The notes under the pieces: model-generated
The model's database searches: none
Seen by the model: only the letters and a program-made list of their open reading frames with translations
What the model was told of the DNA's origin: nothing
Program-made: the position numbers and the translations under genes
Shown: piece by piece, positions 1 through 64,000 of the stretch
How the letters are laid out: each line of letters opens with the position of its first letter
How positions within the stretch are numbered: the first letter of the stretch is position 1
Source: Paenibacillus sp. EZ-K15
GTDB taxonomy: Bacteria > Bacillota > Bacilli > Paenibacillales > Paenibacillaceae
DNA length: 64,000 nucleotides
Assembly (NCBI RefSeq): GCF_002573715.1
Contig: NZ_PDHM01000022.1
Span: 112,425-176,424, forward strand
Direction: 5' to 3'

Positions 1-2
1 GC

Positions 3-431
3 GAGCATTTATGGAGTTGGGCCGAAGAACGGGGATGGGAGGGCATTGTGATGAAGCGCCTCTCCTCTCCTTATCGTGAAGGCAAGAAACATCGGGATTG
101 GTATAAGAAAAAGATCGCTGTCAACATGACAGCCTCCGCCGTCGCCATGATTATCAGGGAAGGCCGTGTCGCCAGCCTCGTCATTGCCGATGACGACGGT
201 AACTACATTGGTCGGGCTTCCCTGGGGCTTAATGAGCAGACAAAGAAAAGGCTGCTGCAATATGCCGAAAGCCATCGTGCTGATGCGATATGGAGTACGC
301 TCCATACCGACCTGAAGAAAGAACAGCTGGCCTGGCTTAGCCAGCCACTTTCCGTTCAGGTCACATTTCTTGAATGGAGTCAGGATGGCATGATGCGCCA
401 TCCCAAACTCGTATCGATTGAGGGGGTGTAA
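3..431 (+). CDS. ATP-dependent DNA ligase, LigD-type (C-terminal part)
   Basis: Partial gene; the reading frame is open to the left edge, so the start lies outside the window. The visible 142 residues carry ligase motif IV (EGIVMK, near position 39) and the motif V lysine pair (WYKKK), followed by an OB-fold-like tail ending in an EWSQDGMMRHPKL stretch, as in the ligase module of LigD. The enzyme would seal nicks during non-homologous end joining with Ku. It stops 5 bases before the polymerase gene, which supports one transcript. In Bacillus LigD the ligase and polymerase modules are fused in this same order; here they are separate genes in different frames. The family is clear; the exact paralogue is not. 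Confidence 0.85.
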   Translation, partial: EHLWSWAEERGWEGIVMKRLSSPYREGKKHRDWYKKKIAVNMTASAVAMIIREGRVASLVIADDDGNYIGRASLGLNEQTKKRLLQYAESHRADAIWSTLHTDLKKEQLAWLSQPLSVQVTFLEWSQDGMMRHPKLVSIEGV

Positions 432-436
432 ACCAT

Positions 437-1354
437 ATGGCTCGTACCGTCAAAGGGACCCTAATGATCGAGGGACAGGAGATTCAAATTACGAATCCCG
501 ACAAACCGCTATGGCCAGAAGTCGGCATTACCAAAGCGATGTATCTGCAAAAGCTTGCGGCCATCTCCCCGTTCCTGCTCCGGTACTGCCGGGGCAGACT
601 GCTCACGACCATCCGGTATCCGCACGGGGCCGAGGGCGAATCCTTCTATCAGAAAAATGCGCCGGAGCCGCTGCCGCCTTTTGTGCAGACCTATGTGCAT
701 GAAAATATTAACTACGTGCTGCTCAACGGACTGCCGGAGCTGCTCTGGCTGGGGAACCTGGCTGCGCTTGAGTTTCACCCTTCACTACACCTCGCAGGCA
801 GCAATCTACCCTGCGAATGGATGATTGATCTGGATCCAACCCTGCCGGAGGAGCCACGGATCATGGAGGCAACTGCGATTGTAGGGGACGTCCTGAGCTC
901 CTTGGGCCTGTCCTCCGTCCCGAAAACCTCAGGAGCAACCGGGGTGCAGATCATCGTGCCGATTCCGGAAGGCATTACGTTCGATGAACTTCGCACGGTC
1001 GGCCAATTCGTGGGGCAGTATGTAACCGAGAAGTTCCCTAAGCTGTTCACCATCGAACGACTTAAGAAGAATCGCGGCGATAAAATCTATTTCGATTATC
1101 TTCAACACTACAGCGGAAGGACGCTCGCCGCTCCGTATACCCCACGGGCCCGACGGCTGGGGACCGTCTCCACGCCGCTCACTTGGGATGAGGTCCGTCA
1201 GGATGTTTCTCCCACGGATTTTAATCTGCTGAACATTGAAGAACGGCTAAGAGAGAAGGGCGACCTGCTTCAGACCTTGCCTCCGCAACCGATCGAGAAC
1301 GTCATCCGACATCTGAAGCCCCAAGGAAAGGGAACCTCAAAAAGGAAAGGATAG
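437..1354 (+). CDS. LigD-type polymerase/primase domain protein
   Basis: A 305-residue stand-alone end-joining polymerase of the archaeo-eukaryotic primase family. It would fill gaps and add ribonucleotides at broken DNA ends held by Ku before ligation. Metal-binding acidic residues are seen in DLDP (131-134) and at D220 (KIYFDY). The nucleotide-binding SGATGVQ motif is at 165-171; the last position is Gln where many LigD proteins have His. The ATG at 437 follows a GAGGGGG ribosome site inside the end of the ligase gene. The last 18 bases overlap the convergent radical SAM gene. Identification as LigD polymerase module is firm. Confidence 0.9.
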   Translation: MARTVKGTLMIEGQEIQITNPDKPLWPEVGITKAMYLQKLAAISPFLLRYCRGRLLTTIRYPHGAEGESFYQKNAPEPLPPFVQTYVHENINYVLLNGLPELLWLGNLAALEFHPSLHLAGSNLPCEWMIDLDPTLPEEPRIMEATAIVGDVLSSLGLSSVPKTSGATGVQIIVPIPEGITFDELRTVGQFVGQYVTEKFPKLFTIERLKKNRGDKIYFDYLQHYSGRTLAAPYTPRARRLGTVSTPLTWDEVRQDVSPTDFNLLNIEERLREKGDLLQTLPPQPIENVIRHLKPQGKGTSKRKG

Positions 1355-2428
1355 CTGTTCAATATCCGGCATTAGCTCCTCCCCGGAGACCGGCGCTGCC
1401 GGTTGTGGCAGCTTCCTTGGCTGTGCAGGAGCAAGCAAGTCCCCCACTGAAAGAAGGTGATCGCGAGCGCCTTCCACCTGCGTCCCGTTCTGTTGAGAAG
1501 TCACGCTTTCGATCGCCCCAGCCTTGCTCACGGCAGCAGCCGATGCCTCCGAGGTCAGTCCATTCAGCTCATATTCATTCAGCAGCCTGGCTGCCATCGA
1601 TTTGAAGGAACGTACGTAATGTTCTTCGGCATATGCGCCCTGTCCATATAACTCGCGGTAAGGCTGAACCACTTCGGGAAACTGGTGTTTAAGTGTTTCG
1701 ATGTACCATTTCTTCACGTCGCGCGAGAGTCTCAGTAACGAGATCATGGCAAAGGAAACGCCCCTTACCTTCGCCTGCGACAGAAGATCCTTCAGTTCCG
1801 ACTCCTTATCCGTCAAAAAGGGCAGCACAGGCGCCACAAACAAGCCCGTTCTTATGCCTGCAGCCGATAATCGGTGGATCGTATCGAGCCTGCCCTCCGG
1901 ATGAGGCGATGCCGGCTCCAGCTTCCGGATGATGTCCCCATTCAGCGTGTTGAGACTTATGTTGACGGACACATTCTCCATTCGGGTCAATATGTCCATA
2001 TCTCTGAGCACGAGCGGAGAGCGCGTTGTAATGCTTGTGGAGATGCGGTACTTAGCAAGCAACTTCAAACACTCCCGCGTAATGCCCTCCTTGCTCTCGA
2101 TCGGCTGGTACGGATCGGTTGCCGTACCGATCGTAACCTGTCCAATAAATCTGCGCATCGCTTCAATATCATGGTCAAACTTCCTCGCTGCACTCGATAA
2201 CTGCTTCTCCAGCGCTTCGGCTGCATTCGACTTCATAAAGATATGATGCTGAAACTCATCCTCCGCCCCCATGCCGATAAAGGATTGGAACGCGCGGGCA
2301 TAACAAAAACTGCAGCCATGCCCGCATCCGCGGTACGGATTGATGGACCAATCGAAGGGCATCCTCTCTTCCTTCACTCTGTTTAAAGTCTGTTTGGTCG
2401 TTATCCGTTCATATTGCGTATGAGCCAC
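1337..2428 (-). CDS. SPL-like radical SAM protein (Rv2578c/PA0069 type)
   Basis: A 363-residue radical S-adenosylmethionine enzyme. The cluster motif is C35-x3-C39-x2-C42 (CGHGCSFC) followed by YAR, and the rest resembles the spore-photoproduct-lyase-like group that binds a 4Fe-4S cluster and cleaves SAM; the substrate is unknown. The start is a GTG at 2428 placed 7 bases after GGGAGG. The C-terminal 60 residues are low in similarity and Pro/Ala-rich. It converges on the end-joining polymerase and overlaps it by 18 bases, a layout that suggests no terminator between them. A DNA-repair role is only suggested by the neighbour. Confidence 0.8.
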   Translation of the reverse strand: MAHTQYERITTKQTLNRVKEERMPFDWSINPYRGCGHGCSFCYARAFQSFIGMGAEDEFQHHIFMKSNAAEALEKQLSSAARKFDHDIEAMRRFIGQVTIGTATDPYQPIESKEGITRECLKLLAKYRISTSITTRSPLVLRDMDILTRMENVSVNISLNTLNGDIIRKLEPASPHPEGRLDTIHRLSAAGIRTGLFVAPVLPFLTDKESELKDLLSQAKVRGVSFAMISLLRLSRDVKKWYIETLKHQFPEVVQPYRELYGQGAYAEEHYVRSFKSMAARLLNEYELNGLTSEASAAAVSKAGAIESVTSQQNGTQVEGARDHLLSVGDLLAPAQPRKLPQPAAPVSGEELMPDIEQLSFPF

Positions 2429-2561
2429 TTCTCTTCCTCCCCTCTAATCCCTTACTGCTGTATGTTGAACTATTTCATATTTTAACAAACATACGTTCTT
2501 ATTATAGGTGGATTTTACTGGATTTACAAATAAACCTCCAGCAACCCCTTATACGAAAAGG

Positions 2562-2617
2562 TTGAACTCGGTCTAATTACTATTTATAATCCATATATAT
2601 CATGTGATATGTATCAC
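2562..2617 (+). promoter_or_regulatory. Sigma-A promoter and palindromic operator of the TetR gene
   Basis: TTGAAC at 2562-2567 and TATAAT at 2585-2590 are 17 bases apart. A perfect palindrome GTGATA-TG-TATCAC lies at 2604-2617, just after the expected start of transcription. This position fits self-repression by the TetR protein encoded at 2658. Confidence 0.6.
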
Positions 2618-2657
2618 CTGTTTTGCATATAAATAATCTAAGGAGTTGCAAACAGCA

Positions 2658-3233
2658 ATGGCACCAAAAACGAAGTTCACCAAACAAGATATCGTGCTAG
2701 CCGCATTTGACATTGCTCAGACGGATGGAATCGAGTCCATCACGATACGAAAAGTAGCCGAACGTCTGGGCAGCTCCATCGCGCCAATCTATGTCAATTT
2801 CAACGATGCTGAAGAATTGGTTCAACAGGTCGTCGAAAAGGCCTTTCAGCTAGCCAGAGGATTGATTGCAGAGCAGCAATCCGGTCAGCCGTTCCGGGAT
2901 ATCGGCATGGCAAGTCTGCGATTCGCGAAGGAATACCCTGTGCTCTACCGGGATTTGACCATGAAGAACAATCCCCATTTGAAGAATACCCCGGAACAAA
3001 TCCGTGAGGTTATCGGGTTAATGAAGTTGGATCCGGAGCTTGCGGGATTTTCTGATCAGGAGCTGCAATCGATTTTTTTGAAGATGCAAACCTTTCAGAC
3101 AGGTCTCTGTGTCATGCTAGCCAATGATTTGTTTACGGAGAGCGTGGATGACGACAGGATGATCCATATGATGGACGAAGCCGCTGAGGATTTCATTCGT
3201 GCCGCTCGTTTGCGGAAACAGCAAGAGACATGA
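2658..3233 (+). CDS. TetR/AcrR family transcriptional regulator
   Basis: A 191-residue repressor. Residues 5-50 form the TetR helix-turn-helix (the SITIRKVAERLGSS region), followed by a divergent ligand-binding domain with no recognisable ligand. A TTG codon four codons upstream lies directly against AAGGAG (2640-2645) and cannot use it, so the ATG at 2658 is preferred, although its 12-base spacing is long. The serine hydrolase gene follows after 49 bases and probably shares the transcript. The palindrome at 2604-2617 is a likely own operator. Target genes are probably itself and the hydrolase; this is inferred from context. Confidence 0.85.
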   Translation: MAPKTKFTKQDIVLAAFDIAQTDGIESITIRKVAERLGSSIAPIYVNFNDAEELVQQVVEKAFQLARGLIAEQQSGQPFRDIGMASLRFAKEYPVLYRDLTMKNNPHLKNTPEQIREVIGLMKLDPELAGFSDQELQSIFLKMQTFQTGLCVMLANDLFTESVDDDRMIHMMDEAAEDFIRAARLRKQQET

Positions 3234-3282
3234 ATCTGCATAAGGTATCGATTAATTAGGATCCATGGGAGGTATATGGAGA

Positions 3283-4353
3283 ATGGGAAGAGCCTTGGAG
3301 CAGTCGCTTCTGGATAAATGGTTGGCTCAGATCGCTAATAAAAGAAATGTGTTTAGCACGGTTTTGTGCGTCGAGGACCAGAAGCAATCACTCTCCCTTG
3401 TCAGCAGCGGCGGGGAGATGCAGACTGGGGACCGCTATTTCATTGCCAGCGTGACTAAATTGTATGTGACAGCCGTAATCTTGAAGTTACGAGCGGAGCA
3501 GCGGCTTGGGCTCGATGATCCCATCAGCGAGTACCTTTCAAAAGAGATCATCGCGGGACTCCATATGATGGAGAACAGGGATTACACCGAAGAAATTACC
3601 GTCAAACAGTTAATGTCCAATACGTCAGGCATCCCGGACTATTTTTCCGGAGACGTCTTCTCGGAACTCATCGCCGGGCATGATCAGGCTTGGAGTCTGG
3701 ACAAAACATTGAATGCAGCGAGACGGCGAAAGCCTAAATTCATACCGGGACAGGAGAAAAAAGCCCAATATTCCGACACCAACTATCGGCTGCTTGGGCA
3801 GATCATCGAGAATATCAAGGGTGACTCCATTCAGAGCGTATTCAAGGAATACATCTTCGACAAGCTGAATCTGACACAGACGTATTTCTATCATAACCCG
3901 GAGGATACGACTCCTGTTCCATTCTATTATAAGAAGAAACGTTTGGACCTTCCTCAGTATATGGCGTCAATCGGAGCGGAAGGCGGCATCGTCTCAACGG
4001 CAAGGGAAACGATGATTTTCCTGCGGGCCTTTTTTAATGGGGAATTGTTTCCGATAGGTGATTTGGATGAACTCCAAAGGGAATGGAATTTTCTCTGGGC
4101 ACCTGGCCCCTTTTTCTATGGCACCGGCATTTCAAGACAGCCGCTTTCTCCATTTGGCTTGAGACGAGGACTCATCGGTCACTGGGGTCAATCCGGCGCA
4201 TTTGCCTTCCATCACCCTGAATCAGGACTTTATTTCACCGGAACCGTTAACCAGGCTGTCGGTCAATCCGCGGCTGTGCAGGCGATGACAAGAATCATTC
4301 GTCAATATGGACGGGAGAAGAAGGCACTTCGCTTGCACGCAGATGTCCCTTAA
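3283..4353 (+). CDS. Serine hydrolase of the beta-lactamase/class C family
   Basis: A 356-residue serine hydrolase with the penicillin-binding fold. The nucleophile motif SxxK is SVTK (S56, K59), the second motif is YSDTN, and GHWGQSG fills the place of the KTG box. Such proteins include D-aminopeptidases, esterases and beta-lactamases; the substrate cannot be told from sequence. No signal peptide is seen, so it is likely cytoplasmic. Two in-frame ATGs are available; the one at 3283 is 10 bases after GGAGG, while the one at 3265 has no ribosome site. It follows a TetR gene that may control it. Confidence 0.8.
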   Translation: MGRALEQSLLDKWLAQIANKRNVFSTVLCVEDQKQSLSLVSSGGEMQTGDRYFIASVTKLYVTAVILKLRAEQRLGLDDPISEYLSKEIIAGLHMMENRDYTEEITVKQLMSNTSGIPDYFSGDVFSELIAGHDQAWSLDKTLNAARRRKPKFIPGQEKKAQYSDTNYRLLGQIIENIKGDSIQSVFKEYIFDKLNLTQTYFYHNPEDTTPVPFYYKKKRLDLPQYMASIGAEGGIVSTARETMIFLRAFFNGELFPIGDLDELQREWNFLWAPGPFFYGTGISRQPLSPFGLRRGLIGHWGQSGAFAFHHPESGLYFTGTVNQAVGQSAAVQAMTRIIRQYGREKKALRLHADVP

Positions 4354-4355
4354 AC

Positions 4356-4401
4356 AAAAAAAATGTTCCACCCGTGTTAACTCTCAACATGGGTGGAACA
4401 T
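4356..4401 (-). terminator. Terminator of the YitT gene
   Basis: An inverted repeat with 16-base arms (4363-4378 and 4386-4401, one mismatch) is followed on the minus strand by a run of seven T. It sits between convergent genes and could also slow plus-strand transcription. Confidence 0.85.
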
Positions 4402-4416
4402 CGGAATATTGGTGCA

Positions 4417-5334
4417 TTAATGAATGGCCTTCTTCTTAAAGCGGCCGCCCTTCACATCATGGATATTCCCGATGGCAACAAAAGCCTGGGAATCCCAATC
4501 TTCTACGATGGATTTGAGCTTCGCTTCTTCCAGGCGGGTAATGACAACAAAGATAACTTTCTTGCTGTCGCCGGAATAAGCGCCCTCTCCCTCCAGATAG
4601 GTTACACCGCGCCCAAGACGTTGGGTCAGCGCATCACCGATCTCCTTATGCTTATCACTGATAATCCAAACCGATTTGGATTGATCAATGCCTTCAATTG
4701 TAATGTCAATCAGTTTAAACGCCAGGTAATAAGCAATCAGCGAGTACATGGCATGATCCCAACCGAAAATAAATCCTGCGCTGCCAAGAATAAATACGTT
4801 AATGAACATCACGATTTCACCGACAGAGAACGGCGTCTTTTTGTTGATCAGAATAGCCACGATTTCCGTTCCATCCAGGGAGCCGCCAGACCGGATAACA
4901 AGACCTACCCCGATTCCGAGCAGAACGCCGCCGAACACGGCCGCAAGCAGCGGATCAATGGTGATCGGATCAACGGGATGTAGAAAATAAGTTCCAATGG
5001 ACATGATCACGACGGCGAACAGCGTGGATAATGCAAAGGTTTTCCCGATTTGTTTATATCCCATAAATAAAAATGGAAGGTTGAACAAGGTCAGGAATAC
5101 ACCTAACGGAACATTGGTGATATGGGAAACCATAATGGATACACCGGTAATGCCCCCGTCAATAATTCTGTTGGGTACCAGAAAGATCTCCAGCCCTACT
5201 GCCATCAATACCGCACCGAAAGTTAAGAACACCAGACGACGGAGAAGCTTCAAGGTGGTTGAGCCTGCCTTGGGATTCTCCGGCTTCTGCTGCTCCGCTT
5301 TCACTTGCGCAAGAATCTTCACATCACTTGACAT
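4417..5334 (-). CDS. YitT family membrane protein
   Basis: A 305-residue protein with five or six membrane segments in residues 30-200 and a soluble C-terminal domain of about 80 residues (DUF2179). This is the standard YitT layout, and the length is normal for the family. The biochemical role of YitT proteins is not known. The ATG at 5334 follows GGGGGAG at good spacing. The gene is alone: it converges with the serine hydrolase and a good terminator lies 15 bases past its stop. A 17-base palindrome 66 bases upstream of the start may control it. Confidence 0.85.
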   Translation of the reverse strand: MSSDVKILAQVKAEQQKPENPKAGSTTLKLLRRLVFLTFGAVLMAVGLEIFLVPNRIIDGGITGVSIMVSHITNVPLGVFLTLFNLPFLFMGYKQIGKTFALSTLFAVVIMSIGTYFLHPVDPITIDPLLAAVFGGVLLGIGVGLVIRSGGSLDGTEIVAILINKKTPFSVGEIVMFINVFILGSAGFIFGWDHAMYSLIAYYLAFKLIDITIEGIDQSKSVWIISDKHKEIGDALTQRLGRGVTYLEGEGAYSGDSKKVIFVVITRLEEAKLKSIVEDWDSQAFVAIGNIHDVKGGRFKKKAIH

Positions 5335-5399
5335 AAATCTCCCCCGTTCAACTTATGAAAAATAAGCTAATTTATATTTATAAGTGAAACCCTTATAAA

Positions 5400-5416
5400 T
5401 ATTCTATCATAGAATA
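5400..5416. promoter_or_regulatory. 17-base perfect palindrome upstream of yitT
   Basis: TATTCTA-TCA-TAGAATA lies 66 bases before the YitT start in an AT-rich region with several TTATAA blocks. It is a plausible operator; the protein that binds it is unknown. Confidence 0.4.
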
Positions 5417-5474
5417 AATGCTGGACATAGAACTTTCAGGTCTCTTCCTGAATTTCACTTGCCTTTTCAACACT

Positions 5475-5491
5475 CTCACATCTGATGTGAG
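5475..5491 (-). terminator. Short hairpin after cardiolipin synthase
   Basis: CTCACATC-T-GATGTGAG is a perfect short inverted repeat 10 bases past the stop of cls. No T-run follows, so it is a weak terminator candidate. Confidence 0.3.
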
Positions 5492-5500
5492 ATGTTACAC

Positions 5501-6931
5501 TTATAGTAAGGGTGACAGCATCCTGCATAAAATTTCGGCTGCTTTCTGCCATCTTCCGCGCTGACGAAACCTCTCCGCATCAATCTGCCTGCTCTGTTTG
5601 AGATCCTCCTTAAAATCCGCAACCAACTGCTCTATCGGCAGTTGATCAAACAGTACGGCTGTCAGCTCAAAATTACAGAAGAAACTCCGCATATCCATAT
5701 TCGCCGTACCGACCGAACCGAGAAGTTCGTCCACGATGAGCACCTTGGCATGGATGAATCCTTTTTCATACTCGTAGAAGGTAACTCCAGCTGCCAGCAG
5801 CTCTTCCACGTAGGACAAGCTTGCCATCTTCACAAAACGGGAATCGGCACGATCCGGAATAATGATCCGTACATCCACACCGCTCACCGCTGCCGTCTTC
5901 AGCGCCTCATATATCCCTTCATCGGGAATGAAATACGGCGTTGTGATCCATATCCGTTCTTTGGCTACGGAAATCGCCCCGAAGCACATCTCCTGAATGG
6001 CATTCCAGCTCAGATCCGGTCCGCTGCTCAAAATTTGCACTTGCTCATCCCCGGTGCATTGATGCTCCGGGAACAGCCCGAAATCCGCAATACGCTCCCC
6101 GGAAGCAAGCTTCCAGTCATGCAGAAACACATTTTGCAGGAAATAGACTGCATCTCCCTTAACTTCCAGATGCGTATCGCGCCAGTAGCCCATTTTCGGA
6201 TATTCGCCCAGATAGTCGTCCCCGACGTTAATCCCGCCAAGAAAACCGATCGTGCCATCCACCACAACGATTTTACGGTGATTCCGGTAATTGATTCTGC
6301 GGCTGAACATCGAAACCATGGCGGGCAGGAAGAAATAGAACTCCACTCCCGATTCCTTAAACCGCTCAATGAACGTTTTCTTGAGTTTATAACTGCCCAG
6401 CCCATCACAAACCAGACGTACCTTTACGCCTTCCTTCGCCTTTCGAATCATGACCTCCTGAAACTTCGTGCCGATCCGGTCATGACGAAAGATATAAAAC
6501 TCCACATGAATATGATCTTTGGCTTGCTCCATCGCGCTCAGCATGGCAGCGTAAGTCTCTTTCCCATCCGTCAACACTCGGCTCTGATTACACCCTGTAA
6601 TCGGACTCTCCGACAAGTGATTAAGCAGATTGAACAAACGATCATTGTGATGAAATCCGGCATTGTTCATATCTTCCTTGTGCCGAACAACGGCGGCCCG
6701 ATCCCACAGGTGCCCCCTGAGTTCCTGAAACAGTCTGGAGCCCCGCTTGCGAATCTTCAGCCGCTTCTGATAGTCCCTCGCCACAAAGAAATAGAGTACA
6801 AACCCGATCAATGGGAGGCAAAATAAAATAAACAGCCAGGCCACGGCCTTGGACGGATTCCGAAACTCCAGCAACAGCACTGCAACCATCTGCAAAATAA
6901 AAGTAATAAGTGCAACCAGAAGCCATACCAT
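5501..6931 (-). CDS. cls: Cardiolipin synthase
   Basis: A 476-residue phospholipase D-family membrane enzyme that joins two phosphatidylglycerol molecules to form cardiolipin and glycerol. Two N-terminal membrane segments (about 2-22 and 30-50) precede two HKD motifs: H218-K220-D225 and H394-K396-D401, each followed by the usual GG/GT-x-N. The length is typical of Bacillota Cls. The ATG at 6931 follows GAGGAGG. The gene stands alone, facing away from the peptidase gene at 7170. All catalytic residues are present. Confidence 0.95.
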   Translation of the reverse strand: MVWLLVALITFILQMVAVLLLEFRNPSKAVAWLFILFCLPLIGFVLYFFVARDYQKRLKIRKRGSRLFQELRGHLWDRAAVVRHKEDMNNAGFHHNDRLFNLLNHLSESPITGCNQSRVLTDGKETYAAMLSAMEQAKDHIHVEFYIFRHDRIGTKFQEVMIRKAKEGVKVRLVCDGLGSYKLKKTFIERFKESGVEFYFFLPAMVSMFSRRINYRNHRKIVVVDGTIGFLGGINVGDDYLGEYPKMGYWRDTHLEVKGDAVYFLQNVFLHDWKLASGERIADFGLFPEHQCTGDEQVQILSSGPDLSWNAIQEMCFGAISVAKERIWITTPYFIPDEGIYEALKTAAVSGVDVRIIIPDRADSRFVKMASLSYVEELLAAGVTFYEYEKGFIHAKVLIVDELLGSVGTANMDMRSFFCNFELTAVLFDQLPIEQLVADFKEDLKQSRQIDAERFRQRGRWQKAAEILCRMLSPLL

Positions 6932-7069
6932 ATCGACAGCCTCCTCAGCATGAATAATAGTCGTATTTTGAACCGAATAACTACACTACATCATTGACCA
7001 ATTCCATATGTATTTATTCAATTACCCAATGACGCACCATACTGAATAAGTTCTCTTATCTAATAATTT

Positions 7070-7096
7070 TTGACATGTTCTTCGAAAGAATAGAAT
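7070..7096 (+). promoter_or_regulatory. Likely promoter of the peptidase-bactofilin operon
   Basis: TTGACA at 7070-7075 and TAGAAT at 7091-7096 are 15 bases apart, 74 bases before the peptidase start. The spacing is shorter than the ideal 17. Confidence 0.4.
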
Positions 7097-7169
7097 ACAT
7101 ACTAGATAAGGAGCTGGCCAAGTCTAGCGGGTACCATGATTCATAAATGATGTATGGAAGGGAGATGCC

Positions 7170-8141
7170 ATGAAAACCACACACCGTAAACAACGCTTAA
7201 CCCTGCTGGTGCTTCGGGATGCCCAGCATTCAGTCAAACAGATCCATCTGTCCAAACCTCTAATGATAGCGGTGCCCGCGGCCGCTATTTTGTCCATCGC
7301 CGGACTGATCGTTTCCCTGCAGATCCAGTCGGCCCAAACGATCTCGGGGCTGGAACAGCAGCTGATGCTCAGAAGCCTGGAAGCCTTAAAGATGGAAGTG
7401 ACGGTCACCGACAAGGAGGAAGCCATAGAACGACTAAACAAAGCTATCATTCAGCTGTCGGGTGAAGCAGAGCAAACGAAGGTCCAGATGGAGCGCGTTC
7501 AGCAGTTGGAGCAGGAGCTTCAACAGTTTATTCAGAAGCACGGCAGCTTATCAGGACAGACCTCCTCCATCACAGCTGAGGATAAGCAGCATGTCGGAGG
7601 GGAATTCATTGCCGTTCATGAGAATGAAATGTTAAGTCTCGCAAGGGAGACCCATGATGATTTTGAGGAGATTCAGCAGTTGATTTCACGTATGGAGCGT
7701 CATATTCCGCGTACGCTGGATCAAGCCCAGGAGACCCAAGAGAAACGTGAAGGCACACCCTCACTGTGGCCAACCACTTCTAAACGACTGACATCGAATT
7801 TTGGTTATCGGAGCGATCCTTTTAGCGGGCGTTCGGCCTATCATGCCGGCATCGATATTGCCGGTAAAACCGGCGATCCGATCTATGCCGCAGGCGCTGG
7901 TGAGGTGACGGCAGCGGAACGCAGCGGAGCCCGGGGGCTTTATATCGTAGTCAAACATCCGAATGGTCTGGAGACCTGGTACATGCATCTGGACAGTCTG
8001 GCCGTGTCGGTAGGCGATCATGTCGAGCAAGGTGAATCCATTGGCAAGCTGGGATCCTCCGGGCGAAGCACAGGCCCTCATCTTCATTTCCAGGTCGTCA
8101 AAAACAACCAGACGATTGACCCATTGCCTTATCTGCAGTAA
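7170..8141 (+). CDS. M23 family cell-wall endopeptidase with membrane anchor
   Basis: A 323-residue zinc endopeptidase that would cut peptide cross-bridges of peptidoglycan outside the membrane. One membrane segment (about 33-52) is followed by a coiled coil (60-125), a linker, and a C-terminal LytM domain from about 200. Zinc ligands H225 and D229 (HAGID) and H304/H306 (HLHF) are all present. The ATG at 7170 follows GGAAGGGAG. The bactofilin gene follows after 33 bases; pairing of an M23 peptidase with a bactofilin is a known arrangement in which the filament places the enzyme for cell-shape control. Confidence 0.92.
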   Translation: MKTTHRKQRLTLLVLRDAQHSVKQIHLSKPLMIAVPAAAILSIAGLIVSLQIQSAQTISGLEQQLMLRSLEALKMEVTVTDKEEAIERLNKAIIQLSGEAEQTKVQMERVQQLEQELQQFIQKHGSLSGQTSSITAEDKQHVGGEFIAVHENEMLSLARETHDDFEEIQQLISRMERHIPRTLDQAQETQEKREGTPSLWPTTSKRLTSNFGYRSDPFSGRSAYHAGIDIAGKTGDPIYAAGAGEVTAAERSGARGLYIVVKHPNGLETWYMHLDSLAVSVGDHVEQGESIGKLGSSGRSTGPHLHFQVVKNNQTIDPLPYLQ

Positions 8142-8174
8142 GCACCATCCATTCATGATGAGGAGGAATGTAAT

Positions 8175-8594
8175 ATGAAAAAGAAAAACAAGAACAAGCG
8201 GGCTTCCCAGCGAACAGATACGCTGATTGGACCAGGAAGTGAAGTTGAGGGCGTGCTGCAATGCGAGGATAATCTGCGGATTGACGGGCGCTTTAACGGC
8301 TCCATCGAAAGCCAAGGCTGTGTGACCATCGGCGAAGAAGCGATTGCCCGCTCCAATATCTCCGCTCGGGAAGTTATCGTGGCCGGCAAGGTGTATGGCG
8401 ATGTGACGGCGGAAAACAAACTGACCATCACGCCTACGGGACAGATGTACGGGGATGTTTACGCCGCTTCCCTGATCGTTATGGAAGGCGGACTCCTAAA
8501 TGGAGCAAGCCGAATGGAGCATCAAACCACGACTCAAGAAGCTGCGGAGTCAACGGACACCACACTACCGCTTCAGCGATCGGAAGCAGGTTAA
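8175..8594 (+). CDS. Bactofilin (polymer-forming cytoskeletal protein)
   Basis: A 139-residue bactofilin. The core (about 15-110) is the short right-handed beta-helix made of repeats rich in G, I and V (for example GSEVEG, DGRFNGSI, GKVYGDV), with a basic Lys-rich head and a Ser/Thr-rich tail, as is usual. It polymerises without nucleotide at the membrane. The gene follows AGGAGG and is co-directional with the M23 peptidase, which it probably helps to position. Identification is firm. Confidence 0.92.
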   Translation: MKKKNKNKRASQRTDTLIGPGSEVEGVLQCEDNLRIDGRFNGSIESQGCVTIGEEAIARSNISAREVIVAGKVYGDVTAENKLTITPTGQMYGDVYAASLIVMEGGLLNGASRMEHQTTTQEAAESTDTTLPLQRSEAG

Positions 8595-8666
8595 CCTGGC
8601 ATATGGACGACCACCCGAACCCGGCAGTATTATATCGTTCGGCCCGTTCTTTCAGCCGACATAATC

Positions 8667-8718
8667 AAAGAGCCCCTTCCCATCCATGTGATTCACACGG
8701 GTAGAAGGAGCTCTTTTC
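8667..8718. terminator. Bidirectional terminator between bactofilin and ABC permease genes
   Basis: A long imperfect stem pairs AAAGAGC (8667-8673) with GCTCTTT (8710-8716), with matching CCTTC/GAAGG inside and a TTTTCTT run after it on the plus strand. It separates convergent genes. Confidence 0.85.
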
Positions 8719-8729
8719 TTATCCATAAA

Positions 8730-9506
8730 TTAAGCTGCAACGTCTCTCTTCGTAAAGGCTAACCAAGAGATAAGCATGAACAACAAGCAATAAACAACCA
8801 GAATCGTGATGGAGAAACCCAGCCCCACTCCGCCCGGTCCGACAGGCGACTGGATATAGCCGCTTAGGTCGATGTGGAGAAAGAGTAAATACTTCGCCCA
8901 TTCAAACCGCTCCGGATTAAAGATAAAACCGAAAATATCTTTGGTGAACAGGAGCATCAGCGATAATCCAATCGCCAGACCGCCAGAACGAAACACCGTA
9001 GAGAGCATAAACGCAATTAGCGAGATGACCAGCGCCTGGATCGTATCGGTCAGCAGGAGAAGCAGCGAGTTGTTCATCGATGATCCCGCGAATCCGTCTG
9101 ATAATCCGGTGTTGCCGGAAAACAACAGCAGCGAAATAGCGATCCCTACCACGGCCGTAATTCCCGCACAGAGCAGACCGAATAGAATTAGGGAGGTGAA
9201 TTTGGACAACAGAATCTTCCCTCGGCTCCACGGCCGGATCAGCAGCAATTTGATGGTGCCTCCGGCAAACTCCCCGGCCACGATATCCGCAGCGATAATT
9301 ACCGTAAATATCGTACTTAGGTAGATGGTGAAACTTTCCGTCCATGTAAATACGGTCCAGACATCCATCGGCGCATTCGTATAGTACAGCATGATAGGCA
9401 TGGCCGCATTAAACAAGAGGAGAATCGCCAGCATGACCCATGTCCGTACGCGATAGTAGATTTTCATATTCTCATTGGCAACAAGACGGGTAAAGTTATT
9501 CAACAA
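8730..9506 (-). CDS. ABC-2 type transporter permease
   Basis: A 258-residue integral membrane protein with six predicted membrane segments and the look of ABC-2 permeases that work with a separate ATPase. The start is a TTG at 9506, preceded by GGGAGGGGG, and lies inside the last codons of the ATPase gene (11-base overlap), which points to coupled translation. An in-frame ATG 13 codons later has no better site. The substrate is not evident; peptide or lipid export is common for this type. Confidence 0.85.
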   Translation of the reverse strand: MLNNFTRLVANENMKIYYRVRTWVMLAILLLFNAAMPIMLYYTNAPMDVWTVFTWTESFTIYLSTIFTVIIAADIVAGEFAGGTIKLLLIRPWSRGKILLSKFTSLILFGLLCAGITAVVGIAISLLLFSGNTGLSDGFAGSSMNNSLLLLLTDTIQALVISLIAFMLSTVFRSGGLAIGLSLMLLFTKDIFGFIFNPERFEWAKYLLFLHIDLSGYIQSPVGPGGVGLGFSITILVVYCLLFMLISWLAFTKRDVAA

Positions 9507-10413
9507 CGGATCCCCCTCCCGTCATTTCCAAAAATTGATCCTCTAGCGAACGGGTCACCGGCTGTATGGCATATACGCGTATGCCTGCCCCAACCAATGC
9601 CGCGTTGATATCTGCAATCATATTCTCGTCGCCGCTAACAATGATTCGGTGATCGCGGGCTGACGCTTGATATTCCTGGAGCAGCGCTGCCGCTGCATCC
9701 GCATCATTGACGGTAAATGCGGTCTCTTCAAACACCCGCTCTCCCTCGGCCGTCCGCAGCTGACGGATATCAATCAGCTTGCCGTGACGTATAATGCCAA
9801 CGGTATCACACATCAGCTCCATTTCAGACAGCAAATGACTGGAGACGAATACGGTCGTCCCTTCCTCCTGCGTCAATCTGCGCAAATAATCACGCAGCTC
9901 CCGAATGCCCTGCGGGTCCAAGCCATTCGTAGGCTCGTCCAGGATCAGAAGCTTCGGCCGGTGCAGCAGTGCCTGTGCCACGCCAAGCCGTTGGCGCATC
10001 CCCAGCGAATAGGTCTGCACTTTCTCATGAATCCGATTCCCGAGCCCGACAAGTTCCACGACCTCATCGATACGTTCTTTGGTAATGCCCTGCATCATGC
10101 GCGCAAAATGCTTCAGATTGTTATAACCAGACAAAAATTTATACATCTCAGGGTTCTCGACGATCGCCCCGATCTGAGCGGCTGCCTGTTCATAATTCTT
10201 CCGTATGCTGTAACCCCCGATGGTAATATCCCCTTGGGTAATGGACATCAGCCCGACCATCATGCGAATGGTCGTTGTCTTGCCTGCTCCGTTCGGCCCA
10301 AGAAATCCGAAGATTTGCCCAGGTGGGATATCTAAAGTCACATGATCTACCAAAACCTTGGACGAGATTTTCTTCGTAACCCCGAGCAGTCTTACCAGCG
10401 GTTCCTGCTTCAT
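9496..10413 (-). CDS. ABC transporter ATP-binding protein
   Basis: A 305-residue ATPase of the CcmA/BcrA type that powers the permease encoded next to it. Walker A (GPNGAGKT, about 39-46), the signature YSLGMRQRLG, Walker B (LLILDEP) and a switch His (VSSHLL) are all present, plus a C-terminal domain of about 90 residues. The ATG at 10413 follows AAAGGAG. An upstream in-frame GTG (10455) is excluded because it sits at the expected start of transcription from the TATAAT at 10457-10462. Confidence 0.92.
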   Translation of the reverse strand: MKQEPLVRLLGVTKKISSKVLVDHVTLDIPPGQIFGFLGPNGAGKTTTIRMMVGLMSITQGDITIGGYSIRKNYEQAAAQIGAIVENPEMYKFLSGYNNLKHFARMMQGITKERIDEVVELVGLGNRIHEKVQTYSLGMRQRLGVAQALLHRPKLLILDEPTNGLDPQGIRELRDYLRRLTQEEGTTVFVSSHLLSEMELMCDTVGIIRHGKLIDIRQLRTAEGERVFEETAFTVNDADAAAALLQEYQASARDHRIIVSGDENMIADINAALVGAGIRVYAIQPVTRSLEDQFLEMTGGGSVVE

Positions 10414-10456
10414 GTAATCTATTCTCCTTTGCCCTTGTATCATGTCAATCTCCACA

Positions 10457-10485
10457 ATTATACAATACTAGAGCAAAGGACAAAA
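10457..10485 (-). promoter_or_regulatory. Promoter of the ABC transporter operon
   Basis: On the minus strand TATAAT (10457-10462) lies 17 bases from a weak -35 TTTTGT (10480-10485). Its position decides the start codon of the ATPase gene. Confidence 0.5.
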
Positions 10486-10529
10486 TTGTTGAAATGCATG
10501 ACCCCGACACTGCATAGGAATGGAGCCGT

Positions 10530-10682
10530 CTACTTGCGATGCACCAACAAATCCGATTGACACTCCTTGCAGACTCCCGCCGGAACATTATGCTTATAGA
10601 AGCCGGTTTTATACAAGTTGTGGCTTTGGGTGATGGGAAGCATCCGACAGCAACTGACGCAATACATCATCACTTCTTTCAT
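10530..10682 (-). CDS. Small CxxC (zinc-ribbon-like) protein
   Basis: A 50-residue protein not recognised as a known family. It carries Cys pairs at both ends of the core (CVSCC near 8-12 and CKEC near 39-42), as in small zinc ribbons. The ATG at 10682 is 8 bases after AGGAG. A near-ideal promoter (TTGACA-17-TAGAAT) lies upstream on the same strand, followed at once by an Xre-type operator, which is the best evidence that the gene is real and controlled by the neighbouring repressors. Function is unknown; zinc binding is inferred. Confidence 0.6.
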   Translation of the reverse strand: MKEVMMYCVSCCRMLPITQSHNLYKTGFYKHNVPAGVCKECQSDLLVHRK

Positions 10683-10730
10683 CCCGTCATCTCCTCTCCG
10701 GGATTGGTGCATCTATTTTATGCACGGAAT

Positions 10731-10784
10731 GATACATAATGTATCCACAATAAAAATTCTATATAAATTGTTACTCTTTGTCAA
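10731..10784 (-). promoter_or_regulatory. Sigma-A promoter with Xre-type operator (O1)
   Basis: Minus strand TTGACA (10779-10784) and TAGAAT (10756-10761), 17 bases apart, drive the small CxxC gene. The 15-base perfect palindrome GATACATAATGTATC (10731-10745) starts where transcription should begin, so a bound repressor would block the promoter. Confidence 0.75.
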
Positions 10785-10880
10785 ACGTAAATAAATCAAT
10801 TCATGTTAAGACTACAGGACCTGAAATGTCCATTATATTAGAAGGTTAAAGATACATTTTTTTCTAAATTTTAAATAATT

Positions 10881-10929
10881 GCTACAATATGTATTGACGA
10901 TAGACGGAAATTAAGATACATTTTGTATC
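10881..10929 (+). promoter_or_regulatory. Promoter of the first Xre gene with operators
   Basis: TTGACG (10894-10899) and TACATT (10917-10922), 17 bases apart. The operator GATACATTTTGTATC (10915-10929) covers the -10 box exactly, and a 13-of-15 copy (GCTACAATATGTATT, 10881-10895) covers the -35 side. A half site GATACA is at 10851-10856. This is a classic self-repression layout. Confidence 0.75.
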
Positions 10930-10997
10930 ATATTAGATGTTTTTATATGATGTATGTTTGCTCTAAATTAATGGAACTTGTAGAGAGGTGAGTATGA

Positions 10998-11192
10998 ATG
11001 TCATATGGATCTCGCATTGCAAAATTGCGGGAGCAAAAAGGTTGGACCCAAGAAGAGCTATCCGAACGTATTGGAATCAGTCGGGCTTCTTTATCACATT
11101 ATGAAAAGGATCGCCGAGAACCAAACCTGGAAACGCTAACAAGATTAGCGGACGTATTTCAAACCACGATTGATCAAATCATTGGAAGATAG
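10998..11192 (+). CDS. Xre family DNA-binding regulator (short)
   Basis: A 64-residue protein that is only a Cro/C1-type helix-turn-helix domain (residues 6-60, with the WTQEELSERIGISRASLSHY helix pair). The ATG at 10998 follows GAGAGGTGAG. It is very similar over its whole length to the N-terminal half of the Xre protein at 13236, including the recognition helix, so both should bind the same operator. Its own promoter is overlapped by that operator. It lacks the C-terminal oligomerisation part of the longer paralogue and might act as a Cro-like antagonist; that is inference. Confidence 0.88.
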   Translation: MSYGSRIAKLREQKGWTQEELSERIGISRASLSHYEKDRREPNLETLTRLADVFQTTIDQIIGR

Positions 11193-11256
11193 TCTGTTCA
11201 ATCCCCCCACTCAAAAAATAATCAAAATAACCTAAAACTTCGTTATTCTCCTTCAC

Positions 11257-11294
11257 ACACAAAACCCCCTCTACTCAAAAAGGGGGTTTTGTGT
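11257..11294. terminator. Bidirectional terminator
   Basis: Perfect 14-base arms ACACAAAACCCCCT (11257-11270) and its complement (11281-11294), with the T-run inside the stem on either strand. It ends both the short Xre gene and the convergent LCP gene. Confidence 0.9.
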
Positions 11295-11300
11295 TACGAG

Positions 11301-12227
11301 TCATTCCATATACGCTCTTAAAGTAGACGTTATCTTTTCTCTTTCTTGATCACCGACGATATAATACCAAATTCCATTCATTTTTTGACCATGGCCTGCA
11401 ATTTCAACCTGCTCAACCTTTTTCAGTTTTTGACGGTACTCTGTTACAAACATCTTCATCTCTTCAAACGAAATATCCGTTTTGACACTGCTCCCAATGT
11501 TATCCAGAAGTGATTCCAGTTTAAAGACAGTCGAAACCCTTATTAACTTGTTTAAGATCCCTTTCAGAACTTCCCGTTGCCTTGTATTTCTACCTAAGTC
11601 TCCCTTAGGATCTTCAAAGCGCATACGCGAGAATGCCAGTGCTTCATCACCGTTTAAGTTCAACTTCCCCTGATCAAAGTCATAGCCAGCATATGCGAAC
11701 CCCATATTGTTATTTACGGTGACTCCACCCAATGAATCTACAATGCTGGAGAAGCCCTCCATGTCCACTTTAATGTAGTAATCGATAGGGAATTGCAAAA
11801 AATTCTCGACGCTGCTGACCGACATCTCAACGCCTCCAAAGGCATAGGCATGATTGATTTTATCCACCGTTCCATGTCCTACAATATCAGTCCTCGTATC
11901 ACGCGGGATATTAAAAATCAGTACTGACCCCTTTGCAGGGTTTACTGCCATTAATATCATGACATCGGATCGCCCACGATCATAGGGCCTTTGGTCTACG
12001 CCCAAAACTAGGACAGTAAATGGATCAGCGTCCCTCATATTTTTATCGCCGACCTGAATTGTCGTCCGATCCTGTACGAAGGTTGGGACTACAGGTGAAG
12101 GCTCCCTTTCTTCGTAAATCCGATTAGCTGTCGATTTAATGGATTGATACGTATACAGAAGATACGCAGAAGGCAGCAGTATAAGAATAGCTAGAAGCCA
12201 CAGGACCCATTTCCTTCTCATTTTCAT
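11301..12227 (-). CDS. LytR-CpsA-Psr (LCP) family protein
   Basis: A 308-residue membrane-anchored enzyme of the family that transfers lipid-linked glycopolymers such as teichoic acids to peptidoglycan. One N-terminal membrane segment (about 7-26) is followed by the extracellular LCP domain (about 70-230), with conserved DQRPYDRGRSDVM, IPRDTR and the RMRFEDPKGDLGR stretch holding the Arg/Asp residues that bind pyrophosphate. ATG at 12227 follows GGAGGG. It stands between two genes of the Xre-operator group but has no such operator itself. Confidence 0.92.
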   Translation of the reverse strand: MKMRRKWVLWLLAILILLPSAYLLYTYQSIKSTANRIYEEREPSPVVPTFVQDRTTIQVGDKNMRDADPFTVLVLGVDQRPYDRGRSDVMILMAVNPAKGSVLIFNIPRDTRTDIVGHGTVDKINHAYAFGGVEMSVSSVENFLQFPIDYYIKVDMEGFSSIVDSLGGVTVNNNMGFAYAGYDFDQGKLNLNGDEALAFSRMRFEDPKGDLGRNTRQREVLKGILNKLIRVSTVFKLESLLDNIGSSVKTDISFEEMKMFVTEYRQKLKKVEQVEIAGHGQKMNGIWYYIVGDQEREKITSTLRAYME

Positions 12228-12614
12228 CCAGTGATGCCCTCCATTGCATTGACCTTATCCTGTTCCGTTAAAGGTCGATGTTGAATCATTAAACACATTG
12301 AATTCATAGTGAACAAGGGTCAGGGGAAAAAGAACTCGCAGAAATATGTATCGAGGAGGTTTCATGATTACAATGAACTAAATATACAACTCCAATTCAA
12401 GATTGAATATAAATCTACATATGAAATCATATAAACAAGTTCATTTATAGTAGGAGAAAAACAACGATATTCTAAACCCATCCCACATCATGCACAAGGA
12501 TTTAAGGTAAAAGAACTAATGACCAAGCAACATAAATATAGTAGAATATCAATAAACCATGATAATGATTCATCGTGAATACCTGTTCGCTGCAGGCTAT
12601 CCATGAATTACGTT
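12228..12614. other. AT-rich intergenic region, no gene seen
   Basis: 387 bases between the PilZ-like gene and the LCP gene. It should hold the LCP promoter, but no hexamer pair stands out, and no GATACA dyad, terminator or credible small gene was found. Confidence 0.5.
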
Positions 12615-12977
12615 TCAGTTATAGAGACTCATTTTATTCGACTCGCTGTGACCGAACATCATTCGGTTCAACATACCCACGATACGGGTCTTTTTATCGC
12701 CATCTGTATAGAATTCCGTATGATACAATTGGCGTCCATAAAAGAGTCCCCTTGATTCAATGTGGCCTGAAAGCAGAATATGATCCACATTATCATCAAT
12801 TTCGTAACCCAATATAACATTAGAATGAATCGGTATTTCCCAAGGACATAGGAATACAAGACCACTTGGCAGCAACTCTAGCGGTGTAACGGAATGACTT
12901 TTCCCATGAATGGTTAATTCCCCGATCTGCATGACTCTAATCCTTACTGTAATTTGGTGTTGCCGTTCTCGTAACAT
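12615..12977 (-). CDS. PilZ-like domain protein
   Basis: A 120-residue protein whose middle (about 10-95) looks like a PilZ beta-barrel: a strand-rich stretch, the turn LELLPSGLVF in the place of the usual D/NxSxxG, then ILLSGHIESRG and a YHTEFYTD strand. The c-di-GMP contact residues are not clearly kept, so it may be a non-binding variant. The ATG at 12977 lies 17 bases after AAGGAG, which is long; the ATG at 12932 after AAGGA is an alternative. The promoter at 13103-13131 with an Xre-type operator in its spacer should drive it. Family call is moderate. Confidence 0.55.
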   Translation of the reverse strand: MLRERQHQITVRIRVMQIGELTIHGKSHSVTPLELLPSGLVFLCPWEIPIHSNVILGYEIDDNVDHILLSGHIESRGLFYGRQLYHTEFYTDGDKKTRIVGMLNRMMFGHSESNKMSLYN

Positions 12978-13075
12978 TGGAGGTAACTCATCCGCTCCTT
13001 ATTATAATTTTTTGGTATGGGACATTTCTGCACTGGATAAAATGATACTAACTGTACCCAAACCTTTACATTGTA

Positions 13076-13131
13076 GATACAATATGTATCTTATTAATGT
13101 TTATAATACGATACATATTGTATCTAGTCAA
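13076..13131. promoter_or_regulatory. Divergent promoter region with two Xre-type operators (O3, O4)
   Basis: Perfect dyads GATACAATATGTATC (13076-13090) and GATACATATTGTATC (13110-13124). Minus strand: TTGACT (13126-13131) and TATTAT (13103-13108) with O4 filling the 17-base spacer; this faces the PilZ-like gene. Plus strand: TATAAT (13102-13107) between the two operators faces the long Xre gene, but has no good -35. A half site lies at 13204-13209. Confidence 0.75.
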
Positions 13132-13235
13132 TAAAAAGTAGCCTTTTTATGTATAGAATAAACCGGCAATTTCAACTTATAGATCTATTCAATTAACTTC
13201 TATAGATACAAGCCATTCGAAAGGGGGATCAATGC

Positions 13236-13604
13236 GTGAACTACGGAGAACGAATATCAGAATTACGTGAACAGCATGGATGGACTCAGGAAGAGCTCGC
13301 TACCTCTGTCGGTATTACACGTGCTGCACTATCCCATTATGAAAAAAATCGGCGCAAGCCCGATTTCGAAACATTGACCCGCCTGGCAGATCTGTTTGAC
13401 GTATCCATAGATTATCTGATCGGGAGAACGACACAGGAAAAAACGGTGCTTGATGCGGAGGTTCGATCGTTTGTGGACGGACTTGAACTATCCGACGAGG
13501 ATTTATTGGAACGCTTTAACCTTACAGTGGACGGCCGCAAGCTCACTGAAGACGAAGCCAAGCGATTTATTGCATTTGTTCGCATGGAACGGGCTATGAA
13601 ATAA
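13236..13604 (+). CDS. xre: Xre family transcriptional repressor (PBSX-like)
   Basis: A 122-residue repressor: N-terminal Cro/C1 helix-turn-helix (residues 6-64) and a C-terminal helical part (about 70-122) that probably mediates oligomerisation, the size and layout of the PBSX repressor. The start is GTG 13236, 8 bases after AAGGGGG. Operators O3 and O4 lie upstream. The window also holds a PBSX-like tail locus 24 kb away, so this may be its repressor, but no matching operator was seen near the tail genes within the window. The link is therefore inference. Confidence 0.85.
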   Translation: MNYGERISELREQHGWTQEELATSVGITRAALSHYEKNRRKPDFETLTRLADLFDVSIDYLIGRTTQEKTVLDAEVRSFVDGLELSDEDLLERFNLTVDGRKLTEDEAKRFIAFVRMERAMK

Positions 13605-13627
13605 CGGCTTTACGCCCAAGAACTACA

Positions 13628-13674
13628 AATCCCCGACGTGTAGGATACTACTATCACAACATGTCGGGGATTTT
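13628..13674 (+). terminator. Terminator of the long Xre gene
   Basis: AATCCCCGAC (from 13629) pairs with GTCGGGGATT (to 13672), followed by TTTTCTTG. Confidence 0.85.
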
Positions 13675-13695
13675 CTTGTCACCATAAGACCCTAT

Positions 13696-13842
13696 CTAAT
13701 CTTTTCGTAATTCCTCCATTTGCAGCCATTTATCAGGATGGATTCCCAATTGAGTCATGAGCTTATTGATGTCGATGTTCATTTTCTGTTGGTCAAGCCG
13801 CTGCTCGGTGCTTCCGGAGCCTCTCTCCTTGTCCACACTCAT
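13696..13842 (-). CDS. Small hydrophilic protein of unknown function
   Basis: A 48-residue reading frame with charged, helical composition, starting MSVDKERGSGS and ending WLQMEELRKD. A GAGG lies 11 bases before the ATG, which is only a fair ribosome site. It faces away from gltB and converges on the Xre terminator. The amino-acid use looks protein-like (heptad-like Leu/Ile spacing, clean acidic-basic mix), but no family is recognised. The 320 bases to its right hold nothing clear apart from the gltB terminator. Confidence 0.45.
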   Translation of the reverse strand: MSVDKERGSGSTEQRLDQQKMNIDINKLMTQLGIHPDKWLQMEELRKD

Positions 13843-14096
13843 TTCCACAACTACCTCGCTTATCTATAATTTCCTCTCCATCCCAGCTGCTCATACTTGT
13901 TGAAATTACATGTATACAGCAACAACCTATTAAACAACTTACTTACCAATATTATAACTAACGAATCCACATGATGCTGTCGTCTTGTGGAGCCTTTGTC
14001 CTATGCTTCGGGTTCTAATTTTGTCGAATTTTCTTTTGGAATATTTTGTTGAAAATACAAATTTCTTAATAAGACTATCGTAACTTATTTATATAT

Positions 14097-14139
14097 GAAA
14101 AAAAACCACATTGCATTCATTAAAGAACACAATGTGGTT
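14097..14139 (-). terminator. Terminator of gltB
   Basis: Perfect 10-base arms (14104-14113 and 14130-14139) are followed on the minus strand by a run of eight or more T. Confidence 0.92.
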
Positions 14140-14161
14140 ACTGATAGCATAACATCAGATG

Positions 14162-17100
14162 TTAGTTCCCTGTACGAGCCAATTCTTTCATATTCGCCTC
14201 AAAAGCGGCGAGGAGTGCAGCTTCACCCGCCAGGCCTTGATCTTGCGCCTTTTCGATATGCAGCAGCATGCGCTTGTAATCCTTCGGAATAATACGGACA
14301 AAGCGGCTGAGCGCCTGATCCCAATCTCCTAGAATTTGCTGTGCCGGCACACTGCCGGTGTACTGCTCATGCTGCTGGACAAGATGATGGAGTGCTTCCG
14401 CTTCTGCTGTTTCCTCCACGCGCTCAAGGAGCACCATCTCCAGATTGCAGCGATCCACAAAAGTTCCTTCAGGATCATAGACGTAGGCTACACCGCCAGA
14501 CATCCCGGCCGCGAAGTTGCGTCCGGTTTCGCCGAGCACGACTACCCGGCCGCCGGTCATGTATTCGCAGCCATGATCACCAACTCCTTCAACCACAATG
14601 TTCGCACCCGAGTTACGAACGGCAAAGCGCTCACCGGCAATGCCTCTTACGTAGGCTTCACCGCCTGTAGCACCATAGAACGCGGTATTACCGGCAATAA
14701 TGTTCTCCTCGGCTTTGAAGGTTGCTTTCGGCGAAGGCTTCACGATCAGCTTGCCGCCGGAAAGGCCTTTACCGATATAGTCATTCGCATCCCCTTCCAC
14801 CGTCAGCGTCATCCCTTTCGGCACAAAGGCACCAAAGCTCTGGCCTGCGGAACCCACGAAGTTAAATTGAATCGTGTCTTCAGGTAGTCCAGCAGCACCG
14901 TATTTGCGTGTGACTTCACTGCCCAGAATGGTACCTACTGCACGATCCACGTTTGTGATTGGGAAGGTGCCTTCCACCGCTGCTCCCGATTCCAATGCAG
15001 GCGCAGCGCTGCTGAGCAGTGAACGCATATCCAGCGTTTCTTCCAGGCCATGATTCTGTCTTTGCGTACGATAGCGAGTGGTGCCTTCCGGAAGCTCCGG
15101 CGTATACAGCAATGCGGAGATATCCACGCCTTTCTTCTTCCAGTGATGATCCGCTTTAACGGCATCCAGGCAATCGGTACGTCCAATCATCTCATTAATG
15201 GTTCGGAAACCAAGCTCTGCCATCAGCTCGCGCATGTCTTGAGCGACAAAACGCATGAAGTTGGCAACATGCTCCGGATCTCCTGTAAAGTTCTTACGCA
15301 GCTCCGGATTCTGCGTGGCTACGCCAACCGGACAGGTATCCATTTGGCAGACACGCATCATGATACATCCGACGGCAACCAATGGTGCCGTAGAGAAGCC
15401 ATACTCTTCGGCCCCAAGCAGAGCCGCTACCACCAAGTCGCGTCCGTTCAGCATTTTGCCATCCGTCTCGAGCACAACGCGGTCACGCAGATTGTTCATG
15501 ATGAGTGTCTGATGGGTCTCGGCAAGGCCAAGCTCCCAAGGCATACCCGCATGACGGATCGAGCCTTGCGGCGAAGCCCCCGTTCCACCATCGTAACCAC
15601 TGACCAGAATGATATCGGCGCGGCCCTTCGCAACGCCAGCGGCGATCGTACCCACACCTACCTCGGATACGAGCTTCACGTTAATATCCGCACGCGGGTT
15701 GGAATTCTTCAGGTCGTAAATAAGCTCCGCCAAATCCTCAATGGAGTAGATATCATGATGCGGCGGCGGCGAAATCAGGCCAACACCTGGGTCGAACCAC
15801 GAACCTCGGCTACCCAAGGATATACTTTACGGCCCGGCAGCTGTCCACCTTCACCCGGCTTCGCCCCCTGCGCCATCTTAATCTGGATCTCGTCCGCGTT
15901 CACCAGGTAGTTGGAGGTTACGCCGAAACGTCCGGAAGCCACCTGCTTGATAGCGCTGCGGCGGGAATCGCCGTTAGCGTCCGGGATGAAACGTGCCGGA
16001 TCCTCTCCGCCTTCACCCGTATTGCTCTTGCCTCCGATGCGGTTCATCCCGATCGCAAGGCTCTCATGCGCTTCCTTGCTGATCGAGCCGAATGACATCG
16101 CGCCCGTTTTGAATCGGCGCATAATGGATTCTACGGATTCAACCTCATCCAGTGGTACCGGTTCGCCGATCGGCTTGATTTCGAGCAGTGAGCGCAGCGT
16201 AAGATGCTGCTCATTCTCCCCTTTCACAAGCTCTGCATATTTTTTATAAGTTGCATAGTCATTGGTTCGGACAGCCTGCTGCAGCAAATGGATGGTTCTC
16301 GGGTTGAACAAATGCTCTTCCCCGTCAGCTCTCCATTGATATTCGCCGGCTGAATCCAGCGCTTTATCGTTCCCATCCTTATCGGTAAAGGCACGCTCGT
16401 GATGGGCCAGAGTTTCCTTGGCCACTTCTTCCAGACCGATACCCCCGATACGGGATGGCGTCCGTGTGAAATAGCTTTCTACGAAATCTTCTTTGAGGCC
16501 GACGGCCTCAAAGATCTGGGCCCCGCGATAAGATTGAATCGTGGAGATCCCCATTTTCGACAACACTTTGACAACGCTCTTGTTTGCCGCTTTAATGTAA
16601 TTCTTCACCGCTTTCTCATGCGAGATCCCGCGAAGCATGCCTTCCGCAATCATGTCATCCAGTGTTTCGAACGCCAGATACGGATTGACCGCGCTCACGC
16701 CGTAACCCAGCAGCAGGGCATAATGATGCACTTCGCGAGGCTCACCGGATTCAAGCAGGATCGCCACCTTGGTTCGGGTTCCCTGACGGATCAGGTGATG
16801 ATGGAGTGATGATACGGCAAGCAGCGATGGAATCGCAGCATTGTCTTTATCCACGCCGCGGTCCGACAAGATCAAGATGTTATGGCCCTTGGCAATGACC
16901 CGGTCCGCTGCCTCGCAAAGGGTTTCGATTGCTTGGCGAAGCCCTTCTGCACCTTCCGCTGCCGGGAAGAAAATCGGAATGGTCATGGATTTGAAGCCGG
17001 GACGACGAACGTGGCGCAGCTTCGCAAAATCTTCATTCGAGAGCACCGGCGAATCCAGACGGATGTGACGGCAGCTTTCGGGCTCCGGCTTCAGCAGATT

Positions 17101-18756
17101 ACGCTCCGGACCGATTGTTGTTGCCGTTGAAGTGACCAGTTCTTCACGAATCGCATCAATCGGCGGATTCGTCACCTGGGCGAACATCTGCTTGAAGTAG
17201 TTGAACAGCCGCTGCGGACGATCGGACAACACCGCGAGCGGTGCATCATATCCCATGGATGCAACAGCTTCCGCACCCGTGATCGCCATCGGCTCGATTA
17301 CTTTGCGCAGCTCCTCATACGTATAACCGAAGGCTTGCTGCAGTTGACGTACATTTTCATGCTTTGGATCCGGCAGTTCCGGTGGTTCAGGAAGATCATG
17401 AAGCTCTACCAGATGCTCTTCGAGCCATTCAGAGTATGGAAGTTCCGCGGCGATGCTTGCTTTAACTTCTTCATCGGAGATGATCCGGCCTTCCTGCGTG
17501 TCAACGAGCAGCATCCGGCCAGGACGCAAGCGGTCCTTATACAGCACATTTTCCGGCGGAATATCCAGTACGCCCGCTTCGGAGGACAGAATGATCAGAT
17601 CATCCTTCGTTACATAATAACGGGATGGACGCAGTCCGTTCCGGTCCAGGGTAGCCCCGATCTGAACACCGTCCGTGAACGCCATTGCGGCCGGGCCGTC
17701 CCATGGCTCCATCAGGGTGCTGTGGTATTCGTAGAATGCTTTTTTGGTCTTATCCATACTCTCATGGTTGCTCCACGGCTCAGGGACCATCATCATGGCC
17801 ACATGCGGCAGGGAACGACCGCTGAGATACAGGAATTCAAATGTATTATCGAACATACCGGTATCGGATCCGTCCGGATTGATGACAGGTTTAACCTTCT
17901 CCAGATCGCTTCCGAACAGTTCATGCTCAAACAGTGATTGACGGGCGTGCATCCAGTTGACATTCCCGCGCAGCGTGTTGATCTCGCCGTTGTGAATCAT
18001 GAAGCGGTACGGATGCGCACGTTCCCAGCTTGGGAAAGTGTTCGTACTGAAACGGGAGTGAATCAGCGCGATAGCGGATTCCAATCCTTCTTCCTGCAGG
18101 TCCAAGTAAAATTCCCCCACCTGCTCCGTCGTTAACATGCCTTTGTATACGATTTTCCGACAGGAAAGGCTGGACACATAGAAGCTATCGCCTTCGGGCT
18201 TGCCGCTGTAACGGATAGCCAGCTCGGCCCGACGGCGGATAACATACAGCTTGCGCTCGAACGAGAGATCATCCTGAATGTCGGCGCTTCGTCCAATGAA
18301 CACTTGGCGAACATACGGCTTTGCCGCTTTTGCTGATTTACCCAGCATTTCATCATGGGTTGGGACATCACGGAATCCAAGCAGGGTCTGACCTTCTTCA
18401 GCAATAATCGAAGCCAACTGGTCTTCATGGGCCAAACGGACAGCAGGATCATGGGATAGGAACAGCATGCCGGCACCATAATGCCCGGCTTCCGGAAGCT
18501 CAAAGCCCAGTTTCGCTGCTTCGGAGGAGAAGAAAGAGTGAGGAATTTGCAACATAATCCCAGCACCGTCACCGGAGTTCGGCTCGCTGCCCTGACCGCC
18601 GCGATGCTCCATATTAGCAAGCATGGTCAGCGCGCTGCTAACGATTTCATGGGATGGCTTACCCTTGATATGGGCAACAAAACCCATACCGCAAGCATCT
18701 TTTTCAAACTGCGGATCATAGAGGCCCTGTTTCTGGGGAAAATCAGTATGTTTCAT
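14162..18756 (-). pseudogene. gltB: Glutamate synthase large subunit, broken by a one-base deletion
   Basis: The large subunit makes two glutamates from glutamine and 2-oxoglutarate. Read with one base restored it has about 1,530 residues, the normal length. Order: a 21-residue propeptide before the catalytic Cys (KDACGMGF), the glutaminase domain, central domain, FMN domain, the 3Fe-4S Cys set (C-x5-C-x4-C in [12 protein letters not shown]) and the GXGXG beta-helix. The frame is lost near 15789: the first part ends at 15775 after GSTQVLA, and the second frame resumes at [13 protein letters not shown]. One C missing from a CCCC run explains it. ATG 18756 follows AAAGG. No small subunit gene is adjacent. 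It is either a sequencing error or a true mutation. Confidence 0.9.
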
Positions 18757-18890
18757 AAGATGCAACCTTTCTTTGTATAGAATAAAATGCTGCTGATCAA
18801 TAACAGAAAACATAAAGGTTGGACATCAATCCTCTCCTGCAGTGAACACACTGTCATGAGGCGATGCAGTATTGTGCAAAAGCGGCAAGG

Positions 18891-18960
18891 GGTAACATTT
18901 ACCTAACACGTAAGATTTATTAGTTCTATATATTTTAGCACCGTCATACAGTGCAGGCAA
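18891..18960 (-). promoter_or_regulatory. gltB promoter and leader palindrome
   Basis: Minus strand TTGCCT (18955-18960) and TAAAAT (18932-18937) are 17 bases apart, giving a leader of about 170 bases. A 13-base palindrome GGTAA-CAT-TTACC lies in the leader at 18891-18903. The rest of the 500-base gap to 19268 holds only the YhgE terminator and AT-rich sequence. Confidence 0.5.
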
Positions 18961-19195
18961 TTCAAAGTTTTTATGAATTTGATAAGAATTGTTTTTATGA
19001 GAGTTATCACAATACACTGTTAAAACTTATGTAGAATAGTGCAAAAAAACATGCAAATAAAACATTCCGAACAGGCGGTTTTGTTCACCTTCTCTCATTT
19101 CCACACAACCATCCGCTCAGATTTACACTACACCTTCATATTCGAAAGGGGCCTTTTCTTCTTTTAAAACACCCTCCCGCTCCCAACATCTCTTC

Positions 19196-19239
19196 AAAAA
19201 AAAGACTTCCCCGAGATCTGATCGATCTTCAGGGAAGTC
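19196..19239 (-). terminator. Terminator of yhgE
   Basis: GACTTCC...GGAAGTC stem (arms near 19204-19219 and 19224-19239) followed on the minus strand by eight T. Confidence 0.92.
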
Positions 19240-19267
19240 CTCTTCCTTCATATAATAGCTATCTTAC

Positions 19268-21535
19268 TTATGCAGTCAACGCTGTATCGGTGTCTGCTGC
19301 TTTCTTGCTGTTTCGAGTAGCCAGGAAGTACACGGCGGTCAGTGCCAGGAATACGAGACCGAATCCGGCCAGTACACCAACATTGGCCCACATGCCGTCG
19401 AAGCTTCCTGTGGAAATGACGTCCTTGTATCCTTTTACGCTGTAAGTCATCGGCAGAAGCGGATTCAATGCTTTCATCCAGTTCGGAATCAGCTCTACCG
19501 GGAACGTGCCTGCGCTTGTTGTCAATTGGAGGATCAGGATAACGATGACGACGAAGCGTCCAGGCTGATCCAGCCATGTTACGAACATTTGCACCAGGAA
19601 CATGAACGACAAGCTTGTAATGATGGAGAAGAGATAGAAGAGCGGAACGCTCTGTACCTCAAGCTTCAATCCGTACAGCATGACGACCGCTGCCAGCAGC
19701 GCTTGAATCAATCCCATGCCGGCAAAGGAGAGCGTACGGCTGACAAACCGGTTCCAGCCCGATGCATTCGGTACCGATGCACTGCGGATTGGCATAATAA
19801 TTGTACAGAGCAGGGCTCCGACAAACAAACCGAGCGACAGGAAGTATGGTGCGAATCCTGTACCGTAGTTCGGCACTTCGTTCACTTTGTGCTCTTCAAC
19901 CTGTACCGGACCGGCAAACATGGTGACCGTTTCATCGGTTGTTTTGATATCGCCTGTCTTGTCGGCAGCCTCGTTCAGCTTGCCTGCAAGCTCTCCGCTG
20001 CCTTCCTTCAATTCATTCATTCCGTTTACCAGCTCACCAGCTCCGGAATCCAGCTTTTTAGAGCCGTCGGCAAGCGTTGTAACACCACTTCCGAGCTTAC
20101 CTGCTCCTCCTGCTAGCTGCTGCGTCCCTTGCGAAAGGGTCGCTGCGCCGCTTGCGAGCTGTTTACCGCCAGCTGCCGCTTCGCTCAGCTTCGTGCCGAA
20201 CAGCTTCATGCCATCAGCCAATTGCTTTTGGCCAGCGCTCAGCTGTTTCGCACCAGCCAGCAGCTCTTGACCGCCAGCTGCGAGCTGTTTGCCGCCTTCA
20301 GCCAGCTGGTTCGCTCCTGCGCTCAGCTTGCCAGCGCCTTCCTGCAGCTGCAGCGTGCCTTGATTCAGATCGGCTGCGCCTTGTGCCAGCTGTTTCTGGC
20401 CGGCATTCAGCCCGCTTGTGCCAGTGGCAACGGATTGGCTCACGGCCAGCAGCTGCTGAACCTCCGGACTTTGCGCCAGCTCCGGATTGCTTTCAGCCAG
20501 CTTCTTCAATCCGTCTGCAACAGCCTTGGCGCCTTGCTCCAAGGAAGCCGTAGCCTCCAGCGATTGATTCAGTCCGGCTTTCAGACTGCTGCTGCCATCA
20601 TGAGCGCTTTTCGCGCCTGCCGCAAGCTGGGAAGCCCCTGCCTGGTTGGCTTGCAAGCCGTTATTCAGAGTGGTACTGCCGGCTGCGGCAGATTCAATCC
20701 CCGCTTGCAGCTTCGCACCACCCTTGCTCGCTTCCTCAGCTCCCGCTTGCAGCTTGCTGTGACCCGCTTTAAGCTGATCCAAGCCGGAAGCGAGGGTGCC
20801 CGCTCCTGTGTTCAACTTGCCTGCACCGTTATTCAGTTCCTGCACGCCTTTGGTCAAAGGTGCGATTCCATCCTGAAGCTCCTGTGTGCCACTGACAAGT
20901 TTAGCCAGGTTTTCCTTCAGCTTCACTGCGCCATCATCCAGTTTCACGGCACCTTCCGATATCTTGGTCGCGCCGTCTCCCGCTTCGCTCAAGCCATCGG
21001 AAACTTTGGCTACTTGATCGAACAGGGTTTCCGTATAGGCTTCCGTCACTTTCGCGGACACCTTGGCCTGAATCTGCTTCACCGCTGATCCACCGATTTG
21101 AGCTGCTAGGAAGTTATAGCCTTCATTCGGCTCAAACACAATTTGCGCAGGCTGCGGATGTTCATCCATTAAAGTTGTCGCCTGCTGTGAGAAATTCTCG
21201 GGAATGCTGATGGTCATGTAGTATTTGTTATCCTTCATGCCCTGCTCAGCTTCTTGCCGATCAACGAATTGCCAATTAAAATCTTTTCCCTTCTTCAGCT
21301 CGGCAACCAAATCCTCGCCAGCGTGAAGCGTCTTTTCTTCAAAAACAGCACCCTGGTCATTATTGACGACCGCAACGGGCAAATCCTCCATCTTTCCGTA
21401 CGGGTCCCAAAAGGCCCCGAGAAACATACCGCTATACATGACCGGTATGAACAGCACCGCGATGATCGGAATCAGTATTTTTTTATTCCGAACGGCAGCG
21501 CCAAGATCTTTTCCAAATACAGATAATGACTTCAT
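19268..21535 (-). CDS. yhgE: YhgE/Pip family membrane protein
   Basis: A 755-residue protein with one N-terminal membrane segment (about 18-38), a very long extracellular region, and five or six C-terminal segments, the layout of phage-infection-protein/YhgE exporters of the ABC-2/MmpL-like type. Between about residues 190 and 530 the protein is built of some thirty 7- to 14-residue repeats of the form LxxGAxxLxxG, predicted to form a long helical rod. The ATG at 21535 follows AAGGAG at 9 bases; an upstream in-frame ATG lacks one. The TetR gene 197 bases upstream is the usual partner (YhgD). Relatives serve as phage receptors or stress-linked exporters; the substrate is unknown. Confidence 0.88.
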   Translation of the reverse strand: MKSLSVFGKDLGAAVRNKKILIPIIAVLFIPVMYSGMFLGAFWDPYGKMEDLPVAVVNNDQGAVFEEKTLHAGEDLVAELKKGKDFNWQFVDRQEAEQGMKDNKYYMTISIPENFSQQATTLMDEHPQPAQIVFEPNEGYNFLAAQIGGSAVKQIQAKVSAKVTEAYTETLFDQVAKVSDGLSEAGDGATKISEGAVKLDDGAVKLKENLAKLVSGTQELQDGIAPLTKGVQELNNGAGKLNTGAGTLASGLDQLKAGHSKLQAGAEEASKGGAKLQAGIESAAAGSTTLNNGLQANQAGASQLAAGAKSAHDGSSSLKAGLNQSLEATASLEQGAKAVADGLKKLAESNPELAQSPEVQQLLAVSQSVATGTSGLNAGQKQLAQGAADLNQGTLQLQEGAGKLSAGANQLAEGGKQLAAGGQELLAGAKQLSAGQKQLADGMKLFGTKLSEAAAGGKQLASGAATLSQGTQQLAGGAGKLGSGVTTLADGSKKLDSGAGELVNGMNELKEGSGELAGKLNEAADKTGDIKTTDETVTMFAGPVQVEEHKVNEVPNYGTGFAPYFLSLGLFVGALLCTIIMPIRSASVPNASGWNRFVSRTLSFAGMGLIQALLAAVVMLYGLKLEVQSVPLFYLFSIITSLSFMFLVQMFVTWLDQPGRFVVIVILILQLTTSAGTFPVELIPNWMKALNPLLPMTYSVKGYKDVISTGSFDGMWANVGVLAGFGLVFLALTAVYFLATRNSKKAADTDTALTA

Positions 21536-21732
21536 CCAGTCTCTCTCCTTTTTTTCTCTAGATAACCAGCCGACATGAATCTGCATTCTCGCAGATCACA
21601 TTCCAGTACAGAATGACCAATATCCTCATCTAGTCAATTCAGGCCAAAAAAAACGATCCCTGGCAAGGAAGACGATCCCTCAAGCCTAGAGAGTCCGCCT
21701 TCCTCATCACGAAGGAGGTTCTTGCATCCTTC

Positions 21733-22314
21733 TTATGAAGTGGCCTTCAACCCGTTAGCCAAGAACACCATCATATATTCCTTGATCTGTTCCTTGCTCA
21801 GCGGCTTGTGAAGCTGATTAAAGTCCGTCGTGAGCGCAACATACAGCTTCAGCATCACGAAGGATACCACTTGAGCATCCAGGGGCTTGAGCTCACCGAT
21901 CGAGATGGCCTGCTCCACAATCCCCTCGAGATACCCGACGATTCCGTTCTCCACCTTCGTCAACCCTTCATGTGCCTTCGGCGTGCCGATATCCCGCACT
22001 TCTTGCGATAGCTTAATGAACAGCTCATGCTCGCTTCGGAATTCAAGCAGCGCATCCAGCACCCGATACAGATTGTCGAAGAAATCTCTGTCCTTCTGGA
22101 TCTCGCGCTCGGCAATACGTTTCATCTCCATAATGGCCGACAGCAAAATCTCGTCAAACAGTTCGTCCTTATTCGTGAAAAACGTGTAAATCGTACCTTT
22201 CCCTACATTCGCAATCTTCGCCACCTGTTCCATCGTCGTCGCTTTATATCCGAACAAAGCAAACGACTTGGAGGCAGCATCTAGCACCTGCTTCCGACGG
22301 TCCACAGCTGACAT
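21733..22314 (-). CDS. TetR/AcrR family regulator (YhgD-like)
   Basis: A 193-residue repressor with the TetR helix-turn-helix at residues 8-54 (TTMEQVAKIANVGKGTIYTFF) and a C-terminal ligand domain. ATG 22314 follows AAGGAGGGG at 8 bases. It lies upstream of yhgE in the same direction, matching the yhgD-yhgE pair of Bacillus, and probably represses both. The repeated GACCG/GGTCA blocks at 22363-22394 are the likely operator. The 197 bases up to yhgE contain two ACGATCCCT direct repeats and a poor stem, possibly an attenuator. Confidence 0.88.
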   Translation of the reverse strand: MSAVDRRKQVLDAASKSFALFGYKATTMEQVAKIANVGKGTIYTFFTNKDELFDEILLSAIMEMKRIAEREIQKDRDFFDNLYRVLDALLEFRSEHELFIKLSQEVRDIGTPKAHEGLTKVENGIVGYLEGIVEQAISIGELKPLDAQVVSFVMLKLYVALTTDFNQLHKPLSKEQIKEYMMVFLANGLKATS

Positions 22315-22362
22315 GCTTACCCCTCCTTCTTGATCTTTTAAAATTGGCCTTCATTTCAAAAC

Positions 22363-22394
22363 TGACCAAAATACTTTTTCGGTCATTCGGTCAA
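22363..22394 (-). promoter_or_regulatory. Candidate TetR operator over the yhgD promoter
   Basis: TGACC (22363-22367) and GGTCA (22381-22385) form an inverted repeat with a further GGTCAA at 22389-22394; the last reads TTGACC on the minus strand and could be the -35 box. Confidence 0.4.
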
Positions 22395-22528
22395 AAATCA
22401 CTTTACCAGATAATCGGATTCATTGCAATATCTTTTCGTTAAATTTTTTAATATTTTATATGCAGGGTTCAAATCTGATCATGACGTCTAAGGTAAGGGT
22501 ACACTCTGACTCCCGGCCGTAAAATAAT

Positions 22529-22556
22529 TGAAATGCTTTTCCCTTTGGCGCGTATA
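22529..22556 (+). promoter_or_regulatory. ECF-sigma-type promoter of the glucosyltransferase gene
   Basis: TGAAAT (22529-22534) and CGTATA (22551-22556) are 16 bases apart, close to the TGAAAC-N16-CGTA form used by SigW-like envelope-stress sigma factors. No good sigma-A pair is seen in this gap. Confidence 0.55.
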
Positions 22557-22645
22557 CTTATGATGCATACTCTTTTTTTTCGCGCCGCTCTTCAAAAAAT
22601 GATTCCTGTTTTGTAAGATAGAGGGAGAAAGAAGTAGGTGAAACC

Positions 22646-23821
22646 ATGCGATATACAAGAGTGCTCCTCTTTTCCGAGGGTTTCGGCACAGGACATACGC
22701 AAGCAGCGTATGCGCTGGCTGAAGGTATACAACGGATGAATCCCGGCATCCACAGCCGTGTCATTGAGCTCGGTAATTTTTTAAATCCAACCGTGGGGCC
22801 GTTAATTTTATCCGCTTATCGAAAAACCGTCAGCACCCGCCCGCGCCTTGTCGGCATGCTGTACCGTTCGCAATATAAGAAATCGTTAAACCGTCTGACG
22901 CGGCTCGCGCTGCACCGGATATTCTATGCGCAGGCCCAGCAGGTCATCGAGCAGCTGAAACCGGATCTCATCATATGTACCCACCCCTTTCCTAACGCTG
23001 TGGTCTCCCGCCTGAAGCGTCAGGGGCTTGAGGTTCCGCTCTATACGCTGATTACCGACTATGATGCCCATGGCACCTGGGTCAATCCGGAAGTGGATGA
23101 ATATCTCGTATCAACACCTCATGTGAAACAGCTGCTGCTGCTGCGGGACATTCAGCCCGAATACATCCATGTGACCGGTATTCCGGTGCATCCCAAGTTC
23201 TGGGAAAGGGGTAATCGAGAAGCGCTTCAAGCCGAGCTTCAACTAAAGAACATGCCAACCGTGCTGATTATGGGAGGCGGTTGGGGTCTCGTATTCAACA
23301 AGGAGCTGCTCAGCAAGCTGGCCAGCAGGGCCGATGATATCCAGCTGGTCTTCTGTATGGGACAGAACGAGAAGTTGGTTGCCAGCATGCGCGAAGACCC
23401 GATCTTTCAGCATCCCAACATTCATGTTCTCGGTTATCGTGACGATATACATAAACTTATGGAAGTGTCCGATTTGCTCATTACGAAGCCAGGCGGGATG
23501 ACGTGTACAGAGGGAGCTGCCAAGGGAATTCCTATGCTGTTCTATGAGCCTATTCCGGGACAGGAAGAAGTGAATTCCCATTTCTTTGTCAGCGAAGGCT
23601 ATGCGGAAATTTTGGACTCTCCTGCCGTGATCGACAAATGGCTGAACCTGCTGTCCGATCATTATGATCAGGTAAGTAAGAAACGTAACGGAGCAGGCCG
23701 GCGTCGCATACCGCATCTGGAGCCCGACCACTGTGCCAGCCAGGTGATGGGATTGCTGACCGAAGGACACATGCCCGGTAATCGTGAAGATCCCGTCAAA
23801 CTGTTGGCGGACCAGCCCTAA
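22646..23821 (+). CDS. MGDG-synthase/UgtP-like glycosyltransferase (GT28)
   Basis: A 391-residue cytoplasmic glycosyltransferase of the GT28 family. The N-terminal GFGTGHTQAA loop, MGGGWG in the middle and the donor-site KPGGMTCTEGAAKG with a following PIPGQEEVN are all typical. The closest known roles are transfer of glucose or galactose from UDP-sugar to diacylglycerol, giving glycolipids that anchor lipoteichoic acid. ATG 22646 follows GAAGTAGGTG, a modest site. The envelope-stress-like promoter upstream agrees with a membrane-lipid role. It is a single-gene unit ended by a strong hairpin. Confidence 0.82.
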   Translation: MRYTRVLLFSEGFGTGHTQAAYALAEGIQRMNPGIHSRVIELGNFLNPTVGPLILSAYRKTVSTRPRLVGMLYRSQYKKSLNRLTRLALHRIFYAQAQQVIEQLKPDLIICTHPFPNAVVSRLKRQGLEVPLYTLITDYDAHGTWVNPEVDEYLVSTPHVKQLLLLRDIQPEYIHVTGIPVHPKFWERGNREALQAELQLKNMPTVLIMGGGWGLVFNKELLSKLASRADDIQLVFCMGQNEKLVASMREDPIFQHPNIHVLGYRDDIHKLMEVSDLLITKPGGMTCTEGAAKGIPMLFYEPIPGQEEVNSHFFVSEGYAEILDSPAVIDKWLNLLSDHYDQVSKKRNGAGRRRIPHLEPDHCASQVMGLLTEGHMPGNREDPVKLLADQP

Positions 23822-23866
23822 TATCTATAGCATGTTCTATAATTCCCGCTTTTGAACTTTCACCCC

Positions 23867-23904
23867 AAAAAAGCTTCCCTGTCTTCGTGACAAGGAAGCT
23901 TTTT
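23867..23904. terminator. Bidirectional terminator
   Basis: AAAAAGCTTCC pairs with GGAAGCTTTTT around TGTC-ttcgt-GACA; A- and T-runs on both sides serve both convergent genes. Confidence 0.92.
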
Positions 23905-23919
23905 CCATGAACAATCCAT

Positions 23920-24603
23920 CTATATTTCCAGCGTTTCTCCAGCCTTTAATGGATGACCCTGAATGCCTGTTTTGGCTAGTTCGCCGCAAAAGGCCCCAGC
24001 GTCCTGTTTAATGCCCGGGAACGTGTCATAATGGACTGGGATGACATGCTTCGCACGAATCCACTGTGCGGCCAGCAGGGCGTCCTGTGGTCCCATCGTC
24101 AATAAATCTCCAATTGGCAGCGCAGCTGCATCAATTTGGTTCATCTCTCCGATTAAGCGCATATCGCCAAACAAACTCGTATCGCCTGCATGATAGAACG
24201 TTTTGCTGCCCATCGTCAGAATGACGCCACCAGGCTGCCCTGCATAGATCCAGGTGTCCCCTACCGAAATGGATGAAGAATGAAAGGCTGGGGTAAACTT
24301 CACCTTAAAGCCATCGAATTGCGCGCTTCCGCCGATGTTCATCCCATGGGATTTGGCACCCAGGCTGCCGCAATACACGGCGAGTTCATAGACCGCGATA
24401 ATCGGGCAATCATTCTGTTTCGCAATCTCGATACAATCGCCAAAATGATCGGAGTGCCCATGCGTCAGCACAACCGCATCCACCTTTACGTCTTTGGGCT
24501 CGATGCCTGAGCCTGGATTCCCTGATAGCAGCGGGTCGATGATCACACGAACTCCGCCTTCTTCCACCAAAATGCTAGAATGGCCGTAATACGTAATATT
24601 CAT
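23920..24603 (-). CDS. UPF0173 metal-dependent hydrolase
   Basis: A 227-residue metallo-beta-lactamase-fold hydrolase. The metal motif HGHSDH (near residue 50) and further ligands in HAGDT and VHYDT are present, with the short length typical of UPF0173 (B. subtilis YtkL). The substrate is unknown. The start is ATG 24603, 11 bases after AGGAGG; an upstream GTG overlaps that site and is rejected. It lies 42 bases after the SleB-like gene in the same direction and may share its transcript. Confidence 0.88.
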   Translation of the reverse strand: MNITYYGHSSILVEEGGVRVIIDPLLSGNPGSGIEPKDVKVDAVVLTHGHSDHFGDCIEIAKQNDCPIIAVYELAVYCGSLGAKSHGMNIGGSAQFDGFKVKFTPAFHSSSISVGDTWIYAGQPGGVILTMGSKTFYHAGDTSLFGDMRLIGEMNQIDAAALPIGDLLTMGPQDALLAAQWIRAKHVIPVHYDTFPGIKQDAGAFCGELAKTGIQGHPLKAGETLEI

Positions 24604-24645
24604 GCTTAAACACACCTCCTACATCATAGTTTACCCATACAGGCA

Positions 24646-25545
24646 CTACTTGTAAAAAGAGTGATTTCCTATTTTTTTAACGAACGTTCTTGAATGATGT
24701 ACCGTCAGGTCCTGAGCCAGCTTCAAAGACAGGAAGAAGTACGTATCGTCCTTTACCTCTTTTTGACCATGAAGTGCCGCATTCACGGATTTAATCGTCT
24801 CTTTGTTCGGATTGACACGTTTAAGACGCCCGTTCGCTACAGGACTAAATTGGTGTTTTTGATAGATGACATCGGTAATCGTATCGGGAAAATTAGCTGA
24901 CCGCAGCCGGTTTAAGACAACGTTAGCAACTGCTACTTTGCCTTCGTACGGTTCGCCTTCCGCCTCTGCCATGACAATCTTCTGGAGCAGAAGCAGTTCT
25001 TCAGCTGACAAATCATAGGTCCAGGTCGCTTTGGCTTTCTGATCCTGGGTTAACGTATTTGTTCTTGTGAAGAATAAAGTTGTGGGGGGTGATAAGCTTT
25101 CAGTCTGAGATTTGACGACATGCGTCCCCTTTTGTTTTGCCGGTTTCCCGTCCGCAGTCTGAGATTTCGATGGTTTCTTTTTCTCATCTGCAGTCTTCAA
25201 TGCTTGTTGCGAGTTCCAATATCCGTTTTCAGCCAAACCTATGCCTTTTGCGCTTGAAAAAGCATGACTCTTGCTCCCCGGCTTATTCCACTCTTGGAAA
25301 ACAATTGAAGACAAAATATTGACAGGTTCCCTATCCTGCTTGGTACTCGCCTCTTTTACGAAGAGATCAGGGTCATTTACAGAAGCCGGTGCAGCCGTCA
25401 CAAACTTCGGCATATCCTGCTGCTGTTCTTCCCCTTTCGTTGTCTTTGTCTGCATTCCAAGTAAACTTATAAGAGACAAACTCACAAAGAGCGCTCCGAT
25501 GAGCAGCGCAACCCAGCGATTTTGCCGTAGCACTTTCATAACCAT
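24646..25545 (-). CDS. SleB-like cell-wall hydrolase
   Basis: A 299-residue exported protein: N-terminal membrane/signal segment (about 12-30), a long Lys/Ser/Gln-rich linker (30-180), and a C-terminal Hydrolase_2 domain (about 190-299) with the catalytic Glu in VMAEAEGEPYEGKVAVANV. This is the domain of the spore-cortex lytic transglycosylase SleB and its vegetative relatives; here no peptidoglycan-binding domain is found at the N-terminus. ATG 25545 is 6 bases after AGGAGG. It lies 97 bases after the ThpR gene. A role in germination or wall turnover is inferred. Confidence 0.85.
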   Translation of the reverse strand: MVMKVLRQNRWVALLIGALFVSLSLISLLGMQTKTTKGEEQQQDMPKFVTAAPASVNDPDLFVKEASTKQDREPVNILSSIVFQEWNKPGSKSHAFSSAKGIGLAENGYWNSQQALKTADEKKKPSKSQTADGKPAKQKGTHVVKSQTESLSPPTTLFFTRTNTLTQDQKAKATWTYDLSAEELLLLQKIVMAEAEGEPYEGKVAVANVVLNRLRSANFPDTITDVIYQKHQFSPVANGRLKRVNPNKETIKSVNAALHGQKEVKDDTYFFLSLKLAQDLTVHHSRTFVKKIGNHSFYK

Positions 25546-25642
25546 ATTTTTCCTCCTATGATGTCGGCACATTCCTACACTATGTAACCACATTTTTAGG
25601 CGTTGAAAACATGGTAATTTTATGAACATTCTATTTTCAATT

Positions 25643-26200
25643 TCAGAAAAATGTCGAAAGCCGCGCCACACCTACTGTTTCGTACATCGGACTTGCATGC
25701 AAATTTGTTCGAAAAAGAACGAGTTGCTGCACTTCCCACTGGATGGGTTTGGGTCCTGTTCCGATAACATCCAATGAAAATTTTTGATTTCCTTGAAATT
25801 TCCGGCCAATCGTAATATGCGGACGAAAGGGTCTCTCCTCCGGTACAAATCCGAAAGCCTCCATCCTCGATACCACCGATTGCTGAAGCTGAGACAGAGC
25901 ATTCAAATCCCCGCCGACTCCCGCCCATAAAATTCTTGGCGAGGCGCTTGCCCCGAACACGCCGGCATCATAAAGGCCAAGCCTGAAGGGCTTATGCTCC
26001 TTGGCGACTTCCTGCAGCGCCGCTGTAAGCTCCGCTATGCGATTTGACGGCGTATCGCCTAGAAACTGTAAGGTAATGTGGTAATCCTGCGGATGAACCC
26101 ATTTTTTGAAATTCACTTGCTCCCTCAATGTTTCCGTCCAATCCTGAATCCGGGAAGACACCTCGGAAGGCAGATGTACGGCAACAAATAAACGATCCAT
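25643..26200 (-). CDS. thpR: RNA 2',3'-cyclic phosphodiesterase
   Basis: A 185-residue 2H phosphoesterase (LigT/ThpR). The two HxT motifs are HITLQFLG (about 41) and HITIGRK (about 128), the normal distance apart. The enzyme opens 2',3'-cyclic phosphates on RNA. The ATG at 26200 (MDRLFVAVH) fits the family start and has GAGG 5 bases upstream; a TTG at 26224 with GGAAGG is an alternative adding eight residues. It heads a leftward run with the SleB-like and UPF0173 genes. Confidence 0.9.
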   Translation of the reverse strand: MDRLFVAVHLPSEVSSRIQDWTETLREQVNFKKWVHPQDYHITLQFLGDTPSNRIAELTAALQEVAKEHKPFRLGLYDAGVFGASASPRILWAGVGGDLNALSQLQQSVVSRMEAFGFVPEERPFRPHITIGRKFQGNQKFSLDVIGTGPKPIQWEVQQLVLFRTNLHASPMYETVGVARLSTFF

Positions 26201-26525
26201 AGCTCCCTCAGCCGAATGGCTCAACTAAGACACTTCCTTCCAATCCTCTTTTATCCTAAGCAGCCACCGGCTGCTATAAGCACCATGTTTTCACGGTTCG
26301 TTTATAGTTTGAGCAATGTTACCTGAAAATAGTATGAGGGTACATCAAATTCGCCTAAAAATATGATGAAGCTTCAATTTACCATAAAACGAACAATAAT
26401 TCATGTACAAATTTACCAATCTCGATAGTTCGTCCATGCGCAAAGTTATGATTTCTGATAATATGTTCCCAAAGAGCGTTACGCTTTTATTCTGGTTTAT
26501 ATCACATTCCTTAGGAGGTAGCACC
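26201..26525. other. Intergenic region between divergent genes
   Basis: About 325 bases. A perfect hairpin AGCAGCC-ACC-GGCTGCT lies at 26259-26275 without a T-run. No strong promoter pair was found for either flanking gene. Confidence 0.4.
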
Positions 26526-27479
26526 ATGCCGAAAATCGTTGCCATACACGACTTAACCACCGAACAACAGCAAAAAATCAAGGATATCGCCCCTGACTAC
26601 GAGCTGCTGGTCACAAAAGCGAAAGAGCTTACGCCAAGTATCGTTCAGGATGCCGAAATCATGATCGGCTGGTCACGCTCCATACAGGAGGATATATTGT
26701 CTGCCGACAGCAAACTGAAATGGATTCAAGCATGGTCAGCCGGTGTGGATAAAATGCCGCTCAAAGAGCTCGAAGAAAAGGGCATTCAGCTTACCAATGC
26801 CAGCGGCGTACATAGCGTTCCAATCACGGAGCATGTTTTTGCGATGATTCTGGCCTTCACGCGCAACCTTCATCTCGCCATTCGACAGCAATCGAACAAC
26901 AAATGGGATACGTCCGGCACGTTCACGGAATTGGCAGGCAAAACCATCGTCATCGTCGGCGTCGGCCAGATCGGCAGTCATACGGCGCGCGTGGCCCAAG
27001 CGTTCGGTATGCGGACCGTCGGGGTCCGTCATTCCGGCAAGTCCGATCCTTATGTGGAAGCGATGTATAAGGTCGATCAGCTTGATGAAGCGCTGGCGGA
27101 AGGCGATTATATCGTGAACATCCTTCCCCTCACCGATGATACCCGTGGACTGTTCAATAAAGCAAGATTCTCGGCGATGAAGGACTCCGCCTTTTTCGTT
27201 AACGTAGGCCGGGGTCAAACCGTAGTAACCGAAGACATGATTCAGGCACTTCAATCCGGGTCATTGGCGGGTGCGGGACTGGATGTGTTCGAGGAAGAAC
27301 CGCTTCCGTCAGACCATCCGCTGTGGACCATGGAGAACGTCATCATGACCCCTCATATGGCGGGCGATACGGATCGCTACGGCGAGCGTGCCGTGGATAT
27401 TTTCCTGGAAAATTTACAGAGCTATGTAAGCGGTAAGCCGCTGTCCCGAAATGTAATCGACTATAGCAAGTCGTACTAA
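26526..27479 (+). CDS. D-2-hydroxyacid dehydrogenase
   Basis: A 317-residue NAD(P)-dependent dehydrogenase of the D-isomer family. The NAD loop GVGQIGSHTA (about 146) and the catalytic Arg (VNVGRGQ), Glu (DVFEEEPLP) and His (MTPHMAG) are in the usual order. The substrate (D-lactate, glyoxylate/hydroxypyruvate or other) cannot be told. The start is ATG 26526, 7 bases after AGGAGG; the longer in-frame extension upstream has no ribosome site. Single gene with its own terminator. Confidence 0.9.
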   Translation: MPKIVAIHDLTTEQQQKIKDIAPDYELLVTKAKELTPSIVQDAEIMIGWSRSIQEDILSADSKLKWIQAWSAGVDKMPLKELEEKGIQLTNASGVHSVPITEHVFAMILAFTRNLHLAIRQQSNNKWDTSGTFTELAGKTIVIVGVGQIGSHTARVAQAFGMRTVGVRHSGKSDPYVEAMYKVDQLDEALAEGDYIVNILPLTDDTRGLFNKARFSAMKDSAFFVNVGRGQTVVTEDMIQALQSGSLAGAGLDVFEEEPLPSDHPLWTMENVIMTPHMAGDTDRYGERAVDIFLENLQSYVSGKPLSRNVIDYSKSY

Positions 27480-27571
27480 GACCAGGTAACAAGTTCTTAA
27501 ATACAGCTTTAATCCTGCTCTCAAAAGGAGCTAAGATCTTGCAACAAAGACCACAAGATCTATACTACAAA

Positions 27572-27626
27572 AGGAACGTCCCGAGGTTTTCATTTTCACA
27601 CCTTCCGGGACGCCCCTTTTTATTTT
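27572..27626 (+). terminator. Terminator of the dehydrogenase gene
   Basis: CGTCCCG (27577-27583) pairs with CGGGACG (27606-27612), then CCCCTTTTTATTTTTT. An extra inverted repeat AGATCTTG/CAAGATCT (27534-27541, 27554-27561) precedes it. Confidence 0.85.
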
Positions 27627-27660
27627 TTACTACTTTTATACGCAATGGGAGAGAGAATCG

Positions 27661-27972
27661 ATGCAACCGTATACGGAACGTGTAATTGAAGTGATCCGGA
27701 GCATTCCGGAAGGATATGTCATGACGTATGGACAAGTGGCCAGACTGGCTGGTAGCCCAAGGGGCGCCCGTCAAGTCGTCAGAATACTTCACACCCTCAG
27801 TCACATTCACAAGCTGCCTTGGCACCGCGTCGTCAACGCAAAAGGAGAGATCGCCATCAAGGACGATGAATCCAGGCTCATGCAGGAGCTGTATCTCCAG
27901 GACGAAGGCGTTGTCGTCAATCCCAAAGGTATCATTGATTTAGAGAAATATCGTTATGATCCTGCGGAATAG
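27661..27972 (+). CDS. Alkyltransferase-like protein (MGMT family, no active Cys)
   Basis: A 103-residue protein with the DNA-binding domain of O6-alkylguanine-DNA alkyltransferase (TYGQVARLAG helix, RGARQVVR). The active-site PCHR is replaced by PWHR (near 59-62), so it cannot accept an alkyl group. Such ATL proteins bind O6-alkylated guanine and pass it to nucleotide excision repair. ATG 27661 follows GGGAGAGAG. It converges on the methyltransferase gene with 13 bases between stops. Identification is firm. Confidence 0.92.
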   Translation: MQPYTERVIEVIRSIPEGYVMTYGQVARLAGSPRGARQVVRILHTLSHIHKLPWHRVVNAKGEIAIKDDESRLMQELYLQDEGVVVNPKGIIDLEKYRYDPAE

Positions 27973-27985
27973 ATAATATGCCCTA

Positions 27986-28966
27986 TTATTCGCACAACCA
28001 AATATCCCTTACAAAACTCCCCTTGCGGGTCGTGCAATGACGCAGGACCTTCCAGCCCGTATTCATCAGCTGCTCGCGTAATGGCTCTGTGCTGACGATG
28101 ACAGCTCGATCTGACAACCGACGTAAGCTATGCAGCATCTGCAACTTCTCTTCCTCCGGGAAAACGGAACACAGATTATACGGCAGGTCCAGGATCGCGG
28201 CATCATAATGACCTTGCAATGTATTCATATCCTGAATGGCAACTTTGTTATCATCGTAACCGTAGTGCCTCAGATTCACCCTCGCTCCCCGAATGGCAAG
28301 CGGATTGATGTCATGACCCTCGGCCGCGATTCCCATCGACAACGACTCGATCAATACATTTCCCATGCCGCAGCAGGGGTCCAGGAGCGTGACTCCGCCT
28401 AACCGAGGAACTGCCAGGTTGACCAATGCCCTCGCGATCCGCGAGCTGAGGCCTGTGGAGTAATTTTGCGGCTTCTGTTTATGATTCAGCCATGCACGTT
28501 CAGGTTCATGAAGAATTCCCAATCTCCAGATGTCGCCTGTGGACACCATACCGAACGTGACATCCGGAGCTTTCATATGTGCGGTTCCTGTTATTTGGCG
28601 GCCGACCATCCGTTCATACCCGCGTGATTGTTCATAACTGAATCGATCCCCCGCCTTGAGACAGACGACTTTGAAGGTCGCATTATTAAGGTGAATGCGG
28701 CCTGCTTGCTCGGCGATTCGTTCGATGGATTCTCCAGTTATCCTGACATCGATGCAGGCCGATAAGAACGGGCTCCGATCCGGATCAACCCATAACTCGC
28801 TTTCCAGCCAATCCTCACCGTCAGGCTCATGACCGAACAGCTCCGTCAGCTCCATCAAGCACAGCTCTCGCTCCGTTTCATGACAGGCATAAGTATACAG
28901 ATAAGAGGATTTATCGCTTATGTAGAGCGGACCAAAGGTCATATCATAGTCGTTTAAATTCATCAT
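27986..28966 (-). CDS. TRM11-like SAM-dependent RNA methyltransferase
   Basis: A 326-residue class I methyltransferase. The N-terminal 150 residues are divergent (a degenerate THUMP-like part is possible); the C-terminal half has the SAM motif LLDPCCGMGNVLIE (about 192) and motif IV DLPYN (about 254), the N-methylase form seen in Trm11-type guanosine methyltransferases. Two ATG codons stand together at 28966 and 28963; the ribosome site GAAGAGAGA is weak. Target is probably a tRNA or rRNA guanosine; this is inferred. Confidence 0.8.
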   Translation of the reverse strand: MMNLNDYDMTFGPLYISDKSSYLYTYACHETERELCLMELTELFGHEPDGEDWLESELWVDPDRSPFLSACIDVRITGESIERIAEQAGRIHLNNATFKVVCLKAGDRFSYEQSRGYERMVGRQITGTAHMKAPDVTFGMVSTGDIWRLGILHEPERAWLNHKQKPQNYSTGLSSRIARALVNLAVPRLGGVTLLDPCCGMGNVLIESLSMGIAAEGHDINPLAIRGARVNLRHYGYDDNKVAIQDMNTLQGHYDAAILDLPYNLCSVFPEEEKLQMLHSLRRLSDRAVIVSTEPLREQLMNTGWKVLRHCTTRKGSFVRDIWLCE

Positions 28967-29006
28967 TGATTTCGTCTCTCTTCTATTATATATGTGCAGC
29001 AGTTGA

Positions 29007-29948
29007 CTACTGCTCCATTAACAGCCGATAGGATTCCAGCCGTGCATTGTAATCACTTACCGGCGTGACGATCAGGAATTCGTCACATCCGTACTGCTCT
29101 GCCATATGCTGCAGTCTGTTTCGCACACTTGCAGGCGTACCGATGATAAGCCGCTGGGATGGGCCTGACGAATCGGAACCAGACGGGTCTGCGGGCACGG
29201 TGCGCTGCCCTGGTCGGGGAATTTGCGTTGCAAGCTTCTTTGCCTGTTCCTCCGTCTCCGCGCATACCACGTTTACCGCCACCATCGTTTGTGGTTCTTG
29301 TAAGTGAGCGCTTGGCTGAAAAGCTACCCTATAAGATTCGAGAACCTCCGCCCCGTCCGTATCGCTCATAAACTGTCCGAACACGTAGCCCGTCCCGAAT
29401 TCGGCCGCATAACCCGCGCTCTTCTTATTCGTACCGAGCATCCACATCACGGGCGGAGTTACAGGCACCGGTTTCGCTGCTACCGGCACGTCTTCATAGC
29501 GGTACCGATCCTCTAGCAGTTCGGTCAAAGCCCGAATCCGCTGCGGCAAATCCGCCACATGACCCAGGAAATTCCCGCTAAGCGCCATGCTCGTATGCGC
29601 CGAACCACCCGGCGCCCGCCCGATCCCGAGATCGATGCGTCCGGGATACAGCGCTGCCAGCATGCGGAAATTCTCCGCCACCTTCAGCGGGCTGTAGTGG
29701 GGTAGCAGCACGGCCCCGGAGCCGAGCCGGATGCGCGTTGTCCTGGCGCCGATATGAGATAGCAAAATCTCGGGCGACGCACAGGACAGATGCACCAGAT
29801 CATGATGCTCCGCCGCCCAGTAACGCCCGTAGCCCCATGCTTCCACTTTTTGGGCCAGTGTCACTGCCTGCTGCAAGGCCTCTTCGAACGAGCTCTCTCC
29901 CAAACGCGGGACCAGATCAAGCACGCTCAATTTCAATTGGCTATTCAT
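29007..29948 (-). CDS. LLM class flavin-dependent oxidoreductase
   Basis: A 313-residue bacterial-luciferase-like monooxygenase. The RYWAAEHHD stretch (about 42-50), the GSGAVLLPHYSPLKVAENF block and GIGRAPGG are standard for this group, which uses reduced FMN. The substrate is unknown. ATG 29948 follows AAGGGGGATTG. It lies 24 bases after the dGTPase gene in the same direction, so co-transcription is likely, but no shared pathway is evident. Confidence 0.88.
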   Translation of the reverse strand: MNSQLKLSVLDLVPRLGESSFEEALQQAVTLAQKVEAWGYGRYWAAEHHDLVHLSCASPEILLSHIGARTTRIRLGSGAVLLPHYSPLKVAENFRMLAALYPGRIDLGIGRAPGGSAHTSMALSGNFLGHVADLPQRIRALTELLEDRYRYEDVPVAAKPVPVTPPVMWMLGTNKKSAGYAAEFGTGYVFGQFMSDTDGAEVLESYRVAFQPSAHLQEPQTMVAVNVVCAETEEQAKKLATQIPRPGQRTVPADPSGSDSSGPSQRLIIGTPASVRNRLQHMAEQYGCDEFLIVTPVSDYNARLESYRLLMEQ

Positions 29949-29972
29949 GCAATCCCCCTTGTTCCGCCGATC

Positions 29973-31388
29973 CTAATCCAAATCATAGATCGAACCTACC
30001 TTGAGTCCATATAACTCGTTATAGATTTTCTCGGCAAAAGCGTCCGTCATCCCTGCGATATAATCAATCACCATATGCTCCCACGTCCAGATCGGCTGGG
30101 CCCGCTTCTGATCCGCTTCATAGCGCTGAAGCCAGTCGGACGGAATGATCGCCGTTGAGGCTACAGGATCCAGAAAAGCATCCCACAAGCGCTTGATGAT
30201 CCATTCGCTGCGTTTTTGCAGGCGCTGCACCCGCAGGTCGCGAATCATGGTCACCCAGGCAAAACTCTTCAGGACGCTGACCGTACGCAGCATATCCTCG
30301 TCTTCCACGCCGTCTTTGACAAACGTCACCTTTTTCCAATCCCCGTTCGTAATCACGCCCAAGCTGCCTACAAACAGGCTGACCCAGTAGGCCTTAACCT
30401 CCCGCCGGGTACGGGAATAGTCATTCTCGCAGGTCGGCATCTTCTCATTCCAGATTTTCAGAAACTCATCCAGCACCGTATCCACCTTCGGATGAATCTG
30501 CTCTTTGGTCCATCCCTTCCATACCTCGTCTTCCAGCGTCATGATCTTCTGCACGATCAGTTTGTTCAGATGACTATCCCGCAAAAAGTGTTCATGCACC
30601 TCGATCTTCCCAGCTTTGATGCCATCCTCCAGATCATGCGCGGAATAGGCGATGTCATCACAAAGATCCATCAGCTGCGCTTCGAGCGTTCGATGCGTGC
30701 CGGGAATTTGCCACTCCTTCCGAATCTGGGAGATGTATTCCCATTCATGCCGGTACATCCCCTTGTGATTATCCAACCCGGAGAACGGATATTTATTGAT
30801 GCCAAGCAGCACCGCATCGGACAGATTGAGTCCGTTGACATTCTCTCTTTTCTCCAAAAACATGATCAGCCGAAAATTGTGCGCATTCCCTTCGAAATGC
30901 TCATATTTACGCCGCATCACCTGCTGTACCTCTGCTGCCCGCTCCGGTGTCGGCGTACCTGGCTGACGCGTCAGTTCCTTCTCAGTCCTGCGGTCAATGA
31001 GCTTCTCCAGAATACCCTGCAGCACCTCTTCGCCCTTATGGCCGAATGGAGGATGCCCGAAATCATGGGCGATCGCCGCGCATTCTACCACCTCGGGGTC
31101 AATCATCAGTCCGGCGTTTTCCGCCTGGTCCGGCATCACTTCGGGATAATTGCGGCTCAAACTCCGTGCCGCTTCGCGCGCAATCTGCGCCACCTCAAGC
31201 GAATGCGTTAAGCGCGTCCGGTAGTAATCGCCGGTGCCGGCACCGAATACCTGTGATTTTCCTTGCAGCCGGCGGAACGTCGGCGAATGGATCAGGCGCG
31301 AATAATCCCGCTCGTATACCGCGCGTGAAGCATCCGACTTCGTTTGCTCCGGATATTGGCGATGCTCTCTAAGCTCCTTCAGTGTCAT
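29973..31388 (-). CDS. dgt: dGTP triphosphohydrolase-like HD protein
   Basis: A 471-residue HD-domain enzyme that would cut dNTPs to nucleoside and triphosphate. The FRRLQGKSQV and RLTHSLEVAQ blocks, the HD pair in AHDFGHPPFGHKGE and the later DLCDDIAYSAHDLED are all in order, and the length is normal. ATG 31388 follows AGGAGTGGG. It is upstream of the LLM oxidoreductase on the same strand. Such enzymes control dNTP pools and can also limit phage growth; here it is most likely housekeeping. Confidence 0.9.
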   Translation of the reverse strand: MTLKELREHRQYPEQTKSDASRAVYERDYSRLIHSPTFRRLQGKSQVFGAGTGDYYRTRLTHSLEVAQIAREAARSLSRNYPEVMPDQAENAGLMIDPEVVECAAIAHDFGHPPFGHKGEEVLQGILEKLIDRRTEKELTRQPGTPTPERAAEVQQVMRRKYEHFEGNAHNFRLIMFLEKRENVNGLNLSDAVLLGINKYPFSGLDNHKGMYRHEWEYISQIRKEWQIPGTHRTLEAQLMDLCDDIAYSAHDLEDGIKAGKIEVHEHFLRDSHLNKLIVQKIMTLEDEVWKGWTKEQIHPKVDTVLDEFLKIWNEKMPTCENDYSRTRREVKAYWVSLFVGSLGVITNGDWKKVTFVKDGVEDEDMLRTVSVLKSFAWVTMIRDLRVQRLQKRSEWIIKRLWDAFLDPVASTAIIPSDWLQRYEADQKRAQPIWTWEHMVIDYIAGMTDAFAEKIYNELYGLKVGSIYDLD

Positions 31389-31972
31389 TTATCCCACTCC
31401 TGTTTTATCTGTATAGGGTCGATTCGGAATCGTTCGTTCTTATGATTATATGCCATACGGCAGCTGAAAGAAAAATGTTATTCCCAAGTTAAGCCGTCCC
31501 CTCTCTGTATACCCGAATTGTCACATCGGTTATCCGTTAAGCACGATATTCCCGTCAGGGTGATGGATGGAGCAAAACATTTAAAAGATAATTGCAATCT
31601 CCACTGCGCTATTTTCACACCCTCGAGAGGGTATAAGCATCAAGGAACCCACCATTATGTAAAAACACCAAGCGCTTATAGGATTAACACAAGACCTGTG
31701 CGCACATTCTTGCTACGTTGTTAGGTAAGCGCTGTCATTTTCCTTTTTGAAGCGCGCCACGGAAAGGAGGGAAATGATATTTCATAAGAGTCATAAAGCA
31801 AATCCGATACCACCCCGGATCAGTCCGACCATGTTAAAGCCACCTTCTTCTCCTATACCCACATGCACCCCAAACATTCATTGGCCTTCTTATGCCTGGG
31901 GCAGTCAAGCGCCTGCTCTCGGGTTTTCTTAAACACGCTTCAATCACAAATTGAAAAGCGAGGGATGGAACG
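31389..31972. other. Long upstream region of the esterase/beta-helix gene
   Basis: 584 bases. It holds a catabolite-response site (31724-31737), a second weaker AAGCGCTT block near 31670, and a perfect AAAGGAGGG ribosome site (31763-31771) before a 52-codon reading frame (31774-31932) that ends 40 bases before the main start. The peptide is Pro-rich and of doubtful reality; a leader peptide is possible. Confidence 0.4.
31724..31737 (+). promoter_or_regulatory. Catabolite-response element (CcpA site)
   Basis: GGTAAGCGCTGTCA matches 13 of 14 positions of the cre consensus TGWNANCGNTNWCA. Its position 235 bases before a secreted polysaccharide-active enzyme fits carbon catabolite repression. 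Confidence 0.65.
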
Positions 31973-34900
31973 TTGAAGAAGACACTTAACCGAATCTCAT
32001 GCCTAATCCTCTGCCTGCTGATCACCATAAGCATCATGGCATCCCCAGGGCAGCTTCGTGCCGTATCTGCACAATCGGTTTCAGAATTCGATCTTGCGGA
32101 TGAATCTTTTGCACCGAATTCCGATCCCCTACCGGAACCAGAAGGGCCAGATATTCTCTTCTTCTCCGATAACTTTGATTCGGACCGCTACGGAACCACG
32201 GGCGGCGTCGTGATTCCGCTGCCATGGGTTCAGACCGGGGATGGCGGGAGTAAAGCCAAAACCTCCGTATCCAGCAGCGCTCCGTCCACGCCGAACCTTA
32301 TGAAGATCGATGTGACCGACTCGGTCTATCTGCCCGTCAATACGACGGGTTATGGCAATATCAAGCTGAGCTATTATACAAGAGCTTCATCCTATGTCAG
32401 CGGAAGCATTGTGGCCGAATGGTCAGGCGACGGCGGCGTAACCTGGAGCACGCTGGAGGATTTCAAGCTTGCCCCCGGAACGCCCGAAGCGCCGCGCAGC
32501 GAATCCAACACGTTGAAAACCTGGACGCTGCCCCCTGAGGCTAACAGTAACCCAAACGTACAAATCCAGTTTCGGGTAGGTGATCCGATGAACGCCAACA
32601 TGTACATCGACAGCATCTCGCTGTCCGGTCAGGCCATACCGGGCATACCGCCTGCGGTCGATCCTGTGCCTGAACCCCCGCCGACCGAAACGGGCCCGTA
32701 CCCTGCGCCGGAAGGCGTAACCCTCTATGAGGACGTTTTGATCGGCAAAGCCGGCGATCGGGATCTCTTCACGTCCATTGCCGTTCCGAGCACCCCGCCA
32801 GCCGAGCCTATGCCGGTCATGATCTACATTCACGGCGGAGGCTGGAATAAAGGCGACCGCAAAAACGCTCTCGGCAGCATCTGCAACTATGTCCTTAAAC
32901 GCGGGTACATCGGCGTTTCCTTAAGCTACCGGCTAACCCCCGAAGCGCCTTACCCGGCCCAGATTCAAGACGTGAAGCTGGCCATTCGGTATCTTCGTGC
33001 CCATGCCGAGCAATATCACATCGATCCGAGCCGGATCGGCGTTTGGGGCACTTCGGCGGGAGGGCATCTCGCTTCCCTGCTTGGAACGACCGGAGACCTG
33101 ACCATGGAGGATACGGTCACGCTGGATACTGGAGATACGGTGCATCTTCCTGATATCGAAGGCGCAGGAGGCTGGCCGGAATACTCCACCAAGGTGCAAG
33201 CGGTGGTGGACTGGTACGGACCGGCAGACTTCACGACCGATTTTGCCGACCGTTACAGCTCGGTCACAAAGCTGCTCGGTGGGCATAACGCCCTGTCCGT
33301 CCCGATTGAGGCTCGGCTTGCCATGCCGGGGACGTATGCCACTCCCGATGATCCGCCGTTCTGGATCCGGCACGGTGACGCGGACGCCACCATCCCTTAC
33401 ACCGACAGCGTGACATTCGCGGATCAATTGACAAGCGCCGGTGTTCCGGTCGTGGATTTTGAGATCGTGCCCGGCCAGGGTCATGGTTTTACCGGAGAAG
33501 CCAAGTCAACCGCAGAAGCGGAAGCTTGGGCCTTCATGGCGCAGCATGTAAAAAATCTTGAGGTAACGACGCCGATCCTCTACAAAGAAGGTTATACGCC
33601 TCCTGATCCGACAGACCCGACAGATCCCACAGATCCTTCACCGGGCATTCCCGTTGAGGTTGGGCGTTTGGAGCCCTCGGACGATGCCTTGATCGACAGT
33701 TCTAAACCGGACACCAATATCGATTCCGCTACAGGCACAAGCATCGGCCTTTTTAGCGTATCGTCCGGTACAACCAACAAAAAGGTTGTCTATTTCAAAT
33801 TCGATGCTTCCACCCTGAGCGATCCGGACTACCGCTACGAATTCCAGGTCGCCGCGAAAAAAGGCACCAGCAACACGGACCTGGAGCTCTCCCTCTACGG
33901 GATCGAGAATACAGCCTGGAACGAAAGCGAGCTGACCTGGAACAATGCGCCCACGAATAGCCTCGATCCGGCCACTTATGTGGGGTCGTTTACGGTAAAG
34001 GCCGAGAATAGCGGGCGCCCGGAGGTGTACAGCGTCGATGTGACGGACTATGTCCGCAGTCATCTAGCAGAAGGCAGCGTATCGTTTCTCCTTGCAGATG
34101 CGAGCCATACCGGTGTCAGCGTCAATATCTATAGCAAAGAAGCCAACGGCTCCAGCAATCCAAGACCTGCGCTGGTCGTAAGCGAGTTGGTGGATTCCAG
34201 TCAGGATAATACGCCACCGTCCTGGCCGGACGGAAGCCGTCTGTCCATCGCCAGCATTGGCGAAGATTATGTGCACTTGGCATGGCCGACGGCGGAAGAC
34301 AACAAGTTGGTTGCGAAGTATAACGTTTATCAAAACGATGTCAAAGTAACGGAGCTACGCTCCGACATCACCCGCTATGAAACGGAAGGACTGTCTCCGC
34401 ACACGGAGTACAGCTATAAGGTCGAGGCCGTGGATGCCGCCGGAAATGTCAGTCCGGTTCCGCTGACGTTGTCGATTACGACGCTTGGCGCACCCTTAGC
34501 ACCTTGGCCTGTGGTCTCAGTCACGGCAAGCGGCAGCGACGGCAACATCGAGGATAATACCCTGGACCAGAATCTGTACACCCGCTGGTCAGCGGCCGGT
34601 GACGGTCCGTGGATCATGTACGATCTGGGCGAGACCCGGGACATCGGCTATCTTGGCATCGCCTTCTACAAAGGGGATGTTCGCGCGACGCAGATCGATA
34701 TCGAAACCTCCGATGACGGAGTAACCTGGTCTCCCCTCTTCAACGATTCGAGCAGCGGAACCACCACCGCGATGCAGCCATTTAACGTCCCGGACACAAA
34801 CGCCCGGTACGTCAAGCTGATCGGGCGCGGAAATTCGGACGGCAGTGCCTACACGAGTCTGACGGAAGTCCATATCTATCCGCCTTTTGCTAACGGGGAT

Positions 34901-36928
34901 ACGCCTGTGGCGATAATACCGGATTTTGTACCGCAGCCGCCGGAGGGGACAGTTCCTTTTACCGCTCCCGGCATGAAAAATGCGGACGGGAGCGACCATC
35001 CGGTGCATCAGGCCTTTGCTGCAACCGGAAGGACACTGAACGTAGTCGATTACGGAGCCAATCCTGCGGACAATGATTCGGACGATCGACCGGCGATTCA
35101 GCGTGCAATTGATGAGGCGCTCCCTGGAGACGAGGTGTTCTTCCCTAATGGCGTATACAACTTAAACAGTACGCCGGATGGCCTGACCAATCTGATACTG
35201 AAATCGAAGGTCAATTTACGGGGGGAGAGCCAGAACGGCGCGATCCTCAAGACTTCGCTGAACAAGGTTCGGAACAGTACGATGCTTAGATCCGCCAAGC
35301 AGCATGATCTAACCATCTCCAACCTGACGCTGACATCTGCTTGGGAGGGTCAATATACGACGGATCATAGAATTAACAATCCGGATGCCGGCGGCCCCGA
35401 CATGATGATCATTGCCGCCAATTATGGCGAGGCGCCTTCGTACAACATCACGATCGACAGCGTGACGATCGAAAAATTCAGCCGCATGGGGGTCCGCATT
35501 GAGAACAGCCATGATATCGTCGTCCGCAACACCACGTTCCGAAATGCCACGGATCTTGGACCTGGTGGTGCCGGATACGGCGTATCCATTCAGGGCGTAC
35601 CGAAGGTCGACCGCAACGGTTTTGCCAATGATACCCGGTGGAATCTGGTCGAGGACTCTTCCTTCGAGGGGCCTTATCTTCGTCACGGGGCACTCATTCA
35701 ATATGTGGCCCATAACAATGTGGTTCGGCACAATGAATTCCACCAGGTCCGGCTGGATGCGATTGATCTGCATGGGGAGCTGGAGTATTTTAACGAGATC
35801 CACGATAACCTGATCACCGACATGCCGTATGGCGGCGGCATCGGCATCGGGAATACCGGGGGGACCGCCCCGACCAATCACAGCAAATCCGGCCCGCAAA
35901 ACTATATCCACGACAACACGATCCGCAATACGCGGGAAGGCATCGTCGTATCGATGGGCTCGCCGGATACCATCATTGAGAACAACCGAATCGAAAATAC
36001 CGTCGACATTCCGGATGCCGCCGGCATCAACATTTTGAACGGTCCGGGCACGATCATCAAAGGCAACACGATCCGCCAGAACACCGCCGAGCATTATTGG
36101 GGTATCCTGCTCGAGCACGACAACGGGGACACCAACGCGGGCGGCATCGGAGCTGGAGACCCGGAGAACGTGCAGATTCTGGACAATATCTTCACCGGCA
36201 ACAGCAACGGAATTCAGCTCCAGACAGGCAAGAATATCAAGCTACGCGGCAATACGCTGGACAATATCGGCGAGAACTTCACGGCGGCACCTGGCGTCAC
36301 GTATACCGATCTCACCGTGGGCCTGGAGTACAGCACGACGGCCCCGACGAATGGAGACGTTGTTGCAGCCTTGGTGTCGAAGCGTCCAATTATCGTTACC
36401 AATAACGGCGGCTCTCCTACTTACAATTTTACGGAGAACGGTTCATTTACCTTCGAATATGCGGATGAGGACGGCAACAAGGGGACAATGACGGCTACCG
36501 TATCGAACATCGATAAAATCGCTCCGGTGCTGAAGGTTACACTCTCACCTTCCGTATTAAAGGCTCCGAACCACAAAATGGTCGATATTCATGCTGACCT
36601 CGAATCTAGCGATGAAGGCTCTGGCGTCGTGTCAATCACTCTAACCTCCATTACCGTGGAAAGTGCGGACGGCAAGGGAAATAGCGGAGATATTCAAGAG
36701 AACTTGAACGGGAAAGATAAGGACACGGGTAACAGTGAAAGCAAAGACAATCGAGGCGATCGGGGACCGGATATTCAGAATGCCGAATTCGGAACCCATG
36801 ACACTCATTTCCAGCTGCGAGCGGAGAAATCGGTACGCGGTCAAAGCCGAATCTACACGGTGACTTATACCGTTACGGACCATGCGGGGAATCAAGCGCA
36901 GGCGGTGGGGACGGTGAGGGTGAAGTAA
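31973..36928 (+). CDS. Secreted multi-domain esterase/beta-helix carbohydrate-active protein
   Basis: A 1651-residue exported protein. TTG start at 31973 after GAGGGA; signal peptide about 1-33. Domains in order: a sandwich-like module (50-215); an alpha/beta esterase (230-525) with HGGGW (286), GTSAGG nucleophile (about 359), HGDAD and GQGHGF; a DPT-repeat linker (540-550); a DNRLRE/CBM96 module (560-740); an FN3 domain (748-838); an F5/8-type CBM32 (842-970); a pectate-lyase-fold parallel beta-helix (1020-1440) opening with VVDYGANPADND; and a C-terminal Ig-like part. It probably removes ester groups and cuts or binds a plant polysaccharide. The substrate is not proven. Codon use looks native. 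Confidence 0.85.
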   Translation: MKKTLNRISCLILCLLITISIMASPGQLRAVSAQSVSEFDLADESFAPNSDPLPEPEGPDILFFSDNFDSDRYGTTGGVVIPLPWVQTGDGGSKAKTSVSSSAPSTPNLMKIDVTDSVYLPVNTTGYGNIKLSYYTRASSYVSGSIVAEWSGDGGVTWSTLEDFKLAPGTPEAPRSESNTLKTWTLPPEANSNPNVQIQFRVGDPMNANMYIDSISLSGQAIPGIPPAVDPVPEPPPTETGPYPAPEGVTLYEDVLIGKAGDRDLFTSIAVPSTPPAEPMPVMIYIHGGGWNKGDRKNALGSICNYVLKRGYIGVSLSYRLTPEAPYPAQIQDVKLAIRYLRAHAEQYHIDPSRIGVWGTSAGGHLASLLGTTGDLTMEDTVTLDTGDTVHLPDIEGAGGWPEYSTKVQAVVDWYGPADFTTDFADRYSSVTKLLGGHNALSVPIEARLAMPGTYATPDDPPFWIRHGDADATIPYTDSVTFADQLTSAGVPVVDFEIVPGQGHGFTGEAKSTAEAEAWAFMAQHVKNLEVTTPILYKEGYTPPDPTDPTDPTDPSPGIPVEVGRLEPSDDALIDSSKPDTNIDSATGTSIGLFSVSSGTTNKKVVYFKFDASTLSDPDYRYEFQVAAKKGTSNTDLELSLYGIENTAWNESELTWNNAPTNSLDPATYVGSFTVKAENSGRPEVYSVDVTDYVRSHLAEGSVSFLLADASHTGVSVNIYSKEANGSSNPRPALVVSELVDSSQDNTPPSWPDGSRLSIASIGEDYVHLAWPTAEDNKLVAKYNVYQNDVKVTELRSDITRYETEGLSPHTEYSYKVEAVDAAGNVSPVPLTLSITTLGAPLAPWPVVSVTASGSDGNIEDNTLDQNLYTRWSAAGDGPWIMYDLGETRDIGYLGIAFYKGDVRATQIDIETSDDGVTWSPLFNDSSSGTTTAMQPFNVPDTNARYVKLIGRGNSDGSAYTSLTEVHIYPPFANGDTPVAIIPDFVPQPPEGTVPFTAPGMKNADGSDHPVHQAFAATGRTLNVVDYGANPADNDSDDRPAIQRAIDEALPGDEVFFPNGVYNLNSTPDGLTNLILKSKVNLRGESQNGAILKTSLNKVRNSTMLRSAKQHDLTISNLTLTSAWEGQYTTDHRINNPDAGGPDMMIIAANYGEAPSYNITIDSVTIEKFSRMGVRIENSHDIVVRNTTFRNATDLGPGGAGYGVSIQGVPKVDRNGFANDTRWNLVEDSSFEGPYLRHGALIQYVAHNNVVRHNEFHQVRLDAIDLHGELEYFNEIHDNLITDMPYGGGIGIGNTGGTAPTNHSKSGPQNYIHDNTIRNTREGIVVSMGSPDTIIENNRIENTVDIPDAAGINILNGPGTIIKGNTIRQNTAEHYWGILLEHDNGDTNAGGIGAGDPENVQILDNIFTGNSNGIQLQTGKNIKLRGNTLDNIGENFTAAPGVTYTDLTVGLEYSTTAPTNGDVVAALVSKRPIIVTNNGGSPTYNFTENGSFTFEYADEDGNKGTMTATVSNIDKIAPVLKVTLSPSVLKAPNHKMVDIHADLESSDEGSGVVSITLTSITVESADGKGNSGDIQENLNGKDKDTGNSESKDNRGDRGPDIQNAEFGTHDTHFQLRAEKSVRGQSRIYTVTYTVTDHAGNQAQAVGTVRVK

Positions 36929-37100
36929 GATAATCTACGTAGTGAATTATTATTTCTGAATGCACGGATAGGGTTCGCTGAGCAATTCCACCGGCTAAAT
37001 GCGCCGAGACGGAAAAGACGGCTCGAACACACTATAAAAGCACATTCCGAAAATGAATAATCGAGAATGAAGATGCTAGTAAAACACCAACTGATATAAA

Positions 37101-37149
37101 CAACAAAAGCTGCCCATACCGTCCTAAACGGTTGGGCAGCTTTATTGTT
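37101..37149. terminator. Bidirectional terminator
   Basis: AAAGCTGCCCA pairs with TGGGCAGCTTT, with inner CCGT/ACGG pairs. It ends both the beta-helix gene and the leftward lysis genes. Nothing else is seen in 36929-37220. Confidence 0.88.
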
Positions 37150-37220
37150 CAACACAGCTCAAAAAACGCTTCATTATATAGATGGAACTTGCGAGAGCAG
37201 CTGCCATGTTAATTTTTGTA

Positions 37221-38006
37221 TCACTTGCTCGGACTATCGAAAATCCCCAAACGATGCAGCACGGTCATGATTCGGTAAAAATCGTAGCTACCCTTAGGAT
37301 CATGCAATACTTCTGCTTGCTGTGCAGCTTGTACTGCCGGTTCTGCCCAAGATGGAACTTTCGCTGGTTTCTCCGTCTCAACTGCCTTGAGCCTTACGTT
37401 CATCTGCTGAGTGGTATTGCTTTGCTCCGTTAGCAGTTTCATCGCAGAAGCATATTGCTTGCTAAGCTGCTGAATCTGCTCTTGTGTTTTTTGCAGCTCG
37501 GCCGTTAATTGTTCGATTTTCATACCTTCCTCCTCCTCTGGACTAGGCACATCATATTGATAGAGCGAGTTCTGCTCCATAATAGAAATTAGCTTTTTCG
37601 GATAATTGGGGTCTGTGGCATAGCCCCCTCTCCAAATCTCGGTCGCAGCCGTTTTATAATCCGCCCACAATACGCCATGGTAACGCTGTGGCTTGTCACG
37701 TGTGCCATTCAGGATCAGCCGGGTATGATCGGCAACCGATTCACTCCAGCTGTTATACTTACGAAACTGAGCTTGGGTCGTGTAGGGCGTCTGCCCCCGG
37801 TATTCGGTTGTCTGCATGGTGACGCTTCCCGCCGGACCGGTTCCTTTGATGCCAAACAGATTGTTCGCTTTTTGCGTTAGACCGCTCATTCCCCAATTGG
37901 ATTCCAGGATTGCCTGAGCGAGCGTAAGCGAAGCAGGCACCCCGTACTGACGCATGTCCTGATTGGCTATAGGTGCGAGCTTGGCTATAAATTCAGAGGG
38001 TTTCAT
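37221..38006 (-). CDS. Phage-type glucosaminidase (endolysin)
   Basis: A 261-residue peptidoglycan hydrolase. Residues 1-155 are a glucosaminidase (LytG/FlgJ type) domain with the catalytic Glu in QAILESNWG and the LFGIKG block; a coiled coil (about 165-215) and a short C-terminal domain that may bind the wall follow. No signal peptide, as expected when a holin releases it. ATG 38006 follows AGGAGGAG and lies inside the end of the holin gene (14-base overlap). It is the last gene of the leftward phage locus and supplies cell lysis for particle release. Confidence 0.88.
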   Translation of the reverse strand: MKPSEFIAKLAPIANQDMRQYGVPASLTLAQAILESNWGMSGLTQKANNLFGIKGTGPAGSVTMQTTEYRGQTPYTTQAQFRKYNSWSESVADHTRLILNGTRDKPQRYHGVLWADYKTAATEIWRGGYATDPNYPKKLISIMEQNSLYQYDVPSPEEEEGMKIEQLTAELQKTQEQIQQLSKQYASAMKLLTEQSNTTQQMNVRLKAVETEKPAKVPSWAEPAVQAAQQAEVLHDPKGSYDFYRIMTVLHRLGIFDSPSK

Positions 38007-38445
38007 CCTTTTTCTCCTCCTTTCGTGCGGTTGGCTTATCTCCTTCTTCGGATTTGATCTGGAATACCTGTACCACATTACGCAGGGACTGGGGGATCGG
38101 TACCCCCATTCTCCCAACGTTCTCAATAATAGACAGCAGCTCATTTGCGAGATAGAAGAAGATCACGGTATTCTGAAAATAATTCATCTCCCCCAGCACC
38201 CGGTCCACCAGATGCATCAGGGCGATGATGAGAAAAATGGTCATTTTGCGTGCAATCCCAGTATAACCAATGCGGCTGCGCAGCTCGCCGTTCATCCAGG
38301 CCGCGCCCCATCCGGTCAACCAATCGATCACCACGAACCACAACAACAGATGCAGCGGCAGCGACCATCCGCCCCAGACGTAACCTGTCACGGCCCCCGT
38401 CCCCGCCACCAGCATCTTAAACAGCTGACCGATGTGCTCATACAT
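37993..38445 (-). CDS. Phage holin (phage_holin_4 / Cph1 type)
   Basis: A 150-residue membrane protein with three predicted membrane segments (about 10-28, 30-50 and 68-100) and the WGGWSLPLHLLLWFVVIDWLTG block typical of this holin group, ending in a Lys/Glu-rich tail. It would make membrane holes to release the glucosaminidase. ATG 38445 follows AAAGGAGG. A terminator lies only 35 bases upstream (38480-38507), so transcription from the tail genes must read through it or start within that short gap. Confidence 0.88.
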   Translation of the reverse strand: MYEHIGQLFKMLVAGTGAVTGYVWGGWSLPLHLLLWFVVIDWLTGWGAAWMNGELRSRIGYTGIARKMTIFLIIALMHLVDRVLGEMNYFQNTVIFFYLANELLSIIENVGRMGVPIPQSLRNVVQVFQIKSEEGDKPTARKEEKKDETL

Positions 38446-38479
38446 AATTGTTCCTCCTTTATATGGTTTTGAAGTTGTG

Positions 38480-38507
38480 AAAAAGCCCTCGGTGGAGCCG
38501 AGGGCTT
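38480..38507 (-). terminator. Terminator just upstream of the holin gene
   Basis: Perfect 10-base arms (38483-38492 and 38498-38507) with a 5-base loop, then five T on the minus strand. It points at the lysis genes from the tail-gene side. Confidence 0.85.
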
Positions 38508-38599
38508 GCGTTACTGCTATTCATAGTTGCTCTAAGAGAGAGAATCCATTGTTAGCATGCACGTCACTTCGCCTGTGGATCATGCTTCCGATCGCTGAT

Positions 38600-38610
38600 A
38601 TGAACGAGAC
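38600..38610 (+). repeat. Inverted repeat at the right (3') end of the IS
   Basis: ATGAACGAGAC, exact inverted copy of 40185-40195; preceded by GAT (38597-38599). Confidence 0.75.
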
Positions 38611-38674
38611 CTGTCAAATAGCAGTTTGTAACTCCCTTGTTTTTCCCAATCCCCCTTTATACAAGAGAGGGTGT

Positions 38675-38876
38675 AAAAACTGAACTAGAAGGCAAAAGCT
38701 ATCAACGGTGAGCAGTCTGATATCCGCGGGTTTTGTATACCGCATGTTTTCTCTCCGTCTGCAGAGAGTGCACCACGAACTGTTGTCGTGCGTCGTTTCC
38801 TTTGGAGGGATGGCACATAGCGATGGACGTGGATTCTCTCTTACGGCTTTTCCCTTTGCCTTCTAACTCAGTTTTT
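38675..38876 (-). ncRNA. Candidate bridge RNA of the IS1111-type element
   Basis: A 202-base segment closed by a long stem: 38675-38696 pairs with 38855-38876 at 20 of 22 positions. Inside are three hairpins: GCGG/CCGC (38726-38743), CTCTC/GAGAG (38751-38768) and CACGA/TCGTG (38774-38790). It lies 3' of the transposase inside the IS, where IS1111-type elements encode the bridge RNA. Two internal single-stranded pieces match the DNA on the two sides of the insertion (38717-38723 and 38778-38785). Strand and ends are inferred. Confidence 0.5.
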
Positions 38877-38961
38877 CATCTTCCACCTGTTTTTTGGGGG
38901 AACGGGATCACCTTGAATCAACAATTCTCACAATACGACTAGATTCCAATAGGAATGGTGA

Positions 38962-40077
38962 TCACCTATTTATCCTTTTCTCTTCAAGTTCTCGGGCAAT
39001 CGACCAAATAAATCCACTTAGTTCACGCGCCACGGCCACAACTGCTTTGCCACTAGGCTTACCCTTTGACAGCATTTTCGTGTATTTTCGATGTAGTCGA
39101 TGCTGTGCCTTCCAGGATATGGCCTGAATTTCAGGAGATTTTCCTTGTTGACGTTTCTTTAACTCTCCTTGTAGCGCAGGTTTATAGCGGTAACTCCAAG
39201 CGGATTCGACCAATAAACGACGAAGGTGGGTATTCCCCGATTTCGTAATGTTTCCCTGCCATCGGCTTTGGCCACTTGAGTATTCCCTCGGCACCAAACC
39301 TGTGTACCCCATGAAAGCCTTCGCATTACCAAACCGGGTAAATGAACACACTTCCGCTACGATTCCTGTTGCTGTCGTTTCAGCTACTCCACGTAAGGTT
39401 TGAAGGGCTTGTATTAAGGGGGCGTGGTGCCCTTCCGTGGCTTCTTCGTGAATGGCTGCTTCCATACGCTTCAGACGTTCTTCATTTTCATCCATCTGAT
39501 GCAGCATTTCCTGCAGAACCAAGCGTTGAGAAGCGGACTCGAATGGAATACGTCCTAACCATAACCGGTACTTAGCCGTCCAGCGGCGAAGTGGCTCTTT
39601 AGGTGCAATCTGATGACGAAGGAGAAACTTCCCGATCCGCTGCCGGATTCGAGTTCGGTCTTCCTTAACATCTTCACGCATTCGTACCAAATCACGAAGT
39701 GCTTCTTCCTCTGGAGTAGGTACATGCACACGTGTTAATTCACCTGCTCGAAGTAATTGTGCCAGACGCATCGAATCCCTACGATCCGTTTTTACCCGTT
39801 CTCCTGGACGACTAGGCATAAGTGATGGGGCGATAACAATGCAGTCATATCCATGTGCAGTTAGCAAACGAACTAAAGGATATCCTGTTGGACCTGCCTC
39901 GTAACAAACGCTTAATTCATTGGGTTGGCCTAACTTCCTCAATACTTTCAAGATGTGATACTCGGTATGAGGAATCGTGCCCAAATACCGAGCGCCTTCT
40001 CTTCCTGGATCAGCTACAGATACAGCAATATTTTCCTTCGACACGTCTAAGCCTACGTATTTTATGGTATCCTTCAT
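38962..40077 (-). CDS. IS110-family transposase (recombinase)
   Basis: A 371-residue RNA-guided recombinase. The N-terminal RuvC-like DEDD domain shows D11 (GLDVSKE), E in CYEAGPTG, and the paired D residues of KTDRRDSMRLA; the C-terminal Transposase_20 domain has LRGVAETTATGI, FMGYTGLVP and the Ser-bearing GNITKSGN. ATG 40077 is 10 bases after AAGGAG; an upstream in-frame codon is less likely. The gene is full length with no frameshift, so the element may be active. Its ribosome site is part of an inverted repeat with the element end. Confidence 0.93.
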   Translation of the reverse strand: MKDTIKYVGLDVSKENIAVSVADPGREGARYLGTIPHTEYHILKVLRKLGQPNELSVCYEAGPTGYPLVRLLTAHGYDCIVIAPSLMPSRPGERVKTDRRDSMRLAQLLRAGELTRVHVPTPEEEALRDLVRMREDVKEDRTRIRQRIGKFLLRHQIAPKEPLRRWTAKYRLWLGRIPFESASQRLVLQEMLHQMDENEERLKRMEAAIHEEATEGHHAPLIQALQTLRGVAETTATGIVAEVCSFTRFGNAKAFMGYTGLVPREYSSGQSRWQGNITKSGNTHLRRLLVESAWSYRYKPALQGELKKRQQGKSPEIQAISWKAQHRLHRKYTKMLSKGKPSGKAVVAVARELSGFIWSIARELEEKRINR

Positions 40078-40080
40078 AGT

Positions 40081-40186
40081 ACAGACTCTCCTTTGCAATT
40101 TAGCTCTGATTTTGGTTTTGGTTTAGCTTCTACTACACCATTATTCCCAAAATTAACCTAAGATGTTGCAATTACGGGGAGTCTGT
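40081..40186 (-). promoter_or_regulatory. Inverted repeat that can hide the transposase ribosome site
   Basis: ACAGACTCTCC (40081-40091) and GGGGAGTCTGT (40176-40186) are complementary at 10 of 11 positions. On the minus-strand RNA the right-hand copy, next to the IS end, would pair with GGAGAGTCTGT, which contains the transposase Shine-Dalgarno. Confidence 0.5.
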
Positions 40187-40195
40187 CTCGTTCAT
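40185..40195 (-). repeat. Inverted repeat at the left (5') end of the IS
   Basis: GTCTCGTTCAT on the plus strand, exact inverted copy of 38600-38610; followed by GAT (40196-40198). Confidence 0.75.
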
Positions 40196-40207
40196 GATAA
40201 CTGTTGC

Positions 40208-40252
40208 CCCCGGATTTTCCTGAACACTTATGGATAAGGTTAAAATCCGGGG
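40208..40252. repeat. Large hairpin next to the IS insertion point
   Basis: Perfect 11-base arms CCCCGGATTTT and AAAATCCGGGG around a 23-base loop, 10 bases outside the IS and 80 bases past the xkdX stop. No T-run follows on the minus strand. Confidence 0.55.
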
Positions 40253-40332
40253 ACAAAGGCGACCGCTCCGCTTCTACAGCATGATTCCGCCTTCTTCGTT
40301 GAAGTCTTCTGTAGAGTAATTCAAAGCAGCGT

Positions 40333-40470
40333 TTAGTAAGCCTCGCCAGTGATGACTTCATATTCTTCGGGAGTGATCACGCCAAACGCAACATATTGTC
40401 TCAATTGAGGCTTCTGCGCCCACTTCTTTTCATAGTAGTACTTCAAGCGTTCAAAATCGTTCTCGAACAT
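40333..40470 (-). CDS. xkdX: XkdX family phage protein (module A)
   Basis: A 45-residue protein of the XkdX family: a W near the middle and the end pattern YVAFGVITPEEYEVITGEAY are diagnostic. The length is normal. ATG 40470 follows AAAGGAG. In PBSX, xkdX follows xkdW near the end of the tail genes and its function is unknown. Here the IS is inserted downstream, between this gene and the lysis genes. Confidence 0.85.
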   Translation of the reverse strand: MFENDFERLKYYYEKKWAQKPQLRQYVAFGVITPEEYEVITGEAY

Positions 40471-40489
40471 CGTCTTCCGCTCCTTTCGA

Positions 40490-41068
40490 TCAGCTATTTT
40501 CAAGTGATAACAACCGTAATTCAAGCCCTACAATTTGAGCGCCTTGCGCCTCATTTTGCTGGCGCAACTCCATGGCCTCGAGCTCCCGTGCAACCATCTC
40601 AGAACCTAAGCGATCCACTTCATTAGGTTCCTGTGGTTGAGGTCTAGTTAGCTCCTCGATTTCTTCCTGGGTTAAACCTTCGATCCAAAGTGTCGGCATC
40701 TCGGGAGTGACGTACGTCGGCGGCTCCCCCCGCTCGTCCTCAGGCTGTACCTGCCATTCGTCATACGCTTGGCGATAATCTGATTCTGCTGCCTGCAGAT
40801 CGTCCTGGTAGGCCTCCCAAGCCGGGATGTCGAAGCGCGGCATGAACAGTCCAGGCATAACTGGCACGCCGACGATATATCCGGTGATTTCCGGTTCCGG
40901 TTCCGCTTCCTCCTCCGTTTGTCCCTCGGCGTCCCCTTCTTCATCCAGATCGGCGGGCGGCTGCGGCTCGATCTCCTCATAAAAAGGGACGACACCGGAA
41001 ATGGCATCGTCCATGAGCATATCCTCTAAATAGAGGCCGTCTATATTTACTTTAGGTACAGCTTTCAT
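40490..41068 (-). CDS. XkdW-position tail protein (module A)
   Basis: A 192-residue acidic protein. Residues 1-30 look structured, 32-60 are a Glu/Asp/Pro-rich linker, 60-140 repeat Pro/Trp-containing strands (PAWEAYQDDLQ), and the C-terminus is a predicted coiled coil (150-192). No firm family match; the position between the large fibre and xkdX equals xkdW of PBSX, where fibre-associated or chaperone-like proteins are found. ATG 41068 follows AAAGGAGG. Role in fibre assembly is inferred from order. Confidence 0.6.
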   Translation of the reverse strand: MKAVPKVNIDGLYLEDMLMDDAISGVVPFYEEIEPQPPADLDEEGDAEGQTEEEAEPEPEITGYIVGVPVMPGLFMPRFDIPAWEAYQDDLQAAESDYRQAYDEWQVQPEDERGEPPTYVTPEMPTLWIEGLTQEEIEELTRPQPQEPNEVDRLGSEMVARELEAMELRQQNEAQGAQIVGLELRLLSLENS

Positions 41069-41080
41069 GTGATACCTCCT

Positions 41081-43720
41081 TTATTGTTCTGCTTGGAATA
41101 TAATATGGTCTAAACTAAGCCAGTCTAATGGACTTGTTGTATTAACGGTCACATTACCCGTTGGAGTAACTCGGAGGTCCATCATAGTATAAGAAGCAAT
41201 ACCTCCGGACAAACCCGCAAATATAAGGACTTTGTTTGGGCGATATCCTGGGGGAAGGTAAAACATTGTACCAGAAACTGTAACTTTAATTAGTCCACTT
41301 AATTTAACCCAATTTCCAATTTTAGTATAACTTGGCTTACGGAAATTTGTTTCGGTATATTCAGTAGCACCATTAATCAGAGTAGGTTCAACCCATACAA
41401 CAGAGTTATCCTTATCTGCCTTCTTATTCATCAGCACCGATACAGCGGTCGCATTCTGCTGTACGGCGTCGGTCAACTCTTGGAGCATCGCCTTTTCGTT
41501 AGCTGCGTACGAGCCGGTGAACGGAACGTTAGGCGTCTTATCCAGCATCAGGTATGTTACGGAATAGGCTGCGGATGGATCGTAATCTGCATTGGCTGTG
41601 TAAGCGTGATAGTTGCCGTTTGAGGCACTTAGAGTGAACTCAAACCTCCATACGCTGTCTTTTAGGCCGTTTTTATAAACAGTCAAAAACTGTCCGACTT
41701 TATTTCTTAGGGCGGTGCCAGAGAATATCGAATCAGTCCTGTTAAACTGAGTCACGGTCGCTCCGGTAACCGAATTCGCCCGTTCACGCAGCACAATCCC
41801 TGTTCCAACCTCGATCTGATTATCTACCTCGTTAAACGTCAACGTACCTTCAGAAACGATAGGCTCGATAGTTTCTTTAGCTAGACGGTACAAGAGTTGG
41901 TAAGGCGTCCAATTAGGAGCTTGAGTTGTTGGAAGTTTATCTGTCCAGCCTAACCACGATCTAGTCACACCGTCCGCCCGATAAGCCCACGCTTTTACCC
42001 CTGTTCCGTTGTAAAAGTTATTAACCGGATTATCAGGCGTTGCGTTACTCCCTGATCCGTCGTACATCGTCCAACCCATAAAATACGCCTTAATCTCGTC
42101 GGCTGTCGGCGAATAGTTGTCGCCCCAGCCGCTGTCTGTATTGGCTATTGAAATATAACAACGCTTTGCGTTTCCTGAATCAATTGCACTAATATCGGGG
42201 TTATTGGTAATCTGATCCGATTGGAGTTTTTTGCCGTCATATTTTACGACTGTTTCAGAATACGGTCCAGATGTGTTACTAAGTAAATCAAAGAAAGTCT
42301 GTTTCCATCCGGTTCCCTTCCCACCAATACCAACATAGTTAAATTTGTCGGTTAGTGTAGCTTTCCCCCACTTCGCGAACCTGAAATACTGTCCGTCTTT
42401 TTCGAACACCTCGTCAGCATTCGCACCTGTCACCGGATCGGAGTATAAGTCCGTTTGCAGCGCAAGTATACAGTCTTCACGTGGTTTATGTGTTTTGACC
42501 GTAGCTCCGAGATTAAGCGTAATATCTTCAATAACATAGTCACCAACAGCTGCATCTTGAGGTGCTACAATACGAACCTCCATAGTTTTGATGTTTGCCG
42601 GAGTAGCAAATATATCTGTTCCAGTGCCTGTTCCATTGACGGAGGTTCCAGGTGTGTCTAATACATACAACCCAGCTTCATCGTAACCCAGTACATCAAC
42701 GTACACTCCATCGTATTTTTCTAGGCCATTTAGAGTGATTTTCGCACGGAGTGCATAGTTAGTATTAGGTATAGCAGGTATAAGTTTAGACCGGTATTCC
42801 ACAACCGTTGAACCTGTCGCTTTTACTATAGCCGAATATTCAGATAGCACTTTCGTTGAACTTTCAACCGTGCCTTCAAATAGTGTAGGAGCCAGATTCT
42901 CTCCGTACCGGATCACATACGGATTTCGTACAGGTTGAATACTATCGACGTATGGATATTTAATATCCATTTGTTCTGCGGAATACGATGTAATATTGTT
43001 ATACTCTGATTGTGAAATTTCATATAAACTTACGTTTTTAACATCAAAGTTGACGGCAGCATATACCCCACCCGCGTAACAAACTCCAACTATAATATCA
43101 AAAGCGGTGTCAGCCGATTTTGTAAACCCATAATAAATTCTTTGCCAAATCCCCAGTTTAGTCTTATCAACAGCATCTGCCCCAATTCCAACATTTGCGC
43201 CTAATTTAACTAACCCGCTATCAGAAATGCTGTTTATTTTCACTTCTGCCGATATTACGTAATATTTCCCAGCAAGAGCAAGAAAAGCTGAGCCCCCTAC
43301 TTGTCTATATATGATGTACCCCTCGTCTGTATTTGTAACAGCTACATTTATAATCTCAGTATTATTACCGGTGGTGTCCGACCCAACACTTAAGGTAGTT
43401 GTCGCAGGGTTTGATGGGCTTCGATTAGTCCATCGTCCAGCCAAATTCACCAACGTCCGCCCTTTAATCCCACTCAACTTAAAAGGCGCGCTCCGCTCTG
43501 CGTTCACAATCTGAAGCCCCGGCTGCAGCACGACTTCCCTGCGCTCCTCCGTGTCCAGACGCTTTTCCAATGCGCCGATGGCCTCGCTGGTTTCACCTGC
43601 GAACCGATCTACAGCATCTGCGTTTTGGTCGATATATTTCTCCAGATCGAAATACGTCGTGGACGGTGAGGTTCGATCAATTTTGTTCAACCCGATATTC
43701 GGCGTAACCGGATTCGTCAT
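41081..43720 (-). CDS. Large tail fibre / receptor-binding protein (module A, XkdV position)
   Basis: An 879-residue fibre. The first 90 residues (NPVTPNIGLNKIDR..., then a coiled coil) resemble the baseplate-attachment part of PBSX-type fibres; the rest is strand-rich with several sandwich-like modules and no recognised enzyme. It should bind the target cell wall. The middle and C-terminal part is clearly richer in A+T than the first 250 bases and the baseplate genes, a sign of exchange of the specificity region. The gene starts directly at the xkdU stop and ends 12 bases before the next gene. Confidence 0.75.
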   Translation of the reverse strand: MTNPVTPNIGLNKIDRTSPSTTYFDLEKYIDQNADAVDRFAGETSEAIGALEKRLDTEERREVVLQPGLQIVNAERSAPFKLSGIKGRTLVNLAGRWTNRSPSNPATTTLSVGSDTTGNNTEIINVAVTNTDEGYIIYRQVGGSAFLALAGKYYVISAEVKINSISDSGLVKLGANVGIGADAVDKTKLGIWQRIYYGFTKSADTAFDIIVGVCYAGGVYAAVNFDVKNVSLYEISQSEYNNITSYSAEQMDIKYPYVDSIQPVRNPYVIRYGENLAPTLFEGTVESSTKVLSEYSAIVKATGSTVVEYRSKLIPAIPNTNYALRAKITLNGLEKYDGVYVDVLGYDEAGLYVLDTPGTSVNGTGTGTDIFATPANIKTMEVRIVAPQDAAVGDYVIEDITLNLGATVKTHKPREDCILALQTDLYSDPVTGANADEVFEKDGQYFRFAKWGKATLTDKFNYVGIGGKGTGWKQTFFDLLSNTSGPYSETVVKYDGKKLQSDQITNNPDISAIDSGNAKRCYISIANTDSGWGDNYSPTADEIKAYFMGWTMYDGSGSNATPDNPVNNFYNGTGVKAWAYRADGVTRSWLGWTDKLPTTQAPNWTPYQLLYRLAKETIEPIVSEGTLTFNEVDNQIEVGTGIVLRERANSVTGATVTQFNRTDSIFSGTALRNKVGQFLTVYKNGLKDSVWRFEFTLSASNGNYHAYTANADYDPSAAYSVTYLMLDKTPNVPFTGSYAANEKAMLQELTDAVQQNATAVSVLMNKKADKDNSVVWVEPTLINGATEYTETNFRKPSYTKIGNWVKLSGLIKVTVSGTMFYLPPGYRPNKVLIFAGLSGGIASYTMMDLRVTPTGNVTVNTTSPLDWLSLDHIIFQAEQ

Positions 43721-44266
43721 TTAGGCTCCTCCTCCCAACAATCTGTCTTGTGTCGTTGCTGATATTTCCTCAAAGGTCATGCCCTCCACTTCAGCTATGG
43801 TGAGATAACGCAGTGCGTACTCGACCGAAATATGCGCTGGTTTGATCTCCTCAATGGCTGATTTCAAATCACTTAAATTCGGCGGGATGCCCAGCGTATC
43901 TCTAAAATGAATCGTCACTTTATACTCCGCTGGCTGGACGGAGACCTCGATGCTGCCCCGCTCATAGGCTTGCGCCACATTTTTGAGCATGCTGGCAGAC
44001 ACCTTGCCGCTCCCCCGCATTTTCGAAATGATGACCGAACGACGTTGCTCGATCGGCTTGGCGAGGTTCACCGAAATGTTCAAGTCCTGCTCGAACCGGG
44101 ACAGCGCCCAAGTAGCGGTTTCGGGATAATACTGGTCCAACTGATCCTCCAGTTCCTGCGCCAGCTTGTCCAACTCAGCCCCTTCGGCTCCGGCAATGGC
44201 TTTCATTTCTCGAACATCGTGATAAAAGGACGGCAGATAACCCAGCCAGGCTTCGGCTTTACTCAT
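43721..44266 (-). CDS. xkdU: XkdU-like baseplate protein, YmfQ/DUF2313 (module A)
   Basis: A 181-residue baseplate protein of the YmfQ family. The QRRSVIISKMRGSG, DTLGIPPNL and EEIKPAHISVEY blocks are characteristic. It acts next to baseplate J in building the baseplate wedge. It overlaps the end of xkdT by 4 bases (coupled translation) and abuts the fibre gene. The paralogue in module B (55682-56263) shares the same blocks but differs along most of its length. Confidence 0.88.
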   Translation of the reverse strand: MSKAEAWLGYLPSFYHDVREMKAIAGAEGAELDKLAQELEDQLDQYYPETATWALSRFEQDLNISVNLAKPIEQRRSVIISKMRGSGKVSASMLKNVAQAYERGSIEVSVQPAEYKVTIHFRDTLGIPPNLSDLKSAIEEIKPAHISVEYALRYLTIAEVEGMTFEEISATTQDRLLGGGA

Positions 44267-45321
44267 CGGACTGTCACCATCCCCAGGACAGCTACCGCTT
44301 CCGGTTCGATCGGAAGGCTGTCCGTACCTCCGTTCACGGTCAATACCTCGTAGTCGATGACTGCCGGAATATCCAAGATCACATTGGCGATCCGGTTATA
44401 CCGGACCAACGGGTCGGACATAGCCAGGTCTTTCAGATACTGGCGAACGCCCCGCTCAATGGCTTCCTGCACGCCATCCATGCCGGCTCCATCGAGCAAC
44501 GTAACCTGTACATCAATATTGACAGGCACTTCAACCGCCCCAACAACGGTGACAACCGAACCGACGGGAGCTGCGCCTTCCCCCATGCCATCCATGGTCG
44601 GATCGATATACAGCTGCACCGATTCCACAACGGAAGGCGTTGGCGATCGCATCTCATTATCCAGCAGCACCACCTTAACGGTGCCCGGACCATTCCATAA
44701 CGGAAAAGCCTTGGCCTTGCCAACCCCGGCTTTCTCCCTCGCCCACAGTTCATACTGATTCCGGTTTGCACTAGTCACGGGACGGGAGATTTTTTCGCGG
44801 TATCGGTCATACAACGCTTCATCCGACTCGGTATCTTCGCCAGGTACCCAGAGCTCCATCAGCTCCGCCTTCACCAAGCCTTCGACGTATTCCAGCGGAA
44901 GCAGCGAGCCGAATCGGCGGTTGCCTTCCTTCCCGCTTGTCTCGCATTCTAGCACATATTGCCCTGCATCCAGACGGGTGATGACTTTGTAATTCAGCGG
45001 ATCCAATGAAAAACGACTCCCTAGAGGCACATCCACCGCGGCACCGTTATTACCTGAAAAGTGTCCCAGAAGCTGTGCTTTTGTAGCCTGCTTCCGGGTC
45101 AGACCCGACCAGGCAATGCTCCGATCCAAAAATTCGCCCGAGGCCGTAGCGGCAAATTTCAGGTTCATGGAGTACCCCAATTCTACGTACATCTGCGCAA
45201 GCTCAGCAGCAGAAGGTGCCAACGCATCGTAGATGATGCTGCCTTCCCTTTTATCCATACCATCCGGAATTCGATCCATCATCCGCTCCAGAATTGCTTC
45301 GTACGTCTGTTCCTCAACCAT
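44263..45321 (-). CDS. xkdT: Baseplate J/gp47 family protein, XkdT (module A)
   Basis: A 352-residue baseplate wedge protein (Baseplate_J family). The N-terminal SIIYDALAPSAAELAQMYVEL, the central GTVKVVLLD and the C-terminal DPLVRYNRIANVILDIPAVIDY blocks are typical. It forms the ring that carries the fibres and triggers sheath contraction. It overlaps xkdS by 8 bases and xkdU by 4. Compared with its module B paralogue it is about 30 residues shorter. Confidence 0.9.
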   Translation of the reverse strand: MVEEQTYEAILERMMDRIPDGMDKREGSIIYDALAPSAAELAQMYVELGYSMNLKFAATASGEFLDRSIAWSGLTRKQATKAQLLGHFSGNNGAAVDVPLGSRFSLDPLNYKVITRLDAGQYVLECETSGKEGNRRFGSLLPLEYVEGLVKAELMELWVPGEDTESDEALYDRYREKISRPVTSANRNQYELWAREKAGVGKAKAFPLWNGPGTVKVVLLDNEMRSPTPSVVESVQLYIDPTMDGMGEGAAPVGSVVTVVGAVEVPVNIDVQVTLLDGAGMDGVQEAIERGVRQYLKDLAMSDPLVRYNRIANVILDIPAVIDYEVLTVNGGTDSLPIEPEAVAVLGMVTVR

Positions 45322-45727
45322 CCTCTCTCACCTCCTTGGTCATATTGAAAGCCCCATACACGCTTCGGACCGTAAATTCTGCCACGGCCTGATCGCCCAC
45401 AAAGGTAATATTCATATCATCTACCGACAAAATGCGGTCATCCTGCAGCAGCGCTTCCTTGATGTGCCGTTCGATTTCAGCATAGGCCCACAGCGGGTCA
45501 CGGCCAATGACGGAGTCCAGCTCCTGCCCATAGTTACTGCTGTAGATCAGATGTTCAAAACGGCGCGTCTGAAGAATTTTTACGACAGCCTGTTTAACGG
45601 CCTCAAGACCGTCAATGTGACCGGATATCGTACCTTCCTCCAGGTTCAAGTTATACGTCAGGCTGGGCTGCTCCAGTGTTTCCACGATCTCGCTACCCGG
45701 TTGCAGCGTTCCTCCCTGCGGAATCAT
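45314..45727 (-). CDS. xkdS: XkdS-like protein, DUF2634 (module A)
   Basis: A 137-residue protein of the DUF2634/gp25-like group that links the baseplate to the sheath. The FEHLIYSSNYGQELDSVIG block matches the family. The ATG at 45727 overlaps the end of the preceding gene by 4 bases, and its own end overlaps xkdT. Length is normal. Confidence 0.85.
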   Translation of the reverse strand: MIPQGGTLQPGSEIVETLEQPSLTYNLNLEEGTISGHIDGLEAVKQAVVKILQTRRFEHLIYSSNYGQELDSVIGRDPLWAYAEIERHIKEALLQDDRILSVDDMNITFVGDQAVAEFTVRSVYGAFNMTKEVREDG

Positions 45728-46020
45728 GATGGCTTCACCAACCGATCCAGCACGAGATACGTTTGCCCGCCCTGGTAACGAATGAGCAGCACCGTATCAC
45801 CAATCTCCAGCCCTTTTCGAATTACATACTCGGCGCCGCTAATATTCAACTTGTACTCGGTCATTGATTCTCCGATAACTAAAAAATCCTCCGTCAGGCT
45901 GAAACGCTGATCCACGTTCACCTCGAGAGGATGTGTTGATGTGACTGTGCCATACAGCACCGCCATCGGGTTTGTGCTTCCCACGGCGCTGAGACTGGCT
46001 TTTTTGATAATATCCAGCAT
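45724..46020 (-). CDS. xkdR: XkdR-like protein, DUF2577 (module A)
   Basis: A 98-residue protein of the DUF2577 family, a small OB-like domain found between XkdQ and XkdS in PBSX-type baseplates (probably spike or hub associated). ATG 46020 is preferred to the GTG just before it. It lies 6 bases after xkdQ and overlaps xkdS by 4 bases. Confidence 0.82.
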   Translation of the reverse strand: MLDIIKKASLSAVGSTNPMAVLYGTVTSTHPLEVNVDQRFSLTEDFLVIGESMTEYKLNISGAEYVIRKGLEIGDTVLLIRYQGGQTYLVLDRLVKPS

Positions 46021-46026
46021 CACTGC

Positions 46027-46992
46027 TTACACCACCTTCATATTCAGCGACATCGTGTGCTTACCATCCGAGAATTTATGCGTACACTCATCAATGAGAT
46101 ACGGCTTCAAGCCTTCTTCTGGAAGATTCACATAGATCGTGTTTCCTGCACGTACCCGCAAATCTCCAATAGCCTCGATCGACAACGTCTGCTGCTCCCT
46201 GTTCTTCAGCTCCAGCAAATTTTGCGCTAACTGCTTCAATTGAGCGGGGTTCATGTTCTCGTCAGCAACCTCATACAACTGGAGCAGCCCCCACTGGGCG
46301 ATGTTCTGCCCATGCTGGTAAACATACACGTCCCTCTTCCCGATTTCCTTGTTGTCCCGCACGACTTTGATGCGGTTATACGTCTCGTTGTCGATGCTTT
46401 TTTTATATGAAAAATCCGTCATGAGGCTGTCTTCTCCCACCGCGAGTTTAAGCAGCATGTCGTTGATATTGGTCAGCGTCAGTTCACCGTACTGGTCGTA
46501 AAACATATAGTACTGCTTGGTCGCGATCAACGTGGACTCCAGGGCCTTGCAGATAATATCGATCAGTTTTTTGTCCGCTTCCAGCATCGCAGGGATCGTA
46601 TGGCCGGTATCGGCAAGCGTTCCTGTCTTCAGATTGAAATCCTTGGCAATCTTCCGGATGATATCCTCCACCTTGGCATTCGTGAACCGGTAGGTGTCGT
46701 TGCTGGACAGGTAACGCAGCTGGTCATAAGCCATAACCTTGACCTGGGCGTCCATACCCCACTCCTTGGAAAAAACATAACCATAAAACAGATCCTTATT
46801 ATCCTTCCGAAAGCGCACAATGTCGCCGTTTTCCACTTCGAATTCCTTGCTCTGCGCAAGACCATCGTTCACATAGTTGATATCCAGACTCGCCGGCTTC
46901 GCCTGACGGCTTGTTTTCCACGTGATGTCGGTTACGATCTGCCCCAGATCCCACACGCTTCCGTTCTTACGGTCAATCATCAGTTCAATCAT
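46027..46992 (-). CDS. xkdQ: XkdQ-like hub protein (module A)
   Basis: A 321-residue protein of the YqbQ/XkdQ family (gpD/gp27-like baseplate hub). It has the family's N-terminal strand pattern (TDITWKTSRQAKPASLDINYV), a GDIVRF turn and the YDQLRYL block. ATG 46992 follows AAAGAGGTG. It would form the central hub at the tail tip together with XkdP and XkdR. Confidence 0.87.
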   Translation of the reverse strand: MIELMIDRKNGSVWDLGQIVTDITWKTSRQAKPASLDINYVNDGLAQSKEFEVENGDIVRFRKDNKDLFYGYVFSKEWGMDAQVKVMAYDQLRYLSSNDTYRFTNAKVEDIIRKIAKDFNLKTGTLADTGHTIPAMLEADKKLIDIICKALESTLIATKQYYMFYDQYGELTLTNINDMLLKLAVGEDSLMTDFSYKKSIDNETYNRIKVVRDNKEIGKRDVYVYQHGQNIAQWGLLQLYEVADENMNPAQLKQLAQNLLELKNREQQTLSIEAIGDLRVRAGNTIYVNLPEEGLKPYLIDECTHKFSDGKHTMSLNMKVV

Positions 46993-47004
46993 GGCGCCAC
47001 CTCT

Positions 47005-47724
47005 TTAGGGAATCTTAAGAACCCGGCCGATAGCCAGCTTCCGAACCTCATGGTCCTTAATTCCGTTCAGTTTTTGGATGTCCGCATGACGGGAACCGCT
47101 GCCGAGCAGCTTTTGGGCAATGCTCCACAGGGTGTCGCCTTTGGCAACCGTATAGGAGGTTGGTTTTTCGCGGTCATCCGGCCGGTCTTTCTTCTTCACG
47201 GCTGCCGCCTTTTTGTCTTTTACCGGTACTACCTTCCGAGCCCCATAAAACACATAGCGTTTGAGCGTAATCGAGAACTCGATATCTTCCGGCGATCCGG
47301 CCATCGTATTCCAGTTAAAGCTTTCGATAGATGCCGCCATGTTGATGCCAAAAGACTTCATTGCCCGAGCCACATTCTTGCCGTCCGTACCGCTTAGCGG
47401 ATCGGGAACGAGGCCCGTCATGACAAAGCGCACAGGTCGGCGGGTCTCCATCCAGCCCTTAATGGTATTTACGTAATCAATCGGTAGCTTCAGCTCCTGG
47501 TCAGATCCTAGATGGACAAAGGGGTACATCCTACCCGGAAAAAAGCTTTCAAACGAGATCTCCGTCAGCTTCGGATGCAGAATTGCATTCACTTCACCAA
47601 GCCCCGCTACCGTATAGGATTTGCCTTCGCCGCTATCCTTCACGTCAATCCGCTCGGGGTTCACCGGAAATCGAAAAACCTCCTCCTGGTTATTGAAGCT
47701 CAGAAAAAATCCATAATCGCTCAT
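47005..47724 (-). CDS. xkdP: XkdP-like LysM tail protein (module A)
   Basis: A 239-residue protein: an N-terminal tail domain with PVNPERIDVK (about 21-30) and a C-terminal LysM motif (about 190-239: YTVAKGDTLWSIAQKLLG). It probably fixes the tape-measure end to the hub. ATG 47724 lies one base after the tape-measure stop, so translation is likely coupled; GAGGGGG upstream is 13 bases away. The paralogue in module B has the same two parts. Confidence 0.88.
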   Translation of the reverse strand: MSDYGFFLSFNNQEEVFRFPVNPERIDVKDSGEGKSYTVAGLGEVNAILHPKLTEISFESFFPGRMYPFVHLGSDQELKLPIDYVNTIKGWMETRRPVRFVMTGLVPDPLSGTDGKNVARAMKSFGINMAASIESFNWNTMAGSPEDIEFSITLKRYVFYGARKVVPVKDKKAAAVKKKDRPDDREKPTSYTVAKGDTLWSIAQKLLGSGSRHADIQKLNGIKDHEVRKLAIGRVLKIP

Positions 47725-47725
47725 G

Positions 47726-49603
47726 CTACAGATACACCCCCTCGGCACTGGACACAAACTGCTCCTCCAGCGTTCGGTTAATTCTCGACATGATCGTATC
47801 CAGATCGGCCCCGGAGTTAATATCTCCTGTTGTCATCTGCACGGTAGGCGTCAGAGTAATCATATTGCTGATCGCATTCACTTCTGCTAAGTCGCGCATA
47901 ATTTTCAGATCCTCGCTCGCCACGTCCACCGAGTTATCCACTTTACCAATGGAATCGATACTGCCGCCCGCAGGGGCTACCGGGATTGGGGCTGTTGGCA
48001 TGGCAGGCATGGACGGAGTTGGGGCTGTTTTTGGAACGGGAACATCGTATCCGGTTTTTCCCATATTGTACTGTTCCAATAACTCCTCGTTGTTCTTGCC
48101 CGTGTTCTTAGCCGGCATGAATTGATTTTTGAACTTATCTATAGAGAAATCTTCAATATAGTCTTGCCCTTTATCCTTGAAATTCGTAAAATCCGCCTTA
48201 TATTCAATCTCCGCAATTTGCTTGGTATCAACGCCAAGAACCTTGCCAAAAAAGCCCGCTACCGCGTTAACACCTTTAATGATCCCGTTAATAACTGAAA
48301 TGACCGTGTTAACCGTGTTTTGCGCCAGATCGACAATGAAACCAAATACATTGCTAAATATCTGCTTAAGGCCCATAGTCACCACTTGCCAAGCCCCGAA
48401 TGCGGCCATCGCAGCGATAACTAAAGAAATGAACAGCATAAGAGGATTAGCCTTAACCACCATATTAAATAATCTCATTGCACCTGCCGCTATATTCGTA
48501 ACCGTAGCCATCACAGTTTGTGCCGCAGTAAATGCGTAAGCCGATATTCTTCCCATGATCATCCCTGCATTTAACATTGCAAAAAAAACACCCACTAAAG
48601 CGATAACAGGAAGCAACCCCATAAATATAGTGACCAGATTCCATATCGTGTTACCGACACCAGCAATCGTAGCTTTAATGAATTCCCAGGCTGGAGGAAT
48701 CATTTGCGCTACCCACAAAAACCCCTCAGCAATTACGGTTAATCCTATGGATATAGCATCAATAAAAGGCTGGAAAGTCCCGTTTTCAAAAGCTGCATTC
48801 AACATATCCAGAATTGGCATGATTGCAGCTAATGCGCCACCCCCCATCTGAACAAAAGAATTGTTGACGGATCCCATTAGTTGCTGCCACTTATTAACAG
48901 GCGAATCCAGCATGGCATCCATAGCTTCCTGTGTCATGCCTGATTTTTGCAGCAGTTTGTCCATGGATGAAAGAAATGCAGTAAAATTCCCTTTAGATGA
49001 TATGATTTCTGCATTAAAGCTTTTAATCTGGGAATCAGGAATATTAAAATCTTTAGCTAGAGAGCTGGTATCGCCACGCATCGCACTCATAATCGCCCCT
49101 GTTGCATCTTTTGAACTCTTGCCGTCTGTTGATAGTGTGCTCATTCGATCAGCGAAGCCATTTAATTGCGCAATTTGATCTGAGTTTTTAGTCATTGACA
49201 TAAACGTTAAAGCATTATTTAGCGAATCATTAACATCTAACCCGGTTTTCAATGCATTCTGTTTGACGTTCTCGAATATAGCTGAACCTACCTCGGCATC
49301 ACCAGTCTTAACTTTAAAGAAGTCTTCCGTTACTTGTTCTTTTGCTGCTGGAATAATCGTCATTTTCGCAACAAAATCGGCCGCTTTATATGCGGATTTT
49401 AACAATTTAAAAGCATTCCCAAGTTTACTGGCTTTCTTTTCCCCTTGCTCAATCCGTTCATTAAGCTGCTCTTGTTCTGCTGCTGCCTCAGCAATTTGAT
49501 CAACAGTTTGTTGAAAGCTGTTTTCAAGCTGTAACAGCTGATTCACGATCATTTCATTAGCCAGATTATTTAAGCGCAGGAGTGCATCCTTTACGCTCGC
49601 CAT
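47726..49603 (-). CDS. xkdO: Tape measure protein (module A)
   Basis: A 625-residue tape measure. The N-terminal 80 residues are a coiled coil, the middle (about 270-430) has several hydrophobic stretches typical of tape measures, and the end is Pro-rich followed by a conserved acidic part. It sets tail length. It is about half the size of PBSX XkdO, so a short tail is expected. Much of the gene is A+T-rich compared with its neighbours. It follows the G/GT chaperone and precedes xkdP, the standard order. Confidence 0.85.
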   Translation of the reverse strand: MASVKDALLRLNNLANEMIVNQLLQLENSFQQTVDQIAEAAAEQEQLNERIEQGEKKASKLGNAFKLLKSAYKAADFVAKMTIIPAAKEQVTEDFFKVKTGDAEVGSAIFENVKQNALKTGLDVNDSLNNALTFMSMTKNSDQIAQLNGFADRMSTLSTDGKSSKDATGAIMSAMRGDTSSLAKDFNIPDSQIKSFNAEIISSKGNFTAFLSSMDKLLQKSGMTQEAMDAMLDSPVNKWQQLMGSVNNSFVQMGGGALAAIMPILDMLNAAFENGTFQPFIDAISIGLTVIAEGFLWVAQMIPPAWEFIKATIAGVGNTIWNLVTIFMGLLPVIALVGVFFAMLNAGMIMGRISAYAFTAAQTVMATVTNIAAGAMRLFNMVVKANPLMLFISLVIAAMAAFGAWQVVTMGLKQIFSNVFGFIVDLAQNTVNTVISVINGIIKGVNAVAGFFGKVLGVDTKQIAEIEYKADFTNFKDKGQDYIEDFSIDKFKNQFMPAKNTGKNNEELLEQYNMGKTGYDVPVPKTAPTPSMPAMPTAPIPVAPAGGSIDSIGKVDNSVDVASEDLKIMRDLAEVNAISNMITLTPTVQMTTGDINSGADLDTIMSRINRTLEEQFVSSAEGVYL

Positions 49604-49626
49604 TCCTTCACCCCCTTTTCTACAAC

Positions 49627-49800
49627 CTATCTCCGCTTCCGGACTCGCTCACGCTTCTCCTTCTCCACCCGCATCGAGATCATGGCATAGATGGCGGCCC
49701 GTTCCCGGACCGTCATCGCCATGAGCTGGTGAGGAAGGATGTGCAGTTCATGGAGGGCGTAGTACGCATAGTTCGCATCACCGTCGCCCTCTTTGATTAG
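49627..49800 (-). CDS. Tail chaperone T extension, made by -1 frameshift (module A)
   Basis: A 57-codon frame with no start of its own that overlaps the end of the G gene in the -1 frame. It reads from the slippery site into LIKEGDGDANYAY... and ends with a basic tail (EKEKRERVRKRR). The GT fusion would be 197 residues (49627-50219). In tailed phages G binds tail subunits and GT bridges them to the tape measure; the position directly before the tape measure gene fits. Confidence 0.8.
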   Translation of the reverse strand, partial: LIKEGDGDANYAYYALHELHILPHQLMAMTVRERAAIYAMISMRVEKEKRERVRKRR

Positions 49801-50219
49801 TTTTTTACGTCATCCACCAGTTCGTTCATATCCCGGTCAAAACCATTCAGGGCTTGCACCCGCTCGCCAAGCGCGGCGAACTCGCCCGGTAGCAGCATTT
49901 TGCGGAGCAGGGATTCAGCACCGAGCACGCCGTAGGATTTTTGCAGCTCGCTGTTTTTCAAATCCGGGTAAATAACGCTGGATACCATCAATTTCGTCAT
50001 ATAGTCATTCGGGTCGATTTCCGGCGTGAATACACCGTTCTTGCCTTTGACCTTACGGGTAGCCGCTTTGCGGCATTCCTGGTTCTCTTCCTCCGTAATG
50101 CTGCGCAGCTTCCAGGGCACAGGACCTCCTTCAGCATCCTTAAAACGAACAGAGACCACGAATTCCTCCGTGATCTCCGCAGACGACTGTCCAGCAAAAA
50201 ACATACTAAAATCGCTCAT
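49797..50219 (-). CDS. xkdN: Tail assembly chaperone G, XkdN-like (module A)
   Basis: A 140-residue XkdN-family chaperone with the conserved MLLPGEFAALGERVQALNGF block near the C-terminus. The frame ends GTA AAA AAC TAA, holding the A_AAA_AAC heptamer (49800-49806) for a programmed -1 shift that makes the longer GT form. ATG 50219 follows GAGGAGG. It comes 29 bases after the tube gene. Confidence 0.88.
   Translation of the reverse strand: MSDFSMFFAGQSSAEITEEFVVSVRFKDAEGGPVPWKLRSITEEENQECRKAATRKVKGKNGVFTPEIDPNDYMTKLMVSSVIYPDLKNSELQKSYGVLGAESLLRKMLLPGEFAALGERVQALNGFDRDMNELVDDVKN
49800..49806 (-). promoter_or_regulatory. Programmed -1 frameshift site A_AAA_AAC (module A)
   Basis: The heptamer is in the correct zero frame (GTA AAA AAC TAA) and lies next to the zero-frame stop. 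The -1 frame then stays open for 57 codons. Confidence 0.85.
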
Positions 50220-50248
50220 ATTCCTTCCTCCTCATTCAATGTTAAGTA

Positions 50249-50707
50249 TTAGGCCAATGGGTTAAACGGCGTCTCAATTCGCACATTCTCAAACGTGAAG
50301 GCCACTTCTTCCTCCAGCGCCTCCGCTTCGGTGTCGAGAGATGCCATAATCACGCTGTCGAGGTTGACCCCTTCCAAAATCACCGTCTGACGTCCCGTTG
50401 ACGAACCCGGATCCTCATTGCGCACTTCGATCATGAAGTAAGAATCTTTGCCGGTCTGGATGTATTCCATCATCAGCTCGCGGAACAGTGAGGTCACATA
50501 ATAAATGGTCATCGTGCCGCTGCCCTTCCAGCCAATGGCTTTGTGCTGTACGGCGCGTTGGCCCATCGTTTTCAGCTCGGCTTTTTCCTTCTCCACCGTA
50601 GCTTCCAGTGTTTTAATGTAGAACATTTCCTCCATACGCTCGCCAATCTTGACGAATGCCTTGCCCTCTTGCCCGGAAATCGTGTCGTTTGCCCGTAAAA
50701 ATGCCAT
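50249..50707 (-). CDS. xkdM: Tail tube protein, XkdM-like (module A)
   Basis: A 152-residue tail tube subunit (DUF2001/XkdM family), with the opening ANDTISGQEGKAFVKIG and the GSGTMTIYYVTS block. It polymerises inside the sheath. It starts 2 bases after the sheath stop. The module B tube (62430-62837) has the same plan but is 17 residues shorter. Confidence 0.9.
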   Translation of the reverse strand: MAFLRANDTISGQEGKAFVKIGERMEEMFYIKTLEATVEKEKAELKTMGQRAVQHKAIGWKGSGTMTIYYVTSLFRELMMEYIQTGKDSYFMIEVRNEDPGSSTGRQTVILEGVNLDSVIMASLDTEAEALEEEVAFTFENVRIETPFNPLA

Positions 50708-50708
50708 C

Positions 50709-52028
50709 TTAGACCACCTTCACTTTCATGTATACTTTTTCAATTGCATCCACTGGCTGTACCTTAATATCCACAAACAGCACATCGCCTTCTGTACCAG
50801 GTGTCACCACAATATCCTCGTTCGCATCAAAATTCTGAATAGCTCCAATATTCTGCAGAGATGCAAAATACGCCGCACATTCCGCCCAGAACAGCGTCCG
50901 GCCATCCACATTGTTATCTACCTTACCGATATAGGACTTCTCAAAAATCAGCTTTAGATCGTTTGCAATTCCATCCAGCACGCGAACCACCCGGTTTTTG
51001 GAAAAGTGTCGCGCTTTCGCTGGCTCAATCGAGGTAAAGCTGTTAATATCCTGCTCGACCACGGCTTTCCCGCCGCTGTAGCTGAACAGAAACTCGCCCT
51101 TCGTGAGCGCCGCTTCAATCTCCGTATGGCTCAAGCGAACATCGGTATCCACCGCTTCATCGTAAGCCGCATACGTAAGGGATTCGTTAACGGCTGCTGC
51201 AGCCGTAGCACCAGTGACCCAGGCAACTGCCTTCACCTTATCCACGACGGTGCTGTCGGTGAGAACAACGCCATTTTTTACGCTGATGACTCCTTCATAA
51301 TCCGCAGCCGAATAATCAGACAGCACAGCTTGAACTTTCTTGCCTTCCTGCTCACGAAGACGCTTGACGAATGCGGTATACAGGGACTTAAGCGTTGGGT
51401 CACCCGACAACAGACCTACAGTCTGGAATTCTTGAACCTCAAGCGCGGCAAGAAAATCCACATGCTCTTGGTTGGTTACGGTGCCGTTCGCGCCGCCTGT
51501 GAGAGCAAAGCCAGCCGTAGCCGCCAAATCGCCGGTATCCGGTGCGAAGGCTACGTACAAGTTCGGTTTCAGTTCGGCCGCACTGGCTACAAGCTGTTTT
51601 TCTACGACTTTGCCGCTCAGCAAGGTGCTGACCACGAACTTGCCGGGATCATCGACGGCGTTCTCAATGACGATCTGGATGTCATTTCCGCGTTCGCCGC
51701 CATAAAGTGCGGTTACTTTGAGACCAGCAACAGAAGCTGCAGCCTGGGCGCCGCTATTTAAGCGGTACAACAGAAGCGTGCCAGCACGCTTAAGTACTTC
51801 TTTTACCGAGAGCAACTGTAGTGATGTGATATCATATCCCAGCACCTCTACCAGGTTGGTGCCTGGTTTGATCGTCAGGATTTTATGTGGCTCTCCCCAT
51901 GGAAGGGACAAGCCCAACGCCGCAATCCCCCTTTCACCTACGCGCCCGATCGGCTGCTCCTGCGATGAGATTTGGGTGTATACGCCTGGTCTTACTTTGT
52001 TTGGTGTTGTCCATGTTCCTCCGGCCAT
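50709..52028 (-). CDS. xkdK: Tail sheath protein, XkdK-like (module A)
   Basis: A complete 439-residue contractile sheath subunit. N-terminal WTTPNKVRPGVYTQ, GERGIAALGLSLPWG, a GGERGNDIQI block (about 110), and the C-terminal DGIANDLKLIFEKSYIGKV are typical of phage_sheath_1 proteins. Sheath contraction drives the tube into the target cell. Start ATG 52028 follows AAAGGAGG, which lies inside the end of the small gene before it. Confidence 0.92.
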   Translation of the reverse strand: MAGGTWTTPNKVRPGVYTQISSQEQPIGRVGERGIAALGLSLPWGEPHKILTIKPGTNLVEVLGYDITSLQLLSVKEVLKRAGTLLLYRLNSGAQAAASVAGLKVTALYGGERGNDIQIVIENAVDDPGKFVVSTLLSGKVVEKQLVASAAELKPNLYVAFAPDTGDLAATAGFALTGGANGTVTNQEHVDFLAALEVQEFQTVGLLSGDPTLKSLYTAFVKRLREQEGKKVQAVLSDYSAADYEGVISVKNGVVLTDSTVVDKVKAVAWVTGATAAAAVNESLTYAAYDEAVDTDVRLSHTEIEAALTKGEFLFSYSGGKAVVEQDINSFTSIEPAKARHFSKNRVVRVLDGIANDLKLIFEKSYIGKVDNNVDGRTLFWAECAAYFASLQNIGAIQNFDANEDIVVTPGTEGDVLFVDIKVQPVDAIEKVYMKVKVV

Positions 52029-52202
52029 TTAGATGACCTCCTTTTTCAAAAATGTGGTTAATTGGTCTTTCGCTTGCTGAATGGTGTACGTCTTGCCCTC
52101 TTCGAGAATGGCGCTCAGCACATCCTTCTCGCGATTACTGAATTGATTGGATTGTGCCAACTGGTGTTTGTTGAACGCTGGTGCTGTTTCTTTTTTACTC
52201 AT
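52029..52202 (-). CDS. Small phage protein between tail terminator and sheath
   Basis: A 57-residue protein starting MSKKETAPAFNKHQLAQS and rich in Lys, Glu and Gln, helical. Its ATG overlaps the TGA of the preceding gene (ATGA), and its stop is followed immediately by the sheath ATG, so it is firmly embedded in the operon. A short gene also sits between xkdJ and xkdK in PBSX. Function is unknown. Confidence 0.8.
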   Translation of the reverse strand: MSKKETAPAFNKHQLAQSNQFSNREKDVLSAILEEGKTYTIQQAKDQLTTFLKKEVI

Positions 52203-52636
52203 TTCAATCCGCCTCCCTGTTTCAATGTTTGCATCTTCATGTCGTTCTCTTCCTGATCCGTTGTCATCTGAATGACATACTCTGCGCGAAAATATCCTTC
52301 TCCCATTGCCCCATCATTCCCCGTTGGGCGCTCCCACGCCACTGATGAGGCGCGGCATGGTCGACCGCCAATATCTAGTGAAGTCAACGTTTCAAGCATA
52401 TCGTCCATGATCGTTGCCACTGACTTCCCTTCCGTTGGCACGTAAGAGATGTGGAAACGAAAACGAGCCGCATATCGACTTGTCGATATCGGCTCGAACT
52501 CGGCTAGGGTTAGCTCAGTTTTGAAGTATGGGGCTGGTGGTAGTGGTGTGGCATCCTCTTTGAAAATGAGGGAGATGTCTTTAAATTTCGTTTGCAAGGC
52601 GCTTTTCAGAGAAGTTTGCATTTGCTGAACAATCAT
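52199..52636 (-). CDS. XkdJ-position tail terminator-like protein (module A)
   Basis: A 145-residue protein with the look of small tail-terminator/completion proteins (YqbJ/XkdJ or DUF6838-like): a helical start MIVQQMQTSLKSALQTKF, strand-rich middle and SRYAARFRFHISY. It would cap the tail end. The ATG at 52636 overlaps the TGA of a short upstream frame (ATGA). GAGGAGGTGA precedes it. Module B's counterpart, if any, lies beyond the window. Confidence 0.65.
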   Translation of the reverse strand: MIVQQMQTSLKSALQTKFKDISLIFKEDATPLPPAPYFKTELTLAEFEPISTSRYAARFRFHISYVPTEGKSVATIMDDMLETLTSLDIGGRPCRASSVAWERPTGNDGAMGEGYFRAEYVIQMTTDQEENDMKMQTLKQGGGLK

Positions 52637-52758
52637 ACTAGATCACCTCCTCTTCCGGCTTGAAGGCTGTAGGTGTAATAATCATAAATTTTTATAAATT
52701 CATTATCCCAAGAGTAAGGACCTATGAACTGTGCTAAGGCAAATTCAACGAGCTCCAA
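52633..52758 (-). pseudogene. 3' remnant of an upstream phage gene at the module junction
   Basis: A 41-codon frame (ELVEFALAQFIGPYSWDNEF... to GGDLV) without a good start; only a TTG at 52758. Its TGA overlaps the ATG of the next gene, the coupling expected between neighbouring phage genes. It looks like the tail end of a gene, such as an xkdI-position protein, that was cut when module A was joined behind module B. It could also be a small intact gene. Confidence 0.4.
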
Positions 52759-52761
52759 CAG

Positions 52762-52938
52762 TTACTCTTCAAAATGTTCCATCTGGATATCAGTCGAATT
52801 AGTATTTGCTTCCTCTTGATCTCTCAGAGTAAGAAAACCATTAATAATTCTGGCTTCTTCGCTCAGTACGTACATTTGCGCGTGAATCTCCTGCAAACGC
52901 AGCTTTGCAAGTTGTCGGATATCTTGCGTATTTTCCAT
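52762..52938 (-). CDS. Small phage protein, last gene of module B
   Basis: A 58-residue, acidic, helical protein (MENTQDIRQLAKLRLQEI...). ATG 52938 follows GGGAGGAAAAG, a strong site. It follows the XkdX-position gene by 15 bases in the same direction. No family is recognised. It is in frame with, and ends 3 bases before, the remnant at 52633-52758. Confidence 0.6.
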   Translation of the reverse strand: MENTQDIRQLAKLRLQEIHAQMYVLSEEARIINGFLTLRDQEEANTNSTDIQMEHFEE

Positions 52939-52953
52939 CGTATCTTTTCCTCC

Positions 52954-53196
52954 CTAAATATTGAACCATTCATTTGCCTGGTCAGTTCCAACCAGCGCTA
53001 ACGTTTCCTGATATTCATCTTCAGTAATTCTTTCAGTTGAAAGCGCAAAGTCGATCTTGTCCTTTCCAAAATTGGCTGCTGCATACGACTTTATGTCCAA
53101 GTGAAAGCTGTGTCCTATGGAATTAAATTTTCGAGTACCATCCTCAAATATTGCGAATCCATACCCTCGTACCATGCGTTGTCTTGCTGTCAGCAA
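52954..53196 (-). CDS. Small tail protein with XkdX-like end (module B)
   Basis: An 80-residue protein of unknown function. The C-terminal stretch RITEDEYQETLALVG recalls the ITPEEYxxITG end of XkdX proteins, but the rest differs. The TTG at 53196 is 7 bases after GGGAGG; a GTG at 53205 overlaps that site, and an ATG at 53175 is a further option. Position after the fibre genes matches xkdX in module A. Confidence 0.55.
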   Translation of the reverse strand: MLTARQRMVRGYGFAIFEDGTRKFNSIGHSFHLDIKSYAAANFGKDKIDFALSTERITEDEYQETLALVGTDQANEWFNI

Positions 53197-53216
53197 AAAA
53201 ATCACCTCCCAGATAT

Positions 53217-53666
53217 TTAAATAATGCCTTCGGTCGCAAGAGCTTCGAGAATAAAAAGCTGGTCGTCTTGCATTGCTGCATTGCGAAGCTTCAACTCGTC
53301 GGCTATAATTTGCAATTCAGAGTTTTTCTTTTTCAGAACTTCTAGGGAATCTTCTGGTTGAACAGCGAATTTTTCAAATATAACCATATCGGTTAACTCA
53401 TCCGCGTGACGCTCAATGTATTCAAGCGCATTCTCCTCCGTAATAGGAACAATACCCATTTCAAATGGCGCATGAGGTTGAAGAAACGTCCTGTCTCCGA
53501 CCTGTAATACGTAATAACGTGCGTTATCATTTCCAGTCGGGTTATGGATAAACTGTCCATTGAACTTGTCAGTGAACTTATACACTTGATGCATAACGGT
53601 TAACCCACCGATAAACTGTTGTAACTCCTCTTCTGTACAAATTAATTCTCTACCTTTGTATTCCAT
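53217..53666 (-). CDS. XkdW-position protein (module B)
   Basis: A 149-residue protein with a strand-rich first half and a C-terminal coiled coil (about 108-140, LEVLKKKNSELQII). No family is firmly recognised. ATG 53666 follows GGGAGG. It lies between the kelch-type adhesin and the XkdX-like gene, so a role in fibre attachment or folding is the best guess. A+T content is higher than in the baseplate genes. Confidence 0.6.
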   Translation of the reverse strand: MEYKGRELICTEEELQQFIGGLTVMHQVYKFTDKFNGQFIHNPTGNDNARYYVLQVGDRTFLQPHAPFEMGIVPITEENALEYIERHADELTDMVIFEKFAVQPEDSLEVLKKKNSELQIIADELKLRNAAMQDDQLFILEALATEGII

Positions 53667-53677
53667 TTGGTACCTCC

Positions 53678-54655
53678 CTACCCCATTGTGTATTCCAAGG
53701 TTTGATATGAGAACGAACCATTATTGGCGTTCACACCTCCTGGAATGTAAGCCTTATTCCCGACAACTGCTCCTTTTGTTCCATAGATCGACTGTCCACT
53801 TGGTGATACATCGGGCGAAGTCACCCATGTATTTGTTACTGGATCATAGACATCAAGTTGATTCCATAATCGATATACATAAACTTTATTGTTATATGAC
53901 CATGCGCAAGGCCGCTCATTAGCGAACAACGCGTTCGCCTTTTGCGTCCAAGTATTTGTGCTAGGTGTAAACTGATAAACGTAGTTCGTCCAACGATTCT
54001 CAGTCGTCATACCACCGATAGTATAAAGACTATTGCTGACTACCGCTGAGGCTCCATATGCAATAGGATTAGGCATGCTTGCCATTATCGTAGAGCTATT
54101 AGTTGCTGGATTGTACTGGTATGTGTTCATGTATAAGTAACGGTCAAAACCACCTGCTGTATATCCAAATGAACCGATAGTGCCAGAAAATTGTGATTCT
54201 CCAGATGCCGTTGCTTGATAACTTCGGTACGTATTCGTTGTTGGACTATAAATAACTCCTATATGGTAGTCTGCGTTACCACCCTGCATATAAATCTCAT
54301 TGTTAATAACGAAAGACGCGCCATTTACCTTTCTATAAAACATATCTGCCATAAACGACCATGTATTCGTTATTGGATCGTATCGCTCATTACGTTTTGA
54401 CTCATAGCCATCTGCAATAGCTCCAGCAAATCCACCAATTGTATACACATAGTTTCCTACGGAATTTACGTAGCCCCAGACATGAGTTGTATTCATATTA
54501 GCCACTACTTTAAATCCTTGACCTGTCCAAACCTGCTTCCAAACTCCACCGATCCTTACCCAAACCTGAGTTGCTTTCCGCCATGTTCCGCCTACTCGAG
54601 TATGAACGCTAGAGACGTTTCGAAACGTGCCTCCGGCACGAACACTTAGCGCCAT
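53678..54655 (-). CDS. Kelch-repeat tail adhesin (module B)
   Basis: A 325-residue protein. Residues 1-45 hold three copies of a VRxGGTWRxxxxV repeat, a common phage fibre motif. Residues 50-325 form about six kelch repeats (YTIGG, YDPITNTWSFMADM, YNPATNSS, YQFTPSTNTWTQKA, YDPVTNTWVTSPD), predicted to fold as a beta-propeller. It probably serves as the receptor-binding tip. ATG 54655 follows GGAAAGGGGG. It follows the fibre gene by 18 bases. A+T-rich, unlike the baseplate genes. Confidence 0.75.
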   Translation of the reverse strand: MALSVRAGGTFRNVSSVHTRVGGTWRKATQVWVRIGGVWKQVWTGQGFKVVANMNTTHVWGYVNSVGNYVYTIGGFAGAIADGYESKRNERYDPITNTWSFMADMFYRKVNGASFVINNEIYMQGGNADYHIGVIYSPTTNTYRSYQATASGESQFSGTIGSFGYTAGGFDRYLYMNTYQYNPATNSSTIMASMPNPIAYGASAVVSNSLYTIGGMTTENRWTNYVYQFTPSTNTWTQKANALFANERPCAWSYNNKVYVYRLWNQLDVYDPVTNTWVTSPDVSPSGQSIYGTKGAVVGNKAYIPGGVNANNGSFSYQTLEYTMG

Positions 54656-54673
54656 AAAAGGGTCCCCCTTTCC

Positions 54674-55678
54674 TTATGAATATTGAATCCATATTTGACC
54701 ATCGAACCCACCAGACGGCGCTGCTGTTGATTTGACAATATGCGACTCGGTCATAATATCGCCTCCGCCTTTATTCCAATTTAGCTTTATATCAATTAAG
54801 GCGTTATCACTTGGTCGAGTAGCTCGAAAAATAAGACCTGCCCCCCCATAAGCGTCATTAACACTATTAATAATCGCTTTATTACGCCATCCATTTAACG
54901 GTATATTTCCAGCATTTAAGAAAACATAAGCATCTTGGGACGTCGAGACGCCCATGGCTCCGGTAGTTACTGTAAAGGATCCGTCTGTACCGAAAGCTGC
55001 GCGCCGTGTTTTACCAACAACAAAAGAAAGTTCCTGAGCCGTTGCAGTCCCGATAATAAGACCCGGATTACATCCGTAGAATCCTGAATCATGAACGGCA
55101 AGAACCCCCTGCGATTGATCCGTCCGAAGCGTGAGATTTAGGTTACCGGTTCGATAAATGTCAACTACCTTGGACCATCCTTCGGTATTCCATGCCTCTG
55201 TTTGGCTCCCTATCATGATGTGTCCAGATGTATCGATTCCAAACATTCGTGTACCGGTACCGTAATTGCCGTTATAGACTCGTAAGGCAGGCTTTGTGGA
55301 CACATCATCTGAAACAAGGTGGAAGTTTTTCGCTGCCATTGAATCCTGTCCGATCTGCATCCCGGCACGGCTGGTCAAAATACGATCCAGCCATACAAAA
55401 GAACCGGACGCTGTAACTCGACCGCGCACTTGATTATTCGTGATGAATCGAAAATCATGATTCGTTGGCGTACCGATCCATGGATCATTTGCATCGGAAC
55501 CGATTCGAAGAATACGTGTTCCGTCGGTTACATCTATCATTCCCGCATCTAGTACCCCCCCCTTCCTAGGCATTACTTTGCTATCGATATCTTCCGCTAG
55601 AGCGTTCAGATCTCTGACAACGTTCGCCGTCATTGTGTCATCAATGAGCGGTAGTCCTAAAGCTGCTGTTAGTGCCAT
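54674..55678 (-). CDS. Tail fibre protein (module B)
   Basis: A 334-residue fibre-type protein: an N-terminal helical attachment part (DDTMTANVVRDLNALAEDID), then repeated strand-rich stretches with many Gly/Asn turns (GTRILRIGSDAND, GTGTRMFGIDTSGHIMIGS), ending FDGQIWIQYS. It resembles the shaft of phage side fibres without a chaperone domain. It starts 3 bases after xkdU and is A+T-rich relative to it. Partner of the kelch-type protein by position. Confidence 0.7.
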   Translation of the reverse strand: MALTAALGLPLIDDTMTANVVRDLNALAEDIDSKVMPRKGGVLDAGMIDVTDGTRILRIGSDANDPWIGTPTNHDFRFITNNQVRGRVTASGSFVWLDRILTSRAGMQIGQDSMAAKNFHLVSDDVSTKPALRVYNGNYGTGTRMFGIDTSGHIMIGSQTEAWNTEGWSKVVDIYRTGNLNLTLRTDQSQGVLAVHDSGFYGCNPGLIIGTATAQELSFVVGKTRRAAFGTDGSFTVTTGAMGVSTSQDAYVFLNAGNIPLNGWRNKAIINSVNDAYGGAGLIFRATRPSDNALIDIKLNWNKGGGDIMTESHIVKSTAAPSGGFDGQIWIQYS

Positions 55679-55681
55679 ATG

Positions 55682-56263
55682 TTACGTCAACCCCCTATTA
55701 TAAATTGCGCCATATGTTTTTCCCGTTGCCGCCACATCCCCATATGTCAGGCCACTCTCCACAAGCTCAACATAAGTATAAAACCGGAACGCATACGCCA
55801 CCGCCAGATGCGCCGGCTTGATCTCCTCGATCGCGGCTTTCAAATCCTCCAGATTCGGCGGGATGCCGAGCGTATCCACGAATTTAACCGTGAAGCCCCA
55901 TTCCTCGGGCTGAAAAGATACCTCAACCGTGCCGCCATCGTAAGCTTCCGCCACATTCTTTACGAGCGCTCCCGAGAAGGTTCCCGCTCCGCGCAGCTTG
56001 GACTCCAGCACCGCCCGTCGCTGCTCGATCGGTTTATTCCGATCTGTCGAAATGCCGAGCTCCATCTCCCAGCGTTCCAAACCCCAAGTCGCTGTGCGGA
56101 CAAAGAACTGGTCTGCAGCTGAGTTCAGCGCCTGATAAAGCGCGTCCAGTTCGCTACCCTTGGCATCCATATCGGATTGCATGACACGGGAGGTCTCGTA
56201 ATAGGCCGGAAGATAAGAAAACAGCTCGCGACCTCGCAAGCTGTTCATTCGGATATTATTCAC
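55682..56263 (-). CDS. xkdU: XkdU-like baseplate protein, YmfQ/DUF2313 (module B)
   Basis: A 193-residue YmfQ-family protein with QRRAVLESKLRGAG, DTLGIPPNL and EEIKPAHLAV, the same blocks as the module A copy. The GTG at 56263 overlaps the end of xkdT by 8 bases; an ATG at 56248 is an alternative. G+C-rich like the rest of the baseplate genes of this module. Confidence 0.88.
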   Translation of the reverse strand: MNNIRMNSLRGRELFSYLPAYYETSRVMQSDMDAKGSELDALYQALNSAADQFFVRTATWGLERWEMELGISTDRNKPIEQRRAVLESKLRGAGTFSGALVKNVAEAYDGGTVEVSFQPEEWGFTVKFVDTLGIPPNLEDLKAAIEEIKPAHLAVAYAFRFYTYVELVESGLTYGDVAATGKTYGAIYNRGLT

Positions 56264-57410
56264 TTACGCTCACCGTCCCCAGCACCGCTACCTGACCGGA
56301 GCCAATTTCGATATTTTGCTGCTCGGTGTGGCCGTTAATCGTCAAATCCGAGTAGTCGACGATAATTGGAATATCCAGCAATACGGCGGCAATTCGCGTA
56401 TACCTTACCAAAGGATCCTTCCGGTTAAAAGCGATCTGCTGTAAATACGTGCGAACGCCGTCTTCGATCAGCTTCCGGATTTCTTCCATTGTCGAAGGCT
56501 GCTCCTGCGTGCGCTGCACTTTGACGGAGATATCAATCGCCACTTCCGCCGCAGGCATCACCGTGATCACCGGACCGGCCGGGGCAACGCCTTCGCCTTG
56601 TCCATCCCGGGACGGGTCAATGTACTGCTGAACGGCATCCACGATATCCTGGCTTGCCGCACGCTTGTCCGTATCTATGAGATACAGCCCGACGGTACCG
56701 GGTCCTTTCCACAATGGCGCTACTTCGACGCCGCCAACACCCGCGATCTCATTGGCCCACTGCATGTACTGCGCTTTGTTGCCGCTCGTTCCCTGACTCC
56801 GGACTTTGGCGTAAAAACGCTCCAGGAGCGACTGGTCGCTTTCGGTATCCGTCCCGCTCCGCGTGGGCTCCGGGTTCGTAACCGATGTTACGCCGCTGAC
56901 TGACGTCATCATGAGCTGAATGACACCTGCGGGAACATTGCCATTACTGCCCGGCGTGACGGCTCGGATCGGCGCCGTGCCGGTACCCAAGTCACTCAGC
57001 GTCACGCCTGATGTGGTCACATACTCCACGGAGGATTCCCCGGAGCCCTCATCGGCTGGTGTAGCGACATAGGTTCCGGCAGGCACGGTCGTCCCTGGCT
57101 TCCCCGTAAACAGAACGCTGCCGGACGAAGCGACCGCTTCCCGCCTAGTAATCCCATGCTCTGCCGTCCTCAGATCGAGTTCGGCAGAACGGATATCCGG
57201 ATGATCGCTTGCCACGGTACTCGCAAAGCCTCGACGCAGCAGCTCCTGAGCCCACAAAGCTGCCTCAGACAGCATAAACGCGACCGGCGCCTGCGCATCC
57301 CAAATAAAAGAGCCCTCCGACTTGTCGATGTCCGAAGGCACTTTGTTCAGCATGCGGTTCATAATGTTCTCTTCCGTCTGATCCAACAAATACAACGGCA
57401 AATCTGCCAT
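56256..57410 (-). CDS. xkdT: Baseplate J/gp47 family protein, XkdT (module B)
   Basis: A 384-residue baseplate wedge protein. It has the full-length Baseplate_J plan: SFIWDAQAPVAFMLSEAAL, GKPGTTVPAGTYV, GSNGNVPAG and the C-terminal DPLVRYTRIAAVLLDIPIIVDY. Its ATG overlaps the TGA of xkdS by one base. It is closer to classical gp47 proteins than the shorter module A copy. Confidence 0.9.
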   Translation of the reverse strand: MADLPLYLLDQTEENIMNRMLNKVPSDIDKSEGSFIWDAQAPVAFMLSEAALWAQELLRRGFASTVASDHPDIRSAELDLRTAEHGITRREAVASSGSVLFTGKPGTTVPAGTYVATPADEGSGESSVEYVTTSGVTLSDLGTGTAPIRAVTPGSNGNVPAGVIQLMMTSVSGVTSVTNPEPTRSGTDTESDQSLLERFYAKVRSQGTSGNKAQYMQWANEIAGVGGVEVAPLWKGPGTVGLYLIDTDKRAASQDIVDAVQQYIDPSRDGQGEGVAPAGPVITVMPAAEVAIDISVKVQRTQEQPSTMEEIRKLIEDGVRTYLQQIAFNRKDPLVRYTRIAAVLLDIPIIVDYSDLTINGHTEQQNIEIGSGQVAVLGTVSVSE

Positions 57411-57871
57411 CAGATCACCACGCTTTCTATAATTTCCGTCTCATCCCGAACACTCGTGATTCGGCAGCTGAAACGGCAAGCTTCTCCTTCCCAGGCAAAA
57501 AGGAACTGATCCACGCTCTCCGTCCGCGCATCCGCCAGCAGCGTCTCGGTCACCATGCGCTGAATCTCGCTTTCTTGCAGAGATCGGTCATATCCTTTGC
57601 CGACCAGCTCCTCCAGCTCGCTTCCGTAATCGCGCGTATAGATCAAATGACGGTAACGCGGCGTACGAATCGCTTTTTCACACCAAATGACCCAGGCTTC
57701 CTTCTCGTCCGCTACCGGAATCTTCCGGGTCGGGGACATTACAAACTCGCCGGCTTCAAAATCATACCTCCAGCTCCGTCCAAAAACAGCCCCGTCTCCT
57801 TCCAGCACCTCTGGATCGGTCGCATCCGTCCAGATCATATCATCGCCTTCAGGGAATAAATTAGCCACCAC
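57410..57871 (-). CDS. xkdS: XkdS-like protein, DUF2634 (module B)
   Basis: A 153-residue DUF2634 protein with RYRHLIYTRDYGSELEELVG, matching the block in the module A copy. It overlaps xkdR by 11 bases and xkdT by one, so the run is translationally coupled. It would link sheath and baseplate. Confidence 0.85.
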   Translation of the reverse strand: MVANLFPEGDDMIWTDATDPEVLEGDGAVFGRSWRYDFEAGEFVMSPTRKIPVADEKEAWVIWCEKAIRTPRYRHLIYTRDYGSELEELVGKGYDRSLQESEIQRMVTETLLADARTESVDQFLFAWEGEACRFSCRITSVRDETEIIESVVI

Positions 57872-58250
57872 TGCTCACCACCTTGCATAGGACCACCACG
57901 TCGTTACCGCTGTTGACCCGAACGGCGAGCACGCGGTCTCCCGGTTTCAGGCCTTTTCCCAATACAAAAAGGGTATCTTCAACTTCGTTCTCTTCGGCAT
58001 CAAACGTCATATCTTGCTGCTGGCCCCCCCAAGTCACGGTGCCCTTTGCCGTATAACGGGGAAAGGACAGCATTCCCGGCAGCTCCGCTACCATATAGTC
58101 CTGCAGCTCATGCTTGAAATCATCCAGCTTGAGTCCCGTAGAAGTTATCGTGCCGAGCACGGCCCCTACGCCGCCCATGGCTTGACGGGTTTGCTTATTC
58201 ATTGAGGCATATAAGGAGGACGCCAATTGTCCATAGGGGTCTTTATTCAA
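57861..58250 (-). CDS. xkdR: XkdR-like protein, DUF2577 (module B)
   Basis: A 129-residue DUF2577 protein, 31 residues longer than the module A copy, with an N-terminal helical part (QLASSLYASMNKQTRQAM) before the shared barrel (GLKPGDRVLAVRVNSGNDVVVL). Overlaps xkdQ by 8 bases and xkdS by 11. Confidence 0.82.
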   Translation of the reverse strand: MNKDPYGQLASSLYASMNKQTRQAMGGVGAVLGTITSTGLKLDDFKHELQDYMVAELPGMLSFPRYTAKGTVTWGGQQQDMTFDAEENEVEDTLFVLGKGLKPGDRVLAVRVNSGNDVVVLCKVVSSGG

Positions 58251-59220
58251 GGTAAAACCTCCTTTTTACATCGTCATAACTCCCCAGCTCCAGCATCATG
58301 CTTCCGGGACTGCCCAGCTCCCGGCTGACGGAAATTACGAGCAGTTTCATCGAGCCCAGCATGACCGCATCTCCGGCGCGGATCGTATTGACATCAGGTG
58401 CATTCAGGGAGATGGTCTCCCGAATCCCCCTCAGTTTGCTCCGGGCCAGCTGGCGGGCAGCCGCAGGCGACTTCACTTCATCGTCCTGAATAATAGCCTG
58501 GAGTTGGCCGTATTTTGCGATATCCTTCTCCTCGATGGCCATCACCTTGGAAGGAACCTCTTTTCCGGTCTCGCTTGCGGCTGTCGCCAGCACTTTGACC
58601 TTGGTCGCCGCGCCCTCCAACGTCCGCGATTGCGTAGTATCCGTGATGGCCTCCAGGATGTAGACCTCTTTGTTCGTTCCTAACTCGTACAGCTCAAGCC
58701 CTGAAGAGATCATCCGCGGATGATACAGCTTGCCGCCGGCTTTGGCCGTCTCCCGCAGATCAGCGAACATGCTCGCATAGATCGATTGTGTCCGGTAAAC
58801 GGAACGCCCCAACTGCTTCTCGGTATCCGGCAGTACCGCAATTTTCAGGTTCCAGTCCGCCGCGTACTTTTTGAATCGCTGGGTAGCGGTCTGCTTCGCC
58901 GGAAACAGATATTCATCCTCCGATTTGTCCAAATATACCGTCCGATCGTACAGCGTGAGGGTCATCCGCTTCACCCCATTATTCGAGGTTTCTACTTCCC
59001 ACACGACAGCCGGGTGCAGCAGGGGGACATAATCCTTCTTACCGTAAGGAATTCCGCTGATTCGGATCGCCATTCCCGGCGAGATCGGCGGCATATCCGG
59101 CGTTACGACCAAATTGACAGTTCCCTGATAAGCAACTTGTTCGAGTGAGTCCCGTAGATTGATCGCTTCCACCAAGGATGATACATCATATTGATCTTGC
59201 AAAATCACCTTATAACTCAT
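58243..59220 (-). CDS. xkdQ: XkdQ-like hub protein (module B)
   Basis: A 325-residue hub protein of the XkdQ/YqbQ family. Family-type blocks include GTVNLVVTPDMPPISPGMAIRI, the LYDRTVYLDKSEDEY turn and the C-terminal IRAGDAVMLGSMKLLVISVSR. It overlaps xkdP by 4 bases and xkdR by 8. Expected at the tail tip. Confidence 0.87.
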   Translation of the reverse strand: MSYKVILQDQYDVSSLVEAINLRDSLEQVAYQGTVNLVVTPDMPPISPGMAIRISGIPYGKKDYVPLLHPAVVWEVETSNNGVKRMTLTLYDRTVYLDKSEDEYLFPAKQTATQRFKKYAADWNLKIAVLPDTEKQLGRSVYRTQSIYASMFADLRETAKAGGKLYHPRMISSGLELYELGTNKEVYILEAITDTTQSRTLEGAATKVKVLATAASETGKEVPSKVMAIEEKDIAKYGQLQAIIQDDEVKSPAAARQLARSKLRGIRETISLNAPDVNTIRAGDAVMLGSMKLLVISVSRELGSPGSMMLELGSYDDVKRRFYLE

Positions 59221-59861
59221 GACAGCACCAGCTTCTGCCCAGGCTTGATGGCATTCGGATCTTTACCGATCATCTTCTGATTCAGCTTGTAGATCTGGTT
59301 CCATTTCGAGCTGTCCCCGAGCTCCAGCTTGGCGATTTTGGAAAGTGAGTCCCCCGGCTTCATAATGTAGGTTTTGTTCTTTTCCTTCATGTCGGCCCGG
59401 GGCTTTTTATTCGTACCGGCAGCCCCGCTACTGCCTGCCGTTTTGGCCACCTTCATTTCACTCCATGTCCGGAGCGTAATGTCAAAATACACATCCCCGA
59501 CCTCCCCGCCACGGAACGTGGACTGATGGGAAGCGACATACACCGGCACATTCACCGCCGTCTTGGTAATGACGAATTGCAACGGTGTTTTATACATCAA
59601 AAACTCGTTAAGTTTATTCATCGCGGTTTGCGGTTTAATATGATCTTCCTCTTCACCTTTGCAAAAAGCTGCATCATACTCTTGTGGGAAAAATGAAGAG
59701 AACGATATCTCTTTAATCCGATTGCCTTGAGGAAAATCAAACTCCCCGTAGTTGAGAATCGTAGCCGTTTCCAGGCCTTTTTGGCGTGAAATGCTCACCT
59801 CTTCGGGATTAACCGGGAATAGGAACGTCATGCCTTTTCCATTCTTCAACATAAACTCCAC
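59217..59861 (-). CDS. xkdP: XkdP-like LysM tail protein (module B)
   Basis: A 214-residue protein with the N-terminal FLFPVNPEEVSISRQKG block and a C-terminal LysM motif (YIMKPGDSLSKIAKLELG). The GTG at 59861 is 8 bases after AAAGGAGG and gives the usual family start; a longer in-frame form from 59906 would begin before that ribosome site. It follows the tape measure by about 65 bases. Confidence 0.85.
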   Translation of the reverse strand: MEFMLKNGKGMTFLFPVNPEEVSISRQKGLETATILNYGEFDFPQGNRIKEISFSSFFPQEYDAAFCKGEEEDHIKPQTAMNKLNEFLMYKTPLQFVITKTAVNVPVYVASHQSTFRGGEVGDVYFDITLRTWSEMKVAKTAGSSGAAGTNKKPRADMKEKNKTYIMKPGDSLSKIAKLELGDSSKWNQIYKLNQKMIGKDPNAIKPGQKLVLS

Positions 59862-59927
59862 CTTGGCCCCCTCCTTTCTGTATGGATGCCTTCGGACCGA
59901 CTCCATGTCTGCTGTTAACCATCATCT

Positions 59928-61682
59928 TCAATAGGCCATTGGAGTCGGCTTCCGGTTCTGCGCCGCTTTACTGAATTCGGCTCTCAGCCGTTGTCCGATC
60001 TGAAGGATCAATCCTTCCACATCGATCGGGTGTTCCTCATGCACCGTAACCTGCACCGCGCCTGGAGGTAGATTGTAATTCACACTCGTCTCCGCTTTGA
60101 AGTCCGTCAGCAAGCCGGATATCGTGCTCATCTGCTCCGGACTGATCTGAACGAGCTGAGGCGACATCATTTTCCCGGAAACCGCTTGATTTTGAGCTGC
60201 ACTCGCAGGTGGACCAAAAGATCCACTACTTGAAGAGTGACTAAGCGGCACGTATGAGCCGTATGTCGAAATCGATGATCGATCAGGTAACAGCGGTGTA
60301 CTGACATTAGTGGGCGCAGCATTTGGAATTATCGGTCCTTGAACAGCGACTGCCGTTGAATTAGAAGGTGGTGCCTTCGGCGTTTCCTTCGGTTGAGCAG
60401 CTTCCTTGTCTTTTTTCCCGAAGGAAAACGCGTTGGAAAACCACTTGGATACCTGCTCCTTACCTTCTTTGAACTTCTCACCAATACCGGTAAAGGCGCC
60501 GCCCACTTTCTCACCAATATAGCTTCCTACGGTGCCGCCGAGCGTTGAGCCGATCATCGTACCTGCAACCGGGATAACGGATCCGATGATCCCTCCGATC
60601 GTGCTTCCTATACCTCCACCAACGGCAGAGCCTATGGCCTGATTACGTTCTTTTCCGGATTCGGCAGAGGCGATTGCGGTCGCATCGGCTATATATCCCA
60701 ATGGGCCGAGTGCACGTTTACCAAGACCCTTCATCAAGCCGGAGCCTAGACCCTTTTTGCCTGCATTTTTTATTGCACTTGCTCCAGGGCTGCCGTCAGC
60801 TGCCTGTTTTATTGAATCTGACCCTGCAGCGGTCTTGGCAGCGCTTGCCGCACCTCCGGAAACGATGCCGCTGCCTCCGCCGCCTCCAAACATTCCTTTC
60901 GTCATACCCACGGCATCCTTGAGTAATGTCACAGCTCCCTTTCCTGTGTTGCCTGCAGTTTCTATGAAATCTCCCAGTGTTTCAGCTTTGTTAAAACGCT
61001 TACCCCATTTGGTTAGTGGCTTATCCCCTTGGCTATTCGGGGTCGGGGCAGCCTGGCTTTGATTGGAATTGGATCCACGGCCGCCCCCCCTTCTAACCCC
61101 ATTGGGCCTAGGTGCCGTCCTAGGGGCTGGTGTAGGAGCTGGTGTATCTTTACTCCATGCTTCGCGCATCTTTTTTCCTTTACCATATAGTTGGCCACCA
61201 TTTTTCATAGTGGAACCCACGGTGATAACACCGCCTAAAATGCCTAGAGCCGTATCCCATCCAGACTTTTTACCGCTACCCCCGCCTCCAAGCTGAAGCG
61301 ATCCAAGCTCCGCCGTAAGATTATCCACCGCAATCGTATTCGCGCTCAGCGCATCAATCAACGGAGAAAAATCAAACCCTGATGCCTTCAAATCCACTAG
61401 AACACTCGTATCAACCTGCTTCTGCACGTTCAGCTTTACATTTGCCGAGGCTTGGATGACTTGTGACTTCACCCGCTGCATTTTGGCCAGCAGGCTGTCC
61501 AGCCCCTTCGAGGCGCTGTCCTTCAGCACGATTTCAGGCGCCATGCGGGTACGCCCGATTCGCATGACGCGTCCCTGAATCCGCTCAAAATAACGCTCCA
61601 TCGCCCGCAGCTCGCGGTTGGCCTTGATCACGTTTTTCGGATCAATGACCAGATTCATGCGGTAGTTCATGGCTTCAGCCAT
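59928..61682 (-). CDS. Tape measure protein (module B)
   Basis: A 584-residue tape measure. A helical N-terminal part (1-125) is followed by a Pro/Ser/Asn-rich linker, then a Gly-rich hydrophobic region (about 325-410: repeated IGG and GSTIGG) typical of tape measures, and a conserved C-terminal end with VTVHEEHPIDVEGLI. It is close in length to the module A tape measure (625) but unrelated in most of its sequence. ATG 61682 follows AGGGGGTG. It lies directly after the T frame of the chaperone. Confidence 0.82.
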   Translation of the reverse strand: MAEAMNYRMNLVIDPKNVIKANRELRAMERYFERIQGRVMRIGRTRMAPEIVLKDSASKGLDSLLAKMQRVKSQVIQASANVKLNVQKQVDTSVLVDLKASGFDFSPLIDALSANTIAVDNLTAELGSLQLGGGGSGKKSGWDTALGILGGVITVGSTMKNGGQLYGKGKKMREAWSKDTPAPTPAPRTAPRPNGVRRGGGRGSNSNQSQAAPTPNSQGDKPLTKWGKRFNKAETLGDFIETAGNTGKGAVTLLKDAVGMTKGMFGGGGGSGIVSGGAASAAKTAAGSDSIKQAADGSPGASAIKNAGKKGLGSGLMKGLGKRALGPLGYIADATAIASAESGKERNQAIGSAVGGGIGSTIGGIIGSVIPVAGTMIGSTLGGTVGSYIGEKVGGAFTGIGEKFKEGKEQVSKWFSNAFSFGKKDKEAAQPKETPKAPPSNSTAVAVQGPIIPNAAPTNVSTPLLPDRSSISTYGSYVPLSHSSSSGSFGPPASAAQNQAVSGKMMSPQLVQISPEQMSTISGLLTDFKAETSVNYNLPPGAVQVTVHEEHPIDVEGLILQIGQRLRAEFSKAAQNRKPTPMAY

Positions 61683-61699
61683 TTCGTTTCACCCCCTAT

Positions 61700-61861
61700 T
61701 CACTTCAAACTCTGACCGGCCATGCCCTCGATCTCCGACTGGGAGAAAGCGAGCAGCAGCAGGCGCTCGCCTCGCGGGAGCCGCCAAAAATCTCCGGGAC
61801 GAAGGTGATGCCGGACCCACAGATGATACAGCATCGTCGTCATTCCCCCGGAGCCAATCAG
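61700..61861 (-). CDS. Tail chaperone T extension, made by -1 frameshift (module B)
   Basis: A 53-codon frame entered only by -1 shift from the G gene; it reads LIGSGGMTTMLYHLWVRHH... and ends AGQSLK. The GT fusion would have 197 residues (61700-62292), the same total length as the module A fusion. It stops 18 bases before the tape measure start. Confidence 0.78.
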   Translation of the reverse strand: MIGSGGMTTMLYHLWVRHHLRPGDFWRLPRGERLLLLAFSQSEIEGMAGQSLK

Positions 61862-62292
61862 TTTTTTAGGTCAGCAATCTCGACCCCAAAGCCGGACAGC
61901 TCCAGCACTTTATCGCCTACGGCATCCAGCTCTCCGGCCAGCAGCATGCGGCGAACCGCCTGCTCTCCGCCCGACAGCTTCAAGCGGCTTGTAATCCGCG
62001 GATCGCCCCAGCCGCTAAGCGTCAAACCCTTCACCGACAGACTGCTCGTGGCCTCGGAAATCAGCAATGCATTAAACGTTTCCGTATCCACCTTCTCATC
62101 CACTGCACCCTTTACCGTACGGCGAACGGTACAGCGCTCGCGGATGCTGTCCACCTTGCTCGAAGTCAAACCCTGGAGCACCATTTTCATATCTAAGCGC
62201 TTAATGCGAACCGTTTCTTCCGGCAGCTTCTCGGCTGCCTCAAACAGACTGTCCAAAATTTGCTCTTCGCTCATGTTCTCGTGCAAGCTCAT
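61858..62292 (-). CDS. Tail assembly chaperone G, XkdN-like (module B)
   Basis: A 144-residue XkdN-family chaperone with AVRRMLLAGELDAVGDKVLELSGF near the end, the same pattern as in module A. The frame ends CTA AAA AAC TGA with the slippery heptamer at 61861-61867. ATG 62292 is 8 bases after AAAGGAG; an in-frame ATG seven codons upstream overlaps that site. Confidence 0.85.
   Translation of the reverse strand: MSLHENMSEEQILDSLFEAAEKLPEETVRIKRLDMKMVLQGLTSSKVDSIRERCTVRRTVKGAVDEKVDTETFNALLISEATSSLSVKGLTLSGWGDPRITSRLKLSGGEQAVRRMLLAGELDAVGDKVLELSGFGVEIADLKN
61861..61867 (-). promoter_or_regulatory. Programmed -1 frameshift site A_AAA_AAC (module B)
   Basis: The heptamer is in the correct zero frame (CTA AAA AAC TGA), directly before the stop; the -1 frame continues for 53 codons. 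It is the same heptamer as in module A. Confidence 0.82.
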
Positions 62293-62341
62293 GCGTATAT
62301 CTCCTTTGCTCATTAAATAATAGATTCCATTTCCTATTGCA

Positions 62342-62358
62342 GCGGGCGATGCTCGCCC
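62342..62358. promoter_or_regulatory. GC-rich hairpin between tube and chaperone genes (module B)
   Basis: GGGCGA and TCGCCC pair around a 3-base loop in the 137-base gap after the tube gene. No T-run follows. It may stabilise the abundant tube mRNA or lower chaperone expression. Confidence 0.3.
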
Positions 62359-62429
62359 GTATGAGGTACACCATCCCGGGCGAACCCCCGCTATTTGACG
62401 TACTCAAGCAGCGCTTAAGCAGAAACCTC

Positions 62430-62837
62430 TTAATCCCCCTGAATCGGATCCAATAGCTCGTACCCCTCAAAGGTAAATGAAGTTTCCTCCTGTACTTCTT
62501 CACCCGCTGTCCAGTTAGCTAGCTGGATTTTGTCCGGCATGCAGCGGATCAGACGAACGCGCTCATGGCCGTAGGATTCGGGATCATCCAGCTTGGAGAT
62601 GATATCGAATTTAGTGAAGCCGCGGGCGATCATATCGGAAGTGACCTTGTAACCGCTCATCGTACCGGTTCCTTTTTTGCTGCCGTTTTTGTGCACCGTC
62701 CAGTCGTTGCCGACCAGCTTCAGCTCGCGCTTCTCCAATTCCACGCTGGCTTCCAGCTTGTTGATGTGCGTCTGCCAAACCCCGTCAATATACGCCTGGC
62801 CGTATGTCCCCATAATGACTCTTGAAGCATCCAACAT
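62430..62837 (-). CDS. xkdM: Tail tube protein, XkdM-like (module B)
   Basis: A 135-residue tail tube protein of the DUF2001/XkdM family (GTYGQAYIDGVWQTHINKLEA, GTGTMSGYKVTSDMI, SFTFEGYELL). ATG 62837 follows GAGGAGG. It lies 60 bases after the sheath gene. The shared plan with module A but low identity suggests an old divergence and not a recent copy. Confidence 0.88.
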   Translation of the reverse strand: MLDASRVIMGTYGQAYIDGVWQTHINKLEASVELEKRELKLVGNDWTVHKNGSKKGTGTMSGYKVTSDMIARGFTKFDIISKLDDPESYGHERVRLIRCMPDKIQLANWTAGEEVQEETSFTFEGYELLDPIQGD

Positions 62838-62897
62838 ATTTAGTTCCTCCTCGATTTCTTTAAGTTTTTATAAGAAAAATGTTGATCGGCGTTCTAA

Positions 62898-64000
62898 TTA
62901 TTGCACGTAAAATGTACCGAACAGCTGCTCCATCACATCGGTTAACTTCACATTCCACTGCAAGAAGACCTGATCCGGCTCCGGCGTGTTCACGGCGGAA
63001 TCGCCATAGTATGCCGGATCGAGAATGACGTCGTAGCCGTCCGGCTCGATGACATTGCTCAGTGACAACGAAGCGAGGTATTCCTTCACGGCGCCGATTA
63101 ACGCTAATCGACCTTCCTCCGTGTTGTTCACCTTGCCGATGTAGGTCTGTTCCGCGGCCAACTGCAAGTCCCCATGGATCGCATCCATCACGCGGATGGA
63201 ACGGATTTTTTTCCAGGCATTGTTTTGGCCTTCAGCCGGATTCACCAACGTGTTGATGCCGCGCAGCGCCTTCACCTGACGTCCGTCATAGAAGAGTACG
63301 AACACGCCATTTCGTACGGCCTGCTCCTGCTCGGATCGGGTCCAGCGACGGGTCACATCTTCGAATGGCGTTACCGCATATGTAGCGGATTGGTTCAAGC
63401 GTTGACCCGCAATAAGCCCGGTCACATAAGCAGCCGTCTGGGCAGAACTGTAGTTCACGCCGGACAGACGCACGCCCGTCCCCACATTAATAATCCCTTC
63501 ATGGTTCAACGCAAGCGAACGGGCCGCAGCCAGTTTCGCTGCATCCTTGGAGGTATCGTCCGCAGCGCTGCCGCCGAATACGGCCATCACGCCGCGTCCT
63601 TCTTGACGAAGACGCTTCACCCAGGCCGCAAAGCTCTGCAGCAGAGCCATATCTGCAGCATAATCCAGGGCAAGTACGTTGAATTCCTGGCCTTCGACCG
63701 CATCCTGCATCTCGATATAATCTGCATTCGTCAGGCCGCCGTTGCCGCTTTTGCCTCCGGACAGCACAGCTCCGTTCACATCAGCAGGAACGCCGGCCGC
63801 CTCCAGTGCGGTAGCCGTTACCCAGAGGTTCTCATCGTCTTCATTGATCTGTGCCGCAATCGACGCTGCTGTCCCGTCCAGGCTTGTATAAGTGCCAAGC
63901 AGCTTGGCACCTTCATAGAGGCGAAGCTCGCGTGCTGCCGGGTCGATCAGCGACGGCTGCACGGTTACGGAGAAGCCGTTGCCACGACTGCCGGGATATT
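62898..64000 (-). CDS. xkdK: Tail sheath protein, XkdK-like (module B, 5' end cut by window)
   Basis: The C-terminal 367 residues of a contractile sheath subunit. The frame stays open to the right edge, reading YPGSRGNGFSVTV before the GTG at 63962, and the GARGN-type block is a conserved internal part of sheath proteins, so the true start lies beyond the window. The C-terminal half has NNAWKKIRSIRVMDAIHGDL and TYIGKVNNTEEGR, as in the module A sheath (SYIGKVDNNVDGR). Confidence 0.88.
   Translation of the reverse strand, partial: YPGSRGNGFSVTVQPSLIDPAARELRLYEGAKLLGTYTSLDGTAASIAAQINEDDENLWVTATALEAAGVPADVNGAVLSGGKSGNGGLTNADYIEMQDAVEGQEFNVLALDYAADMALLQSFAAWVKRLRQEGRGVMAVFGGSAADDTSKDAAKLAAARSLALNHEGIINVGTGVRLSGVNYSSAQTAAYVTGLIAGQRLNQSATYAVTPFEDVTRRWTRSEQEQAVRNGVFVLFYDGRQVKALRGINTLVNPAEGQNNAWKKIRSIRVMDAIHGDLQLAAEQTYIGKVNNTEEGRLALIGAVKEYLASLSLSNVIEPDGYDVILDPAYYGDSAVNTPEPDQVFLQWNVKLTDVMEQLFGTFYVQ

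Follow-up and report, generated by a model that had tools for sequence, protein, structure and literature searches.

Two divergent contractile-tail modules and one lysis cassette form a putative headless tailocin locus in Paenibacillus sp. EZ-K15

The minus strand of the window, the whole 64,000-nucleotide stretch of Paenibacillus DNA analysed here, carries two contractile-tail modules, B upstream and A downstream, followed by one holin/glucosaminidase pair, an arrangement already described in the initial annotation. The locus is probably a domesticated headless operon from which two particles would be made on one late transcript and both released in one lysis; the particles would be tailocins, phage-tail-like machines that kill rival bacteria. 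Pfam identified in each module a sheath, a tube (DUF2001), an XkdN chaperone, a LysM protein (XkdP), YQBQ (XkdQ), the sheath initiator (XkdS), Baseplate_J (XkdT) and Mu Gp48 (XkdU), and the complete contractile tail of an R-type tailocin (sheath, tube, chaperone, tape measure, baseplate and fibre) was found twice. The window coordinates given below refer to minus-strand features.

In module B, a tail terminator gene (L003:5012-5851) and a 72-residue gene (L003:4792-5010) lie upstream of the sheath gene (488 residues), which runs past the window end (62898..64000; whole gene L003:3323-4789). The terminator is identified through its Paenibacillus lautus homologue, a model of which matches both the neck protein 9gb5_H of phiCD508 (5.2e-20) and the collar of diffocin. 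The tube (62430..62837; PF09393) and the tail assembly chaperone (61858..62313; PF08890) are followed by a 584-residue tape measure (59928..61682), assigned mainly from its position and length with a weak tape-measure match (4.9e-5), and then by XkdP (59217..59906; LysM, PF01476), the XkdQ hub (58243..59220; PF24032), XkdR (57861..58250), assigned from its position and a match to the function-unknown family phrog_2403 (1.1e-28), XkdS, the sheath initiator (57410..57871; PF10934), XkdT, or baseplate J (56256..57410; PF04865), and the Gp48 baseplate protein XkdU (55682..56263; PF10076). The fibre region consists of a putative fibre of 334 residues (54674..55678), proposed from its position after XkdU, a weak phrog tail fibre match (0.0078) and a 69% homologue in G012, a 325-residue kelch-repeat gene (53678..54655; Kelch_1, 6.2e-20), and genes of 149 residues (53217..53666; 74% homologue in G012) and 83 residues (52954..53205; 62% homologue at the same place in G012).

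Module A comprises the tail terminator (52199..52636; PF20765, 2.8e-9), a 439-residue sheath (50709..52028; PF04984 and PF17482; nearest solved sequence 3hxl, 3.8e-143), the tube (50249..50707; PF09393), the tail assembly chaperone (49797..50219; PF08890), a 625-residue tape measure (47726..49603; phrog_1068, 1.5e-90), XkdP (47005..47757; LysM, PF01476), the XkdQ hub (46027..46992; PF24032, 4.3e-122), XkdR (45724..46023; DUF2577, PF10844), XkdS, the sheath initiator (45314..45727; PF10934), XkdT, or baseplate J (44263..45321; PF04865), and the Gp48 baseplate protein XkdU (43721..44266; PF10076). Its fibre genes encode a tail fibre of 879 residues (41081..43720; phrog_13022, and phrog_6613 tail protein at 1.8e-22) and a fibre-associated protein of 192 residues (40490..41068; function-unknown family phrog_22769, 4.8e-88), and XkdX (40333..40524; PF09693, 6e-15) follows; the initial annotation had noted distinct fibre genes for each set. 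The shared lysis cassette, with one copy of each gene at the locus by Pfam, consists of a holin (37993..38445; PF05105, 2.8e-40) and a glucosaminidase endolysin (37221..38006; PF01832, 1.5e-40).

The A and B proteins are only 23-49% identical, XkdU being the most similar pair (49%), and the two modules therefore stem neither from an error of assembly nor from duplication in recent times, as the initial annotation held; the motifs LGIPPNL and YIGKV that it had noted are present, by eye, in the copies of both. Tubes and sheaths differ between A and B at about two-thirds of positions, and the tape measures show 25% identity, compared with 22% for shuffled sequence. The sheaths fall into two deep clades with different nearest solved relatives, and A and B are old, separate lineages; the depth of the clades, together with the low identities, rules out an assembly repeat or a recent tandem duplication.

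Rightward of the window, where the initial annotation suggested that head genes be sought, the order is B sheath, small gene, tail terminator, leader, ArpU-type regulator (L003:6321-6797), the divergent XRE (L003:6992-7516, plus strand) and ImmA (L003:7587-8012, plus strand) genes, and then cellular genes. No head gene was found from ArpU to the lysin in the Pfam/PHROGs scan, nor on reading the right flank, and the annotation was right in seeing no capsid, portal or terminase. This result, together with the short distance of about 470 bp from ArpU to the first structural gene, points to a headless tailocin locus rather than PBSX proper; a PBSX prophage with its heads to the right is not supported by the flank. 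In relatives, the gaps between ArpU and the first tail gene likewise yielded no head gene among the ten ORFs scanned with Pfam (seven of G213, one of G187 and two of G028) and the ten scanned with PHROGs (six of G213, one of G187, two of G028 and one of G215), scans that covered part of the gap ORFs of some genomes, with the g3 loci outside them. The Pfam matches in these gaps were a response regulator, an FMN reductase, glyoxalases, DUF4127 and a histidine kinase in the g5 genus, and a TetR regulator and an alpha/beta hydrolase in G028. No AAA+ ATPase, as expected of an Afp/PVC extracellular contractile injection system, rose above the Pfam cut-off among the scanned locus genes, and Rfam gave no match in the window at the gathering threshold.

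The leader adjoining ArpU contains a terminator (L003 about 5993-6022) and a conserved motif (L003 about 6060-6084), which in G000 occurs once, before B. Leader hairpins were present in 28 of 33 cases, compared with 0.24% of shuffles. A second hairpin resembling an intrinsic terminator (38480..38507; −18.4 kcal/mol before a T-run) lies just upstream of the holin and is proposed as a lysis gate. Among the 11 closest loci, terminator-like hairpins, at a threshold that is also reached by 8.2% of random 300-nucleotide windows, were found at the operon start in all 11 and directly before the holin in nine, this locus included, but at the B/A junction in none. A sigma-70 scan gave four promoter-like sites around the B/A junction, against 8.1 expected, and five at the regulator end, against 3.4 expected, counts that carry no information on promoter placement. 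One shared leader is not universal, because in G062 and G007 the second module is preceded by a further leader, and the motif, allowing up to four substitutions, was not found in eight of the 13 loci of the second genus.

We envisage the following course of events. Induction would begin when the XRE repressor is removed by the ImmA-like protease, as happens in other XRE/ImmA elements, and an ArpU-type late activator would then activate a single late promoter within the conserved leader beside its gene. RNA polymerase would pass the leader terminator, transcribe module B and module A, and continue past the second terminator into the holin and endolysin genes; that ArpU acts as the antiterminator is conjecture. 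Each module would build a separate contractile particle, having a terminator and a fibre of its own and a length set by its tape measure, and a single lysis would free both particles, each killing different kin.

A search of other genomes for the same order, as the initial annotation had proposed, showed that B-A-holin-lysin recurs in 11 of the 13 tandem loci of the window's genus. If two same-strand sheath genes no more than 20 kb apart are counted as a pair, 13 of the 100 genomes of this genus contain one, far beyond the approximately 0.16 pairs expected from a rough random-placement estimate, as do 28 of 75 and three of 40 genomes of two other genera; none was found in two further genera (0/37 and 0/16 genomes) or in 42 tube-bearing Bacilli genomes outside the family. 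All 44 pairs seen join one B-type and one non-B module, the latter A-like wherever examined. The ArpU/XRE/ImmA trio lies upstream in ten of the 11 B-A-holin-lysin loci and is absent from the stretch of G096 fetched, and an AviRa-type gene adjoins nine of the 13 tandem loci, at a site conserved between species. The same regulators accompany solo module B in ten of the 13 solo-B loci fetched from the window's genus, and in G063 module A stands alone at the AviRa site, where part of the B terminator gene has been left behind. In G187, a holin homologue sits between the two modules, and for the loci of the second genus a single lysis cassette is uncertain. The A tape measure was longer than that of B in 19 of the 20 tandem loci measured, including G062 with its doubtful B, and B tape measures were 557-612 residues long in G031, G213, G229, G181, G187 and G180. 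An AU test rejected (p 0.008) a clade holding the A modules of both the first and the second genus, and with it their descent from one tandem ancestor; the clade was chosen once a first tree had been seen, and G007 was left out as a long branch. A and B were paired at least twice independently. We tentatively consider, though with more doubt than conviction, that this is a recurrent, selected design in which divergent B and non-B tailocins are repeatedly paired and, in the window's genus, an operon of about 28 kb runs under processive antitermination, with one terminator gate at its head and another that would delay lysis until both particles are built.

It is unlikely that only one module works and that its neighbour is a relic in decay, which has survived there by chance. 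Damage to B does occur in relatives (a frameshift in xkdP of G066, a fragmented or shortened sheath in G249 and G232, and perhaps G062, where the tape measure and XkdU are doubtful but the damage may be real or a draft error, that genome having 10% contamination), and the loci with B alone or A alone show that a single module suffices. Against this, the core genes of both modules are open here, in frames as long as in relatives, and most are under strong purifying selection: compared with five genomes, dN/dS was 0-0.10 in both modules for the sheath, tube, chaperone, XkdQ and XkdT. Values were higher for the terminators (A, 0.13-0.43; B, 0.14-0.24), the B tape measure (0.18-0.30) and B XkdU (0.18-0.25), and were 0.21-0.36 for the module A fibre genes. 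The retention of the pair in so many genomes of two genera also argues against a relic.

The initial annotation had offered either two particles under one lysis event or one mixed particle. The former is the best reading, whereas the latter, for example a B tail with A fibres, is very unlikely, because neither module lacks a terminator, tube, tape measure, hub, baseplate or fibre, and both are found singly at other loci. The similarity of the XkdU pair and the swapping of fibre starts between module types in evolution would fit mixing, but tubes and sheaths so different would not. Least probable, and hardly to be expected, is that the locus is part of an ordinary or defective prophage whose tails use head genes located elsewhere in the genome; the tail proteins are phage-like and NCBIfam names the ArpU family a phage packaging/lysis regulator, but no head gene was found in the locus or its right flank and the site is conserved between species.

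PBSX of Bacillus subtilis has packaging genes and the gene order XkdK-XkdU, and the Paenibacillus modules share these Xkd-type contractile tail families, by Pfam name, and their order. PBSX is, however, a single module with a capsid, whose main protein is XkdG according to the excerpt of PMC9406221, whereas no capsid or packaging gene was found between regulator and lysis here, so that a reading of the locus as 'PBSX in tandem' is not right. The diffocin of Clostridioides difficile is a headless contractile bacteriocin of a Gram-positive bacterium, as proposed here, and the sheath and terminator of module B have their matches among phage gp55 entries (31eu, 9gb1-9gb8) and in the phiCD508 neck; diffocin and phiCD508 are single modules. 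The R- and F-pyocin cluster of Pseudomonas aeruginosa has two tail modules under common regulation and lysis, one contractile and one flexible, whereas both tails of the Paenibacillus pair are contractile. Like an R-type tailocin, the locus occupies a stable position in the chromosome and includes a regulator and lysis genes of its own, and the combination of two complete, divergent modules with a single lysis cassette is that of a two-tailocin cluster. Such clusters, with two contractile modules of separate origin and one lysis gene set, are described for Pseudomonas chlororaphis and P. protegens CHA0 (R-tailocins #1 and #2) in the excerpts of PMC12090994 and PMC7815802, the CHA0 tailocins having different tape-measure lengths (here 625 residues in A and 584 in B). 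The Pseudomonas clusters are Gram-negative, lie at a mutS-cinA/recA site and use the PrtR regulator (excerpt of PMC7815802), unlike the Gram-positive Paenibacillus locus with its XkdK-type modules, ArpU/XRE/ImmA and leader with a terminator. The tandem form, which the initial annotation called unusual, is so for Gram-positive bacteria, no such cluster having been found among them in the literature searched; it is known from Pseudomonas, and here it recurs in the distantly related genus Paenibacillus and close kin. Many natural solo and paired loci exist here, several at the same site, and the idea that interference allows only divergent tailocins to share a cell is therefore directly testable in Paenibacillus. 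The conserved terminators before the operon and the holin offer a concrete starting point for asking how Gram-positive bacteria might time the making of tailocins and the lysis that follows.

An IS110-family transposase gene (38962..40098; Pfam) between XkdX and the holin is peculiar to this strain in a comparison of 11 B-A loci, being unmatched in the other ten, and could weaken its lysis. The host is a soil bacterium. In solo loci (G203 and P. terrae), A-type fibre starts lie behind B baseplates, and in G096 the A and B fibre starts look alike by eye; fibres may possibly be exchanged between particles.

The tailocin genes of the window (G000:C14:112425-176424) lie on the minus strand in the order regulator, module B, module A, lysis genes. 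Module A occupies 40333-52636, and most of module B runs from 52954 to the window end, its sheath gene being completed to the right. As the initial annotation had it, each module carries its own sheath, tube, XkdN chaperone, tape measure and fibre genes, with one set of XkdP, Q, R, S, T and U in A and another in B, and both share one lysis cassette of a single holin and a single glucosaminidase. Rightward come the rest of the B sheath gene, a 72-aa gene, a 279-aa gene and an ArpU-family regulator (TIGR01637, 9e-23, above the cut-off), which lies about 470 bp from the first structural gene; beyond it stand divergent XRE and ImmA-like genes and an AviRa-type methyltransferase, and the frames farther right resemble cellular genes when read by eye. 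The rightward extension proposed as a check for head genes was run, and no head gene was found there or in the locus. Two relatives have ordinary cellular genes in the stretch from ArpU to the first tail gene, at the position expected for the head genes of a prophage: TetR and hydrolase genes in G028 (L052:4768-6804), and a response regulator, an FMN reductase and glyoxalases in G213 (L094:136-2771).

The only match of the 279-aa gene is a PHROG family of unknown function. With ten sequences as input, its Paenibacillus lautus homologue gave a structure model (pLDDT 74) that resembles the neck protein of phiCD508 (9gb5_H, E 5.2e-20), the collar of diffocin and tail terminators of the lambda type. 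Module B therefore very probably encodes a terminator of its own, as does module A, whose terminator belongs to PF20765.

A recent duplication had already been discounted, rightly, as A and B are two lineages. Protein identities between the modules are 34% for the sheath, 37% for the tube, 29.5% for the chaperone and 27, 23, 28, 30, 41 and 49% for XkdP, Q, R, S, T and U, respectively, while the tape measures are 25% identical, compared with 22% for shuffled sequence. The sole DNA match between the modules is 249 bp at 69%, in XkdU judging by position. A tree of 85 sheaths places A and B in two clades with long branches, and the nearest solved sequences are 3hxl for sheath A (3.8e-143) and the phage protein gp55, 31eu, for sheath B (9.7e-66).

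The double tailocin operon is real, with open frames, and recurrent. With a pair defined as two sheath genes on the same strand within 20 kb, the window's genus (g1) has pairs in 13 of the 100 genomes sampled, which include a second genome of the window's own species, and a second genus (g5) in 28 of 75; rough random placement expects 0.16 and 0.23 pairs, respectively. Complete lists, inspected by eye, gave tube-family pairs in 3/40 genomes of another group of the family Paenibacillaceae (g3) and none in two more (0/37 in g2, 0/16 in g17). Of 299 Bacilli sampled evenly, 67 have a tube, and pairs were seen by eye in eight genomes, every one in Paenibacillaceae, and in none of the 42 tube-bearing genomes outside the family. 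Among the named records with a pair are those of P. lautus, P. solani, P. lactis, P. glucanolyticus, P. campinasensis and Paenibacillus sp. DMB20. At E 1e-40, a B-type sheath is present in 170 of the 394 genomes of the family.

At the same threshold, each of the 44 pairs joins one B-type to one non-B-type module, seen by position in 42 and taken from the per-genome row in G232 and G249, whose B sheaths are short or in pieces; because the pairs share ancestry, the number of independent pairings is about four. The order is B-A in 11 of the 13 g1 pairs, and these match the window's sheath, tube, chaperone, XkdQ and XkdT at 79-100% identity; G062 has the order A-B, and in G007 the second module is distant (sheath 44%). 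All seven g5 pairs fetched, of 28, are also B-A; identity to the window's sheaths is 69-71% for B and 58-61% for A. One of these pairs (G187) has a holin homologue between the modules; all three g3 pairs are A-B. A single clade of g1 and g5 A sheaths was rejected (AU p 0.008), and pairing therefore arose at least twice; G007 and g3, the latter absent from the trees, look like further independent pairings. At the AviRa site of G063, only 23% of the B terminator gene is left, followed by module A alone; module B seems to have been lost naturally there. Of 13 solo-B loci of g1 that were fetched, 10 have the same regulators. G046 and G085 have similar ones at their A-type loci, immediately upstream of a weak match to the A terminator. 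In G037, G043, G041, G064, G073, G009, G092 and G095, the contig starts 3-5 kb from the 444-aa A-type sheath, a recurrence which suggests that a repeated sequence, perhaps an rRNA operon, adjoins this solo locus.

The leader between ArpU and the first B gene contains a conserved motif and hairpin. Allowing up to four substitutions, we found the motif once in the window's genome, before 10 solo-B modules with regulators, before the solo A of G063 and before the first module of G062, with a second copy before the second module in G062 and G007; it was missed in 8/13 g5 loci and several distant solo loci, and the matches in G046 and G085 are at the limit and have no hairpin. All matches lie on the coding strand, before the module's first gene or cellular genes upstream of the module. 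A hairpin of -10 kcal/mol or below precedes a T-run in 28 of 33 leaders; single-base shuffles have one in 0.24% of cases and random windows in 1.5%. Among the 11 B-A loci, which are related, so that the counts are not independent, such a hairpin was found at the operon start in all 11, directly before the holin in nine and at the B/A junction in none; 8.2% of random 300-nt windows reach this threshold. Of the two exceptions, G028 has a pre-holin hairpin that lacks four Ts, and in G096 the nearest is 218 bases upstream of the holin; the pre-holin hairpin of G010 shows, by eye, a compensated stem change. In g5, only 2/12 loci viewed have one within 220 bases of the holin, about 110 bases upstream; the second terminator near the holin is a g1 feature. 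Ltr-type late regulators lie immediately upstream of the promoter they control, with structural and lysis genes on one transcript (PMC13123087), although the relevant passages of that paper do not name ArpU. One transcript would here serve both modules and the lysis genes, with both terminators read through after activation, and we conjecture that ArpU causes the read-through as an antiterminator. An IS110-family element (38962-40098) between XkdX and the holin, confined to this strain among 11 loci compared, may lower or change lysis-gene expression.

Comparing genes of the locus with five genomes, we obtained dN/dS values of 0-0.10 for sheath, tube, chaperone, XkdQ and XkdT in both modules, 0.13-0.43 (A) and 0.14-0.24 (B) for the terminators, 0.08-0.15 (A) and 0.18-0.30 (B) for the tape measures, 0.18-0.25 for B XkdU and 0.21-0.36 for fibre genes, the last from module A only. 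By eye, A and B fibre starts are unlike in most tandem loci and look alike in G096; A-type starts also occur in solo-B loci of G203 and P. terrae. The tape measures of the window are 625 (A) and 584 (B) residues long, and A is the longer in 19 of 20 tandem loci, the exception being G070 and the B of G062 doubtful; for Pseudomonas protegens CHA0, PMC7815802 ascribes particle length to a difference of this kind. Two-tailocin clusters with one lysis cassette are described in Pseudomonas (PMC12090994; PMC7815802). Some clostridia have two tailocin genomes in one chromosome, although the passages concerned (PMC10538166) do not state a tandem arrangement, as seen here; among the titles and abstract openings listed by our literature searches, we found no tandem tailocin pair in Gram-positives.

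The fibre region of module B includes a kelch-repeat protein (53678-54655), and G012 has a 67% homologue in the corresponding position. A 1651-aa protein (31973-36928), encoded on the opposite strand next to the lysis genes and with esterase, CBM96, F5/8 and beta-helix domains, is apparently unrelated to the tailocin. In g5, a DUF4127 gene (Pfam) precedes module B at L094:4997-6847, and frames similar in length and place lie at L108:3441-5291, L104:5366-7216 and L096:4794-6614; in G192 and G250 the distance from the leader motif to the B terminator gene downstream is 2.5-2.6 kb, as though the tailocin operon had acquired a gene as long as the DUF4127 one.
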